A stretch of 39,842 bases of DNA from Deltaproteobacteria bacterium (GTDB lineage Bacteria > Desulfobacterota > Desulfarculia > Desulfarculales > Desulfarculaceae), in assembly GCA_020444205.1 (NCBI GenBank), contig JAHLLJ010000022.1, positions 1 to 39,842 on the forward strand, read 5' to 3'. The notes below the pieces were generated by a model, which ran no database searches, was not told the DNA's origin, and saw only the letters and a program-made list of their open reading frames with translations. Positions 1 through 39,842 of this stretch are shown one piece after another. The position numbers and the translations under genes are program-made. Within the stretch, counting starts at the first letter, position 1. Each line of letters starts with the position of its first letter.

Positions 1-67
1 GCCGATCTCAAGATTGGCAAAGTGTGAACAACGTCCTTGCTAATAACACCTAGGCGGCATTCTGGGC

Positions 68-589
68 TTGGCTCCAAAAACGTTGATGATAACCACGCTC
101 CTGGCCAGTGCGCCCTTCATCTTTGTAAATCTTTCAACTGGTGATCAAGCCCAGGTAACCTACCAGCCCTGCGGCTGCCCCATGTGGGAGGTTGGCTGGA
201 ATTGCCGATTGGGCCAAATCCGCAGCTTTGAAAAATTGACCCTGGCCGGGGTGACCCTAATGGATTTTGACCTGGTCCATCTTCTGGAAAACGGCTACCC
301 CCTTGCCTTCGGCGGCGGTCCGACTGATTATCAGCTTTTGGAGCAGGAGGGGCCCGATGGGGGACCGCGATTAACTCTCCTAGTGGATCCTTCGCTAGGC
401 CCCATTGATCCTGAAGCGCTTAAAGAATTTTTTTGGGAGCATCTTGAGCAAGCAACCGATGCCCAGCGAATCATGGGCATGGTTTTGGCGCGGACAGAGT
501 GTCTACGGGTGATCCGCCAGCCCCCCCGGCCCACCACCACCGGTAAGATTCTCCACTTGCACCGAGAGATCGATACATCGTCCACTTGA
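68..589 (+). pseudogene. C-terminal fragment of a phenylacetate-CoA-ligase-like adenylate-forming enzyme
   Basis: The 173-residue frame resembles only the C-terminal part of large phenylacetate-CoA ligase / CapK-like adenylating proteins. Visible motifs are STGDQ near residue 24, a CGCP cysteine pair, a GGGPTDYQLLE block near residue 83, and TGKILHLHRE at the end; all four I recognise from that family. The nominal TTG start has no convincing ribosome binding site. Two consecutive in-frame TAA codons lie just upstream (41-46), so the ligase N-terminus and ATP-binding core are absent. I read it as a leftover 3' end rather than a working gene. The rest of the gene could lie left of the window in another frame. 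Confidence 0.55.
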
Positions 590-871
590 AGTCCCGTGCC
601 ATAGCTCCAAGACGCCTCTGGCGAAAATTAAACTAGCACTTGCTAGCTGAAATTCGGGCTAACCACCAGCAGGGTTCACCTTTCTTAACATACGCTTCAC
701 TTCGCCGTGCCCAAGAAAAAATTATCCTTGTTAAAATCCCTAGAGCTCCCTTGTATCAGGAAATGTGCGGCTACCCCAGATACCCGTTAAAACCAATCCA
801 AATTTGCCTAGTGGCCCTCATCGCTTTGGAGCACAAGGGAGATAACTCACAAATGCCAGTGGTCATGCATT

Positions 872-1495
872 TTAAATGGCGGACGCTCTAAGTAGGTCTA
901 GGTAATGTTGCGAATGTTGCTGGCAAAGCTTTCCGCTTAACTCACTGTCTCCCGCGGCCAAAGCTTCGTAAATTTCTGGAAGAGTCGCCACGTCGGGCTC
1001 CTTTCCCAGGTGTTGTGGAATAAGCAAACGGCAAACCCTTATACAGCGGCTGGTGAGGTTTTTCAGTGATGATTCCAGCACCTCGTTTTGCGTGGCTTCA
1101 TATATAGTCTCATGAAATTGAATATCTTTACCGGTGGTGATATCGCCTTGTTTGGCCGCCAAGTAATAATCGTCGAGGATGGTTTTCAATTTTTCCAGTT
1201 GGTCCGGCGTTATTCTTTGGGCAGCAAGCGACCCAGCTAAAGACTCTAGATGCACCTTGACCTCATAGGCGTTTCTCACCTCGTTAATATTTATCGGCTT
1301 TATTATGGTTCCATAACGGGGAATAATCTGAATCAAATTCATCGCGGCGAGTTGCTGAAGCGCTTCTCTGAGTGGTGTCCTACTTACATTAAACTCGTGG
1401 CATAGGGCCTCTTCAGATAGCCGGGTTTCCGGTGGGTACTCCAATTTGATGATGCGATCTCGAAGCGTTTGGAACACCTTGTCAGATAGCTTCAT
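872..1495 (-). CDS. GntR-family transcriptional regulator, FadR/FCD subfamily
   Basis: This 207-residue protein has an N-terminal winged helix-turn-helix (about residues 5-68, with the typical SRTPLREAL recognition segment) and a C-terminal all-helical FCD ligand domain (about 75-200). The FCD metal/ligand motif D-x3-H is visible at D124 and H128. FCD regulators usually sense a carboxylic acid or amino-acid catabolite and repress the matching catabolic operon. It is the last gene of a long co-directional catabolic operon, 93 bp after the cysteine desulfidase gene, so local autoregulation of that operon is the natural inference. The ATG is preceded by AGGATATAAGGC. The ligand is unknown. Confidence 0.9.
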   Translation of the reverse strand: MKLSDKVFQTLRDRIIKLEYPPETRLSEEALCHEFNVSRTPLREALQQLAAMNLIQIIPRYGTIIKPININEVRNAYEVKVHLESLAGSLAAQRITPDQLEKLKTILDDYYLAAKQGDITTGKDIQFHETIYEATQNEVLESSLKNLTSRCIRVCRLLIPQHLGKEPDVATLPEIYEALAAGDSELSGKLCQQHSQHYLDLLRASAI

Positions 1496-1510
1496 GCCTT
1501 ATATCCTATT

Positions 1511-1529
1511 GATATTATGTTAGTATATC
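1511..1529. promoter_or_regulatory. Short inverted repeat upstream of the GntR gene
   Basis: GATAT and ATATC flank a 9-nt AT-rich spacer, 16 nt upstream of the GntR start codon. The repeat could be an operator for autoregulation, but it is short and AT-rich enough to arise by chance. It does not match the TGTATACA-type palindromes found upstream of the operon's first gene. Confidence 0.25.
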
Positions 1530-1588
1530 TGTTGTCTATCAGGGTTATTACATGAAAATACATCTTATTGCGAGCAAGAACATACACT

Positions 1589-2908
1589 TTAATTGGCGCC
1601 TTCCTTTTCAACATGATCTATCAATATATGCAATATGGTGCGATCAGTCTCAATCATGCCCCGGGTGCTTAGGATGCCTAAGTTGCGCGTCGTCTGTTCC
1701 ATGGTGGCGGCCACGATGCCATCGGTATCCTGCACGTTAAGTCCCTGCAGGGTGAACAACGCTGCCTTAACCGCTGCCCCTGCGGCGGTTGAGAGCTTGA
1801 TAGCGCAGGCGGACTTGGCCCCGTCGCAGATTACTCCTGCCAAGTCCTCAATGACGTTTTTCACCGCACCGGATACATGGCTTGCCTTGCCGCCCAGCAG
1901 GTAAGTGACTCCCGCCGCCGCGCCCGCCCCCGCGGCAACCGAGCAGCCGCACACCGCTGAGAGCCTTCCGGTGTGGGCCTTTACATAGGCAGTGACCAAG
2001 TGGCTAAGGGCCACCGCCTTGAGCACTTCAACTGGGTCGCACTCTATGAAATCCTTCACCCCCCAAATGGGCAGCACCGCGGTCAGGCCGTGGTTGCCGC
2101 TGCCGCCGGAGGACATGGCAGGCATCTTCACTCCGTCCATGCGCGCGTCGGCCGCCGCAGCGGCAAGCATGCTGGCCGTCTGGATCATGTCCTTGCTCAT
2201 CATTCGCTGGCGCATGAGGCTGTCCATGGTTTTTCCCACCGCCAGGCCGGACCCGTGCTTGATGCCATAATCGGCCAGACGGGTGTTGTAATCGATGCCC
2301 TGTTGGATGAACTGAAGGTCGGCTCGATCAAGCTGATCCAACAATTCGATCAAGTCCTCCATGCTCAAACTCCGCAACCAAGCTTCCAACTCCTCCAACT
2401 TGCCGGATTCCTCGCAGTGGCGTGCAAGTAGCAGAGGGCTATCGGTTACTTCCTCGCCGTTGAACTTGAGATCGGCGATGTTATCGTGAGTTTGTGTGAT
2501 GTCAGCCTGAGCCAAATCCCCTCCGCCGGAGACCTCGGCCTTGATGTGCAGGCCGCGTTCCTCCAGCAGGTGTACTTTGACCCTCCCCTGGACCAGCATT
2601 TGTTTCGCGCGTTCTACCAAGTCCCGGTCCACCGGGCTCAGCACCTCCATTTTAAGGGCCGGATCCCCGCCCAAGGCTCCCAGGGCGGCGGCGAGGTCCA
2701 GGCCGTGCATGCCATCAGTGCCGGGTATCTTGACATTGAAGGCATTTTTATACACGTTGGGATCCACCCACACTTCCACGAACTCGGCGGGTCGAGATAA
2801 TAAGGAGGCGGCGGCCGCGGCAGCCAGGGCTATGGCCACCGGTTCGGTGCAGCCAAGGGCCGGTGCCACCTCCATCTTCAATATTTCTTTCAGGGAATAT
2901 GGCTTCAT
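1589..2908 (-). CDS. L-cysteine desulfidase (CyuA/YhaM, UPF0597 family)
   Basis: Predicted iron-sulfur lyase converting L-cysteine to pyruvate, ammonia and sulfide in the cytoplasm. The 439-residue length is normal for the family. Family marks are PALGCTEP with C20 near the N-terminus, SSGGSGNHGLTA near residue 267, the CGC pair C320/C322 in a glycine/alanine-rich stretch, and C361/C368. These cysteines are the expected [4Fe-4S] ligands. AGAGGAAAG precedes the ATG at good spacing. It sits downstream of a predicted ATC hydrolase and an amidohydrolase, so cysteine may be the product these enzymes release. A serine dehydratase-like activity on another beta-substituted amino acid remains possible, since the family is only partly characterised. 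Confidence 0.88.
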   Translation of the reverse strand: MKPYSLKEILKMEVAPALGCTEPVAIALAAAAAASLLSRPAEFVEVWVDPNVYKNAFNVKIPGTDGMHGLDLAAALGALGGDPALKMEVLSPVDRDLVERAKQMLVQGRVKVHLLEERGLHIKAEVSGGGDLAQADITQTHDNIADLKFNGEEVTDSPLLLARHCEESGKLEELEAWLRSLSMEDLIELLDQLDRADLQFIQQGIDYNTRLADYGIKHGSGLAVGKTMDSLMRQRMMSKDMIQTASMLAAAAADARMDGVKMPAMSSGGSGNHGLTAVLPIWGVKDFIECDPVEVLKAVALSHLVTAYVKAHTGRLSAVCGCSVAAGAGAAAGVTYLLGGKASHVSGAVKNVIEDLAGVICDGAKSACAIKLSTAAGAAVKAALFTLQGLNVQDTDGIVAATMEQTTRNLGILSTRGMIETDRTILHILIDHVEKEGAN

Positions 2909-2991
2909 TTCTTTCCTCTGGCCGGAGGCATCGCCAACGCTAAAGAGGCCAGGAAAATACGGCGCTCCAGAGCGGAACGTGAGACGCCGTG

Positions 2992-4098
2992 CTAGGCGGA
3001 TGGCATGCCCAGCACTCGGGGGCCGTCCTCGGTGACCAGGACGGTCTTGCTGATAGGCAATGCTCCCAACCGGCCGTCCATGAGGATGGGCTCCACGCTG
3101 AAGACCATGTTGGGAAGCACCACCGGCTTGCCGGCCATGGGGCCGGTGATGATCCAGGGATGTTCATACAGCTCCAAGCCAATGCCATGGGCGGCGGGCA
3201 GAATGGTCTGGCCGCCGTGCAGGCTGGTGACGTAGCCCACAGTGCGGTTGGGTTGCAGGGTATCGACTACGTATTGGGCCGCTTCTTCCAGGTGACTCAA
3301 CTGCTTCCGCTGGTGTTGGCCGGGGTCGCCGGCCGCCACCACTCTGGTGGCGCAGAAGGCGTAACCCTCGCACCAGCCGCTGATGCCCAGGCTGACCAAG
3401 TCGCCTGCTTGCACGGTGCGCCCGCATCCCGTGTCCCGCAGGAAGGGGCCGCTGTTCACCGTCACCTCGGCGATGGCATCTGCTCCGGCCTCGTAGGCCG
3501 CTGCCCGCAGATCCAGCTCCAGGCGGTGCTCGGTGACCCCGGGCTTCACCGACTCCATGCCAATGGCGATGGTCTGCTCACCCACCCGGGCTGACTCCCC
3601 GAGCAGTTCGACCTCTTCCGAGCTTTTCACGGCGCGCAGGTCGCGCAAGATTTCATCGGCCGGCACCAGCTCCACCTTGGGCAAGATGCGCTTGAGGGTG
3701 AACCACACCTGAGAGGACATCTGCCCGCTGCCGGCCACGCCCAGTTTGCCGCCGGCCAGGCCCAGTTCACGCACCGCGCCGGCCAGGTCGGCGTTGAAGT
3801 CGTTGCCGCCTTTGAAACCATTCACGTTGAAGGTGCCCTCGCCGCACTGGCCCAGGGGCGAGACCAGCATGGCCGGTCCCTCGGCGGCCAACACCATGGC
3901 GTGGCAGCCCGCCCCCTGGAAGCCCTCGTTGCGGACCCTGCCCGGGCGGTAGTTGCTCAGATAGGTGAGGTCGCCCACTTTCTGGGTGCCCTGGCCGTTG
4001 ACGATCAGCCCGTCCAGCTCGCGCTCTTGCAGGGCCTTTTGCACCTTGGCCAGTCTTTGATTAAAGGCCTCGGCGGTTATTTTCTTTTCGCTGGCCAT
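2992..4098 (-). CDS. M24/creatinase-fold protein lacking canonical metal ligands
   Basis: The 368-residue protein has an N-terminal creatinase domain (about 5-150) and a C-terminal pita-bread domain (about 165-365), the plan of prolidase, creatinase and ectoine hydrolase. I chose the ATG with GGGAGG upstream; a longer frame overlaps the previous gene. It retains the HGIG motif (H304) and SVEP (E336). The two metal-binding aspartates are replaced by G238 and C249, the last glutamate ligand by S350, and the region of creatinase's catalytic His (about 218-225) has no His. It is therefore unlikely to be a metallopeptidase. A creatinase-like C-N hydrolase on a small molecule, or a non-catalytic role, is possible. 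It starts 2 nt after the [2Fe-2S] gene. Confidence 0.8.
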   Translation of the reverse strand: MASEKKITAEAFNQRLAKVQKALQERELDGLIVNGQGTQKVGDLTYLSNYRPGRVRNEGFQGAGCHAMVLAAEGPAMLVSPLGQCGEGTFNVNGFKGGNDFNADLAGAVRELGLAGGKLGVAGSGQMSSQVWFTLKRILPKVELVPADEILRDLRAVKSSEEVELLGESARVGEQTIAIGMESVKPGVTEHRLELDLRAAAYEAGADAIAEVTVNSGPFLRDTGCGRTVQAGDLVSLGISGWCEGYAFCATRVVAAGDPGQHQRKQLSHLEEAAQYVVDTLQPNRTVGYVTSLHGGQTILPAAHGIGLELYEHPWIITGPMAGKPVVLPNMVFSVEPILMDGRLGALPISKTVLVTEDGPRVLGMPSA

Positions 4099-4100
4099 GG

Positions 4101-4427
4101 CTACTTGCCTCCCTTGGCGCATACTAGATCTTTGACAACTCGCTTTTCGGAGGCGGGATCCAAGACTACGTCACCTTCCACGATGGTTTGGCACAGCAGG
4201 CCCGACTTGCCGTTAATTTTGCCGGCGCAGCGGGCGCAGATGCCCAAGGCGCAACCGGCATGGTCGTAGTAAGCCACGGTGCTGTCCAGGTTTTGATACA
4301 CATAGTCCAAAACGTCCATGGCGCTCATGCCGGGCTCCCAGGGGACTAGAAAGTTGTCATAGTGGGACTCTGAGTCCTGGGAGGCGTCGTAGCGGTAGAT
4401 TTTCACGTTGATTTGTTTTTGGCTCAT
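4101..4427 (-). CDS. Stand-alone [2Fe-2S] ferredoxin-like subunit (SdhB/FrdB N-terminal type)
   Basis: A 108-residue protein resembling only the plant-type ferredoxin domain of succinate dehydrogenase/fumarate reductase iron-sulfur subunits. The four cysteine ligands C59, C64, C67 and C79 show the expected C-x4-C-x2-C plus distal C spacing. The C-terminal domain that would carry the [4Fe-4S] and [3Fe-4S] clusters is missing. There are no membrane segments. It directly follows the FAD-subunit gene, so the pair probably forms a soluble flavin/iron-sulfur oxidoreductase acting on a pathway intermediate. The electron partner is not visible in the window. Confidence 0.82.
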   Translation of the reverse strand: MSQKQINVKIYRYDASQDSESHYDNFLVPWEPGMSAMDVLDYVYQNLDSTVAYYDHAGCALGICARCAGKINGKSGLLCQTIVEGDVVLDPASEKRVVKDLVCAKGGK

Positions 4428-4460
4428 TTCCCTTGTCTCCCGATTCTTGAAGGGCTGTGG

Positions 4461-6233
4461 CTAGTGGTGCCCGCCGACCTCGGAATGTCCTTCCATCATT
4501 TCCTGGAGCATTTCGAGGTATGGCTTGCGGCCCGGGTCGGGGGCCAGGGAGGTTATCTGCACCGGCCGGGTGCTGATGGTGATCTCGCCGTTCAGCTTGG
4601 CCACGGTTTCCTTTAGCCAGTTGTCGTTGTCAGTGTAGGGGTGGTCCTCGCGGTAGTGCACCCCCCGGCTTTCGGTGCGCAGCAGGGCACTCTTGGTTGA
4701 AGTCTCAAGTAGCTGCAAAAGGTTGGCTAGCTCCAGGCTATCAACCCATTCCTTGTTGTAGTTGCGGCTCTTGGAGGCGGTGGCTAGGCTGGGCAGTTGG
4801 TCGGTCTTTACTTCATATAGGAAGGACAGGAGTTCTTGAAGCTCGGACTCAGTGCGGATAGGCCCTAGGAGCTTGTGGGCCATCTCCTGCACCCGCCGCC
4901 GCACCTGGGCCACTTTGAGGCCGTCTTTGCGTTGCAGGGGCGCGCAGGCCTTCTCTTCTAGCTGCTTGAAGCTACCTTCGATCGGGTCGGTTTCGGGCGC
5001 GGCCTGGGCGTATTCCCCGGCGCTTTCTCCGGCGGCTGCACCGTGCACCAGCATCTCGGTGGTGGCGGCGCACACCCGGTTGGCTCCGAAGGGCCCCAGG
5101 GTGCACTCCCCGGCGGCGAACAGGCCGGGAAGGTTGGTGGAAAACTTGTGGTCGATGACGATGCCGCCGTCAAAGTACTCCACCGCCGGGCCCACCTCGA
5201 TGGGATTGCCTTGTTCAATGCGGGCCACTATGTCCTTGAGGTCGATGTGCTTGTACTTCCAGTTGGGGAAACTCACCTGCACCAGGCTCGCCCACTTTTC
5301 AAAGGGCAGGTCGCCACGTCCGTAATAGATGCCCCCTTTGGGTGAGCCTTTGCCCGCGCGCACCTCTTTCATGGAGGTGTGGGATACAAAGCATTTATTC
5401 CACTCCATATGGGTGCCTATGTGCACCATGTTGGCGTCGTATTGCTCAAGGAAGCACTCGCCCGCCTGGTTGGTCAGCTCGCCGGGGCAGCGCAGGCTGA
5501 AGATGTAAGAAGCGATGCTGCCCAGCACATGAGGTGGACCGTAGAGTACATTGCAACAAAAGGTAATGAACTCCATGTTGCCCAGTTCGGCCCCGGCCCG
5601 CAGGGCCATGGCGGTACCATCCCCAGCCAAATCGCGCATACCGGTGTTGGGCCAAAAGGCCTTGTGCCAGCCGCCGGAGGCGATTACCACCGCCTTAGCC
5701 TTAAAGCGCAGGAACTGACCGCTGGCGATGTCCAGGCCCAAGGCGCCCACCACCTGGGAGTCCTGGGTGATCAGTTCCAAGAGCATCACGTCTTCCAGGG
5801 TACGCACCCCCATTTTTTTGGCTTGGCCGATAAGGGCGTCCATCATGCCGATGCCGGTGGTGAAGATGGCCCGCTCCTCGCTACGCACCGGGGCCACGCC
5901 CCATTCCAGCAGCTCTCGCAGGCGATCCGGCGCTGTGGATACGTATTGCTCCAGGAGTTTTTGGTTGTTCAGGTAAAAACCTTGTTTGACTATGTCTTCG
6001 AAAAAGGTCTGCTTGCTGTCCTTTGGCTCGCCGTAAAAGCCCAGCTCGCGTAGGCTGCGGCCGTCCAATGTATAGTCGGCCCCGGCCATGGGAGTAGCGC
6101 CGCAACGGCCCAGGGGGCCCTTGCTGAGTAGCAGGGTGTCCACGCCCTTTTCACGAGCTCCGATGGCCGCCCTGAAGCCGGCGCCGCCGCCGCCCACGAC
6201 TAAGACATCGGTTTTTATTTCCTTTTGGTTCAT
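4461..6233 (-). CDS. FAD-dependent oxidoreductase of the succinate dehydrogenase/fumarate reductase flavoprotein family
   Basis: The 590-residue protein begins with a dinucleotide-binding VVGGGGAGFRAA motif (about 11-22), then GRCGATPMAG. Near residue 375 it has the family's second FAD motif, TNLPGLFAAGECTLGPFGANR. No His occupies the covalent-FAD position of SdhA, so FAD is probably bound non-covalently. There is a helical C-terminal domain with HYREDHPYTDN near residue 538. It is co-transcribed with a one-domain [2Fe-2S] protein and an amidohydrolase, which argues for a dedicated catabolic dehydrogenase or reductase rather than respiratory fumarate reductase. No cytochrome b membrane anchor is encoded nearby. 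The substrate cannot be read from sequence. Confidence 0.85.
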   Translation of the reverse strand: MNQKEIKTDVLVVGGGGAGFRAAIGAREKGVDTLLLSKGPLGRCGATPMAGADYTLDGRSLRELGFYGEPKDSKQTFFEDIVKQGFYLNNQKLLEQYVSTAPDRLRELLEWGVAPVRSEERAIFTTGIGMMDALIGQAKKMGVRTLEDVMLLELITQDSQVVGALGLDIASGQFLRFKAKAVVIASGGWHKAFWPNTGMRDLAGDGTAMALRAGAELGNMEFITFCCNVLYGPPHVLGSIASYIFSLRCPGELTNQAGECFLEQYDANMVHIGTHMEWNKCFVSHTSMKEVRAGKGSPKGGIYYGRGDLPFEKWASLVQVSFPNWKYKHIDLKDIVARIEQGNPIEVGPAVEYFDGGIVIDHKFSTNLPGLFAAGECTLGPFGANRVCAATTEMLVHGAAAGESAGEYAQAAPETDPIEGSFKQLEEKACAPLQRKDGLKVAQVRRRVQEMAHKLLGPIRTESELQELLSFLYEVKTDQLPSLATASKSRNYNKEWVDSLELANLLQLLETSTKSALLRTESRGVHYREDHPYTDNDNWLKETVAKLNGEITISTRPVQITSLAPDPGRKPYLEMLQEMMEGHSEVGGHH

Positions 6234-6299
6234 CTATCTAAGACCTCTCTTGTCGATTCTTACGGGACACTGGTTATCGCTGATAAAGCGGCGTGCGTA

Positions 6300-7472
6300 T
6301 CATGCCTGCTCCAGGCTCAACTCGTTGCGCAGGATGTGCAGGAATACCTCCACCCCCAACGGCAGCGCCGCCTCGTCGATATCAAAGTAAGGGTTGTGCA
6401 GCGAAGCGCTGATGCCTTTGTCGGGATTGGCCCCGCCCAGTTGAAAGATGGCCGAGGGCAAGGCGTTGGTGAAGTGGGAAAAGTCCTCCGAGCCCATAAT
6501 GGGCGAGGTTGGAATCACCTTTTCGGGACCCACCACCTCCGCCGCCGCCAGGCGCACCACTTTACCGGCCCGGGGGTCATTGTTGCAGGCCGGAATGTGC
6601 TCCAGCATTTCCAGGCGGCAGTCCACCTGGAACATGCCTTCCAGGCAAGCGCACATTTCCTCCAGGCGCTTGATGAGCAGCTCGCGCACCGAGGGCTTCA
6701 GAGCCCGCAGAGTGCCTTCCAGCATGGCTTCCTGGGGGATCAGGTTGTAGCCGGTGCCGGAGTGGAAGCGGCACACCGAGACCACCGCCGCTTCGGTGGG
6801 CTTTACGTTGCGCGACACGATGGTCTGCGCAGCGGCGGCCAGATGCACCGCGGCCATGAGGGGGTCACGGCTTTCCTCGGGGCGCGCTCCGTGGCTGCCC
6901 TGGCCGGTCACCGTCACCTTGAAGTGGTCGTTGGAGGCGTAGCCCGCTTCCCCGAATACCCGTACCGTGCCCACTGGGGTTTCCGGGGTCATGTGGCAGG
7001 CGAACACCTTGTCCACGGTGGGATTTTGCAGCACGCCGTTGGCCACCATCTGGGCCGCGCCGGTGCCATTTTCCTCGGCCGGCTGGAAAATCAGCTTCAC
7101 CGCGCCCCGGAAGTTGCCCAGCTCGCCACCCCGGCAAATCTCCCGGGCCACGCCTAACAGCATGGCGGTGTGGGCGTCGTGCCCGCAGGCGTGCATTACC
7201 CCGTCTCTCTGAGAGCGGTAACCGCACTTATTCATCTCCTGCAACGGCAATGCGTCCATGTCCGCCCTGAGGGCGATGACCGGACCGGGCTCAGAGCCCC
7301 TGATGAGGCCCACCACGCCGGTCGGTCCCGGATAATCCAAAAGCTCCGCTCCCAGGTCGGTAAGCTCATGCCGCACAAAGGCGGTGGTTTGGTGCTCCCG
7401 GCCGGAAAGCTCGGGATGTGCGTGCAGGTGACGGCGGATTCGGCTCAGCCAATCTCGCAAAGAAGTCTCCAT
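6300..7472 (-). CDS. M20-family amidohydrolase (N-acyl/N-carbamoyl amino acid hydrolase type)
   Basis: Cytoplasmic zinc- or manganese-dependent amidohydrolase of 390 residues, the usual length for hippurate/IAA-amino-acid hydrolases. Metal-site motifs are visible in order: ADMDALP (about 69-75), HACGHDAHTAM (about 93-103), QPAEENGTGA (about 129-138) and GSEDFSHF (about 327-334). A lid/dimerisation domain lies between. Family members cleave N-acyl or N-carbamoyl groups from amino acids. The known enzyme that releases cysteine from N-carbamoyl-L-cysteine (AtcC) belongs to the broader M20-type group. With an ATC-hydrolase-like gene upstream and cysteine desulfidase downstream, an N-carbamoylcysteine-type substrate is the contextual inference. 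Confidence 0.88.
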   Translation of the reverse strand: METSLRDWLSRIRRHLHAHPELSGREHQTTAFVRHELTDLGAELLDYPGPTGVVGLIRGSEPGPVIALRADMDALPLQEMNKCGYRSQRDGVMHACGHDAHTAMLLGVAREICRGGELGNFRGAVKLIFQPAEENGTGAAQMVANGVLQNPTVDKVFACHMTPETPVGTVRVFGEAGYASNDHFKVTVTGQGSHGARPEESRDPLMAAVHLAAAAQTIVSRNVKPTEAAVVSVCRFHSGTGYNLIPQEAMLEGTLRALKPSVRELLIKRLEEMCACLEGMFQVDCRLEMLEHIPACNNDPRAGKVVRLAAAEVVGPEKVIPTSPIMGSEDFSHFTNALPSAIFQLGGANPDKGISASLHNPYFDIDEAALPLGVEVFLHILRNELSLEQA

Positions 7473-7485
7473 GAGCGATCCCTTG

Positions 7486-9396
7486 TTATGCGGCCGTTTC
7501 GGCGGCCGGGTCTCTTTTGACCCTGCCGCTCCACTGCACCAGAATGATCAAGACTATGCCGCCGATGCCCAGCACGTCGGTGATGAGGCCGGGCTTGATC
7601 AACAGCATGGCCACCGCTGCCAGCGCCAAGCGCTCCCAGAGGCGGCAGGCGCGCAACAAAAAGCCCTCCAGGGTGGCGGCCAAGGCGATGATGCCGATCA
7701 AGGCGGTGATGGCGGTGAGGACGATCTCCCACCAGGGCCCGATGAGCAGCAAGGAATTGCCGTAAACGAACATGAAGGGAACGATGAATCCGGCCAAGCC
7801 TATGCGGGTGGCTTCGAAGCCGGTGCGCATGGGGCTGGACCCGGCAATGCCCGCCGCCGCGTAAGCCCCGATGGCCACCGGTGGGGTGATGAAGCTGATC
7901 ACCGCGAAGTAAAGGATGAACAGGTGGGCCGCGATGGGGGGCACTCCGAACTGCTCAAGGGCGCTGCCACCCAACAGGGAGGCCACGATGTAGGCCGCCG
8001 AGGTGGTAACGCCGGTGCCCAACACAATGGAGACGATCATCACCAAAAGCAAGGTGGGGAACAGGCTGTCGTGGGCCAGGGTGATGAGCAAGTTGGAAAA
8101 CTTCAGGCCCATGCCCGTCTGGGTCACCACGGCCATTACGATGCCGGCCAGACCGCAGGCGGTGATTATCTGCACCGAGATGTAGGCCGCATCCTTCATG
8201 CCGTCTAGGAAGTCGCGCCAGGAAAGGCGGGTCTGCTTGCGCAGGGCGGCAATGATAATCAAAAGGGGCAGGGTAAGGAAAGCGCATTTCATGGGGCTGT
8301 AGCGCACAACGGTCAACAGCAGCACCAGCACTATTGGCGGTATGGCCAGATGCCCTTTGGCCTTGAGGACGTCTTTGAGATAGGGAAGCTGGCTGCGGGA
8401 GATGCCGCCCAGCCCGGTGCGCAGGGCCCGGAAGTGGATTACGAACACCAGGGAGAGAAAGAACAGGGCGGCCGGAATGGTGGCTGCGAAAATGATGTCC
8501 ACGTAGGCCTTGTTGATGATCTCGGCCATGATGAACACCGCCGCGCCCATGATGGGAGGCATGATCTGCCCGCCGGTGGAGGCGGTGGCTTCCACCGCTC
8601 CGGCAAAGGTGGGGCTGAAGCCGGTCTTTTTCATCAAGGGGATGGTGAAGGAGCCGGTGCTGACCACGTTGGCCACCACGCTGCCCGAAACCATGCCGAA
8701 GAAGCCGCTGGAGATGACCGCGATCTTGGCCGGTCCTCCCGGCGAGGTGCCGGCGATGGCCTGGGCTGAATCGGTGATCAAGTCGCCGGTGCCGCTTTTG
8801 ACCAAAAAGGTTCCCAAGAGCACGAAGGCGAAAACCACGGTGGCCGAGATGCCCATGGGCAGGCCCAGCACGCCCTCGGTGGTGGTGTACATGTAGGAGA
8901 TTATGCTGGAGATGGACTTGCCCCGGTGGGCCAGCAGGCCGGGCATGTAGGGGCCGAAATAGTTGTAGATCAGGGCGATGATGGCGATGATGGGCAGGGG
9001 CCATCCTATGGTGCGGCGCCCAGCCTCGATAAGCAGCACCAGCATGATCCCGCCCAGGATGAGGTCCATCTCGGTGGGCATGCCCATGCGGTCGATGAGG
9101 CTGTCAAAGGTGAGAACGATGTGCAGACAGGTGTAAACCGCCAGTCCGCCCAAAATCAGATCGAGTATTCTAATTTTGCTGTCGCCCGGGCGTGTCTTGA
9201 CCATGGGATAGATCATGAAGGCCAAGATGAACCCGAAAGCCAGGTGAACGCTTCTTTGAATCATCGGCGAGAAGGTGCCGAATCCAGCAGTATAAAGCTG
9301 GAAAATACACATCAAGACGCCGATGCCCATGGCAGTGTAGCCCCACAGGCCCGATTTTCTGCTCTTGCCAAGAGCGGCTACTGCTGTGTCAGTCAT
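7486..9396 (-). CDS. TRAP transporter fused 4TM/12TM permease (TAXI type)
   Basis: Integral membrane protein of 636 residues with about 17-19 hydrophobic segments. The N-terminal quarter corresponds to the small DctQ-like subunit, and the rest to the DctM ion-coupled permease. DctM-type motifs include a GGQIMPP segment with SGSVVANV shortly before it, typical of TAXI-associated DctMQ fusions. AGGAG precedes the ATG. It follows the TAXI binding-protein gene on the same strand after a hairpin-containing gap. Together they form a complete secondary uptake system, probably driven by a sodium or proton gradient. Substrate is inferred from the operon only: a small carboxylated compound. Confidence 0.93.
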   Translation of the reverse strand: MTDTAVAALGKSRKSGLWGYTAMGIGVLMCIFQLYTAGFGTFSPMIQRSVHLAFGFILAFMIYPMVKTRPGDSKIRILDLILGGLAVYTCLHIVLTFDSLIDRMGMPTEMDLILGGIMLVLLIEAGRRTIGWPLPIIAIIALIYNYFGPYMPGLLAHRGKSISSIISYMYTTTEGVLGLPMGISATVVFAFVLLGTFLVKSGTGDLITDSAQAIAGTSPGGPAKIAVISSGFFGMVSGSVVANVVSTGSFTIPLMKKTGFSPTFAGAVEATASTGGQIMPPIMGAAVFIMAEIINKAYVDIIFAATIPAALFFLSLVFVIHFRALRTGLGGISRSQLPYLKDVLKAKGHLAIPPIVLVLLLTVVRYSPMKCAFLTLPLLIIIAALRKQTRLSWRDFLDGMKDAAYISVQIITACGLAGIVMAVVTQTGMGLKFSNLLITLAHDSLFPTLLLVMIVSIVLGTGVTTSAAYIVASLLGGSALEQFGVPPIAAHLFILYFAVISFITPPVAIGAYAAAGIAGSSPMRTGFEATRIGLAGFIVPFMFVYGNSLLLIGPWWEIVLTAITALIGIIALAATLEGFLLRACRLWERLALAAVAMLLIKPGLITDVLGIGGIVLIILVQWSGRVKRDPAAETAA

Positions 9397-9454
9397 GCCC
9401 GTTTTTCTCCTGCTGTCAACCGGCCGGCAAATATTGCTTGAAATGGTTCAAGGA

Positions 9455-9487
9455 CCGGCGCGGCAAAGATGGCCTCCGCCGCGCCGG
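9455..9487 (-). other. GC-rich hairpin after the TAXI binding-protein gene
   Basis: CCGGCGCGGC and GCCGCGCCGG form a perfect 10-bp stem around a 13-nt loop, 16 nt past the binding-protein stop codon. No U-run follows in the direction of transcription. It fits an mRNA-stabilising or partial-termination element that raises the amount of binding protein relative to the permease. Confidence 0.7.
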
Positions 9488-9502
9488 CATAGTTTTAAGG
9501 CT

Positions 9503-10477
9503 TTATTTAATGGCGCCGACTTCCTTGTAGTACTTGAGAGCGCCCGGATGCAGCGGGACCGGCAGGTCGTTGCCCGCCCGCTGAGGAGTCATCTCTTCGG
9601 CCAGCTTGAGGATCTTGACCAGCTGAGCCTTGTGCTCGAAGACGGTCTTGGTGAGCTGATAGACGAAATCATCACTCATCTTGGTGGTGGTGCTAAGCAC
9701 GCCCCACATGGTCAGACAGGGCACGTCCTTCTCCACCTTGCCGTAGGTGCCCGCCTTGACTTCGCCGGGCACGAAGTAGGGCTGCTTTTTATTGAGCGAC
9801 TTGAGCACCTCCGGTGACACTGGGATGTAGCGCACCTCGTGCATGGTGAACAACTGGCTGACCGCTGCGGAGAGCTTGCCGGTCAGGATGAAGGACACGT
9901 CCACGTTGCCGTCGGCCAGGGCCGAGGCGTTCTCGGACACCGACATGTAGCGGAATTTGACCTGGTCCGGGGTGATGCCCACCTCAGCCAAAATGGCCTT
10001 GGTAACCATCATGGAAGTGGAGCCGGGAGGGCCTGCCCCGATGCGAGCGCCCTTGATGTCCTTGAGGCTTTTGATCTTGGAATCTTTAGTCACCAGGATG
10101 TGCATGGGGAAGGAGTAGGTGTTGAAAATGGCCCGCAGGTCCTTGAATGGCTTTTCCTTGTCAAAAGGAGGCAAGGAGTTGTAGCACTGATAGGCTGCGT
10201 CGGGCAGCACCATGGCTATGTCGATCTCGCCGTTGCGCATATCCCTGAGGTTCTTGATGGAGCCTGGGGAGGGTTGGGCCGTGGCGCGGTAGCCAGGTAT
10301 GTACTTGTCCACCAGCGAGGCAACGCCACCGGCAAAGCGATACCAGGTTCCCTTTACTGAAGATCCCGCAATTACCAGATTTTTGTCGGCTGCAATGGCC
10401 GTGGTGCCAATGGACATAAGACCCACCAAGGCTGCCACCGCCAAAATCATGGCCGAACTTTTTACTTTCTTGCGCAT
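9503..10477 (-). CDS. TAXI-family TRAP solute-binding protein
   Basis: Periplasmic substrate-binding protein of 324 residues. It starts with a signal peptide: basic MRKKVKSS, a hydrophobic core, then a probable cleavage after an ALA-like TAIAA. The mature N-terminus carries the TAXI-type segment SVKGTWYRFAGGVASL, followed by an NLRDMRNGEIDIAM segment typical of the family. I chose this ATG because AAGGAAGGAG lies upstream and the signal peptide begins immediately; a start 12 codons earlier adds a non-signal extension. TAXI proteins have been linked to uptake of glutamate and other dicarboxylates, but most have unknown ligands. It pairs with the fused permease that follows. Confidence 0.92.
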   Translation of the reverse strand: MRKKVKSSAMILAVAALVGLMSIGTTAIAADKNLVIAGSSVKGTWYRFAGGVASLVDKYIPGYRATAQPSPGSIKNLRDMRNGEIDIAMVLPDAAYQCYNSLPPFDKEKPFKDLRAIFNTYSFPMHILVTKDSKIKSLKDIKGARIGAGPPGSTSMMVTKAILAEVGITPDQVKFRYMSVSENASALADGNVDVSFILTGKLSAAVSQLFTMHEVRYIPVSPEVLKSLNKKQPYFVPGEVKAGTYGKVEKDVPCLTMWGVLSTTTKMSDDFVYQLTKTVFEHKAQLVKILKLAEEMTPQRAGNDLPVPLHPGALKYYKEVGAIK

Positions 10478-10605
10478 AATGAAACCAAACTCCTTCCTTT
10501 GTTTTAAGAGCATGCTCTTTCCAGCCCTATATTTGCTGCCTTTCAGCTATTGGCCACGTCTGCCTGTTAGCGCGGCAAACGCTTAATTCGCCATCCGCGA
10601 AGGGC

Positions 10606-11094
10606 TCACTCCAGGGTGAGCCTGAAATCGCAATAATCAGCGCCCTGCATGATGGTTTGGGTGCGCTCGAATTTTAGGCGCGGGTTGAACCCCTTGAACA
10701 TTGCGCCGTCGCGCTTGCACGAAAGCACGAAGCCCAGGTCGGCCAGACCCAGGGCACGGTACATGTCGGCGTATTTACATCGCACGATGTTGTAGTTGTA
10801 CGTGGTTTCGGTCACCTCAAGGATCTCGCGCTGGTTGGCTCCGCCGGCGGACCAAATCGCCTGGCCCCGGCGCAGATCGGCGATGGAATTGCCGCCCTGT
10901 TTGCGGGCCAGGTCCGCGCCGAACTCGGCGGCCAGGGATTCGATGACTTTAGACACCACATCCAGGGTTTCCTCTTCACCGAACTTGGCCATTAAGGCCT
11001 TGATCAGGGGACCGGCCATGCGGGCCTCGATCTCCCGTCGGATCAAGATAGGAATGTCGTTAACCTCGGGAAGTTGCTTTTCATCGCCTGTCAT
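10606..11094 (-). CDS. L-2-amino-thiazoline-4-carboxylate (ATC) hydrolase-like protein
   Basis: The 162-residue protein has the pattern of the ATC-hydrolase family: an N-terminal helical part (about 15-65) with IRREIEARMAGPL, and a C-terminal part with NIVRCKYADMYRALGL (about 100-115), GFVLSCKRD, KGFNPRLKFERTQTIMQG, and a terminal ADYCDFRL. Conserved Cys, His-poor and Arg-rich positions follow what I recall of the family. The characterised member opens the thiazoline ring of L-ATC to give N-carbamoyl-L-cysteine. Many homologues are uncharacterised, so the substrate is inferred from family plus context. It is the first gene of the operon, with GGGAGAAG before the ATG. Confidence 0.78.
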   Translation of the reverse strand: MTGDEKQLPEVNDIPILIRREIEARMAGPLIKALMAKFGEEETLDVVSKVIESLAAEFGADLARKQGGNSIADLRRGQAIWSAGGANQREILEVTETTYNYNIVRCKYADMYRALGLADLGFVLSCKRDGAMFKGFNPRLKFERTQTIMQGADYCDFRLTLE

Positions 11095-11401
11095 TTGCTT
11101 CTCCCTGTGCCGGGAACCCGCCGGCGTGCTTGTTGGAGCCTATTCTGTAAGTGCCATTCGGCTTGGCTATTCAACGTTGTAATGCACAGTGCCTCGTTTA
11201 GAGAGGCCTTGACATATGCGGGGATCGGCACACTCAGGGCCCACTCAAATTGATTACTTTTTTGGCTCTTAAATCAGCGGTTGTCTCTGCTGATTTTAGG
11301 GCTTAGCGAATGTTTGCTGCGCCTCAGATTACACCCCTAGGATGTTACGGGTAATTTATTGCTATTGTAGCTAGTTATGGGCGGATCTCTCTCTGACATC
11401 C

Positions 11402-11480
11402 TTGTAGTATACAATAAGTATGATCAATGATATCCAATCTAAATGATGCCAATGTTCTCGTCAAGCTAATTTTGTATACA
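11402..11480 (-). promoter_or_regulatory. Candidate promoter and paired operators of the leftward catabolic operon
   Basis: On the minus strand a TTGACG box (11464-11459) and a TAGATT box (11441-11436) are 17 bp apart, which fits a sigma-70 promoter. Two palindromes flank it: TGTATACA (11473-11480), just upstream of the -35, and TTGTAGTATACAA (11402-11414), just downstream of the expected start site. Their centres are about 68 bp apart. Such TGTATACA-like palindromes resemble operators of GntR/FCD regulators, and the operon ends in a gene for one. The -10 match is modest, and the leader to the first gene would be over 300 nt. Confidence 0.42.
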
Positions 11481-11586
11481 CCCGGAGTGGGGTTAGGACT
11501 CAGGAGCGAACCTGTAACTCTCAGTTAAAATAAGGCCAACTTTAGGTAGAGACTTCTGGCAGATAAGGTGCTACCCGTTTCGGGTC

Positions 11587-11738
11587 CAGGTAGGAAGACA
11601 GATTTCCAGGTTTTTGAGGATCACCCCGCTGGGCTTAACCCTGACCCCAAAGCCCTTGATCTCATCATCCCAGGCTCAAACGTCCCGCTTAGGGTCGGGT
11701 CGGAGGCTGCCCACTAGCCGCTTAGTTATCTCCGCCAT
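11587..11738 (-). pseudogene. Fossil N-terminus of a tyrosine recombinase integrase (DUF4102 arm-binding domain)
   Basis: Translated on the minus strand from the ATG at 11738, the frame reads MAEITKRLVGSLRPDPKRDV, then a TGA stop, then AWDDEIKGFGVRVKPSG and further decayed sequence to a second stop. This is the characteristic beginning of P4-type phage/island integrases, where the arm-DNA-binding domain reads roughly as KRTVDALKP...WDDELPGFGVRV. Two in-frame stops and complete loss of the catalytic domain make it a dead remnant. It marks the former end of an integrated element. The nearest relics are an inverted repeat and a tRNA-like sequence on its 5' side, where P4-type integrases usually have their attachment site. 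Confidence 0.72.
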
Positions 11739-11758
11739 AAAAAGTCCCTCACGGGGTC

Positions 11759-11808
11759 TCACGGTTTTCGCAGAAGCATGGGGGAAGCAATAGAACGCGA
11801 AACCGTGA
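11759..11808. repeat. Inverted repeat upstream of the integrase remnant
   Basis: TCACGGTTTTCGC (11759-11771) pairs with GCGAAACCGTGA (11797-11808), leaving one bulged T and a loop of 25 nt. The repeat lies between the dead integrase start and the tRNA-like relic. It may be an integrase arm site, a promoter-proximal operator of the lost element, or a transcript hairpin. Confidence 0.45.
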
Positions 11809-11877
11809 TTATTGCGTCGTAAGCTAAGGTGGCCTGCCAAGCTTATTTATGCGGGTATATCGTAAAAAGGCGTTTTT

Positions 11878-11953
11878 AGAGGGAAGCCTAGAGTAGCTAT
11901 ACCGCATTAGGCCTCATAACCCGAGGGACATAGATCCAAATACTCTCCCCTCT
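11878..11953 (+). pseudogene. Decayed tRNA-Met(CAT)-like sequence, possible attachment-site relic
   Basis: The 76-nt stretch keeps several tRNA features at correct spacing. The outer ends AGAGGGA and CCCCTCT pair at 6 of 7 positions. There is an anticodon-type loop CTCATAA followed by CCCGA, as in initiator tRNA-Met. A 5-nt variable region follows, then a T-loop TCCAAAT where TTCAAAT is expected. Anticodon and T stems are only about 3 of 5 paired, the D-arm does not fold, and no CCA is encoded. It is therefore not a functional tRNA. A tRNA 3' end next to a fossil integrase fits an old att site, but the resemblance is by eye. Confidence 0.38.
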
Positions 11954-11969
11954 ATCACAATAAAAACAG

Positions 11970-12001
11970 TGGGTTAGCCAATCTAGGCCAGCCCATTTTT
12001 T
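11970..12001. terminator. Bidirectional rho-independent terminator
   Basis: TGGGTTAGCC and GGCCAGCCCA pair at 8 of 10 positions around a 6-nt loop. The stem is followed by TTTTTT on the plus strand, and by CTGTTTTTATT on the minus strand. It begins 23 nt beyond the LysR stop codon, so it terminates that gene. It also insulates the leftward operon region from rightward readthrough. Confidence 0.65.
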
Positions 12002-12023
12002 ATGCCTAGATTTCAAATTCCCC

Positions 12024-12938
12024 TCAAAAAATCCCGGTGGGCTTTCTCAGGAGTTCCTGAAAGGCCCGCGCGGCTGGGGTGAGGTAGCCGTTCTGGCGGG
12101 TGATCAATTTATAGATGCGCTTGCTGTCTTCTTCCAGTTCGGGCACCTCTTGTATGCGCAAGCGGTCATAATCCTGGTCGTGCAGGGTGTACTCATCCAT
12201 GATCGACACCCCGAAGCCTAACTCCACGTACTTTTTGACGTGCTCAAAGTGGTTAAGCTCCAGCACCACGTTGAGGTGGAGTCCTTTCTTGGCGAAATGG
12301 TTTCGCACGAACGTGCTGATGCTGCTGCCGGTTTGAAAGGAGATGAACGGCAGCTTGGCGATTTTGGCCAGGGTGGGCTTTTTAATCATGAACTCCTTTT
12401 TATTCATGGAGCTCACCAGCAAGGGGCGGGTCTGGAAAATAGGCTCAGCCGACATCCTTTCCGGTGCCTGGTCGATGCAAGCTATGCCCATGTCTGCATC
12501 GGCATTTTCCACGCTGTTCAAAATATATTCCAGGGATCCGCTGTCCAGCCTGAAAAATGGCTTGGGAAACTTTTGTTTAAATGACAAAACGAAACGTGGC
12601 AAAAAGTTCATCAGTACGGCGTGGGTGCCGACTATCTTTATTTGCCCGGTCAACTCGTCTGAATTCGGCGATACTGAGGCCTGCAAGGCTATCAGGTCCT
12701 CAAATATAGCTATGGCCCCATGTAGGACCTTCTGCCCCTCTTCGGTGAGCACCATGCGCTTCTTAGTTCGCACAAAAAGCTGAACATCCAGGTCACTCTC
12801 CAGGCTTTTTATCTGCTGGGTGATGGTGGGCTGGCCCCGCCCCATGATGGCTGAGGCCTTGGAGATGCTGCCCTCCTTAGCGGTGAAGTAGAAGCCGCGC
12901 AGCCATTGTAAAAAATCCCCCCCCTTTTCTGGAACCAT
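12024..12938 (-). CDS. LysR-family transcriptional regulator
   Basis: DNA-binding regulator of 304 residues. The N-terminal winged helix-turn-helix (about 10-68) contains SISKASAIMGRGQPTITQQI followed by LESDL and QLFVRTKK, the normal LysR layout. A periplasmic-binding-protein-like effector domain spans about 95-295, with the usual GSLEYIL and GFGVSIMDE segments. AGGAGG lies 6 nt before the ATG. It is divergent from the HpsN-like dehydrogenase gene across a 334-bp AT-rich gap, the classic arrangement for a LysR activator controlling the opposite operon. The inducer is unknown. Confidence 0.92.
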   Translation of the reverse strand: MVPEKGGDFLQWLRGFYFTAKEGSISKASAIMGRGQPTITQQIKSLESDLDVQLFVRTKKRMVLTEEGQKVLHGAIAIFEDLIALQASVSPNSDELTGQIKIVGTHAVLMNFLPRFVLSFKQKFPKPFFRLDSGSLEYILNSVENADADMGIACIDQAPERMSAEPIFQTRPLLVSSMNKKEFMIKKPTLAKIAKLPFISFQTGSSISTFVRNHFAKKGLHLNVVLELNHFEHVKKYVELGFGVSIMDEYTLHDQDYDRLRIQEVPELEEDSKRIYKLITRQNGYLTPAARAFQELLRKPTGIF

Positions 12939-13030
12939 GGAACCCTCCTAATCCTCTTTGGCTTAAGGCTGAAAAAGGAAATCATGTGAAAATCAAGTAA
13001 TTTATCCTCCCAAATCGTGGCCGTTTAACT

Positions 13031-13045
13031 ATTATAAATTATAAT
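13031..13045. promoter_or_regulatory. Perfect 15-bp palindrome with T-N11-A form, candidate LysR box and -10 element
   Basis: ATTATAAATTATAAT is a perfect 7-1-7 palindrome in the gap between the LysR gene and the divergent dehydrogenase gene. It contains the T-N11-A pattern typical of LysR binding sites, and its right half provides a TATAAT (13040-13045) that could serve as a rightward -10 box. No good -35 is visible, as expected for an activator-dependent promoter. The rest of the 12939-13272 gap shows only a GGAG-type ribosome binding site (AAGGAG) before the dehydrogenase gene. Confidence 0.42.
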
Positions 13046-13272
13046 ACAAATAAAAGAAATATCAATTTGACCAAAGATAATATCGCGTCGTATGCTCGCA
13101 GACATGGAAACAGACGCCAGGGGCGAACAGCCTCTGTCCAAAACGTCCGTTTAAATAAATTCTCATTGGTTTTGGTAAGAAAGCTAAAAGGCCTTATTGA
13201 GGGAACGATGAAAACGGACGGCCCTATTCTCTACGGCAATCTACCCCGATGGTTTTCAAGGAGTGACGCAGC

Positions 13273-14541
13273 ATGGCTCTCTATTTGAAAGAAGCTAAGG
13301 AAAAGCCCGTCGAAGACCTTACCGCGGTGCGCGAAACCGTGCGCTCCATCATTGACAAGGTCCGCGTCGAGGGCGAGGCGGGAGTACGTTACTACTCCGA
13401 AAAGTTCGATAGCTGGGCTCCCGAGAGCTTCAAGATTTCTCAGGACGAGATCGCCGCGGCCAAGAGCAAACTACCCGCCAGCATGATCGAGGACATCGAG
13501 TTCTGCCAGAACCAGATCCGCGACTTCGCCGGCGAGCAGATGAAGCGCCTGGTGGACTTCGAGGTTGAAACTATCCCCGGGGTGCACCTGGGCCAGAAGA
13601 TCATCCCCGTAGCCTCCAACGGCTCCTACGTGCCCGGCGGCCGCTATCCCATGCTGGCCTCGGCCCACATGACCGTGATCACCCCCAAGGTGGCTGGGGT
13701 AAAGCGGGTGGTGGCTTGCTCGCCCCCGGTCAAGGGTGAGGGCATGTACCCGGCCACCCTGTACTCCATGGCCGCCGGCGGAGCCGACGAGATCTACTGC
13801 ATGGGCGGGGTGCACGCCCTGGCCGCCCTGGTCTACGGCATGGAGGGCCTTGAGCCGGTGGACATGATCGTGGGCGCGGGCAACAAGTTCGTGGCCGAGG
13901 CCAAGCGCCAGCTCTTCGGCGACGTGGGCATCGACCTGCTGGCCGGCCCCACTGAGATATTGGTAATCGCCGACGACGAGGCCGATCCGGTCGTCGTGGC
14001 CGCCGACATCCTGGGCCAGGCGGAGCACGACCCCAACGCCCGCCAGAGCCTGGTGGCGCTGTCCAAGGGCTTTGCCGAGAAGGTGATGGCCGAGTTGGAC
14101 AAGCAGCTCGCCGTGCTGCCCACCAAGGACGTGGCCGAGGTGGCCTGGCGCGACAACGGCGAGGTGGTGGTGGTGGACAGCCGCGAGGAGGCGGTTGCCT
14201 ACAGCGACAAGTGGGCTCCGGAGCACCTGGAGGTGCAGACCGCGGACTGGCGCTACTATCTGGACAACTGCACCAACTACGGTTCGCTGTTCTGCGGCGA
14301 GGAAACCACCGTGGCCTACGGCGACAAGACCATCGGCACCAACCACGTCCTACCGACCATGGGCGCGGCCCGCTACACCGGCGGCCTGTCCGTGGGTAAG
14401 TTCGTCAAGACCGTCACCTACCAGTACGCCGACCGGGCAGGCTCCCACCGGATCGCCGAGGTATGCGAGCGGGCTTGTAATTACGAGAACATGCTGGCCC
14501 ATGGCCTGAGCTGCAAGGTGCGGGTGAATAAATACGCCTGA
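13273..14541 (+). CDS. Histidinol-dehydrogenase-family NAD-dependent dehydrogenase, HpsN (sulfopropanediol dehydrogenase)-like
   Basis: Predicted zinc- and NAD-dependent enzyme that oxidises a terminal alcohol in two steps to a carboxylate. The 422 residues carry all the HisD catalytic and metal positions: Q249 and H252 (GQAEHDP), E317-H318 (APEHLE), D351, H358 (NHVLPT) and H410 (LAHG). No other histidine gene is nearby. The gene instead leads a transporter/hydrolase operon under a divergent LysR gene, which points to a catabolic paralogue such as HpsN, which oxidises 2,3-dihydroxypropane-1-sulfonate to sulfolactate. No sulfolactate lyase (SuyAB) is present in the window, so the actual substrate may be a different polyol or sulfonate. 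AAGGAG precedes the ATG. Confidence 0.82.
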   Translation: MALYLKEAKEKPVEDLTAVRETVRSIIDKVRVEGEAGVRYYSEKFDSWAPESFKISQDEIAAAKSKLPASMIEDIEFCQNQIRDFAGEQMKRLVDFEVETIPGVHLGQKIIPVASNGSYVPGGRYPMLASAHMTVITPKVAGVKRVVACSPPVKGEGMYPATLYSMAAGGADEIYCMGGVHALAALVYGMEGLEPVDMIVGAGNKFVAEAKRQLFGDVGIDLLAGPTEILVIADDEADPVVVAADILGQAEHDPNARQSLVALSKGFAEKVMAELDKQLAVLPTKDVAEVAWRDNGEVVVVDSREEAVAYSDKWAPEHLEVQTADWRYYLDNCTNYGSLFCGEETTVAYGDKTIGTNHVLPTMGAARYTGGLSVGKFVKTVTYQYADRAGSHRIAEVCERACNYENMLAHGLSCKVRVNKYA

Positions 14542-14614
14542 GTTAAATAATTAATTTGGGGTAATTTTGAGAAGTTTAGGCTTTGCCGTGCACACTCAAC
14601 TGAGGAGGATGGGG

Positions 14615-15598
14615 ATGAACTCTCTGAGGAAACTGCTAACCACAACCATGGCGGCCATATTCGTTCTGGTCACCTTTGCGGGCGGTACCGCCCAGGCGGA
14701 ATACCCTGAAAAACCGGTCAAGGTCATCGTGCCTTATGCCGCGGGCGGCTTCACCGACTCCACGGTCAGGGTGATCCAGAAAGGCCTGACCAAAACCCTT
14801 CCCCAGCCGATGGTGGTCATCAATGTGCCCGGAGGCGGCGCGGTCATCGGTGCCCGCCAGGCCAAGGACCTCCCGGCCGACGGCTACAACCTGCTGGTGC
14901 ACATCGTGGCCCTCATCACCACTCGGGTGATGGGCGTTTCCGACTTTGGGACCGAGGCCTTTGAGCCCATTGCCCAAACCGGGACCAACGACATGATGAT
15001 CTGCGTGGCCAAGAAATCACCCTACAAGACCCTCGATGATTTGGTGGCCGCGGCCAAGGCCAAGCCAAAGACCTTGCGCGAAGCCGTGAACATCGGCGCC
15101 ATCGTACACTTCCTGTCCTTGATGTTCTGCGACGCGGCCGGCGACATGCAGGTGCGTTACGTCCAGACCGGCGGCGGCGCCAAGCGCCTGGCCTCCATCC
15201 TGGGCGGGCACGCGGATTATTGCATTCTGGGCACCACCGAGGCCAAGGCCACTTACGAATCCGGCGACATCCGGGTGCTGGCCGTGCTGGCCGACAAGCG
15301 CAGCCGCTTCTATCCCGACGTGCCCACTGCCAAGGAACTCGGCTACGGCGCGCCCTATTTCGGTATGGACCTGTGGTGGTTCGCGCCCAAGGGCACCCCG
15401 CTTGATCGCATCAAGGTCATGGAGACCGCCCTGGCCAAGGCCGTGGAGATACCCGAGGTCAGCGATAGCCTGCAGGCCCGAGCCATGGAGGTCGCCTACA
15501 TGGACCGCGCGCAGCTCACTCAAAAACTCGCCAACATCAAGCAAATGGTGGAGGCCCTGGCCAAGAAGAAGAACATTTCTTTGAAAAAGAAAAAGTAA
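14615..15598 (+). CDS. TTT-family solute-binding protein (TctC/Bug type)
   Basis: Periplasmic binding protein of 327 residues for a tripartite tricarboxylate transporter. It has a signal peptide (basic NSLRK, hydrophobic core, cleavage after AQA near residue 27). The mature start, EYPEKPVKVIVPYAAGG, is followed by GGGAVIGA and AKDLPADGYNLLV, the standard Bug motifs for carboxylate binding. I chose this ATG because GGAGG lies 6 nt upstream; earlier in-frame starts place the ribosome site inside the coding sequence. Bug proteins bind diverse carboxylates, aromatic acids and other small anions, so the ligand is not determined. The two membrane subunits follow. Confidence 0.92.
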   Translation: MNSLRKLLTTTMAAIFVLVTFAGGTAQAEYPEKPVKVIVPYAAGGFTDSTVRVIQKGLTKTLPQPMVVINVPGGGAVIGARQAKDLPADGYNLLVHIVALITTRVMGVSDFGTEAFEPIAQTGTNDMMICVAKKSPYKTLDDLVAAAKAKPKTLREAVNIGAIVHFLSLMFCDAAGDMQVRYVQTGGGAKRLASILGGHADYCILGTTEAKATYESGDIRVLAVLADKRSRFYPDVPTAKELGYGAPYFGMDLWWFAPKGTPLDRIKVMETALAKAVEIPEVSDSLQARAMEVAYMDRAQLTQKLANIKQMVEALAKKKNISLKKKK

Positions 15599-15607
15599 GT
15601 CAGAGCG

Positions 15608-15637
15608 GCTCGCCGCCTCGGCCAAGGGGCGGCGAGC
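15608..15637 (+). other. GC-rich hairpin after the TTT binding-protein gene
   Basis: GCTCGCCGCC and GGCGGCGAGC form a perfect 10-bp stem with a 10-nt loop, 10 nt after the binding-protein stop codon and 22 nt before the TctB-like start. There is no U-run. It probably protects the upstream message or reduces readthrough into the membrane subunit genes. Confidence 0.7.
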
Positions 15638-15659
15638 TCACCAATTGGGAGCTTGATCA

Positions 15660-16175
15660 ATGGATGTGACCAAACATCGCTTGATTGCCGACACGGTCCT
15701 GGCTTGCGGCTTGCTTTTGATAAGCGGCCTGGCCTACTGGGGCACCCTGGAACTGCCCGATCCCATATTCGACCCGCTAGGCGCGGCGTTCGTTCCCAAG
15801 GTGCTGGCCTATTGCCTGGCCTTTGCCTCGGTAATCCTTTTAATAAAGACTTTCTATGGGGCCGTCAAATTTTCCGGCGCCAAACAAAACCAGGCAGCCG
15901 GAACCAGCGAGGAGGCCGTCTCCGGCCAAGAGCAGCCCAGACAAAGGAACTGGCTGGCCTTCGCTTCGGTGCTGTTGACCATCGCCTACATCGCGGTGAT
16001 GTATTGCCAGCTCTGCGGCTACCGTACGGCGACCATCATTTTCCTGATCGCCTTCGGCACCATGCTCGCGGGCCTCAAGCCCAAGATGATCGCCATCAAC
16101 CTGGTCATCGCCCTGATCTTGGGATTCGGACTTTATTGGATTTTCACCGAGGTACTGGTGGTCAACCTACCCTGA
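15660..16175 (+). CDS. TTT-family small membrane subunit (TctB-like)
   Basis: A 171-residue membrane protein with about four hydrophobic segments: two near the N-terminus (about 10-26 and 43-65) and two in the C-terminal half (about 100-120 and 125-165). A charged cytoplasmic loop rich in E, Q and R separates the pairs. Length and topology are those of TctB, the poorly conserved small subunit of TTT transporters. Identification rests mainly on its place between the binding protein and the large permease. The ribosome binding site is weak (GGGAG, 10 nt upstream). Confidence 0.85.
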   Translation: MDVTKHRLIADTVLACGLLLISGLAYWGTLELPDPIFDPLGAAFVPKVLAYCLAFASVILLIKTFYGAVKFSGAKQNQAAGTSEEAVSGQEQPRQRNWLAFASVLLTIAYIAVMYCQLCGYRTATIIFLIAFGTMLAGLKPKMIAINLVIALILGFGLYWIFTEVLVVNLP

Positions 16176-16257
16176 TTCGCGCGAGGCGGGCCCGCGCCGG
16201 GCACCGCGAGACCGACCACTGGATTATCTGGGTCCAACATTTGGATAGGAAGCTTCG

Positions 16258-17748
16258 ATGCTCGCACAGGCACTCTTAGACACACTAGCACCGCTGCCAA
16301 TATTCTACATTTTCATCGGCGTTGCTTTGGGATGCATCGTGGGGGCGATTCCCGGTCTTACCGGTTCCATGCTCATAGTATTGACCCTGCCTCTTACCTT
16401 TTACATGGACTCAACCCTGGCCATGATCCTGCTGGTGGCCATGTACGTGGGCTCCATCTCCGGCGGCCTGATCACCGCGACCCTGCTCAGGATGCCGGGC
16501 ACGCCGTCTTCGATCATGACCACCCTGGACGGCTATCCCATGGCCCAGCAGGGCAAGGCCGGCCGGGCCCTGGGCATCGGCATCATGGCCTCCTTTGTGG
16601 GCGGCATAGTGGCCTGGATCTTCATGGTCCTGGTGGCGCCCCCCCTGGGCAAGATCGCGGTCAAGTTCGGACCCTTTGAGTACTTCTCCATGGTGGTCAT
16701 GGCCCTGGTGCTCATAGCCTCGGTGAGCGAAGGCTCTTTCCTCAAGGGCATCATCTCCGGCCTGTTGGGCCTGCTGGTGGCCACCCCGGGCATTGATCCC
16801 GGCACCGCGGTGCCCCGTCTGGACTTCGGCTTCAACGAGATGGCCGGCGGCTTCCACATCCTGCCGGTGCTGATCGGCTTGTTCGGCATCAGCCAGATCA
16901 TCACCGACATCGTCAACATCGATCAGAAGCCCGAAAAAGTGCCCATGAAGTTCTCCAACCTGTTCATGTCCCTCCGGGATTTGAAGAAGCAGGCGGTCAA
17001 CCTGATCCGCTCCTCGGTGATCGGCACCTGGGTGGGCATCCTGCCGGGCATTGGGGCCAACATCGGCTCCATCATCGCCTATGGCGCGGCCAAGAACATG
17101 TCCAAGACCCCGGAGAAGTTCGGCACCGGCCACGACGAGGGCGTCGTGGCCTCCGAGGCGGCCAACAATGCCACCGTCTCCGGCGCGCTGATTCCGCTGA
17201 TCACCCTGGGCATCCCGGGCAGCATCATCGACGCTATCCTGCTGGGGGCCATGTACATCCACAACGTGCAACCCGGCCCCCTGCTGTTCAAGACCAACCC
17301 CGAAATGGCCTACGGGGTGATGTCCTCGGCCCTGGTCGCCAATATATTCATGCTCTTCATCATGGTGGGGGCTACCTTCTTCATCGCCAAGATCGTGGAC
17401 ATTCACAAGGCCTACATCATTCCCGCCATCATTGTGTTTTGCATCATCGGCTCCTTTGCCCTGCACAACCGCATGTTCGATGTGTGGGTGATGTTCGGTT
17501 TCGGCCTGCTGGGCTTCGGGCTAGAGCGCTGCAAGGTACCCCTGGCCCCCTTCATCATCGGGCTCATTCTTTGCCCCCTGGCCGAGCTGCCCATACGGCA
17601 GGGGCTCATGGCCACCGGCGGCAGTCTGGCCCCGCTGGTGACCCGGCCGGCTTCGCTGATTTTCCTGATCATCTCCGCCCTCACCTTTGTGTGGACGATT
17701 TACCAGGAGGTCAGAAAGGCCAACAAGAGCAAGTCAGCAAAGGTTTAA
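16258..17748 (+). CDS. TTT-family large permease subunit (TctA-like)
   Basis: A 496-residue integral membrane protein with 11-12 hydrophobic segments. It has the canonical TctA motifs: GAIPGLTGSM near residue 29, YVGSISGGLITATLLRMPGTP near 63-83, and LDGYPMAQQGKAGRALGIG near 91-109. A second GILPGIGANIGSIIAYG segment near residue 260 reflects the internal duplication of the family. It is the translocation subunit for the substrate delivered by the adjacent binding protein, with uptake driven by an ion gradient. The next gene, a sulfatase-fold hydrolase, starts 44 nt later, so they are probably co-transcribed. Confidence 0.94.
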   Translation: MLAQALLDTLAPLPIFYIFIGVALGCIVGAIPGLTGSMLIVLTLPLTFYMDSTLAMILLVAMYVGSISGGLITATLLRMPGTPSSIMTTLDGYPMAQQGKAGRALGIGIMASFVGGIVAWIFMVLVAPPLGKIAVKFGPFEYFSMVVMALVLIASVSEGSFLKGIISGLLGLLVATPGIDPGTAVPRLDFGFNEMAGGFHILPVLIGLFGISQIITDIVNIDQKPEKVPMKFSNLFMSLRDLKKQAVNLIRSSVIGTWVGILPGIGANIGSIIAYGAAKNMSKTPEKFGTGHDEGVVASEAANNATVSGALIPLITLGIPGSIIDAILLGAMYIHNVQPGPLLFKTNPEMAYGVMSSALVANIFMLFIMVGATFFIAKIVDIHKAYIIPAIIVFCIIGSFALHNRMFDVWVMFGFGLLGFGLERCKVPLAPFIIGLILCPLAELPIRQGLMATGGSLAPLVTRPASLIFLIISALTFVWTIYQEVRKANKSKSAKV

Positions 17749-17792
17749 TCCTTCGCACAAATGATACACCAACGAATAAGGAGAATAGGTAA

Positions 17793-19175
17793 ATGCGCAA
17801 CGTGATATTGATATTCATCGATAGCTTGCGTAAGGATCACGTGGGGGCTTACGGGAACGACTGGATCCAGACGCCCAACCTGGATGCGTTCAGCAAGAAG
17901 AGCTTGAACTTCTCCCAGGCCTACCCCGAGTCCCTGGCCACCATTCCCATCCGTCGCTCCACCATGACCGGCAAGCGCTCCTATCCCTTCCGGGACTGGA
18001 AACCCTCTCTGGGCGACTTCATCTCCGCCCCCGGCTGGCAACCCCTGAGCGACAACGACATTCCGCTCTCGGAGATCCTGTTCGAGGCCAACTACCGCAC
18101 CGCGTTGCTCACCGACGTCTATCACCTGTTCAAGCCCTCCATGAACTACCACCGAGGGTTCTGCGAGTTCCGCTTCATTCGCGGGCAAGAGCTGGACCTG
18201 ATGGACTCCTCCCGTCCCCAGCTGGACCTGGACCACTACCTCACCCCCAAGATGCGCGGCCTGGTTTCCGAGTATCAGACCCGCCAGTACCTGACCAACG
18301 TGCGGCACCGCAAGGGCGAGCAGGATCACTTTTCTCCCATGGTCTTCCAGGAGGCCATCGATTGGCTGGAGCGCAACCAGGACGCCGAAAGCTTTTACAT
18401 GCACGTGGACAGCTTCGACCCGCATGAGCCCTGGGACCCGCCCAAGAAGTACTGGAGCCTCTACGACGACCCCAACTACTCCGGCCGCGAGATCATCTGC
18501 CCTGACTACGGCGACCCCCTTAGCTTCATGAGCCAGGAGGAGCTCAACCACGTCCGCGCCATGTACGCCGGCGAGGTCACCATGGTGGACCACTGGTTCG
18601 GCAAGTTCATCGCCAAGATCGAGGAACTGGGCCTGGACAAGGACACCATGATCATCATGATCTCCGACCACGGCCATCCCCTGGGCGAGCACAACATCAT
18701 CCGCAAGAACCCCTCGGCCATGTACCCCGAGCAGCTGGATATCCCGCTGATGATCCGCCATCCCGAGGGCAAGGGCGCGGGCCAGAGCGTGGACGGCTAC
18801 GTGTACAACCACGACGTGTTCAAGACCATCATCAACTTCACCGGTGCGGAGATTAATTACGATGTGCCCTCTCAGGACCTGATGAACATGGAGCGCGGCC
18901 GCGATTACGCCACCTGCGCCTTCAAGGGCATCACCTGGTCCAAGACCGATGATTACGCCTTCTTCTGCCAGATGGACGGTTCCGATCCCCACTTGTTCGA
19001 CATCAAAGAGGACCCCGGCCAGTTCAACAACATCGCCGCCGACCGTCCTCAAGTTGTCAAAGAGATGTTCGAGCTGATCAAACAGGATGCCAACGGCCCC
19101 CTTCCCGACTTCTCCTCCCTCCAAGGGCAGTTGACCGCACCCCGCTTCAGCACCGCGCTGAGCATCGCTAAATAA
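17793..19175 (+). CDS. Sulfatase-fold (alkaline phosphatase superfamily) hydrolase with Thr at the formylglycine position
   Basis: A 460-residue hydrolase with the sulfatase layout: an N-terminal metal-binding IDSLRKDH (D10), GAYGNDWIQTPNLD near residue 18, and a C-terminal metal motif SDHGHPLGEH near residue 290, then PLMIRHPEG. The signature C-x-P-x-R-x4-T-G is present as T50-I-P-I-R54 with T59-G60. The Cys (or Ser) that would be matured to formylglycine is Thr. That makes a phosphodiesterase- or NPP-like Thr nucleophile more likely than a classical sulfatase. There is no signal peptide, so it acts in the cytoplasm on imported material. AAGGAG precedes the ATG. Confidence 0.85.
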   Translation: MRNVILIFIDSLRKDHVGAYGNDWIQTPNLDAFSKKSLNFSQAYPESLATIPIRRSTMTGKRSYPFRDWKPSLGDFISAPGWQPLSDNDIPLSEILFEANYRTALLTDVYHLFKPSMNYHRGFCEFRFIRGQELDLMDSSRPQLDLDHYLTPKMRGLVSEYQTRQYLTNVRHRKGEQDHFSPMVFQEAIDWLERNQDAESFYMHVDSFDPHEPWDPPKKYWSLYDDPNYSGREIICPDYGDPLSFMSQEELNHVRAMYAGEVTMVDHWFGKFIAKIEELGLDKDTMIIMISDHGHPLGEHNIIRKNPSAMYPEQLDIPLMIRHPEGKGAGQSVDGYVYNHDVFKTIINFTGAEINYDVPSQDLMNMERGRDYATCAFKGITWSKTDDYAFFCQMDGSDPHLFDIKEDPGQFNNIAADRPQVVKEMFELIKQDANGPLPDFSSLQGQLTAPRFSTALSIAK

Positions 19176-19190
19176 TATTCTGGCAAAGGT

Positions 19191-19220
19191 CGAGCCGGCA
19201 CTACCCTCGGTGCCGGCTCG
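19191..19220 (+). terminator. Perfect 11-bp hairpin after the first sulfatase-fold gene
   Basis: CGAGCCGGCAC and GTGCCGGCTCG form a perfect stem around an 8-nt loop, 16 nt past the stop codon. The following ACTCAATATTTC has no proper U-run, so it may act as an attenuator or 3' stabiliser rather than a full terminator. The next gene is 225 bp further on, so a new promoter is plausible. Confidence 0.5.
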
Positions 19221-19330
19221 ACTCAATATTTCAGGGTCTAGGGCCGGCTTCCGTACTCCGGCCGGGGATGACGCGGCTTGGTGGAATCGCCGGCAAAGAC
19301 AACAAGCCCCAACCTGCACGGCAGCGGTCA

Positions 19331-19371
19331 TATCGATCGTTTTAATAGATATTTATAAAAATATTATCGAT
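19331..19371 (+). promoter_or_regulatory. AT-rich segment with two TATCGAT boxes, candidate internal promoter/operator
   Basis: In an otherwise GC-rich region, about 60 bp of AT-rich DNA holds a direct repeat of TATCGAT (19331-19337 and 19365-19371, 34 bp apart). Each contains the palindrome ATCGAT. It lies between a hairpin and the small acidic gene, where a second promoter of the cluster would be expected. I cannot assign clear -35 and -10 boxes. Confidence 0.3.
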
Positions 19372-19445
19372 TAGATAAATAAATTCGCTTGCATGATACT
19401 AGACACCGAAAGGGCATTTACTCCACCGTCAGGAGGTCACTAGAG

Positions 19446-19862
19446 ATGGAAGTCAAGGAAACCGCGGCCTGCGGAATCACCCAACGCAAGTTCGCCATCG
19501 AGATAGACCCGGATGAGCTACCCGATTTCTTCAGGATTATCCGCTTCGCCGCCTCGGGGGCCGGCAAATACGACGACGAGGAGCTGGACGATGTGATCGG
19601 GCAGATGTCCTACATCTGCGGCGCGGCCATCGAGGAGGAGCCGGACGAGGACGCGGACGTGGAGGAGATCCTCTGGAAGGAAGAGGATGGCTCGTTCCTG
19701 CTCCTGTTCACCGAGACCTCGGGCTCCAAGCTCTATCAGATATTCCGGGCCTTGCTGGAGGACAGCGAGGAGTACGACAAGGAGCTGGCTCAAAGGTTGA
19801 GCAAGGAGATTCAGGAGCTGGCCCCCTCCATCTTGGACAACGTGCCGGTCATCAACCGCTAG
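19446..19862 (+). CDS. Small acidic protein of unknown function
   Basis: A 138-residue soluble protein that I do not recognise. It starts MEVKETAACGITQRKFAIEI and has an acidic middle (many D and E at about 40-85, including EEEPDEDADVEE). The C-terminal half is amphipathic helical, with LYQIFRALLEDSEEYDKEL. It has no signal peptide or membrane segment. AGGAGGT is placed well before this ATG; a longer frame starting upstream has no ribosome site. It ends 10 nt before the second sulfatase-fold gene, so the two are probably translated as a pair. An accessory or inhibitory partner of a neighbouring enzyme is possible but unsupported. Confidence 0.75.
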   Translation: MEVKETAACGITQRKFAIEIDPDELPDFFRIIRFAASGAGKYDDEELDDVIGQMSYICGAAIEEEPDEDADVEEILWKEEDGSFLLLFTETSGSKLYQIFRALLEDSEEYDKELAQRLSKEIQELAPSILDNVPVINR

Positions 19863-19872
19863 GAGCAGCCCC

Positions 19873-21174
19873 ATGAACGTCATTATGATCATTAACGACA
19901 GCCTGCGTTGGGACCATTTGGGCTGCTACGGCAACGATTGGATCCAGACGCCCAACCTGGACAAGCTCTCATCTGAAAGCGCCACCTTTGATTGGTGCTA
20001 CTCCGAAGGCCTGCCCACGGTGCCCACCCGCACCACCTTTTTCACCGGCCGCTTCACCTTCCCCTTCCGGGGCTGGCAGCGCCTGGAGCCCACCGACGTG
20101 GTGCTGGCCGAGACGCTGTGGAACAAAGGCATCACTTCGGCCATGGTGACCGATGTGTACCACCTGCACAAGCCCTCCATGGCCTTTGAGCGGGGCTTTG
20201 ACTACACCGAGCACATCCGCGGCCACGAGGGAGATCCCTGGATCGTGGACCCGGCCATCGACGTGTCCGGTAAGGTGGAAAGCCACCACAAACCCTACGG
20301 CAAGGACAAGGCGGTGCGCTCGCAACTGGAGCAGTACTTCCGCAACATCAGCTGGTGGGAAGGCGAGGAGGACACCTTTGTGGCGCGGGTCATGCGCGGC
20401 GGCCTGGAGTGGCTCAAGCGTCAACCCAAAAAAGATAATTTCATGCTCTGGCTGGACTGCTTCGACCCCCACGAGCCCTGGGATCCGCCCGAGCCCTATC
20501 GCTCCATGTACGTGGATCCCAATTATCAGGGCATGGACATCATCCAGCCCATCCCGGGACCGGCCGAGGGCTACCTGACCCCCGAGGAGCTACAGCACAT
20601 CAAAAACCTGTACGCGGGCAAGGTGAGCCTGTGCGACAAGTGGGTAGGCTGGTTCCTGGATGAGGTAGGCAAGATGGGCCTGCTGGAAGACACCCTGGTC
20701 ATCTTCACCACCGACCACGGCGAGCCCTTCAACGAGCACGGCTTCATCAAAAAGGCCGAGCCCGGCCTCTATGAGGAACTGACCCACATCCCCCTGATCA
20801 TCCGCCATCCCGAGGGCATCGGCGCGGGCCAGCGCTTTGGGGCCATGGTGGAAACCACTGAAATCTTCCCGACCGTCCTGGATTTCTTCGGGGTGCGCAC
20901 CCCGCCGCGCATTCACGGCAAATCCCTGCTGCCCATGATGAGGGGCGAACAGGACAAGCTCCGCGACTATGCCTACATGGGCTACTTCAAGCAGTCCTGG
21001 CGGATCAGCGACCAGGAGTGGGCCTTCATGCTCAACTTGGCCAAGGGCAAGGGGAACGAGCTCTACAACCTCAAGGCCGACCCAGGCGAGCTGAACAACC
21101 TCATTGAGGCCGAGCCCGAAAAGGCCATGGAGCTGGAGCTGGAGCTCAGGCGCTTCGTGGCCGGGCTCAAGTAG
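19873..21174 (+). CDS. Second sulfatase-fold hydrolase with Thr at the formylglycine position
   Basis: A 433-residue paralogue of the hydrolase encoded about 2 kb upstream, sharing INDSLRWDHLGCYGNDWIQT at the start and TTDHGEPFNEHG near residue 283, then PLIIRHPEG. The signature reads T49-V-P-T-R53-x4-T58-G59, so again the Cys/Ser for formylglycine is replaced by Thr. The Asp-His metal pair (DHG) is more like phosphonate-monoester hydrolases and phosphodiesterases than the Asp-Asn of arylsulfatases. No signal peptide is present. GGAG lies just upstream of the ATG, and the next gene starts 11 nt after its stop. Substrate unknown; probably an ester related to that of its paralogue. Confidence 0.85.
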   Translation: MNVIMIINDSLRWDHLGCYGNDWIQTPNLDKLSSESATFDWCYSEGLPTVPTRTTFFTGRFTFPFRGWQRLEPTDVVLAETLWNKGITSAMVTDVYHLHKPSMAFERGFDYTEHIRGHEGDPWIVDPAIDVSGKVESHHKPYGKDKAVRSQLEQYFRNISWWEGEEDTFVARVMRGGLEWLKRQPKKDNFMLWLDCFDPHEPWDPPEPYRSMYVDPNYQGMDIIQPIPGPAEGYLTPEELQHIKNLYAGKVSLCDKWVGWFLDEVGKMGLLEDTLVIFTTDHGEPFNEHGFIKKAEPGLYEELTHIPLIIRHPEGIGAGQRFGAMVETTEIFPTVLDFFGVRTPPRIHGKSLLPMMRGEQDKLRDYAYMGYFKQSWRISDQEWAFMLNLAKGKGNELYNLKADPGELNNLIEAEPEKAMELELELRRFVAGLK

Positions 21175-21185
21175 GCGGCCATTCC

Positions 21186-22454
21186 ATGGAAGATATGGAG
21201 CGCAAACAGTCCCTGGCCCCGCTGCTGTGGGCGGAAAACCGGGCCCTCTTGGACCAGCTCTCCGAGGCGGAGAGCGCCTCCCTGGCCAAGTACGTTGACG
21301 AGCAAAACGTGGAGGATGTCCAGGCGGCCATAGGCAGTGACCAAGAGATTGAACAGGTGCTCTTCTGGGATGGCGGCGGCAAGTTCGACGATCCGGCCTG
21401 GCAGGACCTGGTGCCCCTGAACGAGCCCAATCGCGAATTGTGGAATCAGGCCACCGCTCTTTTTCTGGCCAAGCGCAAAGAGGCGGTGGCCTGCCAGCGC
21501 CGCTCGGACCTGACCCTGCTCAGCCAGTTTAACCCCGGCCTCATATTCACCGGTCTGACCGGGGCCCTGCGCTGCGATGAAAGCGGCCGTCCGGACCCGG
21601 ATGGGGCCTGCTTCCAAGGCGTGGAGTTTCGCCTGACCGGCAGCATAGGCGAGCAAGCCAATAGCCTGAGCGTCGTGGGGCGCGAGGCGGGCGGCTGGGA
21701 GGTTATGCTGGGTACGCCTACTTCGCCGGGCATGAGGTTGAACCTGGGCGACGGCTACAGTCAACTACAGGTGGCCCAGCTCTTGGGCCGCGACCTGCCC
21801 AAGAGCGGGCTATCCGGCAGCCTGCGCGGCCTGGACGGCGCACCGGTGGAGTGCGAGCTAAAGGCGGTGCGCAAGAAGGTACGCCAGGGTCTGGACTCGG
21901 GCCTGCCAACCCAAGCCCGGCTCCACCTGGGCCTGGAGGTTTCAAGTGCGGGTGACGCCCTGTCCCAGGCGGAGAACATCGCCCAGACCATTTACAAGCG
22001 GCTGGGCCTGGAGCTGGAGATCGCCAGCCTGGCGCGGCAGTACGGCAACTTCCACCTAGTGCGCAACGAGAACTTCGACTCGTTCATGGAGGCCGGTGAG
22101 GGCTGCCCCGGCGTGGTCTTCCTCACCGCCACTCTGGAGTGCCGCCGTTGCCGCCGGGAGCTGCCCCTATTCAAGCAGATGGCCGCCCGTTATCCGGCCG
22201 TGAAATTCGGCCTGGTGAACATGAATGCCCCTCACGCCAACTTCCACGAGCGGGTTTTTGGCGACATGGCCGGAGGCGATGCCAACCGCTTTGTGCAGAC
22301 TGCGGACGGGGCCACGCCCTTCACCATCGTCTACACGCCGGAGCAAGGCGGCGGCATGGCCTACCGAGGACACATCGCCACTCCCAAGGACCAGCGCCCT
22401 CCATCCTCTCAGGATGTGTTGGCCCTGCTCGACCGGCACCTGCCTACGGCGTGA
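21186..22454 (+). CDS. Two-part protein: unknown N-terminal region plus thioredoxin-fold C-terminus with CRRC motif (copy A)
   Basis: A 422-residue soluble protein. Residues 1-290 are unfamiliar to me; they include a GSDQEIEQVLFWDGGGKFDDP block near 50-70 and a GLIFTGLTGALRCDE block near 118-132. From about residue 305 it looks like a thioredoxin fold: a beta strand (GVVFLTATLE), the redox motif C319-R-R-C322 followed by a helix, and a second strand (KFGLVNMNAPHA) at the place of the thioredoxin beta-3. A cis-Pro-like TPFTIVY follows, then a C-terminal helix. It is adjacent to a close paralogue and to lipoyl-protein and lipoamide-dehydrogenase genes, suggesting a dithiol relay. The ribosome site is weak. 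Confidence 0.75.
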   Translation: MEDMERKQSLAPLLWAENRALLDQLSEAESASLAKYVDEQNVEDVQAAIGSDQEIEQVLFWDGGGKFDDPAWQDLVPLNEPNRELWNQATALFLAKRKEAVACQRRSDLTLLSQFNPGLIFTGLTGALRCDESGRPDPDGACFQGVEFRLTGSIGEQANSLSVVGREAGGWEVMLGTPTSPGMRLNLGDGYSQLQVAQLLGRDLPKSGLSGSLRGLDGAPVECELKAVRKKVRQGLDSGLPTQARLHLGLEVSSAGDALSQAENIAQTIYKRLGLELEIASLARQYGNFHLVRNENFDSFMEAGEGCPGVVFLTATLECRRCRRELPLFKQMAARYPAVKFGLVNMNAPHANFHERVFGDMAGGDANRFVQTADGATPFTIVYTPEQGGGMAYRGHIATPKDQRPPSSQDVLALLDRHLPTA

Positions 22455-22504
22455 TCCTTTCCTCATCAGTGAAACAACGTCATCAAGCTACACGGAACAG
22501 ACAC

Positions 22505-23782
22505 ATGGGGCCAACGCAAACCACCATCATAGACCCGCGAGACCTGTTTCCCGCCAATCGCGGTCTACCCAACGAGTTCAACCAGCATGAGCGGGAATCC
22601 TTTGAGGCCTACGTGAACCAGGAAAACCTGGCAATGGTCCAGGGGGCAATCGGCTCGGACCAAGACATCGAGGCGATTCTTTTTTGGGATCGCGGCGGCA
22701 AGTTCGATGATCCCGTTTGGAAAGAACTGACCCCCCTGGGCCAGGCCTCCACGGAATTGATGGCGGCGGCTACCGCTTTTTATGCTGACAAGCGCCGCCT
22801 GGCCGTCAGGAACCAGCGCAGGCAAGACCTGTCCCTGGGCAGCGGCTTCAACCGTGACCTGCTTTTCTCCGGCCTGGCCGGAGCGGTGCGCTGCGGCCCG
22901 GATGGTCGGCCCGATGAAACCGGCAGATTTTTACGCGGCGTGGAGCTGCGGCTGGTGGGCAGCGTAGGAGTTCATTACAACAGTATCAGCATAATGCCCC
23001 TGCCGGCGGGCGACGGCTACGCGGTACAACTGGGCACTCCGCCCGAGGATGGCGCGCCGGGCCAGGAGGTTAACACCAGCGATCCTTTCAGCTTGGTGCA
23101 ACTGGCCTACCTGGTGCATAACGATCTACCCCAGGCCGGTTACCAACCCTCCCTGACCCAAAGCGCCGGAGATGCCTCCATCCCACCTCCCTCGGAGGTG
23201 CGCAAGGCGAACCGCCAAGGACGATCCCTGGGGCTGCAAGGCGAGGTTCGGTTGCACGTGCGGGCCGAGGTCGGTTCGGTGGAACAGGCCCTGGCCCTGG
23301 CCGAGGACATGGCCAGAATCATCTACAAGCGCTTCGGCATGGAGATCGAGATCTACAAGATCGGGCGCTCGTTTCCCAACATGTTTTTGCTGCGCAATGA
23401 GCAGTTCGACCAAATGGTCCGCGGCCTGGGGCCCGATGACCGGGGCCTGGTGTTCATGACCTACACCCTGGAGTGCCGCCGCTGCCGCCGCGAGCTGGCG
23501 GGCTTCACCCGGTTGGCGCGCCAGTTCCCCCAGGTTAAGTTCGCCATGATTAACATGAACGCACCCCACGTGAAGTTTCAGAAGAGGGTGTTCGGCGACG
23601 CGGTGGGTGGCGACCCCAACCAATTCGCCCGCTCCACCACGGCCACCACGCCATTCTCCTTCATCTACAAGTGGGAAACGGATCGGGGTCTATCCTACCA
23701 AGGCTACGTGGCCACGGCCAAGGACGAGCCCCCGCCTTCCTTGGAGATGCTGATGGCCAAAATCAGAGAGTTTATTTTTTAG
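22505..23782 (+). CDS. Two-part protein: unknown N-terminal region plus thioredoxin-fold C-terminus with CRRC motif (copy B)
   Basis: A 425-residue paralogue of the preceding gene along its whole length. It keeps the N-terminal IGSDQDIEAILFWDRGGKFDDP block, the central FNRDLLFSGLAGAVRC block, and the C-terminal LECRRCRREL redox motif near residue 322 followed by KFAMINMNAPH. I start it at the ATG after the intergenic gap; a longer open frame running back into copy A is an overlap artefact. The two copies likely form a heterodimer or act on two related substrates. Conservation of the C-x-x-C in both argues that redox chemistry is needed. The N-terminal region matches no domain I know. Confidence 0.75.
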   Translation: MGPTQTTIIDPRDLFPANRGLPNEFNQHERESFEAYVNQENLAMVQGAIGSDQDIEAILFWDRGGKFDDPVWKELTPLGQASTELMAAATAFYADKRRLAVRNQRRQDLSLGSGFNRDLLFSGLAGAVRCGPDGRPDETGRFLRGVELRLVGSVGVHYNSISIMPLPAGDGYAVQLGTPPEDGAPGQEVNTSDPFSLVQLAYLVHNDLPQAGYQPSLTQSAGDASIPPPSEVRKANRQGRSLGLQGEVRLHVRAEVGSVEQALALAEDMARIIYKRFGMEIEIYKIGRSFPNMFLLRNEQFDQMVRGLGPDDRGLVFMTYTLECRRCRRELAGFTRLARQFPQVKFAMINMNAPHVKFQKRVFGDAVGGDPNQFARSTTATTPFSFIYKWETDRGLSYQGYVATAKDEPPPSLEMLMAKIREFIF

Positions 23783-23823
23783 GCAATAACGCGGGCAACC
23801 CAAGGGAGAAAGGCGCGGGACAC

Positions 23824-24228
23824 ATGGGCGACGGGTCCGACTTAGCGGAAATCAAATTCGACGACATGGTTCTCTACAGCCGGGAGCACGCCTGGGCCCG
23901 CCAAGAGGACGGGCTGTTTACCGTGGGCATCAGCGATTTTGCCCAAAGCCAGCTCGGCGGGGTCATCTACCTGGAGCTGCCCCAAGAGGACGACGAATTT
24001 GAAGCGGGCGAGGAGTTCGGGGTGGTGGAGTCCTCCAAAGTGGCCAGCAGCCTGTTCGCCCCGGTCGGTGGTCGGGTGGTGGTGGTCAACTGGGAACTGG
24101 AGGATAACCCCGGCATGGTCAATGAAGACCCTTACGGCGCCGGCTGGATAATCAAAATCCAGCCCAAGGGCCAGCCGGACCTGAGCCGCCTCCTGGACGC
24201 GGCGGCCTATAGCGCCTTCGTGGTTTGA
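23824..24228 (+). CDS. GcvH-like lipoyl carrier protein
   Basis: A 134-residue single-domain protein of the glycine-cleavage H family: YSREHAWAR near residue 18, GISDFAQSQLGGVIYLELP near 35-53, then the lipoylation site in VVESSKVAS with the modified lysine at K72, and NEDPYGAGWIIKI near the end. No glycine decarboxylase (GcvP) or aminomethyltransferase (GcvT) gene is present; instead it lies between two CxxC proteins and a dihydrolipoamide dehydrogenase. A lipoyl arm carrying electrons or an intermediate between these proteins is the natural inference, comparable to the dedicated lipoate-binding proteins (LbpA) of the sHdr sulfur-oxidation system. GGGAG lies upstream of the chosen ATG. Confidence 0.88.
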   Translation: MGDGSDLAEIKFDDMVLYSREHAWARQEDGLFTVGISDFAQSQLGGVIYLELPQEDDEFEAGEEFGVVESSKVASSLFAPVGGRVVVVNWELEDNPGMVNEDPYGAGWIIKIQPKGQPDLSRLLDAAAYSAFVV

Positions 24229-24295
24229 GAACCAGGCGAGGTGCCAGGGGGATGCCGCCCGGCGCGGCCCTTGGCCTAGACCGGAGAGAGCTACT

Positions 24296-25681
24296 TTGAG
24301 CGAAAACTACGATATGGCCGTGATCGGTGGTGGGCCCGGCGGATATGCCGCCGCGGTGTTGGCCTCCCGCCAAGGCCTTAAAACCGCCTTGGTAGAGCGG
24401 GAATCCCTGGGAGGGGTCTGTGCCAACTGGGGATGCGTGCCCACCAAGGCCCTGTTGCGCAACGCCGAGGTGATCCACCTGCTTTCCCAGGGCCGCACCT
24501 TCGGTTTCCAGACCCAGGGCTTCAGCGCCGACTACCAGGCAGCCCAGAAAAGGAGCCGCCAGGTTTCCATCCGCCAGGTGCGCCGGGTGGAGGCTCTGGT
24601 CAAGAGCTGCGGCATCGCCCTCCACCGGGGCGAGGGGGTACTGGCCGGGGGGCGCGAAATTCTACTCCAACCGGAGGGCAAGCGCATAAGCGCGGAGCAC
24701 GTGGTGTTGGCCACCGGGGCCCGCCCCCGCCAGCTTCCGGGCCTGCCCTGCGACGGCGAGCGAGTTATCAGCTTCCGCCAGGCCCTGCAACTGACCGAGG
24801 CCCCGGCCAAGGTGGTGGTGATCGGCGCGGGCCCTATCGGCATGGAGTTCGCCACCCTCTGGGCCCGCTATGGCAGCCAGGTCACGGTGGTGGAGATGCT
24901 CCCCCGCATCCTGCCCTTGGAGGACGCGGAGATCAGCGCCGAGGCGGCCAAGGCCTATCAGCGGGTCAAGATCAGGCTGATGACCAGCGCGGCGGTGCAT
25001 GATATCGCGCCCTCCGGACAGGGCGTGACGGTGGAGGTGGAGCAAGGGAAGGGCAGGGAGCGCCTGGCCGCGGACAAGGTACTGGTGGCCATCGGCTTCG
25101 AGGCCAACAGCGGCGGCCTGGGCCTGGAAGAGGCGGGCGTGGCCCTGGAGCGCGGCCGGGTGGTGGTGGACGGCCAGATGCGCACCACCCAGTCTCACGT
25201 CTTCGCCGTGGGTGATGTGACCGGCAAGCTGGGCCTGGCCCACACCGCCTCTGCCCAGGCCTTCGTGGCGGTACAGACCATCGCCGGGCGACCCACCCGG
25301 CCCCTGGTCTACACGGACATCCCCCGCTGCACTTACACCTCTCCGGAGATTGCTTCGGTCGGCCTGACCCAGGTGCAGGCCGAGGACCGCGGCCATGCCG
25401 TGACTGCGGTAACCAGCCCCCTGGCCCCCAACGGCAAGGCGGTGGCCATGAATGAGGCGGTGGGCCTGGTAAAGATAGTGGCCGACGCCAACAGCCATCA
25501 GGTGCTGGGGGTGCACATGATGGGCCCCCACGTAACCGAGATGATCGCCGGGGCGGCCGGAGCCCTGAGCCAGGGCCTCACCGTGGGGCAAATGGCCTCG
25601 GTGGTGTATCCCCACCCCACGGTGAGCGAGGCGCTCATGGAAGGGCTGCACGCCCTGGCCGGCCACGCGGTGCACATCTGA
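24296..25681 (+). CDS. Dihydrolipoamide dehydrogenase (Lpd-type flavoprotein disulfide reductase)
   Basis: A 461-residue FAD enzyme of the pyridine-nucleotide disulfide reductase family. It has an N-terminal GGGPGGYAAA FAD motif (11-20), the redox pair C42-A-N-W-G-C47 followed by VPTKAL, an NAD-binding GAGPIGMEFA near residue 178, a second FAD motif with FAVGDVTG near 302, and the C-terminal active-site H440-P-T-V-S-E445. These residues mark lipoamide dehydrogenases rather than mercuric or glutathione reductases. Translation probably starts at a TTG, 6 nt after GGAGAGAG. It presumably re-oxidises the adjacent lipoyl protein with NAD+, or reduces it with NADH. Confidence 0.92.
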   Translation: MSENYDMAVIGGGPGGYAAAVLASRQGLKTALVERESLGGVCANWGCVPTKALLRNAEVIHLLSQGRTFGFQTQGFSADYQAAQKRSRQVSIRQVRRVEALVKSCGIALHRGEGVLAGGREILLQPEGKRISAEHVVLATGARPRQLPGLPCDGERVISFRQALQLTEAPAKVVVIGAGPIGMEFATLWARYGSQVTVVEMLPRILPLEDAEISAEAAKAYQRVKIRLMTSAAVHDIAPSGQGVTVEVEQGKGRERLAADKVLVAIGFEANSGGLGLEEAGVALERGRVVVDGQMRTTQSHVFAVGDVTGKLGLAHTASAQAFVAVQTIAGRPTRPLVYTDIPRCTYTSPEIASVGLTQVQAEDRGHAVTAVTSPLAPNGKAVAMNEAVGLVKIVADANSHQVLGVHMMGPHVTEMIAGAAGALSQGLTVGQMASVVYPHPTVSEALMEGLHALAGHAVHI

Positions 25682-25711
25682 AGGGCCCAGCCAGAGGCTA
25701 GAGGGCACCGC

Positions 25712-26818
25712 ATGGCATTCGCCAATCTGCACATGCACAGTTTCTGGTCTGACGGCCTGCTCCCGGCGGGCGAGGTCCTGCGGCTCGCCAGCCAGAAGCC
25801 CGGCTTGGAGCTGATTGCTCTCACCGACCACGATACCTTGTCGGGCTTGGAGCCCCTTTTCCGGGGTTGGCGGGCGCGGCAAGATCTGAGGTTGCCAACA
25901 CCTCAGGTGGCGGCTGGCATCGAGCTTTCCCTGTGGGAGCCGGTCTTGGAGGCTGCGGTGCATCTCCTGGGCTATTTTTCCTGGTTAAAACCCGAGGACC
26001 CCTCCCCAAGCCTGGCTCGGTTGGAGGCTGACCTGGGAGCCCATTGTCGCAAGATGACCCAAAAGCGGGGCGAACGCGACCTTGACGCCCGAGTGGCCAA
26101 GGCCCATGCCTTGAACCTGGACGGCCTGGCCCGGATCTTCCCTACGCCCGAGGCGGCGGTGGCTGCCTTCCGCTTCGCCAGCGCCGACCGGTTGCGAGAC
26201 ACCGTGCGTGTGGAGCCCAAGGATGGCGACGTTTGTCAGGGGCCGCCGCCGGCCACCTACCAGGACATGATCGAGGCTTGGAGCGGCCTGGTGCCCGGCA
26301 CCAGCCGGGAACGCGTCACCCTTTACACCCTGCGCCCGGATTCCTCGCGCGTGGCCCGTCTGGCCGCCATTTTGGCGGAGGAGGACGGTCTGCCTGTCGC
26401 TCAGGCCCGGGAGCTGGCCCTGGAGCTGCAAGGCTGCCTGGTAAAGGACCTGGGCGCGCCAAGCTTCCTGCCCGGCCCCCTGGAGGGCCTAGCCATGCTC
26501 CAGCGGGCGGGCGCGGTCACGGTGCTGGCCCACCCCGGGGTGGACTTCCCCAGGATGAGCCTGGCCGATTTTGACCAACAGGTGCTGGAACCCATGGCGC
26601 GCGCCGGCCTGCGGGGGGTGGAGGTCTTCTATCCCTATGATCCCGGTCACCGGACCAAGCTCCAGCAACACTACTACGCGCAGGCCCGGCGCCATGGTCT
26701 GCTGATCTCTGGCGGCACCGACTTTCACGGCGACGGGCGGGCCGGCCTGGGCGAGACTCCGCTTTCTTTGGAAGACGCCCGGCGCATAGTTTCGCCCGGC
26801 TTGGTTGTATCAAATTGA
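25712..26818 (+). CDS. PHP-domain metal-dependent phosphoesterase
   Basis: A 368-residue protein with a split PHP domain. The N-terminal half shows NLHMHSFWSDG (H7, H9, D14) and ALTDHDTLSG (D39, H40, D41). The C-terminal half shows TVLAHPGVDF near 270 and SGGTDFHGD near 340. These are the trinuclear metal ligands of YciV-like phosphatases, which hydrolyse nucleotides or small phosphate esters. The insertion of about 150 residues between the halves is longer than usual and has no motif I recognise. It starts 30 nt after the dehydrogenase gene and ends 12 nt before the glycosyltransferase gene, so it may be the phosphatase for that enzyme's product. That role is inference. Confidence 0.85.
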   Translation: MAFANLHMHSFWSDGLLPAGEVLRLASQKPGLELIALTDHDTLSGLEPLFRGWRARQDLRLPTPQVAAGIELSLWEPVLEAAVHLLGYFSWLKPEDPSPSLARLEADLGAHCRKMTQKRGERDLDARVAKAHALNLDGLARIFPTPEAAVAAFRFASADRLRDTVRVEPKDGDVCQGPPPATYQDMIEAWSGLVPGTSRERVTLYTLRPDSSRVARLAAILAEEDGLPVAQARELALELQGCLVKDLGAPSFLPGPLEGLAMLQRAGAVTVLAHPGVDFPRMSLADFDQQVLEPMARAGLRGVEVFYPYDPGHRTKLQQHYYAQARRHGLLISGGTDFHGDGRAGLGETPLSLEDARRIVSPGLVVSN

Positions 26819-26830
26819 CAGGAGAGGCCC

Positions 26831-28189
26831 ATGTCTGACTTCAGTCAGCTCTCCACCAAGGTTTGCACCTTCCACTGCTTGGAGCAGGATGCGCGAGGGG
26901 TGCGCGCCCAGCTCACGGCCCACGCGGTAGGCAAGTCGCCCATGCTGATCATGCCCTGCTTGGCCAGCGAGTTCACCGACCCGGCCAACCGCCCGGTGCT
27001 CACCAACATCCTCTCCGAGTTGGCGGGCGTCGATTACCTGAAAAGGGTGATCATCGGCCTTGACCAGGCGGGCCAACCGGAGCGCGACCTGCTGGGTGAG
27101 TTGGTGCGCCAGGCCGGCCTGGCCAATTGCACCATACTCTGGAACGACTGTCCTGCCTGCCAAGCGGTCTACGGGCAACTGGAGCAGGCCGGAGTGGCCC
27201 TGCAGCGCCCGGGCAAGGGCAAGAACATGTTCCTGGCCTTTGGCTTGGCCTTGGCCCTGGAGGCCGGCGTGGTGGGGGTGGTGGACGCGGACATCAAGAC
27301 TTTCACCGCCGAGCAGGTGGACCGGTTGTTCTTCCCCTTGGTAGTGTTGGACTATGAGTTCAGCAAGGCCTTCTACGCCCGGGTGCACCAAAACCGCCTC
27401 TACGGAAGAGTGAAGCGCCTTTTGTTGGATCCCTTGCTCTTGGCCCTAAAGAAAAAGTTCTCCTACTCGCATGAGGAAAAATTCATGCGCCTGGTTGACT
27501 ACCTACTCTCCTTCCGCTACCAACTCTCGGGCGAGGTGGCCTTTCGGGCCGACCTGCTGCGGCGCATGCGCTTTGCCATGAACTGGGGGGTGGAGATATA
27601 CACCCTTATCGAAGCCTACCGCAAAAGCTCGGCCATTTGTCAGGTGGAACTTTCCCCCGCGCCCTTTGACCATAAGCATCAGGCACTAACCCCCTCCTGC
27701 GGCAAGGGCGGATTATCGGCCATGGCCTTGGACATCATCACCACCCTCATGAACTGCCTCATCGTGGAGGAGGGGCTGGAGCTGGGGCCGACCTTCTTCC
27801 CGGACCTGGCGGTGACCTATCAGTCCATCGCTGAGCGGCAGATAAAAAAGTACGCCCACGAGGCTGCCTTCAATTGCCTGCAATATGATCGCGGGGCCGA
27901 AGAAAAGGCTCTGCACGAGGTTTTCCGACCGTCCCTTTTGGCCGCCGGCGAAGAACTGCAAAGCCCGGTTCGCTTGGCCGAGCGCTTCCTCATGTTGGTC
28001 AACTCTAATGATAAGTTTCGGCCCTACGTGCAAGGAGGCCTGAATCAAGTGATCTGCGAGGTGGCTGCCCGCGGCCAGGGAAGTGTGTACGAGGTCCCTC
28101 AAACGCCCTCTTGGGAGCGTGCCCTAGACAAGAACAACGAGATATTTGCCAGCTTGCGAAGCTTAGCTTCTTCCGGCCCTGGTGCGTAA
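26831..28189 (+). CDS. GT81-like glycosyltransferase (glucosyl-3-phosphoglycerate / mannosylglycerate synthase type)
   Basis: A 452-residue soluble GT-A fold transferase. Visible are a RPGKGKNM nucleotide-sugar segment (about 126-133), the metal-binding DADI motif (152-155) in VVDADIKTFT, and an acceptor-site stretch SKAFYARV followed by LYGRVKRLLLDPLL, which I associate with the GT81 family. Those enzymes make glucosyl-3-phosphoglycerate or related glycosylated three-carbon acids that are then dephosphorylated. The adjoining PHP phosphoesterase gene fits that second step. At 452 residues it is longer than typical GpgS, with an extra C-terminal helical region. The exact donor and acceptor are not determined. 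GGAGAGG precedes the ATG. The last gene of the long plus-strand run. Confidence 0.78.
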   Translation: MSDFSQLSTKVCTFHCLEQDARGVRAQLTAHAVGKSPMLIMPCLASEFTDPANRPVLTNILSELAGVDYLKRVIIGLDQAGQPERDLLGELVRQAGLANCTILWNDCPACQAVYGQLEQAGVALQRPGKGKNMFLAFGLALALEAGVVGVVDADIKTFTAEQVDRLFFPLVVLDYEFSKAFYARVHQNRLYGRVKRLLLDPLLLALKKKFSYSHEEKFMRLVDYLLSFRYQLSGEVAFRADLLRRMRFAMNWGVEIYTLIEAYRKSSAICQVELSPAPFDHKHQALTPSCGKGGLSAMALDIITTLMNCLIVEEGLELGPTFFPDLAVTYQSIAERQIKKYAHEAAFNCLQYDRGAEEKALHEVFRPSLLAAGEELQSPVRLAERFLMLVNSNDKFRPYVQGGLNQVICEVAARGQGSVYEVPQTPSWERALDKNNEIFASLRSLASSGPGA

Positions 28190-28622
28190 TCTCCAACCGA
28201 TGACCGTTACTCGCGCCACAGTCATTTCGGCATGATCCTCTTTCCAATCAAAATGAAAGGCCCGTGCTGGCCCGGTGCGCGAATGAAAGAGATCCGGTGC
28301 GGCCAGCCTCTTGTGCTCATCCCGCCACTGGTTAATGCAGCGCCATACGCTGTCGTAGCCACCCTCATAGCCCAGCACTACCAGGTCCTCGAAAAGCATC
28401 TGGGCCGAGCCTCGTCGTTTCGCGGGGGCTCTAGCCCTCCTCCAGAAAGCCTTCTATCCTCTCGCTTAAGGTAAGGCCGGTGGCTGCGCTGGTAGCTAAA
28501 CTAGGCCTCGTCACCGCGCAGCACCTTGTGGAGCGTATTGCATGAGAGCCTTGGCTTCGGGATATGGGCCTGATGGACTTGCCCGGCATGATCATGCTCA
28601 TTGTCTCCAACGCCAGCATCTC
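28163..28622 (-). mobile_element. Broken istA transposase of an IS21-family element
   Basis: On the minus strand two frames together read like the first part of IstA. One is an N-terminal GKSIRPISRSQG helix-turn-helix segment ending with LSERIEGFLEEG and a stop. The other, shifted by one base, runs AKRRGSAQMLFEDL, GYEGGYDSVWRCINQWR and AFHFDWKEDHAEM. The integrase core beyond this point is gone, and the remnant runs into the end of the glycosyltransferase gene. The short inverted repeat GGACACCC / GGGTGTCC (28626-28660) just outside the start could be part of the element's end. No istB is present. The insertion probably marks the right edge of the plus-strand cluster. Confidence 0.7.
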
Positions 28623-28726
28623 CCCGGACACCCACCTTGGTCGGAAAACGAGGGGTGTCCCCTTGCTGTGGGAAGAAATTTTCAAGGCCAAATGTATCAT
28701 TTATACTAATAATAATTTAAATAATA

Positions 28727-28749
28727 TTGATTTGCCTAAAGCAAATCAA
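28727..28749. repeat. Perfect 9-bp inverted repeat in an AT-rich gap
   Basis: TTGATTTGC and GCAAATCAA flank a 5-nt loop, in the AT-rich stretch upstream of the decayed dehydrogenase copy. It may be an operator or a leftover terminator stem; no U-run follows. The rest of the 28623-28826 gap shows only AT-rich sequence. Confidence 0.45.
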
Positions 28750-28826
28750 GCGAAATAAGATGATTTCACACTGACCAACAGCTTGACCTTTTCAGAAGCG
28801 TGCAGCATTGAAATAGACGTGAAAAA

Positions 28827-29285
28827 GTGATCAAAAAATACATCCAAAAAAGTAAGAGCGCTGCAGAATTACAGGCCACCGGCAAACAGTTGCCCAGTGT
28901 GGTGGAAAACATCGTCAATGACGTGGCCGCCCGCGGCGACGCCGGGGTGGTCAAGCTGAGCGATAAGTTCGACAAGTTCAATCACGCAGGCTTCAAGCTC
29001 AACAAGGAAGAAATTGAGGGCTGCCTAGAGAGCTTGCCGCCAGGTACCGTCGACGAAATCCGCTGTTTGGATGGGGCCAAGCGCCATATCTTCGGTAGAG
29101 TGGGCATCGACCTGTTAGCCGGCCGGCCCACTGGAAAGGCGGTCCGCTACACCGGCGGGCTTTGGATGGACAAGCCCATCAAGACCCGCACCTGCCAGAT
29201 GGTTACCGAGCAGGCCGGCATCATGATCAGCGAGGACAATTCCCGTTGGTGTGTCATCGAGAACATCGCGGGACACAAGGAGTAG
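28827..29285 (+). pseudogene. Internally deleted copy of the HpsN-like (histidinol-dehydrogenase-family) gene
   Basis: The open frame of 152 residues is a collage of three pieces of the family. Residues 1-88 match the N-terminus of the intact dehydrogenase encoded at 13 kb. Residues 89-101 (FGRVGIDLLAGRP) match its positions 215-227. Residues 105-121 (AVRYTGGLWMDKPIKT) match its positions 365-381. Two in-frame deletions of about 130-140 residues have removed the Gln/His/Asp metal ligands and the catalytic Glu-His pair, so it cannot be active. The tail is unrelated to the family. A GTG start is used, without a good ribosome site. It is diverged from the intact copy, so this is an old paralogue or a foreign relative. 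Confidence 0.8.
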
Positions 29286-29401
29286 GCCGAACTCAGGGTG
29301 CGGCGTTTCAAACAGAAGACCAAAAATAGTTAAAAAGGGCCTGCCCAGTCCTGTGCGGTTAAGCTTACAGGCTTAAAGACTGACAACTAGGAGACCCCAA
29401 C

Positions 29402-29757
29402 ATGAATAACGTGGCTTTGATCTTCGTAGACAAAATGCACAAGGACCACGTTGAGGCTTATAGCAACAACTGGATAATAACGCCCGTCCTAGACGCAGAT
29501 ACGCTCTGTAAACAAAGCCTGAATTTTCCCAAGGCCTACCCCGAATCCTCGGGCACATTGCCCATATGCCGCCCCAACTACGCATGCATACATGGTTTTT
29601 CTTCCGGAATTGGAAGCCCCTCCTTAGGAGACATCATCTCCGCCCCGGGCTGGGAGCTCCTAGGCGACGAGGCCACCCTGTTTTAGGAGATGTTGTTCGA
29701 GACTGGCTATCGCACATCATTTGGCACAGATGTTTATCATCCGAACCCAAGAAGAGG
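29402..29757 (+). pseudogene. Truncated copy of the Thr-type sulfatase-fold hydrolase
   Basis: The frame begins like the first sulfatase-fold gene (NNVALIFVDKMHKDH, SLNFPKAYPES, SLGDIISAPGWELL) with an intact ribosome binding site (TAGGAG). It hits a TAG at 29684. In-frame homology continues past the stop with MLFETGYRTSFGTDVYH, then ends abruptly just before the TRAP binding-protein gene. The signature region is degraded: TLPIC replaces TIPIR, and the T-G pair is lost. About 110 of 460 residues remain. It follows the decayed dehydrogenase copy, so the pair preserves the gene order of the intact cluster minus the TTT transporter genes. Confidence 0.82.
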
Positions 29758-29766
29758 AGTAGGAAG

Positions 29767-30765
29767 ATGAAAGGTCATTGGTTAAGGGTCGTTAGCACAG
29801 CTTTTCTATTAGTGTCGATCATAGGGTTTAGTTCATTAGCTTCAGCTAGTGAATACGTGATAAAGCTCGGGCACATTGATCCCGTGACACACCCCCATAA
29901 TTTAGCCTGCAAGGAGTTCGCAAAATTAGTTAAAGAAAGAACCAACGGAAAAGTCGAAGTTCAGGTTTATCCCGCTGGACAGATTGGAAACGCCCCAAAC
30001 CTAATGGAACAATTGCAAATGGGAACAATTCAGATGTTCCAGGGAGCAATTGGTTGGTGGGGATCTACCATTAGGGATTATTGGACCTTGGCAGCTCCCT
30101 TTGTATTCAAAGATATGAATCAATGCCTTGCGACCATGCAAGGGGATATCGGAAAAAATGTTTCGGAGGAATTACTTAAAAAGGCGGGTGTTAGGACACT
30201 AACCCAATGCCTGGTTAGGAATACGAGAAACCTTTTGGTAAAACAGCCGGTAAAGACGCTTGAAGATTTGAACGGCCTCAAGATCCGGGTTCCTGAAATG
30301 ACCAGCTGGGTATTGGCATGGGAAGCTCTAGGCGCAAATCCAACCCCTGTTCCTCTTACCGAAACATATCTGGCACTTCAGCAAAGTGTCGTAGTGGGAA
30401 CGGAACACGGACTGCCACAACTTCTTTTGAATAACTTCACGGAAGTGGCAAAATACGTGGTCTACACTAAACATCAATTTGAAACAGCTGGATTCTTCAT
30501 CTCAGAAGATTACTTCAGCTCCCTGCCTGATAATTACCAAAAGATCCTTGTCCAGTCTGCAAAGGACGCCGAAAAACTTAACAACAAGCTGCAGCCCGAC
30601 TATTTGGAGAGTGCCAAAAAGAAAATGATCGAACAGGAGGTCATTTTCATAGAGATTGATAATGACCCCTGGTACAAAGTTGGCCGCAAGGCCTTGCTTG
30701 AGAAAGTTGTGCCTAAGGTAGGCATGAATCGTAGTATTCTGGAACAAATTTGGGCTTCCGAATAA
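29767..30765 (+). CDS. dctP: TRAP solute-binding protein (DctP family)
   Basis: Periplasmic binding protein of 332 residues. It has a signal peptide (MKGHWLRV, hydrophobic core, cleavage after SASA near residue 27) and a mature start EYVIKLGHIDPVTHPHN. The conserved arginine region is visible in NLLVKQPVKTLEDLNGLKIRVPE (about residues 158-180), the segment that positions the carboxylate-binding Arg. AGGAGTAGGAAG precedes the ATG; a longer frame upstream lies in the decayed hydrolase gene. The gene is AT-rich compared with its neighbours to the left, as are the three that follow, suggesting separate acquisition. Ligand unknown: DctP proteins bind organic acids, including sulfonates such as isethionate in some relatives. 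Confidence 0.92.
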   Translation: MKGHWLRVVSTAFLLVSIIGFSSLASASEYVIKLGHIDPVTHPHNLACKEFAKLVKERTNGKVEVQVYPAGQIGNAPNLMEQLQMGTIQMFQGAIGWWGSTIRDYWTLAAPFVFKDMNQCLATMQGDIGKNVSEELLKKAGVRTLTQCLVRNTRNLLVKQPVKTLEDLNGLKIRVPEMTSWVLAWEALGANPTPVPLTETYLALQQSVVVGTEHGLPQLLLNNFTEVAKYVVYTKHQFETAGFFISEDYFSSLPDNYQKILVQSAKDAEKLNNKLQPDYLESAKKKMIEQEVIFIEIDNDPWYKVGRKALLEKVVPKVGMNRSILEQIWASE

Positions 30766-30773
30766 ATATTTAT

Positions 30774-30800
30774 CCCGCGCGTCCCTCTGGGACGCGCGGG
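30774..30800 (+). other. GC-rich hairpin after the dctP gene
   Basis: CCCGCGCGTCCC and GGGACGCGCGGG form a perfect 12-bp stem with a 3-nt loop, 9 nt after the dctP stop codon, in AT-rich surroundings. No U-run follows. It is the strongest stem in the window and probably limits expression of the membrane subunits relative to the binding protein. Confidence 0.75.
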
Positions 30801-31105
30801 AACTTAGTAGCATAATGACGGTTCTTGGTCGTTGGCCGTGGAGTTTACTAGGTTCTCTCAGCGATGCGGCAATGAAATGGATCATAGTGATAAAGGTGTA
30901 TGCGTCACGGTATAAATGGGCTCTTTGTCTGACAACTCAGACGATGCCGTTGAAGCCATCCGGAAGTGCGTTGGCATAGGTCGAGGCCCATTACCGTAGA
31001 ATGAATGGGACGTGCCATTCCAGTGTGGGCCGAGCCCTTGGCACCAGAGGCAAGTTTTGCAAGCCATAACTACACCAATCCCGCTCGCAAGGACGAAGGG
31101 GCATC
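30801..31105 (+). other. Unusually long gap between dctP and dctQ
   Basis: No convincing gene is present in these 305 bp. A short inverted repeat GTCTGA / TCAGAC with a 4-nt loop lies at 30927-30942. The gap holds only very short open frames on either strand. dctP and dctQ are usually separated by less than 150 bp, so the space may hold a decayed insertion or a regulatory leader. The sequence ends in GACGAAGGGGC before dctQ. Confidence 0.4.
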
Positions 31106-31600
31106 ATGACTATGGCAAAGATATTAAACATCCTAGATAAAATTCTAAGTGGTCTGATGGGGGGTATGTTCGTAATTATACTCGCCTTAACTGTTGCACA
31201 AGTAATATTCCGGTATGTTTTGAATGATGCGTTAAGTTGGAGCGCCGAATTAACCAAGATTACATTTGTATGGATGACTTTTATCGGAAGCGCGGTTGCC
31301 ATTAATCGTTCGAGACATATGCAAATTGATATTTTTGTCAATAACATGCCTCCCAGATTTAGAAATATATTGAATATATTAATTTATAGCGGAATGATTG
31401 TCTTCCTGTCGGTAATGACTTTTTATGGTGTTGAAGTGGCTGAAAAAGCGGGCAGAACGATTACAGGCGCTCTTGGTTGGCCTAGGAGTGTATTTATCCT
31501 TCCAGTAATTATCAGTGGTGCTTTGATGATAATATATTCACTAAAAATTATATTGATTGAAATGTTTAATCTTCTGCATAACCGCGAGGAGCAGTCATGA
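31106..31600 (+). CDS. dctQ: TRAP small membrane subunit (DctQ family)
   Basis: A 164-residue protein with four hydrophobic segments (about 15-38, 48-68, 85-108 and 125-155), the DctQ topology. The family-typical stretch VIFRYVLNDALSWSAELTK near residue 35, then FVWMTFIGSAVAI and RHMQIDIF, is clearly visible. It anchors or couples the binding protein to the large permease. Its stop codon overlaps the start of the next gene by the ATGA arrangement, indicating translational coupling. AAGGGGC is a moderate ribosome site. Confidence 0.92.
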   Translation: MTMAKILNILDKILSGLMGGMFVIILALTVAQVIFRYVLNDALSWSAELTKITFVWMTFIGSAVAINRSRHMQIDIFVNNMPPRFRNILNILIYSGMIVFLSVMTFYGVEVAEKAGRTITGALGWPRSVFILPVIISGALMIIYSLKIILIEMFNLLHNREEQS

Positions 31601-32871
31601 GTATAGCCATATTAATATTTTCCCTGTTTGGTATGTTGCTCCTCGGCATGCCAATTGCGTTCGCAATCAGCTTATCGTCACTATTTTTTCTTATCTATGT
31701 CGGAAACATACCGCTTCAAATTATTCCTCATTTACTCGGGAATAGCCTTGATAGCTATAATGTGATAGCAATTCCTTTTTTCATTCTTGCGGCCCAGGTG
31801 ATGAATAAAGGTGGTGTTACTGACCGAATGATGAATTTCGCAAGTGTTATAGTTGGGCACCTAAAAGGAGGCTTGGCCCATGTCAATATATTGACCTCAA
31901 TGCTTTTTGCGGGCATGTCAGGTTCTGCCGTAGCAGACTCCGCCGGATTGGGCCAGATTCTTATTCCCGCCATGAAAAAGAAGGGATATGGGGCCGCTTA
32001 CAGTGCCGCCGTTACTGCGGCTTCTTCTACCATCGGGCCGATAATACCACCGAGCGTACCAATTGTAATTTACGGAATTCTAGCAGAAGCTTCGATTGGA
32101 AAGTTGTTTTTAGCCGGGGCTCTGCCGGGCTTGGTGATGGGGCTGGCAATGATCGGCCTCAGTTATGTCATCGCCGTACGTAAAAACTATCCTTCTGAGG
32201 ATGCCCCAACACTGAAGCAAATAGTAAAGTCCGCTCTAAAAGCAACACCTGCTCTCCTAACGCCGGTGATAATACTTGGAGGAATGTGGGGTGGTATTTT
32301 CAGTCCCACAGAGGCGGCTGGCGTTGCGGCCGGGTATGCTATTTTGCAAGGATTTGCGATGCGGGATCTGACCTTTCGGGGTCTTTGGGAATGTATTGTC
32401 GATTCCGCTATCTATTCCTCAGTCATAATGATCATCGTGGCGACCGCGACCCTATTTGGCTGGATTCTCAGCACAGAACAAATACCGGTGCGACTTGCCG
32501 ATTTTATGATTAACTTTACTGCAAACAAATATGTCATCCTTATTATCATTAATATATTTCTTCTAATCTTTGGTTGCTTCATGGAAATCTTAGCGATAAT
32601 GCTGATGACAGTTCCCGTTATCTTGCCGCTCATTCAGCAGATCGGCATTGATCCGATACATTTTGGCGTGGTGATGGTATTAAACCTAATGATAGGACTA
32701 TTATCACCTCCTTTTGGCTTGTGCCTATATATCGCACAAGATATAGCTGGGATCTCTTATTTAGAAGCAGTAAAGGCGATCGTACCATATATATTGCTAA
32801 TTATAACAGTATTGCTAATTGCGACTTATCTTCCTGAGTTTGTAATGTTTATTCCTAACCTCTTCAGTTGA
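31597..32871 (+). CDS. dctM: TRAP large permease subunit (DctM family)
   Basis: A 424-residue membrane protein with about 12 hydrophobic segments. DctM motifs include FLLLGMPIAFAIS-like start (LLLGMPIAFAIS), NILTSMLFAGMSGSAVAD near residue 104, AAVTAASSTIGPIIPPSVP near 127, and MELAEI-type region near 370 (VMVLNLMIGLLSPPFGLCLY). It moves the substrate across the inner membrane with sodium or proton symport. The ATGA overlap with the previous gene and the 7-nt gap to the next support a four-gene operon. Confidence 0.94.
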   Translation: MSIAILIFSLFGMLLLGMPIAFAISLSSLFFLIYVGNIPLQIIPHLLGNSLDSYNVIAIPFFILAAQVMNKGGVTDRMMNFASVIVGHLKGGLAHVNILTSMLFAGMSGSAVADSAGLGQILIPAMKKKGYGAAYSAAVTAASSTIGPIIPPSVPIVIYGILAEASIGKLFLAGALPGLVMGLAMIGLSYVIAVRKNYPSEDAPTLKQIVKSALKATPALLTPVIILGGMWGGIFSPTEAAGVAAGYAILQGFAMRDLTFRGLWECIVDSAIYSSVIMIIVATATLFGWILSTEQIPVRLADFMINFTANKYVILIIINIFLLIFGCFMEILAIMLMTVPVILPLIQQIGIDPIHFGVVMVLNLMIGLLSPPFGLCLYIAQDIAGISYLEAVKAIVPYILLIITVLLIATYLPEFVMFIPNLFS

Positions 32872-32878
32872 TAGTGGA

Positions 32879-34117
32879 ATGCAATTCATGAAAATCATAC
32901 CTGCGTCTTTTCGGAAAGATGCTTTGGAGAAGACGACCATGCTTCAGCCATTTTTGACCAACTTCGTACATAGCATTCGGTTTGGATCTGGATCAATAAA
33001 CGAACTACCTGCTGCGATAAAAAACCATGAATCAGATAGCTGCACAATCATTACGGACGAAAACGTCCGTCGTCAGCCCTTTTTTGAAAAGGTTTTGGAG
33101 GGGCTAGACGAAGCGAAAATATCCTCTACTATTTACTCTGGTGTCGAGCCGGATCCCAACATTGACACAATAAAAGATTTGGGGGAACTGGTCAGAAAAG
33201 ATGGTAACTCAGTAGTCGTGGGTATTGGCGGCGGAAGCAGTTTAGATGCTGCTAAATGTGCTGCATTGTTAGGCAACACAAGTGAAGATATCGAGTCCTT
33301 TATAGGACTCAACAAGTGCCCGCGTACTGTCAGGAAAAAAATTCTAATTCCAACTACTTCAGGGACTGGGTCAGAGGTGACGTGCGTAGCGGTTCTCACC
33401 AAAACGCAGTCAGGCGGTGGCGATACTAAAGTATTAATAAAAGATCCTGTTCTGTATGCTGAATTGGCATTGATAGACCCGGATTTAACCGTGAGCATGC
33501 CCCAGAGTGTGACAGCTGCCACGGGGATGGATGCATTTACTCACGCCTATGAGTCGTATACTAACAACGTATATAATCCTATTTCAGACCAATTTGCTAT
33601 TGAGGCAATTAAGTTGATTGGGCAATGGCTTAAAAGGGCCGTGACTGATGGGACAGATTTGAAAGCTCGATATTTTATGTCTCAAGCGAGCCTTTTTGCA
33701 GGGCTTGCATTCGCCAATACTGCAACAGCGCTTGTACATGCCATTGCCCAGGGCGTTGGGTCCCGTTATCACATAGCACACGGATTTGCTAATGCAGTAA
33801 TCCTGCCATATATCATAAAATTTAATAGCCCGGCATGCATCGAAAAGACAGCGCAGATATATAGTTCCTTAAATGGGGATATTATGCATTCGAAAGGTTT
33901 TGAATCAGCTTCGCAACTATCCGGATTTGTAAAACAACTAAATGCTGATATTGGGATACCCGCTGATTTTTCATCGATCGGGGTTAAGATGGATGAGAAA
34001 GAGATTAAAGAAATACTTTTAGAGACCAAGGAAAATACCCCACAGTTGTGGGAAGTAAATTCCAGGAGTGCAGATATAGAGGAAGTAATTGAAGCCATTA
34101 AGCCTTTGTTAATTTAA
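32879..34117 (+). CDS. Iron-containing (group III) alcohol dehydrogenase
   Basis: A 412-residue NAD(P)-dependent dehydrogenase. The nucleotide-binding GGGSSLDAAK motif lies near residues 117-126, and the metal ligands are D218, H222 (GMDAFTHAYES), H287 and H301 (HAIAQ...HIAHG). Relatives interconvert alcohols and aldehydes; in sulfonate-using anaerobes, members reduce sulfoacetaldehyde or oxidise hydroxyalkane sulfonates. Here it is translationally close to a TRAP operon, so it probably acts on the imported compound. The start is uncertain: a later ATG at 32939 has GGAG upstream and would give a more typical 392-residue protein. The gene is AT-rich like the TRAP genes before it. Confidence 0.9.
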   Translation: MQFMKIIPASFRKDALEKTTMLQPFLTNFVHSIRFGSGSINELPAAIKNHESDSCTIITDENVRRQPFFEKVLEGLDEAKISSTIYSGVEPDPNIDTIKDLGELVRKDGNSVVVGIGGGSSLDAAKCAALLGNTSEDIESFIGLNKCPRTVRKKILIPTTSGTGSEVTCVAVLTKTQSGGGDTKVLIKDPVLYAELALIDPDLTVSMPQSVTAATGMDAFTHAYESYTNNVYNPISDQFAIEAIKLIGQWLKRAVTDGTDLKARYFMSQASLFAGLAFANTATALVHAIAQGVGSRYHIAHGFANAVILPYIIKFNSPACIEKTAQIYSSLNGDIMHSKGFESASQLSGFVKQLNADIGIPADFSSIGVKMDEKEIKEILLETKENTPQLWEVNSRSADIEEVIEAIKPLLI

Positions 34118-34328
34118 CAAAAGCCAGGACATGGGTAAGTAGTTTATACCGGATAAAATCACAATAAAAATTCGAGACTGTTGCACGGAGAATGGCGCTT
34201 TTAAGTTACTTTAACTAACTGTAATGATAATATATATTGTTGCCAAGAGTGTAGATGGACGTTGATGTTTGTCCAATAGCTGTACAGTGACGGTATTAAC
34301 CTGACACCTACCTCCAGCCGGGTGGTTG

Positions 34329-34727
34329 TTAAGCGGCCTTCCTATTAGAAGCTTTCGGGGGCTTGGTTTTCAAGCCATTCAGACAATCCATGAAAGCCTT
34401 GTGAGTGGTGCGCCCCTTCATGTTCCGGCCCTGGTGGGGCCGCTTAGTTTTGTAGATGATCAAGTACTCGTCCAGGATTTTCTGCATCTCCTCCACCGAC
34501 TCGTACCACTTGGTGCGGCCTTTGATCCGGAAACGCTCGTCCAGAAGCGTACGATGCAGGCGTTCCATAAAATCGTTGCTCTGAGGCCGCCGGACCTTGG
34601 TGGTGAGGTGCTCGATGCCTTCCAGTTGCAAAAATAGCTCGTAAGGGTGCTTGCTTGGGCGGCCACAGTACTTCGGGCCGTTGTCGCTGAGTGCTGTCTT
34701 GATGGGCACTCCATGCTTCTCGAATTA
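34329..34727 (-). mobile_element. C-terminal remnant of an IS481-family transposase
   Basis: The frame reads FEKHGVPIKTALSDNGPKYC, then GRPSKHPYELFL, QSNDFMERLHRTLLDE and KRPHQGRNMKGRTTHKAF. This is the second Asp (SDNG), the region to the catalytic Glu (DFMERLH) and the C-terminus of an IS481-type DDE transposase. The N-terminal helix-turn-helix and first catalytic Asp are missing. The fragment begins immediately after, and in the same frame as, the stop codon of the aminotransferase-like gene. About 210 bp of AT-rich sequence without a gene separates its end from the alcohol dehydrogenase gene (34118-34328). It is not capable of transposition. Confidence 0.78.
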
Positions 34728-35903
34728 GCCCTCCAGAGCCTTGGCCATGCGCTGTAGACAGTCGGTCAGAATACTACGGGGGCAGGCGACGTTGATCCGT
34801 TCGAAGCCCTCGCCTTCGGGACCGAAGATGAAGCCTTGATCCAAAGCGATGTTGGCCTGCCGGAGGATCCTGTCTTCCAACTCTGCCCCGGTCATCCCGT
34901 AGCCGCGCAGATCGATCCAGGCCAGGTAGGTTCCCTGAGGAATGGTGAAGGCGGCCTTGGGCAAGTGCTCGGCGATGAACTCGGCCATGAACCGCATATT
35001 GGCGTCCAAGTAATCGAGAACCTGTTCCAGCCAGTCCTCCCCATGGTTGTAGGCCGCCTGAGTGGCGGCCAAGCCCATGGCGTTACCGCCGGACAGCCCC
35101 ATCCGGCCCCGCTGCTCGGCCTGCCATTCTTGCCGGATCTTTTCGCTGGCCACAATGCAGTTGCAGGTTTGCAGCCCGGCCAGGTTGAAGGTCTTGCTGG
35201 CCGAGGTGCAGGTGATGATCTTGTCATAATCGCTGACTAGTCTTGTCGGAGTCTGGGTCACCCCACGACGGACCAAGTCGCAGTGGATCTCATCTGAGAC
35301 CAGAACGACGTCGTGCTTTTGACAAAGCTCGGCCGCGCGGGTCAGCTCCTCTGGAGTCCAGACCCTGCCTACCGGGTTGTGGGGGCTGCACAGGATCATC
35401 ATCGTGTTGGTCGTATCAGCCGCCTTGACCTCTAGGTCGTCAAAGTCCATGGCGTAGTGCCCGTCAGTTAAAGACAGGGGGTTGTTAACCACCCGGCGGC
35501 CATTGGCCGTAATCATGTTGGTGAAGGGATAGTAAACCGGCCGCTGAATGATGACTCCGTCGCCGGGTTGGGTCAGGATGCGAAGTAACACGCCGATGGC
35601 CGGGACCACCCCTGGGGCGACCACGATGTGTTCCGGATCGATAAACCAGTTAAACCGTCGCTCAAACCAACCGGTCACGGCGGATAAATATTCCACGGTA
35701 TAAGGATCGCTATAGCCGAAAATGAGGCGATCCGCCCGGGCATGGAGGGCGTCGATGATCGGTTGGGCGCAAGGGAAGTCCATGTCCGCCACCCAGAGCG
35801 GCAGGGTGTCGTCCCTGGCTCCGGCCACATGGCGTCCGACAAACTCCCACTTGACTGAATTAGTCTGGTTTCGGTCGATTATATTGTCGAAATCATAAAT
35901 CAT
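34725..35903 (-). CDS. PLP-dependent C-S beta-lyase (MalY/PatB family)
   Basis: A 392-residue fold-type I PLP enzyme. MalY/PatB marks are YDFDNIIDR at the start, WVADMDF near residue 36, a CSPHNPVGRVW block near 160, SDEIHCDL, and the Schiff-base lysine in SASKTFNLAG near 226. These enzymes split cystathionine, cysteine or other S-substituted cysteines to a thiol, ammonia and pyruvate. I start at the internal ATG where homologues begin; the longer frame adds ten odd residues. Upstream, AGCAGGGTCA is only a weak ribosome site. It stands alone, opposite in direction to the TRAP genes on its left. It adds another cysteine-sulfur enzyme to the window, though not in the desulfidase operon. Confidence 0.88.
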   Translation of the reverse strand: MIYDFDNIIDRNQTNSVKWEFVGRHVAGARDDTLPLWVADMDFPCAQPIIDALHARADRLIFGYSDPYTVEYLSAVTGWFERRFNWFIDPEHIVVAPGVVPAIGVLLRILTQPGDGVIIQRPVYYPFTNMITANGRRVVNNPLSLTDGHYAMDFDDLEVKAADTTNTMMILCSPHNPVGRVWTPEELTRAAELCQKHDVVLVSDEIHCDLVRRGVTQTPTRLVSDYDKIITCTSASKTFNLAGLQTCNCIVASEKIRQEWQAEQRGRMGLSGGNAMGLAATQAAYNHGEDWLEQVLDYLDANMRFMAEFIAEHLPKAAFTIPQGTYLAWIDLRGYGMTGAELEDRILRQANIALDQGFIFGPEGEGFERINVACPRSILTDCLQRMAKALEG

Positions 35904-36061
35904 TGACCCTGCTCTCGCGCAAATTCTAGCCATTCCCGATGCAAACGTGAAGTGAACTTGATCTAGTTTAGTTACTCAAGCCTATATTAATATCAGATTG
36001 TGAGGCAGCCGCCGCGCTTCTCCTCGTCAATCGGCTATCTTCGGTCAGCCCGTGACCAAAA

Positions 36062-36927
36062 CTTTCGGATAATGGTTCCATCGACGATCTGCTGGAGATG
36101 GTCAACGCGGGCATAGAGCCATACACGGTGGTGGATTCGCACATTGCCGATCTGTGGCGCGGCGTACTGCCCCAGATAGTGGTGCACCGCAATATGGCTC
36201 TGCGACGGAAAGGCGAGATCGCATGGCTGGTGCGCAAGCAGAATCCCCTACTGAAGAAGAACCTCAACGGCTTTTTGGCCAAGCACAAGAAAGGCACTCT
36301 CAAGGGGAACATATTTTTCAGACGCTACTTCAAAAACCACAAATGGATAACCAACCCTCTGAGCCGTGACGACAAGAAACGGTTGGAAAAGTATGTGGGG
36401 TGGTTCAAAAAGTACAGCGCCCAATACGGCATCGACTGGATGCTCATGGCCGCGCAGGGCTATCAGGAGTCCAGGCTAAACCAGGCTGTGCGTTCGCCTG
36501 CCGGAGCGGTGGGCATCATGCAACTCATGCCTTTCATGACCGAAGATAAACGCCTGGGAATCCCAGAAATCAATAAGGCGGAACAGAACAATCACGCCGG
36601 CATCAAGTAGATGGCCTTGCTTCGCGATGAATATTTTGACGACCCCCGGATGAGCCTCACGAGAAAATGCGCTTCACCCTGGCCGCCTACAACGGCGGAC
36701 CAGGCAACGTGGCGAAAATAAGGTGCACCGCCGGGAAGATCGGCTACGACCCTAATCTGTGGTTTGGCAACTGCGAGATGGCTGCCCTTAAGGTGGTTGG
36801 TCAGGAGCCGGTGCGGTATGTCCGCAACATCAACAAGTATTACGTGGCACTGAAGCTGGCCTTAACCCAAGAGGAAAAGGGCGACCAGCAAAGAGAGCAA
36901 AAGGGCATGGAGCGACAGACATACTGA
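36062..36927 (+). pseudogene. Broken membrane-bound lytic transglycosylase (MltF-like)
   Basis: The first piece begins in the tail of a periplasmic-binding-protein-like domain (GSIDDLLEMVNAGIEPYTVV), continues through a linker, then enters the SLT domain with YGIDWMLMAAQGYQESRL (catalytic Glu in QES) and GAVGIMQLMP. A TAG at 36608 interrupts it, and a +1 frameshift near 36660 follows. The SLT domain then continues as MRFTLAAYNGGPGNVAK and ends with EPVRYVRNINKYYVAL. The N-terminal half of the binding domain and the signal peptide are missing. At least three lesions make it non-functional. It would have cleaved peptidoglycan in the periplasm. Confidence 0.85.
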
Positions 36928-37081
36928 TTAGCGCTAATACCAGAATTAAACGCCTCATGTGGGGACGGATTCGGGCCATTGTGGTTATGATTCAGGCTCC
37001 TTGATCACCCTTGGTCAGGGTAGAGTATTTTGATTATTTAAAATCATTTGCAAGGACCGGCCCCACCGACAGGGCCAAAAA

Positions 37082-38383
37082 TCACATCATGGTCGAGGGC
37101 AACCAAAGCACCAACCAGGGGAAGATGATCACCAAGGCCAGCCCCACGATATCCAGGAGCATGAAAGGTATGGAGCCGATGATGATGTCGTTGAGGGTTA
37201 TGCCCGGCGGAGCCACCGACTTCATCACGTAAAGATTCAGGCCCAGGGGGGGAGTGATCTCAGCCAACTCCATATTCACCACGAACATCACCCCGAACCA
37301 CACCAAGTCAAAACCCAGCTCGTGCATGAGGGGAGCCAGCATGGGCACGGTGACCATGATGATCGCCGCGGGGTCCATGATGCAGCCTAGAACAAAAAGC
37401 AACAGGTTTATGGCGATCAAGATCACGTAGGGCGACACTTCCAGGCTGGAGGTCCAGGTGACCAATTGCTGGGGCACCTGCAGGAAGCTGAGCACGTAAC
37501 CAAAAGCCGAGGCAGCCACCAGAATCCAGATAATGAAGCAGGTGGTCTTGGCGGTTCTTTCAAAGGCCTCTTTGATGCATTTCCAGTTCAGCCTGCGGTA
37601 GGCGGCGGCAATCACCAGGGAAGCGAAACACCCCACTCCGGCCACCTCGGTGGGCGTGGCCAGGCCGGTGTACAGGGCTCCGAACATGAACACGGCCAAA
37701 AGAATCAGGGGAAGAATTTTCCAAAGAGACCGCCAGCGCTCGTTCCAACTGACCACCCTGTCCCTAGGGGCGCTGGATGGGTCAATAATCACTCGTCCCA
37801 TGAAATAGGCGACTCGCAACAGGGTCAGCATCACGCCGGGCAGAATACCGGCGATGAACAATTGCCCAATGGATACCTCGGCGATGATGCCGTAGATGAT
37901 CAGCAGGATGCTGGGGGGGATCAGAACTCCCAGGGCTCCGCCCGCGGCAATAGAACCGGTGGCCATGCGTTTGTCATAGCCCCGGTCGATCATCTCCGGC
38001 ACGGCCATGCCGCCGATCACCGCGGTGGTGGCGGTGCTGGCGCCGCACACCGCGGCAAAAAGGGTGCAAGCCACCTGGGAGGCTATGGCCAGGCCGGCGG
38101 GCAGGGCTGAAATCCATTTATCCAGGGCCTCGAAGGCGTCCTTGGCCGCCCCCGAGACCAAGATCATCTCGGCCATGAAAATAAATAAGGGCACTGCCAC
38201 AAGGCCGAAGGAGTTCACCTTCCCATAAGCTAGGGTGCCGAAGAGGAACAGGATGCGGTCGCCGACCAGGATGGTGCCCATGATCAGGGCCAGGAAACCA
38301 AGGCTGTAGGCGATAGGCACGCCCAAGAGCATCAGGGCCAGCAGGACCAGGGAGCTGAACAGAAGAATTAAACCCCAGTCCAT
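37082..38383 (-). CDS. dctM: TRAP large permease subunit (DctM family), second system
   Basis: A 433-residue membrane protein with about 12 hydrophobic segments. DctM hallmarks are LLGVPIAYSLG at the N-terminus, FAAVCGASTATTAVIGGMAVPEM near residue 114, SIAAGGALGVLIPPSILLIIYG near 143-164, and the C-terminal VNMELAEITPPLGLNLYV segment near 385. It follows the small subunit gene with a 1-nt gap, and is the third gene of a leftward dctPQM operon. GC-rich like the first half of the window, unlike the AT-rich TRAP set at 30-33 kb, so the two sets are not recent duplicates. Confidence 0.94.
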   Translation of the reverse strand: MDWGLILLFSSLVLLALMLLGVPIAYSLGFLALIMGTILVGDRILFLFGTLAYGKVNSFGLVAVPLFIFMAEMILVSGAAKDAFEALDKWISALPAGLAIASQVACTLFAAVCGASTATTAVIGGMAVPEMIDRGYDKRMATGSIAAGGALGVLIPPSILLIIYGIIAEVSIGQLFIAGILPGVMLTLLRVAYFMGRVIIDPSSAPRDRVVSWNERWRSLWKILPLILLAVFMFGALYTGLATPTEVAGVGCFASLVIAAAYRRLNWKCIKEAFERTAKTTCFIIWILVAASAFGYVLSFLQVPQQLVTWTSSLEVSPYVILIAINLLLFVLGCIMDPAAIIMVTVPMLAPLMHELGFDLVWFGVMFVVNMELAEITPPLGLNLYVMKSVAPPGITLNDIIIGSIPFMLLDIVGLALVIIFPWLVLWLPSTMM

Positions 38384-38384
38384 T

Positions 38385-38903
38385 TTACTTTTCCCCTCTG
38401 AACAAAATGTTCATGGCTTTGATCACCTTACCCAGGAGAATCAGGCCCAGCATGACTCCACCGATGGGCACCAGTATCTGGGAGGGGAACAAAGGCCATT
38501 CCATGGCCTGGCTGGAGCGGGCCCCGATGGCCAGGGACTTGAAGGCCAGGCGGCCGCCCTGCCACACCACAATCACCGCCCAGGTCATGCCTATGAGAGG
38601 TATGATCACGTCGACCAACGCCTTGCGCTTGCCGCTGAAGCGTTCATATAGAAAATCGATGCGGATATGGCCGTCGACCATCTCGGTGTAGGCTGCGGAC
38701 AGATAGGAAAGCCCCACCAGCATGTAGCAGGAAAGCTCCAGGGACCAGTCCGAGGGAGAGTTGAAAAAATATCGCCCTATTACTTCCCGCATCACCGCGA
38801 TCATCATCACCGCGGTGAGCCCGCCGCCTATCCAGCCAAGCTGCCGGGATAGCCACTCCAAGCCTCGGTAGAATTTCCTGAACCCCTCGGCAATATTTTC
38901 CAT
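38385..38903 (-). CDS. dctQ: TRAP small membrane subunit (DctQ family), second system
   Basis: A 172-residue protein with four hydrophobic segments and the DctQ-type stretch REVIGRYFFNSPSDWSLELS near residue 45, followed by MVDGHIRIDFLYERF. I chose the ATG with AAAGG 9 nt upstream; a TTG three codons earlier overlaps that site. It sits between the binding-protein and permease genes and should couple the two. Confidence 0.9.
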   Translation of the reverse strand: MENIAEGFRKFYRGLEWLSRQLGWIGGGLTAVMMIAVMREVIGRYFFNSPSDWSLELSCYMLVGLSYLSAAYTEMVDGHIRIDFLYERFSGKRKALVDVIIPLIGMTWAVIVVWQGGRLAFKSLAIGARSSQAMEWPLFPSQILVPIGGVMLGLILLGKVIKAMNILFRGEK

Positions 38904-38962
38904 CTTGCGCAACCTTTGGTAATGGGCGTCCGGTTAGCATTCACCCGGGTGGCGGGAGCTTG

Positions 38963-38987
38963 GGGCCGGGGGAGCGCCCCCCGGCCC
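38963..38987 (-). other. GC-rich hairpin after the second dctP gene
   Basis: GGGCCGGGGG and CCCCCGGCCC form a perfect 10-bp stem around a 5-nt loop, 8 nt past the binding-protein stop codon in the direction of transcription. No U-run follows. The position matches the hairpins found in the other three transporter operons. Confidence 0.7.
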
Positions 38988-38994
38988 ATCGGGT

Positions 38995-39842
38995 TTAGTC
39001 GTACGCCTTGAAGCGCTTTTCCAATATCTGCTTGATCTCCACGGCCTCTTTGCCTAGGCCCTGCTTCTTGCAGTTGGCCAGGTAGGTATCCCAAACCGGC
39101 ATGGCCGCCTGGTACATCTTGGCCGCCTCCTCGGGAGGCAGGGTGTAGAACTTCACCCCGTTCTTGCGGGCCTCGGCCCTCACCCGGGCATCGTCCAGCT
39201 CCACGTAGCAAATCCACTGAGGCACCATCATGCGGGCGGTGTCGATGAATATCTTTTGCACTTCCGGGCTAAGCTCGTTCCACTTGTCCAGGTTCATCCA
39301 CACGCCCACGAAGCAGTGGGGGAAGATGGGCGGATTGACTACCTGGTCTGCCACCTCCCAAATCTTGTAGGTGCGCAGGGAGTAGCTGCCCATCAGGCCC
39401 GCGTCCACGGTGCCCTTTTGCATGGCCGTGTAATACTCGCCGCCCACCGTGGCCACGGGGGAGCCGCCGATGGCCTTTACCGTGTAGTTGGGCATGCCGC
39501 CGCCCGCGCGGATCTTCATGCCCTTGAAGTCCTCAAACTTGGCGATCTTCTTGGCCCGCTTGGAGATCTGGAAGTTCTGGGGAGCGAAGATGGCGGGGAA
39601 CAGGAACTTGGCGTTGGCCTTCTTTTGGTAGGCCTTGTCCACTATCTCGCCCAGAGGGCTGTTCCACCACAGATCGTAGATGTCATCGTAGGAGTGGAAG
39701 TTGGCGGGCATGGCCGCGATGTCGGCAATGGCCACCTTGCCGCTGAAGTAGGGCGGATAGGCCACCAGCATATCGATGGTGCCCACGGACAGGGCCTCCA
39801 GGGTCTGCTTGGTGGGCACCGGCTCGCCCGCCCAGTGCTTTT
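38995..39842 (-). CDS. dctP: TRAP solute-binding protein (DctP family), partial
   Basis: The C-terminal 280 or so residues of a periplasmic binding protein; the frame is open to the window edge, so the signal peptide and N-terminal lobe lie outside. Visible family features are the FEDFKGMKIRAGGGMPNYTV stretch carrying the conserved carboxylate-binding Arg, the GGSPVATVGGEYYTAMQKGTVDAGLMG segment, and a helical C-terminal half with VWMNLDKWNELSPEVQKIF. It begins the leftward operon whose two membrane subunits follow. Its sequence is clearly different from the DctP encoded at 30 kb, so a different ligand is likely. Confidence 0.92.
   Translation of the reverse strand, partial: KHWAGEPVPTKQTLEALSVGTIDMLVAYPPYFSGKVAIADIAAMPANFHSYDDIYDLWWNSPLGEIVDKAYQKKANAKFLFPAIFAPQNFQISKRAKKIAKFEDFKGMKIRAGGGMPNYTVKAIGGSPVATVGGEYYTAMQKGTVDAGLMGSYSLRTYKIWEVADQVVNPPIFPHCFVGVWMNLDKWNELSPEVQKIFIDTARMMVPQWICYVELDDARVRAEARKNGVKFYTLPPEEAAKMYQAAMPVWDTYLANCKKQGLGKEAVEIKQILEKRFKAYD

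Follow-up and report, generated by a model that had tools for sequence, protein, structure and literature searches.

Sulfatase-fold enzymes with threonine at the nucleophile position (Thr-type enzymes) travel with exchangeable dithiol relays in most but not all of the cases seen, as gene context shows in the DNA described here and in other genomes. One such enzyme belongs to a small recurring set of genes, and we tentatively propose that this core is a thiol-dependent desulfation module in which imported organosulfates would be cleaved reductively to sulfite, a reading that we consider quite possible but short of probable. The window, by which we mean the whole stretch of 39,842 nucleotides analyzed here, is an entire contig (C136) of a MAG with a completeness of 82.5%.

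Organization of the gene cluster

Thirteen plus-strand ORFs, all undamaged, lie across positions 13273-28189, and 10 of the 12 intergenic gaps are shorter than 70 bp, the exceptions being gaps of 82 bp between the TctB and TctA genes and of 270 bp between the gene for the sulfatase-fold enzyme SulfA and that for a 138-aa protein. A LysR-type regulator gene (12024-12938, minus strand; PF03466, E 4.9e-30; PF00126, E 3e-17) is divergent from this operon, with promoter-like sites arranged back-to-back at 13038-13096, and LysR homologues (40-46%) adjoin the core in L013, L014, and L017, three of the six other loci discussed below. An earlier note on this DNA had described the same arrangement of 13 genes with mostly short gaps and a divergent LysR gene; the gene for the 138-aa protein, the thirteenth, is missing from its title. 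Its statement that the cluster fits no known pathway also stands, in that searches returned no known system corresponding to the entire cluster. Beyond the cluster, on the plus strand, are a decayed second copy of the dehydrogenase (HDH) gene with internal deletions (28827-29285), in which separated HDH pieces match (31-79% over 19-65 aa), and a similarly decayed duplicate of the beginning of a SulfA-type gene (29402-29686; 54% identity to SulfA over 89 aa).

Thr-type sulfatase-fold enzymes

SulfA (17793-19175, plus strand; PF00884, E 5e-39) and SulfB (19873-21174, plus strand; PF00884, E 6e-35), the latter forming part of the module core, are 41% identical. The motif at the CxPxR site is ATIPIR in SulfA and PTVPTR in SulfB; the two Thr-type hydrolases claimed earlier are indeed PF00884-fold proteins with Thr at the nucleophile position. 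When aligned to solved sulfatases, both show the PF00884 fold with a putative metal and anion site. Residues T49, R53, D9, D281, H282, H200, and K294 of SulfB are invariant in an alignment of nine diverse rows; we take D9, D281, and H282 to be the metal Asp and Asp-His, and R53, H200, and K294 to form the anion site. SulfB counterparts (51-75% identical) are present in all six of the other CxxC loci, and relatives of SulfA are found in L012 and L015 (partly masked in L015), and also in L074, L092, and L095.

The formylglycine (type I, S1) sulfatases resemble SulfA and SulfB in fold, in the putative metal Asp and Asp-His, and in the anion-site Arg, His, and Lys. They differ, however, in having Cys or Ser in place of Thr, while the module adds dithiol partners, and no signal peptide is apparent by eye in SulfA or SulfB. 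Formylglycine is made from Cys or Ser at the nucleophile site, according to portions of two papers (PMC6189696, PMC3920027), whereas the first position of the C/S-X-P-X-R motif is Thr in SulfA, SulfB, and nine of nine aligned rows. Thr is also found in the surveyed Thr-type/Sulf rows, including L158, which gave no scripted motif match and for which Thr was judged by eye. Nevertheless, a Cys-type choline sulfatase that is unmodified retains slow turnover, as an excerpt of one of these papers states (PMC6189696), and the absence of formylglycine is therefore no bar to hydrolysis.

Dithiol, lipoyl, and Cys-tail proteins

The 138-aa protein (19446-19862, plus strand) is a candidate carrier with an invariant Cys in a disordered N-terminal tail (EVxETAACGI). 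This Cys, the only invariant one in the protein, is present in 6/6 sequences, and the tail is the most conserved stretch of the protein (9/10 residues invariant). The structural model has a mean pLDDT of 86.1, with residues 1-10 below 50, and the protein has no Pfam match at cut-off, no NCBIfam match, and no PDB fold match at E <= 0.001. CxxC proteins 1 (21186-22454, plus strand) and 2 (22505-23782, plus strand) are paralogues (46% identical) of the same architecture, seen in the family alignment, in which an N-terminal region of unassigned family precedes a thioredoxin-like CRRC domain. In the model of CxxC protein 2 (pLDDT 80.6), the C-terminal domain has a thioredoxin fold (Foldseek; best match 1r26, E 1.4e-4), and the N-terminal region has no separate fold match among the 50 Foldseek matches listed, all of which are thioredoxin-like. 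The CRRC pair provides the only Cys residues invariant among eight CxxC-protein sequences.

The GcvH-like lipoyl protein (23824-24228, plus strand; PF01597, E 1.4e-37), which has the lipoyl-Lys motif ESSK, passes the GcvH equivalog cut-off (TIGR00527, 124.5 bits; cut-off 115.85), whereas five homologues score below it (104-115 bits). It is one of nine GCV_H matches in its own genome, some of them at contig ends, and it lacks Cys, while the five homologues share one Cys at a later site; a second, near the N-terminus, is seen only in L012 and L013, in extensions with unsure start codons. Dihydrolipoyl dehydrogenase (Lpd; 24296-25681, plus strand; TIGR01350, 493.7 bits; cut-off 408.8) has an intact redox Cys pair (GVCANWGC), and no redox Cys or lipoyl-Lys motif is disrupted in any of the 5 TrxR, 5 Trx, 6 GcvH, and 2 Lpd proteins checked. 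No GcvT or GcvP family match, as would be expected of a glycine cleavage system, is found among the 13 genes.

A recurring core with variable passengers

Six CxxC loci outside the window were found with a CxxC query and fetched as stretches of 14.7-21.3 kb. Including the window, SulfB is present in 7/7 loci, the CRRC protein in 7/7 (being the query), and the small protein and the GcvH-like protein in 6/7 each; outside the window, the corresponding counts in the fetched stretches are 6/6 for SulfB and 5/6 for both the small protein and the GcvH-like gene. L015 holds SulfA (partly masked), the small protein, SulfB, and the GcvH-like and CxxC genes, and L012 combines a TTT (tripartite tricarboxylate-type) importer with SulfB, CxxC, and SulfA. 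In L013 and L014, the GcvH-like and CxxC genes are accompanied by those for a cytochrome and a CCG protein of HdrD/TmcB type, and L013 additionally encodes a lipoate ligase in which LplA and LplB-like regions are seen.

The genes for HDH, the importer, Lpd, the PHP protein, and the glycosyltransferase are variable passengers from which the core is separable. HDH (13273-14541, plus strand) is an alcohol-to-acid enzyme of the histidinol-dehydrogenase family that is nearer to HpsN (8v35, sulfopropanediol dehydrogenase, E 1.8e-123) than to HisD (6e-75); a separate 35% match on C40 is probably HisD, and a paralogue with 90% identity lies on C44 in a different-looking cluster in which no sulfatase-fold gene was matched. 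The TTT importer consists of the substrate-binding protein TctC (14609-15598; PF03401, E 1.2e-37), the small membrane subunit TctB (15660-16175; PF07331, E 3.5e-14), and the large membrane subunit TctA (16258-17748; PF01970, E 9e-152), all on the plus strand, with TctC and TctA homologues in L012. The PHP-domain protein (25712-26818, plus strand) matches PF02811 below cut-off and NCBIfam PHP families far below theirs (NF041577, E 3.4e-18, 65.8 bits; cut-off 400), and among the six other loci has a homologue only in L017. The GpgS-like glycosyltransferase (26831-28189, plus strand; NF040724, E 7.2e-60, 203 bits; cut-off 700) is a paralogue of a widespread family gene, being 62% identical to the copy in the D. 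sandiegensis cluster and 49-53% to most other long matches. Its relatives occur in 19 of the 40 genomes examined, and the glycosylation of a three-carbon acid suggested in the earlier note is therefore not indicated.

HDH and an adjacent Lpd gene are each present in 0/6 fetched stretches of the other CxxC loci, the TTT importer in 1/6, and the PHP and glycosyltransferase pair in 1/6, which lends no support to one obligate 15-kb pathway. The grouping of Thr-type enzymes with dithiol and lipoyl proteins, on the other hand, recurs in the six other CxxC loci and is seen phylum-wide with different dithiol partners. The neighborhood search seeded with the CxxC proteins that the earlier note had called for finds the left and right halves of the cluster together in L012 and L015, contrary to the outcome that the note had named as its refutation.

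Thr-type genes and dithiol partners across genomes

We surveyed 54 sulfatase-fold rows in eight genomes for a Trx, TrxR, CxxC, GcvH, or CCG partner within 3 kb. Such a partner is found beside 10/15 close Thr-type genes and 2/39 others (Fisher p 7e-6), in a survey whose partner profiles were built partly from the partners of Thr-type genes, whose genomes were picked for holding such genes, and whose 3-kb limit was fixed after a first look. When the window is left out, the counts are 8/13 and 2/39 (p 6e-5), and for rows flanked by a full 3 kb on either side they are 10/14 and 0/26 (p 1e-6). With a laxer threshold and all ORFs of at least 45 aa, 4/39 of the others match (2/26 with full flanks), through TrxR/Lpd-like FAD proteins only and no Trx. 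Within the 3-kb limit, five of the 15 close Thr-type genes are without a partner, and none is present in the 18-kb stretch around a sixteenth, outside the tally, in G053 (L075, 564 bits), or beside the remoter Thr-type genes L073 and L076. The relay can be exchanged while the Thr enzyme stays: it is CxxC, GcvH, and Lpd in the window, CxxC, GcvH, CCG, and cytochrome in L013 and L014, and Trx with TrxR in L071, L072, L093, L094, L096, and L097. Dithiol systems, which differ in type from locus to locus, are the most frequent neighbors seen in the Thr subclades.

Of the 13 genomes with either the core or a close Thr-type gene, 10 have a DsrA match above cut-off, as does G006; in the MAG to which the window belongs (82.5% complete), no DsrA was found. 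It is also lacking in G089 and G125, whose three close Thr-type genes are all without a relay partner. A parallel locus in the window's own genome (C250) and in the sister genome G006 combines a TRAP importer, GcvH, a glutaredoxin-like protein, and Lpd with an arylsulfate sulfotransferase (ASST)-family gene in place of the sulfatase fold. ASST transfers sulfuryl groups without PAPS, using a His nucleophile on a beta-propeller as opposed to the alkaline-phosphatase fold of SulfA and SulfB. The next homologue (41%) of the C250 glutaredoxin-like protein, however, adjoins what appears by eye to be a glycine-cleavage gene set in G007, and the C250 parallel may thus concern glycine cleavage and not desulfation. 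Elsewhere in the same genome, Hdr-like ORFs (recognized by eye) precede a lipoyl H-like gene piece on C331, and a PAPS-reductase/CysD-family gene lies in another cluster on C187.

A possible mechanism

In the proposed desulfation, an organosulfate (R-O-SO3-) would be brought in, in the window probably by the TTT importer, and the conserved Thr of cytoplasmic SulfA or SulfB would accept its sulfuryl group. The sulfatase routes tabulated in one review, as far as its table goes, release sulfate (PMC5573963). Because SulfA and SulfB lack formylglycine, by which ordinary sulfatases release sulfate with water, the sulfuryl group may be handed instead to a thiol, the candidates being the small protein's invariant tail Cys and the CRRC pair of the thioredoxin-fold protein. 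A second thiol would then attack the S-sulfo group, releasing sulfite and leaving a disulfide, which the dithiol relay would re-reduce: in the window, lipoyl-GcvH supplied by Lpd and NADH; in L013 and L014, an HdrD-like protein and cytochrome; and in the sister clade, thioredoxin with thioredoxin reductase. The sulfite could then feed dissimilatory sulfite reduction with no need to spend ATP on activating sulfate, and the freed alcohol would be converted to an acid by HDH. The nature of the transferred group as sulfuryl, the thiol acceptor, the sulfite product, the direction of electron flow, the cytoplasmic location, and the substrate are all inferred.

The invariance of T49 together with the putative metal and anion residues, the tail Cys of the small protein, the ASST parallel locus, and DsrA in 10/13 hosts are consistent with this proposal. 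Against it, the window GcvH scores as canonical, other GcvH genes are present in the genome, DsrA was not found in the MAG, and reduction of an unactivated sulfate ester by a dithiol (potential near -0.29 V in a section of PMC6067878) may be uphill. Thioredoxin-dependent PAPS/APS reductases offer a likeness, in that a thiol takes the sulfuryl group and sulfite leaves, but they have an unrelated fold (PF01507, matched by 0/13 cluster proteins), and the donor here would be an organosulfate and not an activated nucleotide sulfate. Sulfonate lyases of the IslA type also yield sulfite for respiration, according to part of one paper (PMC8473560). Theirs is a glycyl-radical C-S cleavage of sulfonates, as opposed to the dithiol-dependent S-O cleavage of esters proposed here.

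Alternative explanations

SulfA and SulfB may instead be Thr-type phosphodiesterases, phosphonate monoesterases, or slow hydrolytic sulfatases, the relay reducing a disulfide, sulfoxide, or other substrate group elsewhere in the pathway; we regard this as a real possibility, if an unlikely one. Members of the superfamily other than sulfatases typically have a Thr nucleophile, as many phosphodiesterases and phosphotransferases do, and the NCBIfam matches, all below cut-off, are spread over arylsulfatase, choline sulfatase, PehA phosphoric/sulfuric ester hydrolase, and phosphoethanolamine transferase families. Moreover, phosphonate monoester hydrolases (2w8s, 4upk) are among the relatives of solved structure, the operon also contains a PHP phosphatase-like gene, and 5/15 close Thr-type genes and that of G053 lack a dithiol partner. 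Hydrolysis, however, needs no reductant, yet changing dithiol systems are the commonest companions of the Thr subclades; no common substrate-specific reductase is recognized among the neighbors, and an arylsulfotransferase-family gene takes the same place in the parallel locus. It is also conceivable, but very doubtful, that two or three unrelated operons have come to lie side by side by chance, a reading to which the 270-bp gap, the varying HDH, TTT, Lpd, PHP, and glycosyltransferase genes, and the rearrangement evident from the decayed HDH and SulfA copies all point. SulfA is nonetheless joined with SulfB and CxxC in L012 and L015, in L012 with TTT genes as well; the survey contrast (10/15 against 2/39) bears on the core and not on the passengers.

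Sulfur carriage as by LbpA of the sHdr system and catabolism of DHPS are both weaker readings than thiol-dependent desulfation. In the former, which seems improbable, an organosulfur compound would be desulfurated and its sulfane sulfur or thiol carried on lipoate and oxidized by Hdr-like/CCG or CxxC proteins, with Lpd re-oxidizing dihydrolipoate to give NADH. The likeness lies in a GcvH-like lipoyl protein outside carbon metabolism, paired in L013 and L014 with the HdrD/TmcB-type CCG protein and cytochrome, and in L013 with lipoate ligase; the C331 ORFs fit as well, and a dihydrolipoamide dehydrogenase gene is linked to the hdr cluster in sulfur-oxidizing archaea, as part of one paper reports (PMC6067878). 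The same partial source describes two Cys strictly conserved in LbpA (some archaea excepted) and absent from GcvH, however, and the window protein has no Cys. The core here is of the sulfatase fold; family scans of selected neighbors recognized no linked sHdr set (HdrCBA, dsrE, or tusA) beside it, only the CCG/TmcB-like genes of L013 and L014, and this reading would leave the sister clade's Trx/TrxR partners unexplained. The other reading, in which an imported ester or sulfonate is hydrolyzed and oxidized by HpsN to sulfolactate or an analogue, lipoyl proteins handling the sulfur intermediate, is one to which we give little credence. Its main point is that HDH clearly resembles HpsN more than HisD, and TTT systems are known for small acids and sulfonates; but HDH is a passenger found in none of the six other stretches, its 90% paralogue sits in a cluster without a matched sulfatase-fold gene, and no sulfonate or sulfolactate lyase was recognized among the window genes scanned.

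Implications

A broader claim, which we put forward as possible though on the unlikely side, is that reductive, dithiol-dependent sulfatases constitute a new enzyme class and energy strategy, in which a Thr-type enzyme, or an arylsulfotransferase-family protein in the parallel loci, would pass the sulfuryl group of an imported organosulfate to a thiol on a protein, from which sulfite would be freed by a relay of the Trx, Grx, or lipoyl kind. The gene module, carried here by an anaerobic bacterium, is previously undescribed, and it suggests that some bacteria desulfate organic compounds by reduction to sulfite and not by cleavage with water. If this is true, anaerobes would be able to respire organic sulfate esters without an outlay of ATP on sulfate activation.

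Cluster, host genome and core module

Sulfatase-fold genes with threonine at the formylglycine position (Thr-type) form a recurring module with a dithiol relay, that is, with nearby genes for thioredoxin (Trx), thioredoxin reductase (TrxR), lipoyl GcvH, dihydrolipoyl dehydrogenase (Lpd), HdrD-like CCG, CxxC or glutaredoxin (Grx) proteins. One version is found in the cluster at 13273-28189 (+). All 13 of its ORFs are intact and 10 of the 12 gaps between them are shorter than 70 bp, the other two being 82 and 270 bp, which confirms the thirteen-gene cluster that an earlier note had placed behind a divergent LysR gene; overlapping promoter-like sites lie between that gene and the cluster. Family scans also returned the gene families guessed in the note, which include an HpsN-like dehydrogenase (HDH), a TctC/TctB/TctA (TTT) importer, two Thr-type proteins (SulfA and SulfB), two CxxC proteins, a GcvH-like lipoyl protein, Lpd, a PHP-domain protein (PHP) and a GpgS-like glycosyltransferase (GT). 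The gene list in its title was correct in these families but left one gene unnamed; located between SulfA and SulfB (19446-19862), it encodes a 138-aa protein that is a member of the core. The host MAG, of which the window is contig C136, comprises 4.44 Mb in 342 contigs (completeness 82.5%, contamination 5.3%), and Dethiosulfatarculus sandiegensis belongs to the same family.

Elsewhere in the window, the reverse strand at 872-11094 carries genes for members of the ATC-hydrolase (PF14196, E 5e-35), M20 peptidase, M24 and SDH_alpha (cysteine-desulfidase-like) families and for an FAD flavoprotein, along with TAXI-type and fused TRAP genes (by eye), a set that looks like one for uptake and breakdown of its presumed substrate, a thiazoline or cysteine derivative. 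The stretch 28827-29686 contains a decayed HDH copy and a decayed SulfA-type start, after which come genes for a TRAP transporter and an Fe-ADH, and a transposase-like ORF fragment at 34329-34709 (-), judged by eye, adjoins an aminotransferase/C-S-lyase-like gene at 34725-35933. The plasmid DNA search brought up hisD genes and nothing else (71-75%, covering no more than 5% of the query).

Scanning an alignment of the CxxC protein against the contigs of 84,980 species located at least six loci outside the window (L012-L017), a lower bound given that two short peptide patterns were used; the hosts are recorded as deltaproteobacterial, Desulfatiglandales or D. sandiegensis. The CxxC proteins of these loci are 37-40% identical to CxxC2 of the window, which gave no match when used as sole query against the same contig collection. 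Five weak CxxC-profile matches in other genomes (E 2.6e-5 to 2.9e-4) span only some 45-55 residues in the thioredoxin region and were left out as not full-length. Among 60 genomes, comprising the host and its relatives, CxxC proteins occur only in the host (G000) and in G008. SulfB is present at all six other loci (51-75% identical to that of the window), the small protein at five (absent from L012), and a GcvH-like gene at five (absent from L016), the L012 copy lying about 9.5 kb away on the opposite strand. LysR is found at 3/6, SulfA at 2/6 (L012 and, partly masked, L015), TTT genes at 1/6 (L012), and PHP with GT at 1/6 (L017). HDH and the adjacent Lpd occur at none of the six, the edge of L015 having a distant, partial FAD-protein match.

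The neighborhood search thus bears out the co-occurrence of the left and right halves of the cluster elsewhere, SulfA being found with SulfB and CxxC, and TTT with SulfB and CxxC. The claim of a single 15-kb pathway is nevertheless too wide, and HDH, Lpd, PHP and GT are passengers. Glycosylation of a product by GT, also put forward in the note, is not upheld: relatives of GT are present in 19 of 40 genomes, and in eight GT loci besides that of G008, of 12 returned, the 1.5 kb or so around GT contain no PHP homologue. We found no published description of the core module, and met none of dithiol-dependent desulfation, in those parts of the open-licence literature that were covered, which leaves absence from print unproven.

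Predicted features of the CxxC protein and the small protein

In the AlphaFold model of the CxxC protein (pLDDT 80.6, eight sequences) the C-terminal region is predicted to adopt a thioredoxin fold with a CRRC motif (1r26, E 1.4e-4), and this pair provides the only invariant cysteines in the eight sequences. For the first ~290 residues, neither Pfam (E ≤ 1) nor NCBIfam (0.01) gave a matching family. The model of the small protein (pLDDT 86, six sequences) is confident except for residues 1-10, which are its most conserved part, with 9/10 positions invariant versus 25/137 overall (hypergeometric 5e-7, descriptive only). Its tail cysteine is the sole cysteine invariant in all six sequences, and a conserved cysteine on a floppy arm would fit a role as carrier. 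A search of 394 other genomes gave no relative of the protein, and none of the PDB folds matched it at E ≤ 0.001.

Active site of the Thr-type enzymes

SulfA and SulfB can be aligned with S1 sulfatases, and residues D9, T49, R53, H200, D281, H282 and K294 are invariant in an alignment of nine diverse relatives. Judged from sequence, the active site of the Thr-type enzymes looks preserved, apart from the threonine at the formylglycine position. In a 1998 study, cited in PMC4591525, sulfated enzyme was reportedly trapped by substituting formylglycine. Passages in two papers state that the formylglycine precursor must be Cys or Ser (PMC6189696, PMC3920027). According to a passage in one of them, unmodified Cys choline sulfatase turns over slowly (PMC6189696), and the argument from the missing formylglycine is therefore suggestive rather than strict. 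A tree of 37 selected rows, which is only a sketch given the quick method and a long-branch warning, sorts most of the close Thr rows into a CxxC-SulfB, a Trx-type and a SulfA-type group, the L012 SulfB falling outside the first. In G053 (L075 8348-11176), a 942-aa open frame ends in a sulfatase-fold domain of the close Thr-type, and the surrounding 18 kb contain no dithiol partner.

Dithiol partners near Thr-type and other sulfatase-fold genes

A profile built from nine Thr-type proteins (A8) was searched in 395 genomes of the phylum, giving matches at E ≤ 1e-60 in 13 places in eight of them, with a gap in score (492 vs 298 bits). The survey genomes (G000, G008, G089, G125, G133, G140, G344 and G415) were picked for having Thr-type genes; they are seven of the eight genomes matching A8 plus G008, G148 being omitted as its match is distant. 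They contain 54 PF00884 rows, and flanks were taken for all 54, none being dropped before the count. Neighbors within 3 kb were scored with profiles for Trx, TrxR, GcvH, Lpd, CCG, CxxC and Grx. Fifteen rows scoring at least 441 bits were classed as close Thr-type and the remaining 39 as other, the latter including gene fragments, 13 rows whose flank on one side is shorter than 3 kb, and L073, a Thr-bearing gene whose score falls short of the close clade.

A dithiol partner lies within 3 kb of 10 of the 15 close Thr-type genes versus 2 of the 39 others (Fisher p 7e-6; 6e-5 when the two rows from the window are left out), in a survey whose rows are non-independent, G344 and G415 being of the same genus, and whose partner profiles were built partly from the Thr-type genes' own partners. 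Among genes with full flanks, the counts are 10/14 versus 0/26. The two partners of other rows are an Lpd-like ORF (L134) and the TrxR of a neighboring Thr-type operon (L093), and a laxer threshold applied to all ORFs gives 4/39, all FAD proteins with no Trx, the added cases (L140 and L159) being weakly TrxR-like; the arylsulfotransferase adjoining L158 was excluded from the count. A Pfam scan took in 117 ORFs lying no more than 2 kb from 31 of these 39 rows; it omitted ORFs above 700 aa or with N runs, and its longest-ORF choice can hide short genes. Among the 25 listed of its 179 families, a list that includes only some of those with a single member, Trx, Grx, GCV_H and CCG are absent and Pyr_redox_2 has two members. 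Outside the tally, G053 contributes a sixteenth close Thr-type gene, G031 a more distant Thr-type gene and G036 a Cys-type gene, each lacking a partner. The full-flank control offsets the contrary results from G053, from G007 (discussed below) and from the N-terminal cysteine of L012 and L013, and leaves our estimate unchanged. D. sandiegensis, which is cultured, has four close Thr-type loci with a dithiol partner at each. We consider that the Thr-type enzymes and dithiol relays are probably functionally coupled.

Exchangeable relays and parallel loci

The identity of the relay varies. A Thr-type gene is found with Trx and TrxR at L071 (after TRAP genes), L072, L093, L094, L096 and L097; CxxC is found with GcvH in the window and most core loci; L074 combines a SulfA-type gene with GlcD-like and CCG genes; and at L091 GcvH and Lpd lie about 3 kb and 6 kb, respectively, from the Thr-type gene. 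Genes for a cytochrome c/NarI-like fusion and a CCG protein border the lipoyl gene at L013 and L014, and L013 also has a lipoate ligase. Where checked, the relay proteins have their catalytic Cys pairs and lipoyl-Lys motifs intact. In D. sandiegensis (L072 8725-14565) the Thr-type gene, Trx and TrxR precede a BCCT transporter and an MttB-family protein. Because BCCT carriers take up quaternary amines, this locus suggests choline sulfate, or a related quaternary amine ester, as one substrate type. A small protein of ~90-100 aa recurs near Thr-type genes (L071 2001-2306, L091 14789-15052 and, its kinship judged by eye, L093 6593-6871), and the L071 copy has no Pfam match. An ORF of ~1050 aa starts divergently beside the sulfatase-fold operon at L071 and L091.

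Two further loci of the host genome resemble the window cluster. Contig C250 (L032 4522-8780) carries a row of genes for a TRAP importer, an arylsulfotransferase-family protein, GcvH, a C-terminally extended glutaredoxin-like protein and Lpd, and the row is conserved in the sister species G006 (L054 7287-11542). In G007 (L055 4143-9017), however, a 41% homologue of this glutaredoxin-like protein is next to GcvT-, GcvH- and GcvP-like ORFs (by eye), a glycine-cleavage-like context that counts against over-reading the C250 parallel. Contig C187 (L158) encodes TTT and MFS genes, a PAPS-reductase/CysD-family protein (below cut-offs), a sulfatase-fold protein whose nucleophile is Thr as judged by eye, and an arylsulfotransferase-family protein. 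The arylsulfotransferase-family proteins have no PDB match. In all three host loci, then, an importer and a possible sulfuryl-transfer enzyme occur together with a dithiol relay or, alternatively, with a PAPS-reductase-family protein. In addition, lipoyl H-like proteins with an ESGK motif occur near CCG/Hdr-like iron-sulfur genes at L029 (C56) and L030 (C331), both by eye, and at L013 and L014, with cytochrome genes also near some of them; these loci possibly represent a separate, general lipoyl electron-transfer module.

Proposed chemistry and alternatives

Hydrolysis of a phosphate or sulfate ester needs no reductant. We propose sulfuryl transfer to a thiol because it is the simplest chemistry needing both the Thr enzyme and the relay. 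The sulfuryl group would pass from the ester to the Thr of the sulfatase-fold enzyme and then to a thiol; thiolysis of the S-bound sulfuryl group would yield sulfite and a disulfide, the latter being re-reduced by the dithiol relay, and the released sulfite would enter Dsr. DsrA scores above cut-off in 10 of 13 genomes with the core or a close Thr-type gene, or 11 of 14 when G006 is included. It is absent from G089 (85% complete) and G125 (90%), whose three close Thr-type genes have no partners, and from the window's MAG, where incompleteness may explain the gap; G006, of the same genus, has DsrA.

Among other assignments of the cluster, degradation of DHPS has HDH as its main support, but a 90% identical paralogue lies in what is apparently another catabolic cluster, with TRAP genes (L060 8628-9899, host contig C44), and HDH was rejected as a pathway-specific marker on account of this copy. 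A part for HDH in histidine biosynthesis was also rejected, a separate match on C40 probably being HisD. Glycine cleavage was likewise rejected, GcvT and GcvP being missing among the 13 cluster genes. Nor is the window's lipoyl protein LbpA, as it fails the LbpA Cys test, in which the L012 and L013 homologues give an unsure result. Thermodynamics may tell against reductive desulfation itself, the dihydrolipoamide potential being near -0.29 V according to a passage in PMC6067878. Reductive desulfation as set out here is tentative, and we judge it somewhat more apt to be wrong than right; its widest form, a new class of dithiol-dependent sulfatases, is a little less probable still.

In marine sediments, organosulfates make up an important pool of sulfur. 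Sulfate needs activation by ATP before it can be respired. The sulfatase routes listed in a review of marine sulfur cycling release sulfate (PMC5573963), and a single-cell study puts forward sulfatases as the means by which cells related to Desulfatiglans gain sulfate, one section heading there saying 'Sulfite' (PMC6129605). If the Thr-type enzymes release sulfite, organosulfates would be direct and cheap electron acceptors. Arylsulfatase would then be a misreading for one branch of a very large enzyme superfamily, and desulfation would use lipoyl H-proteins and thioredoxins as its acceptors or reductants. Even with other chemistry, the link between a Thr-type enzyme and an exchangeable dithiol relay is a specific, testable pattern, for which D. 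sandiegensis provides a cultured host.
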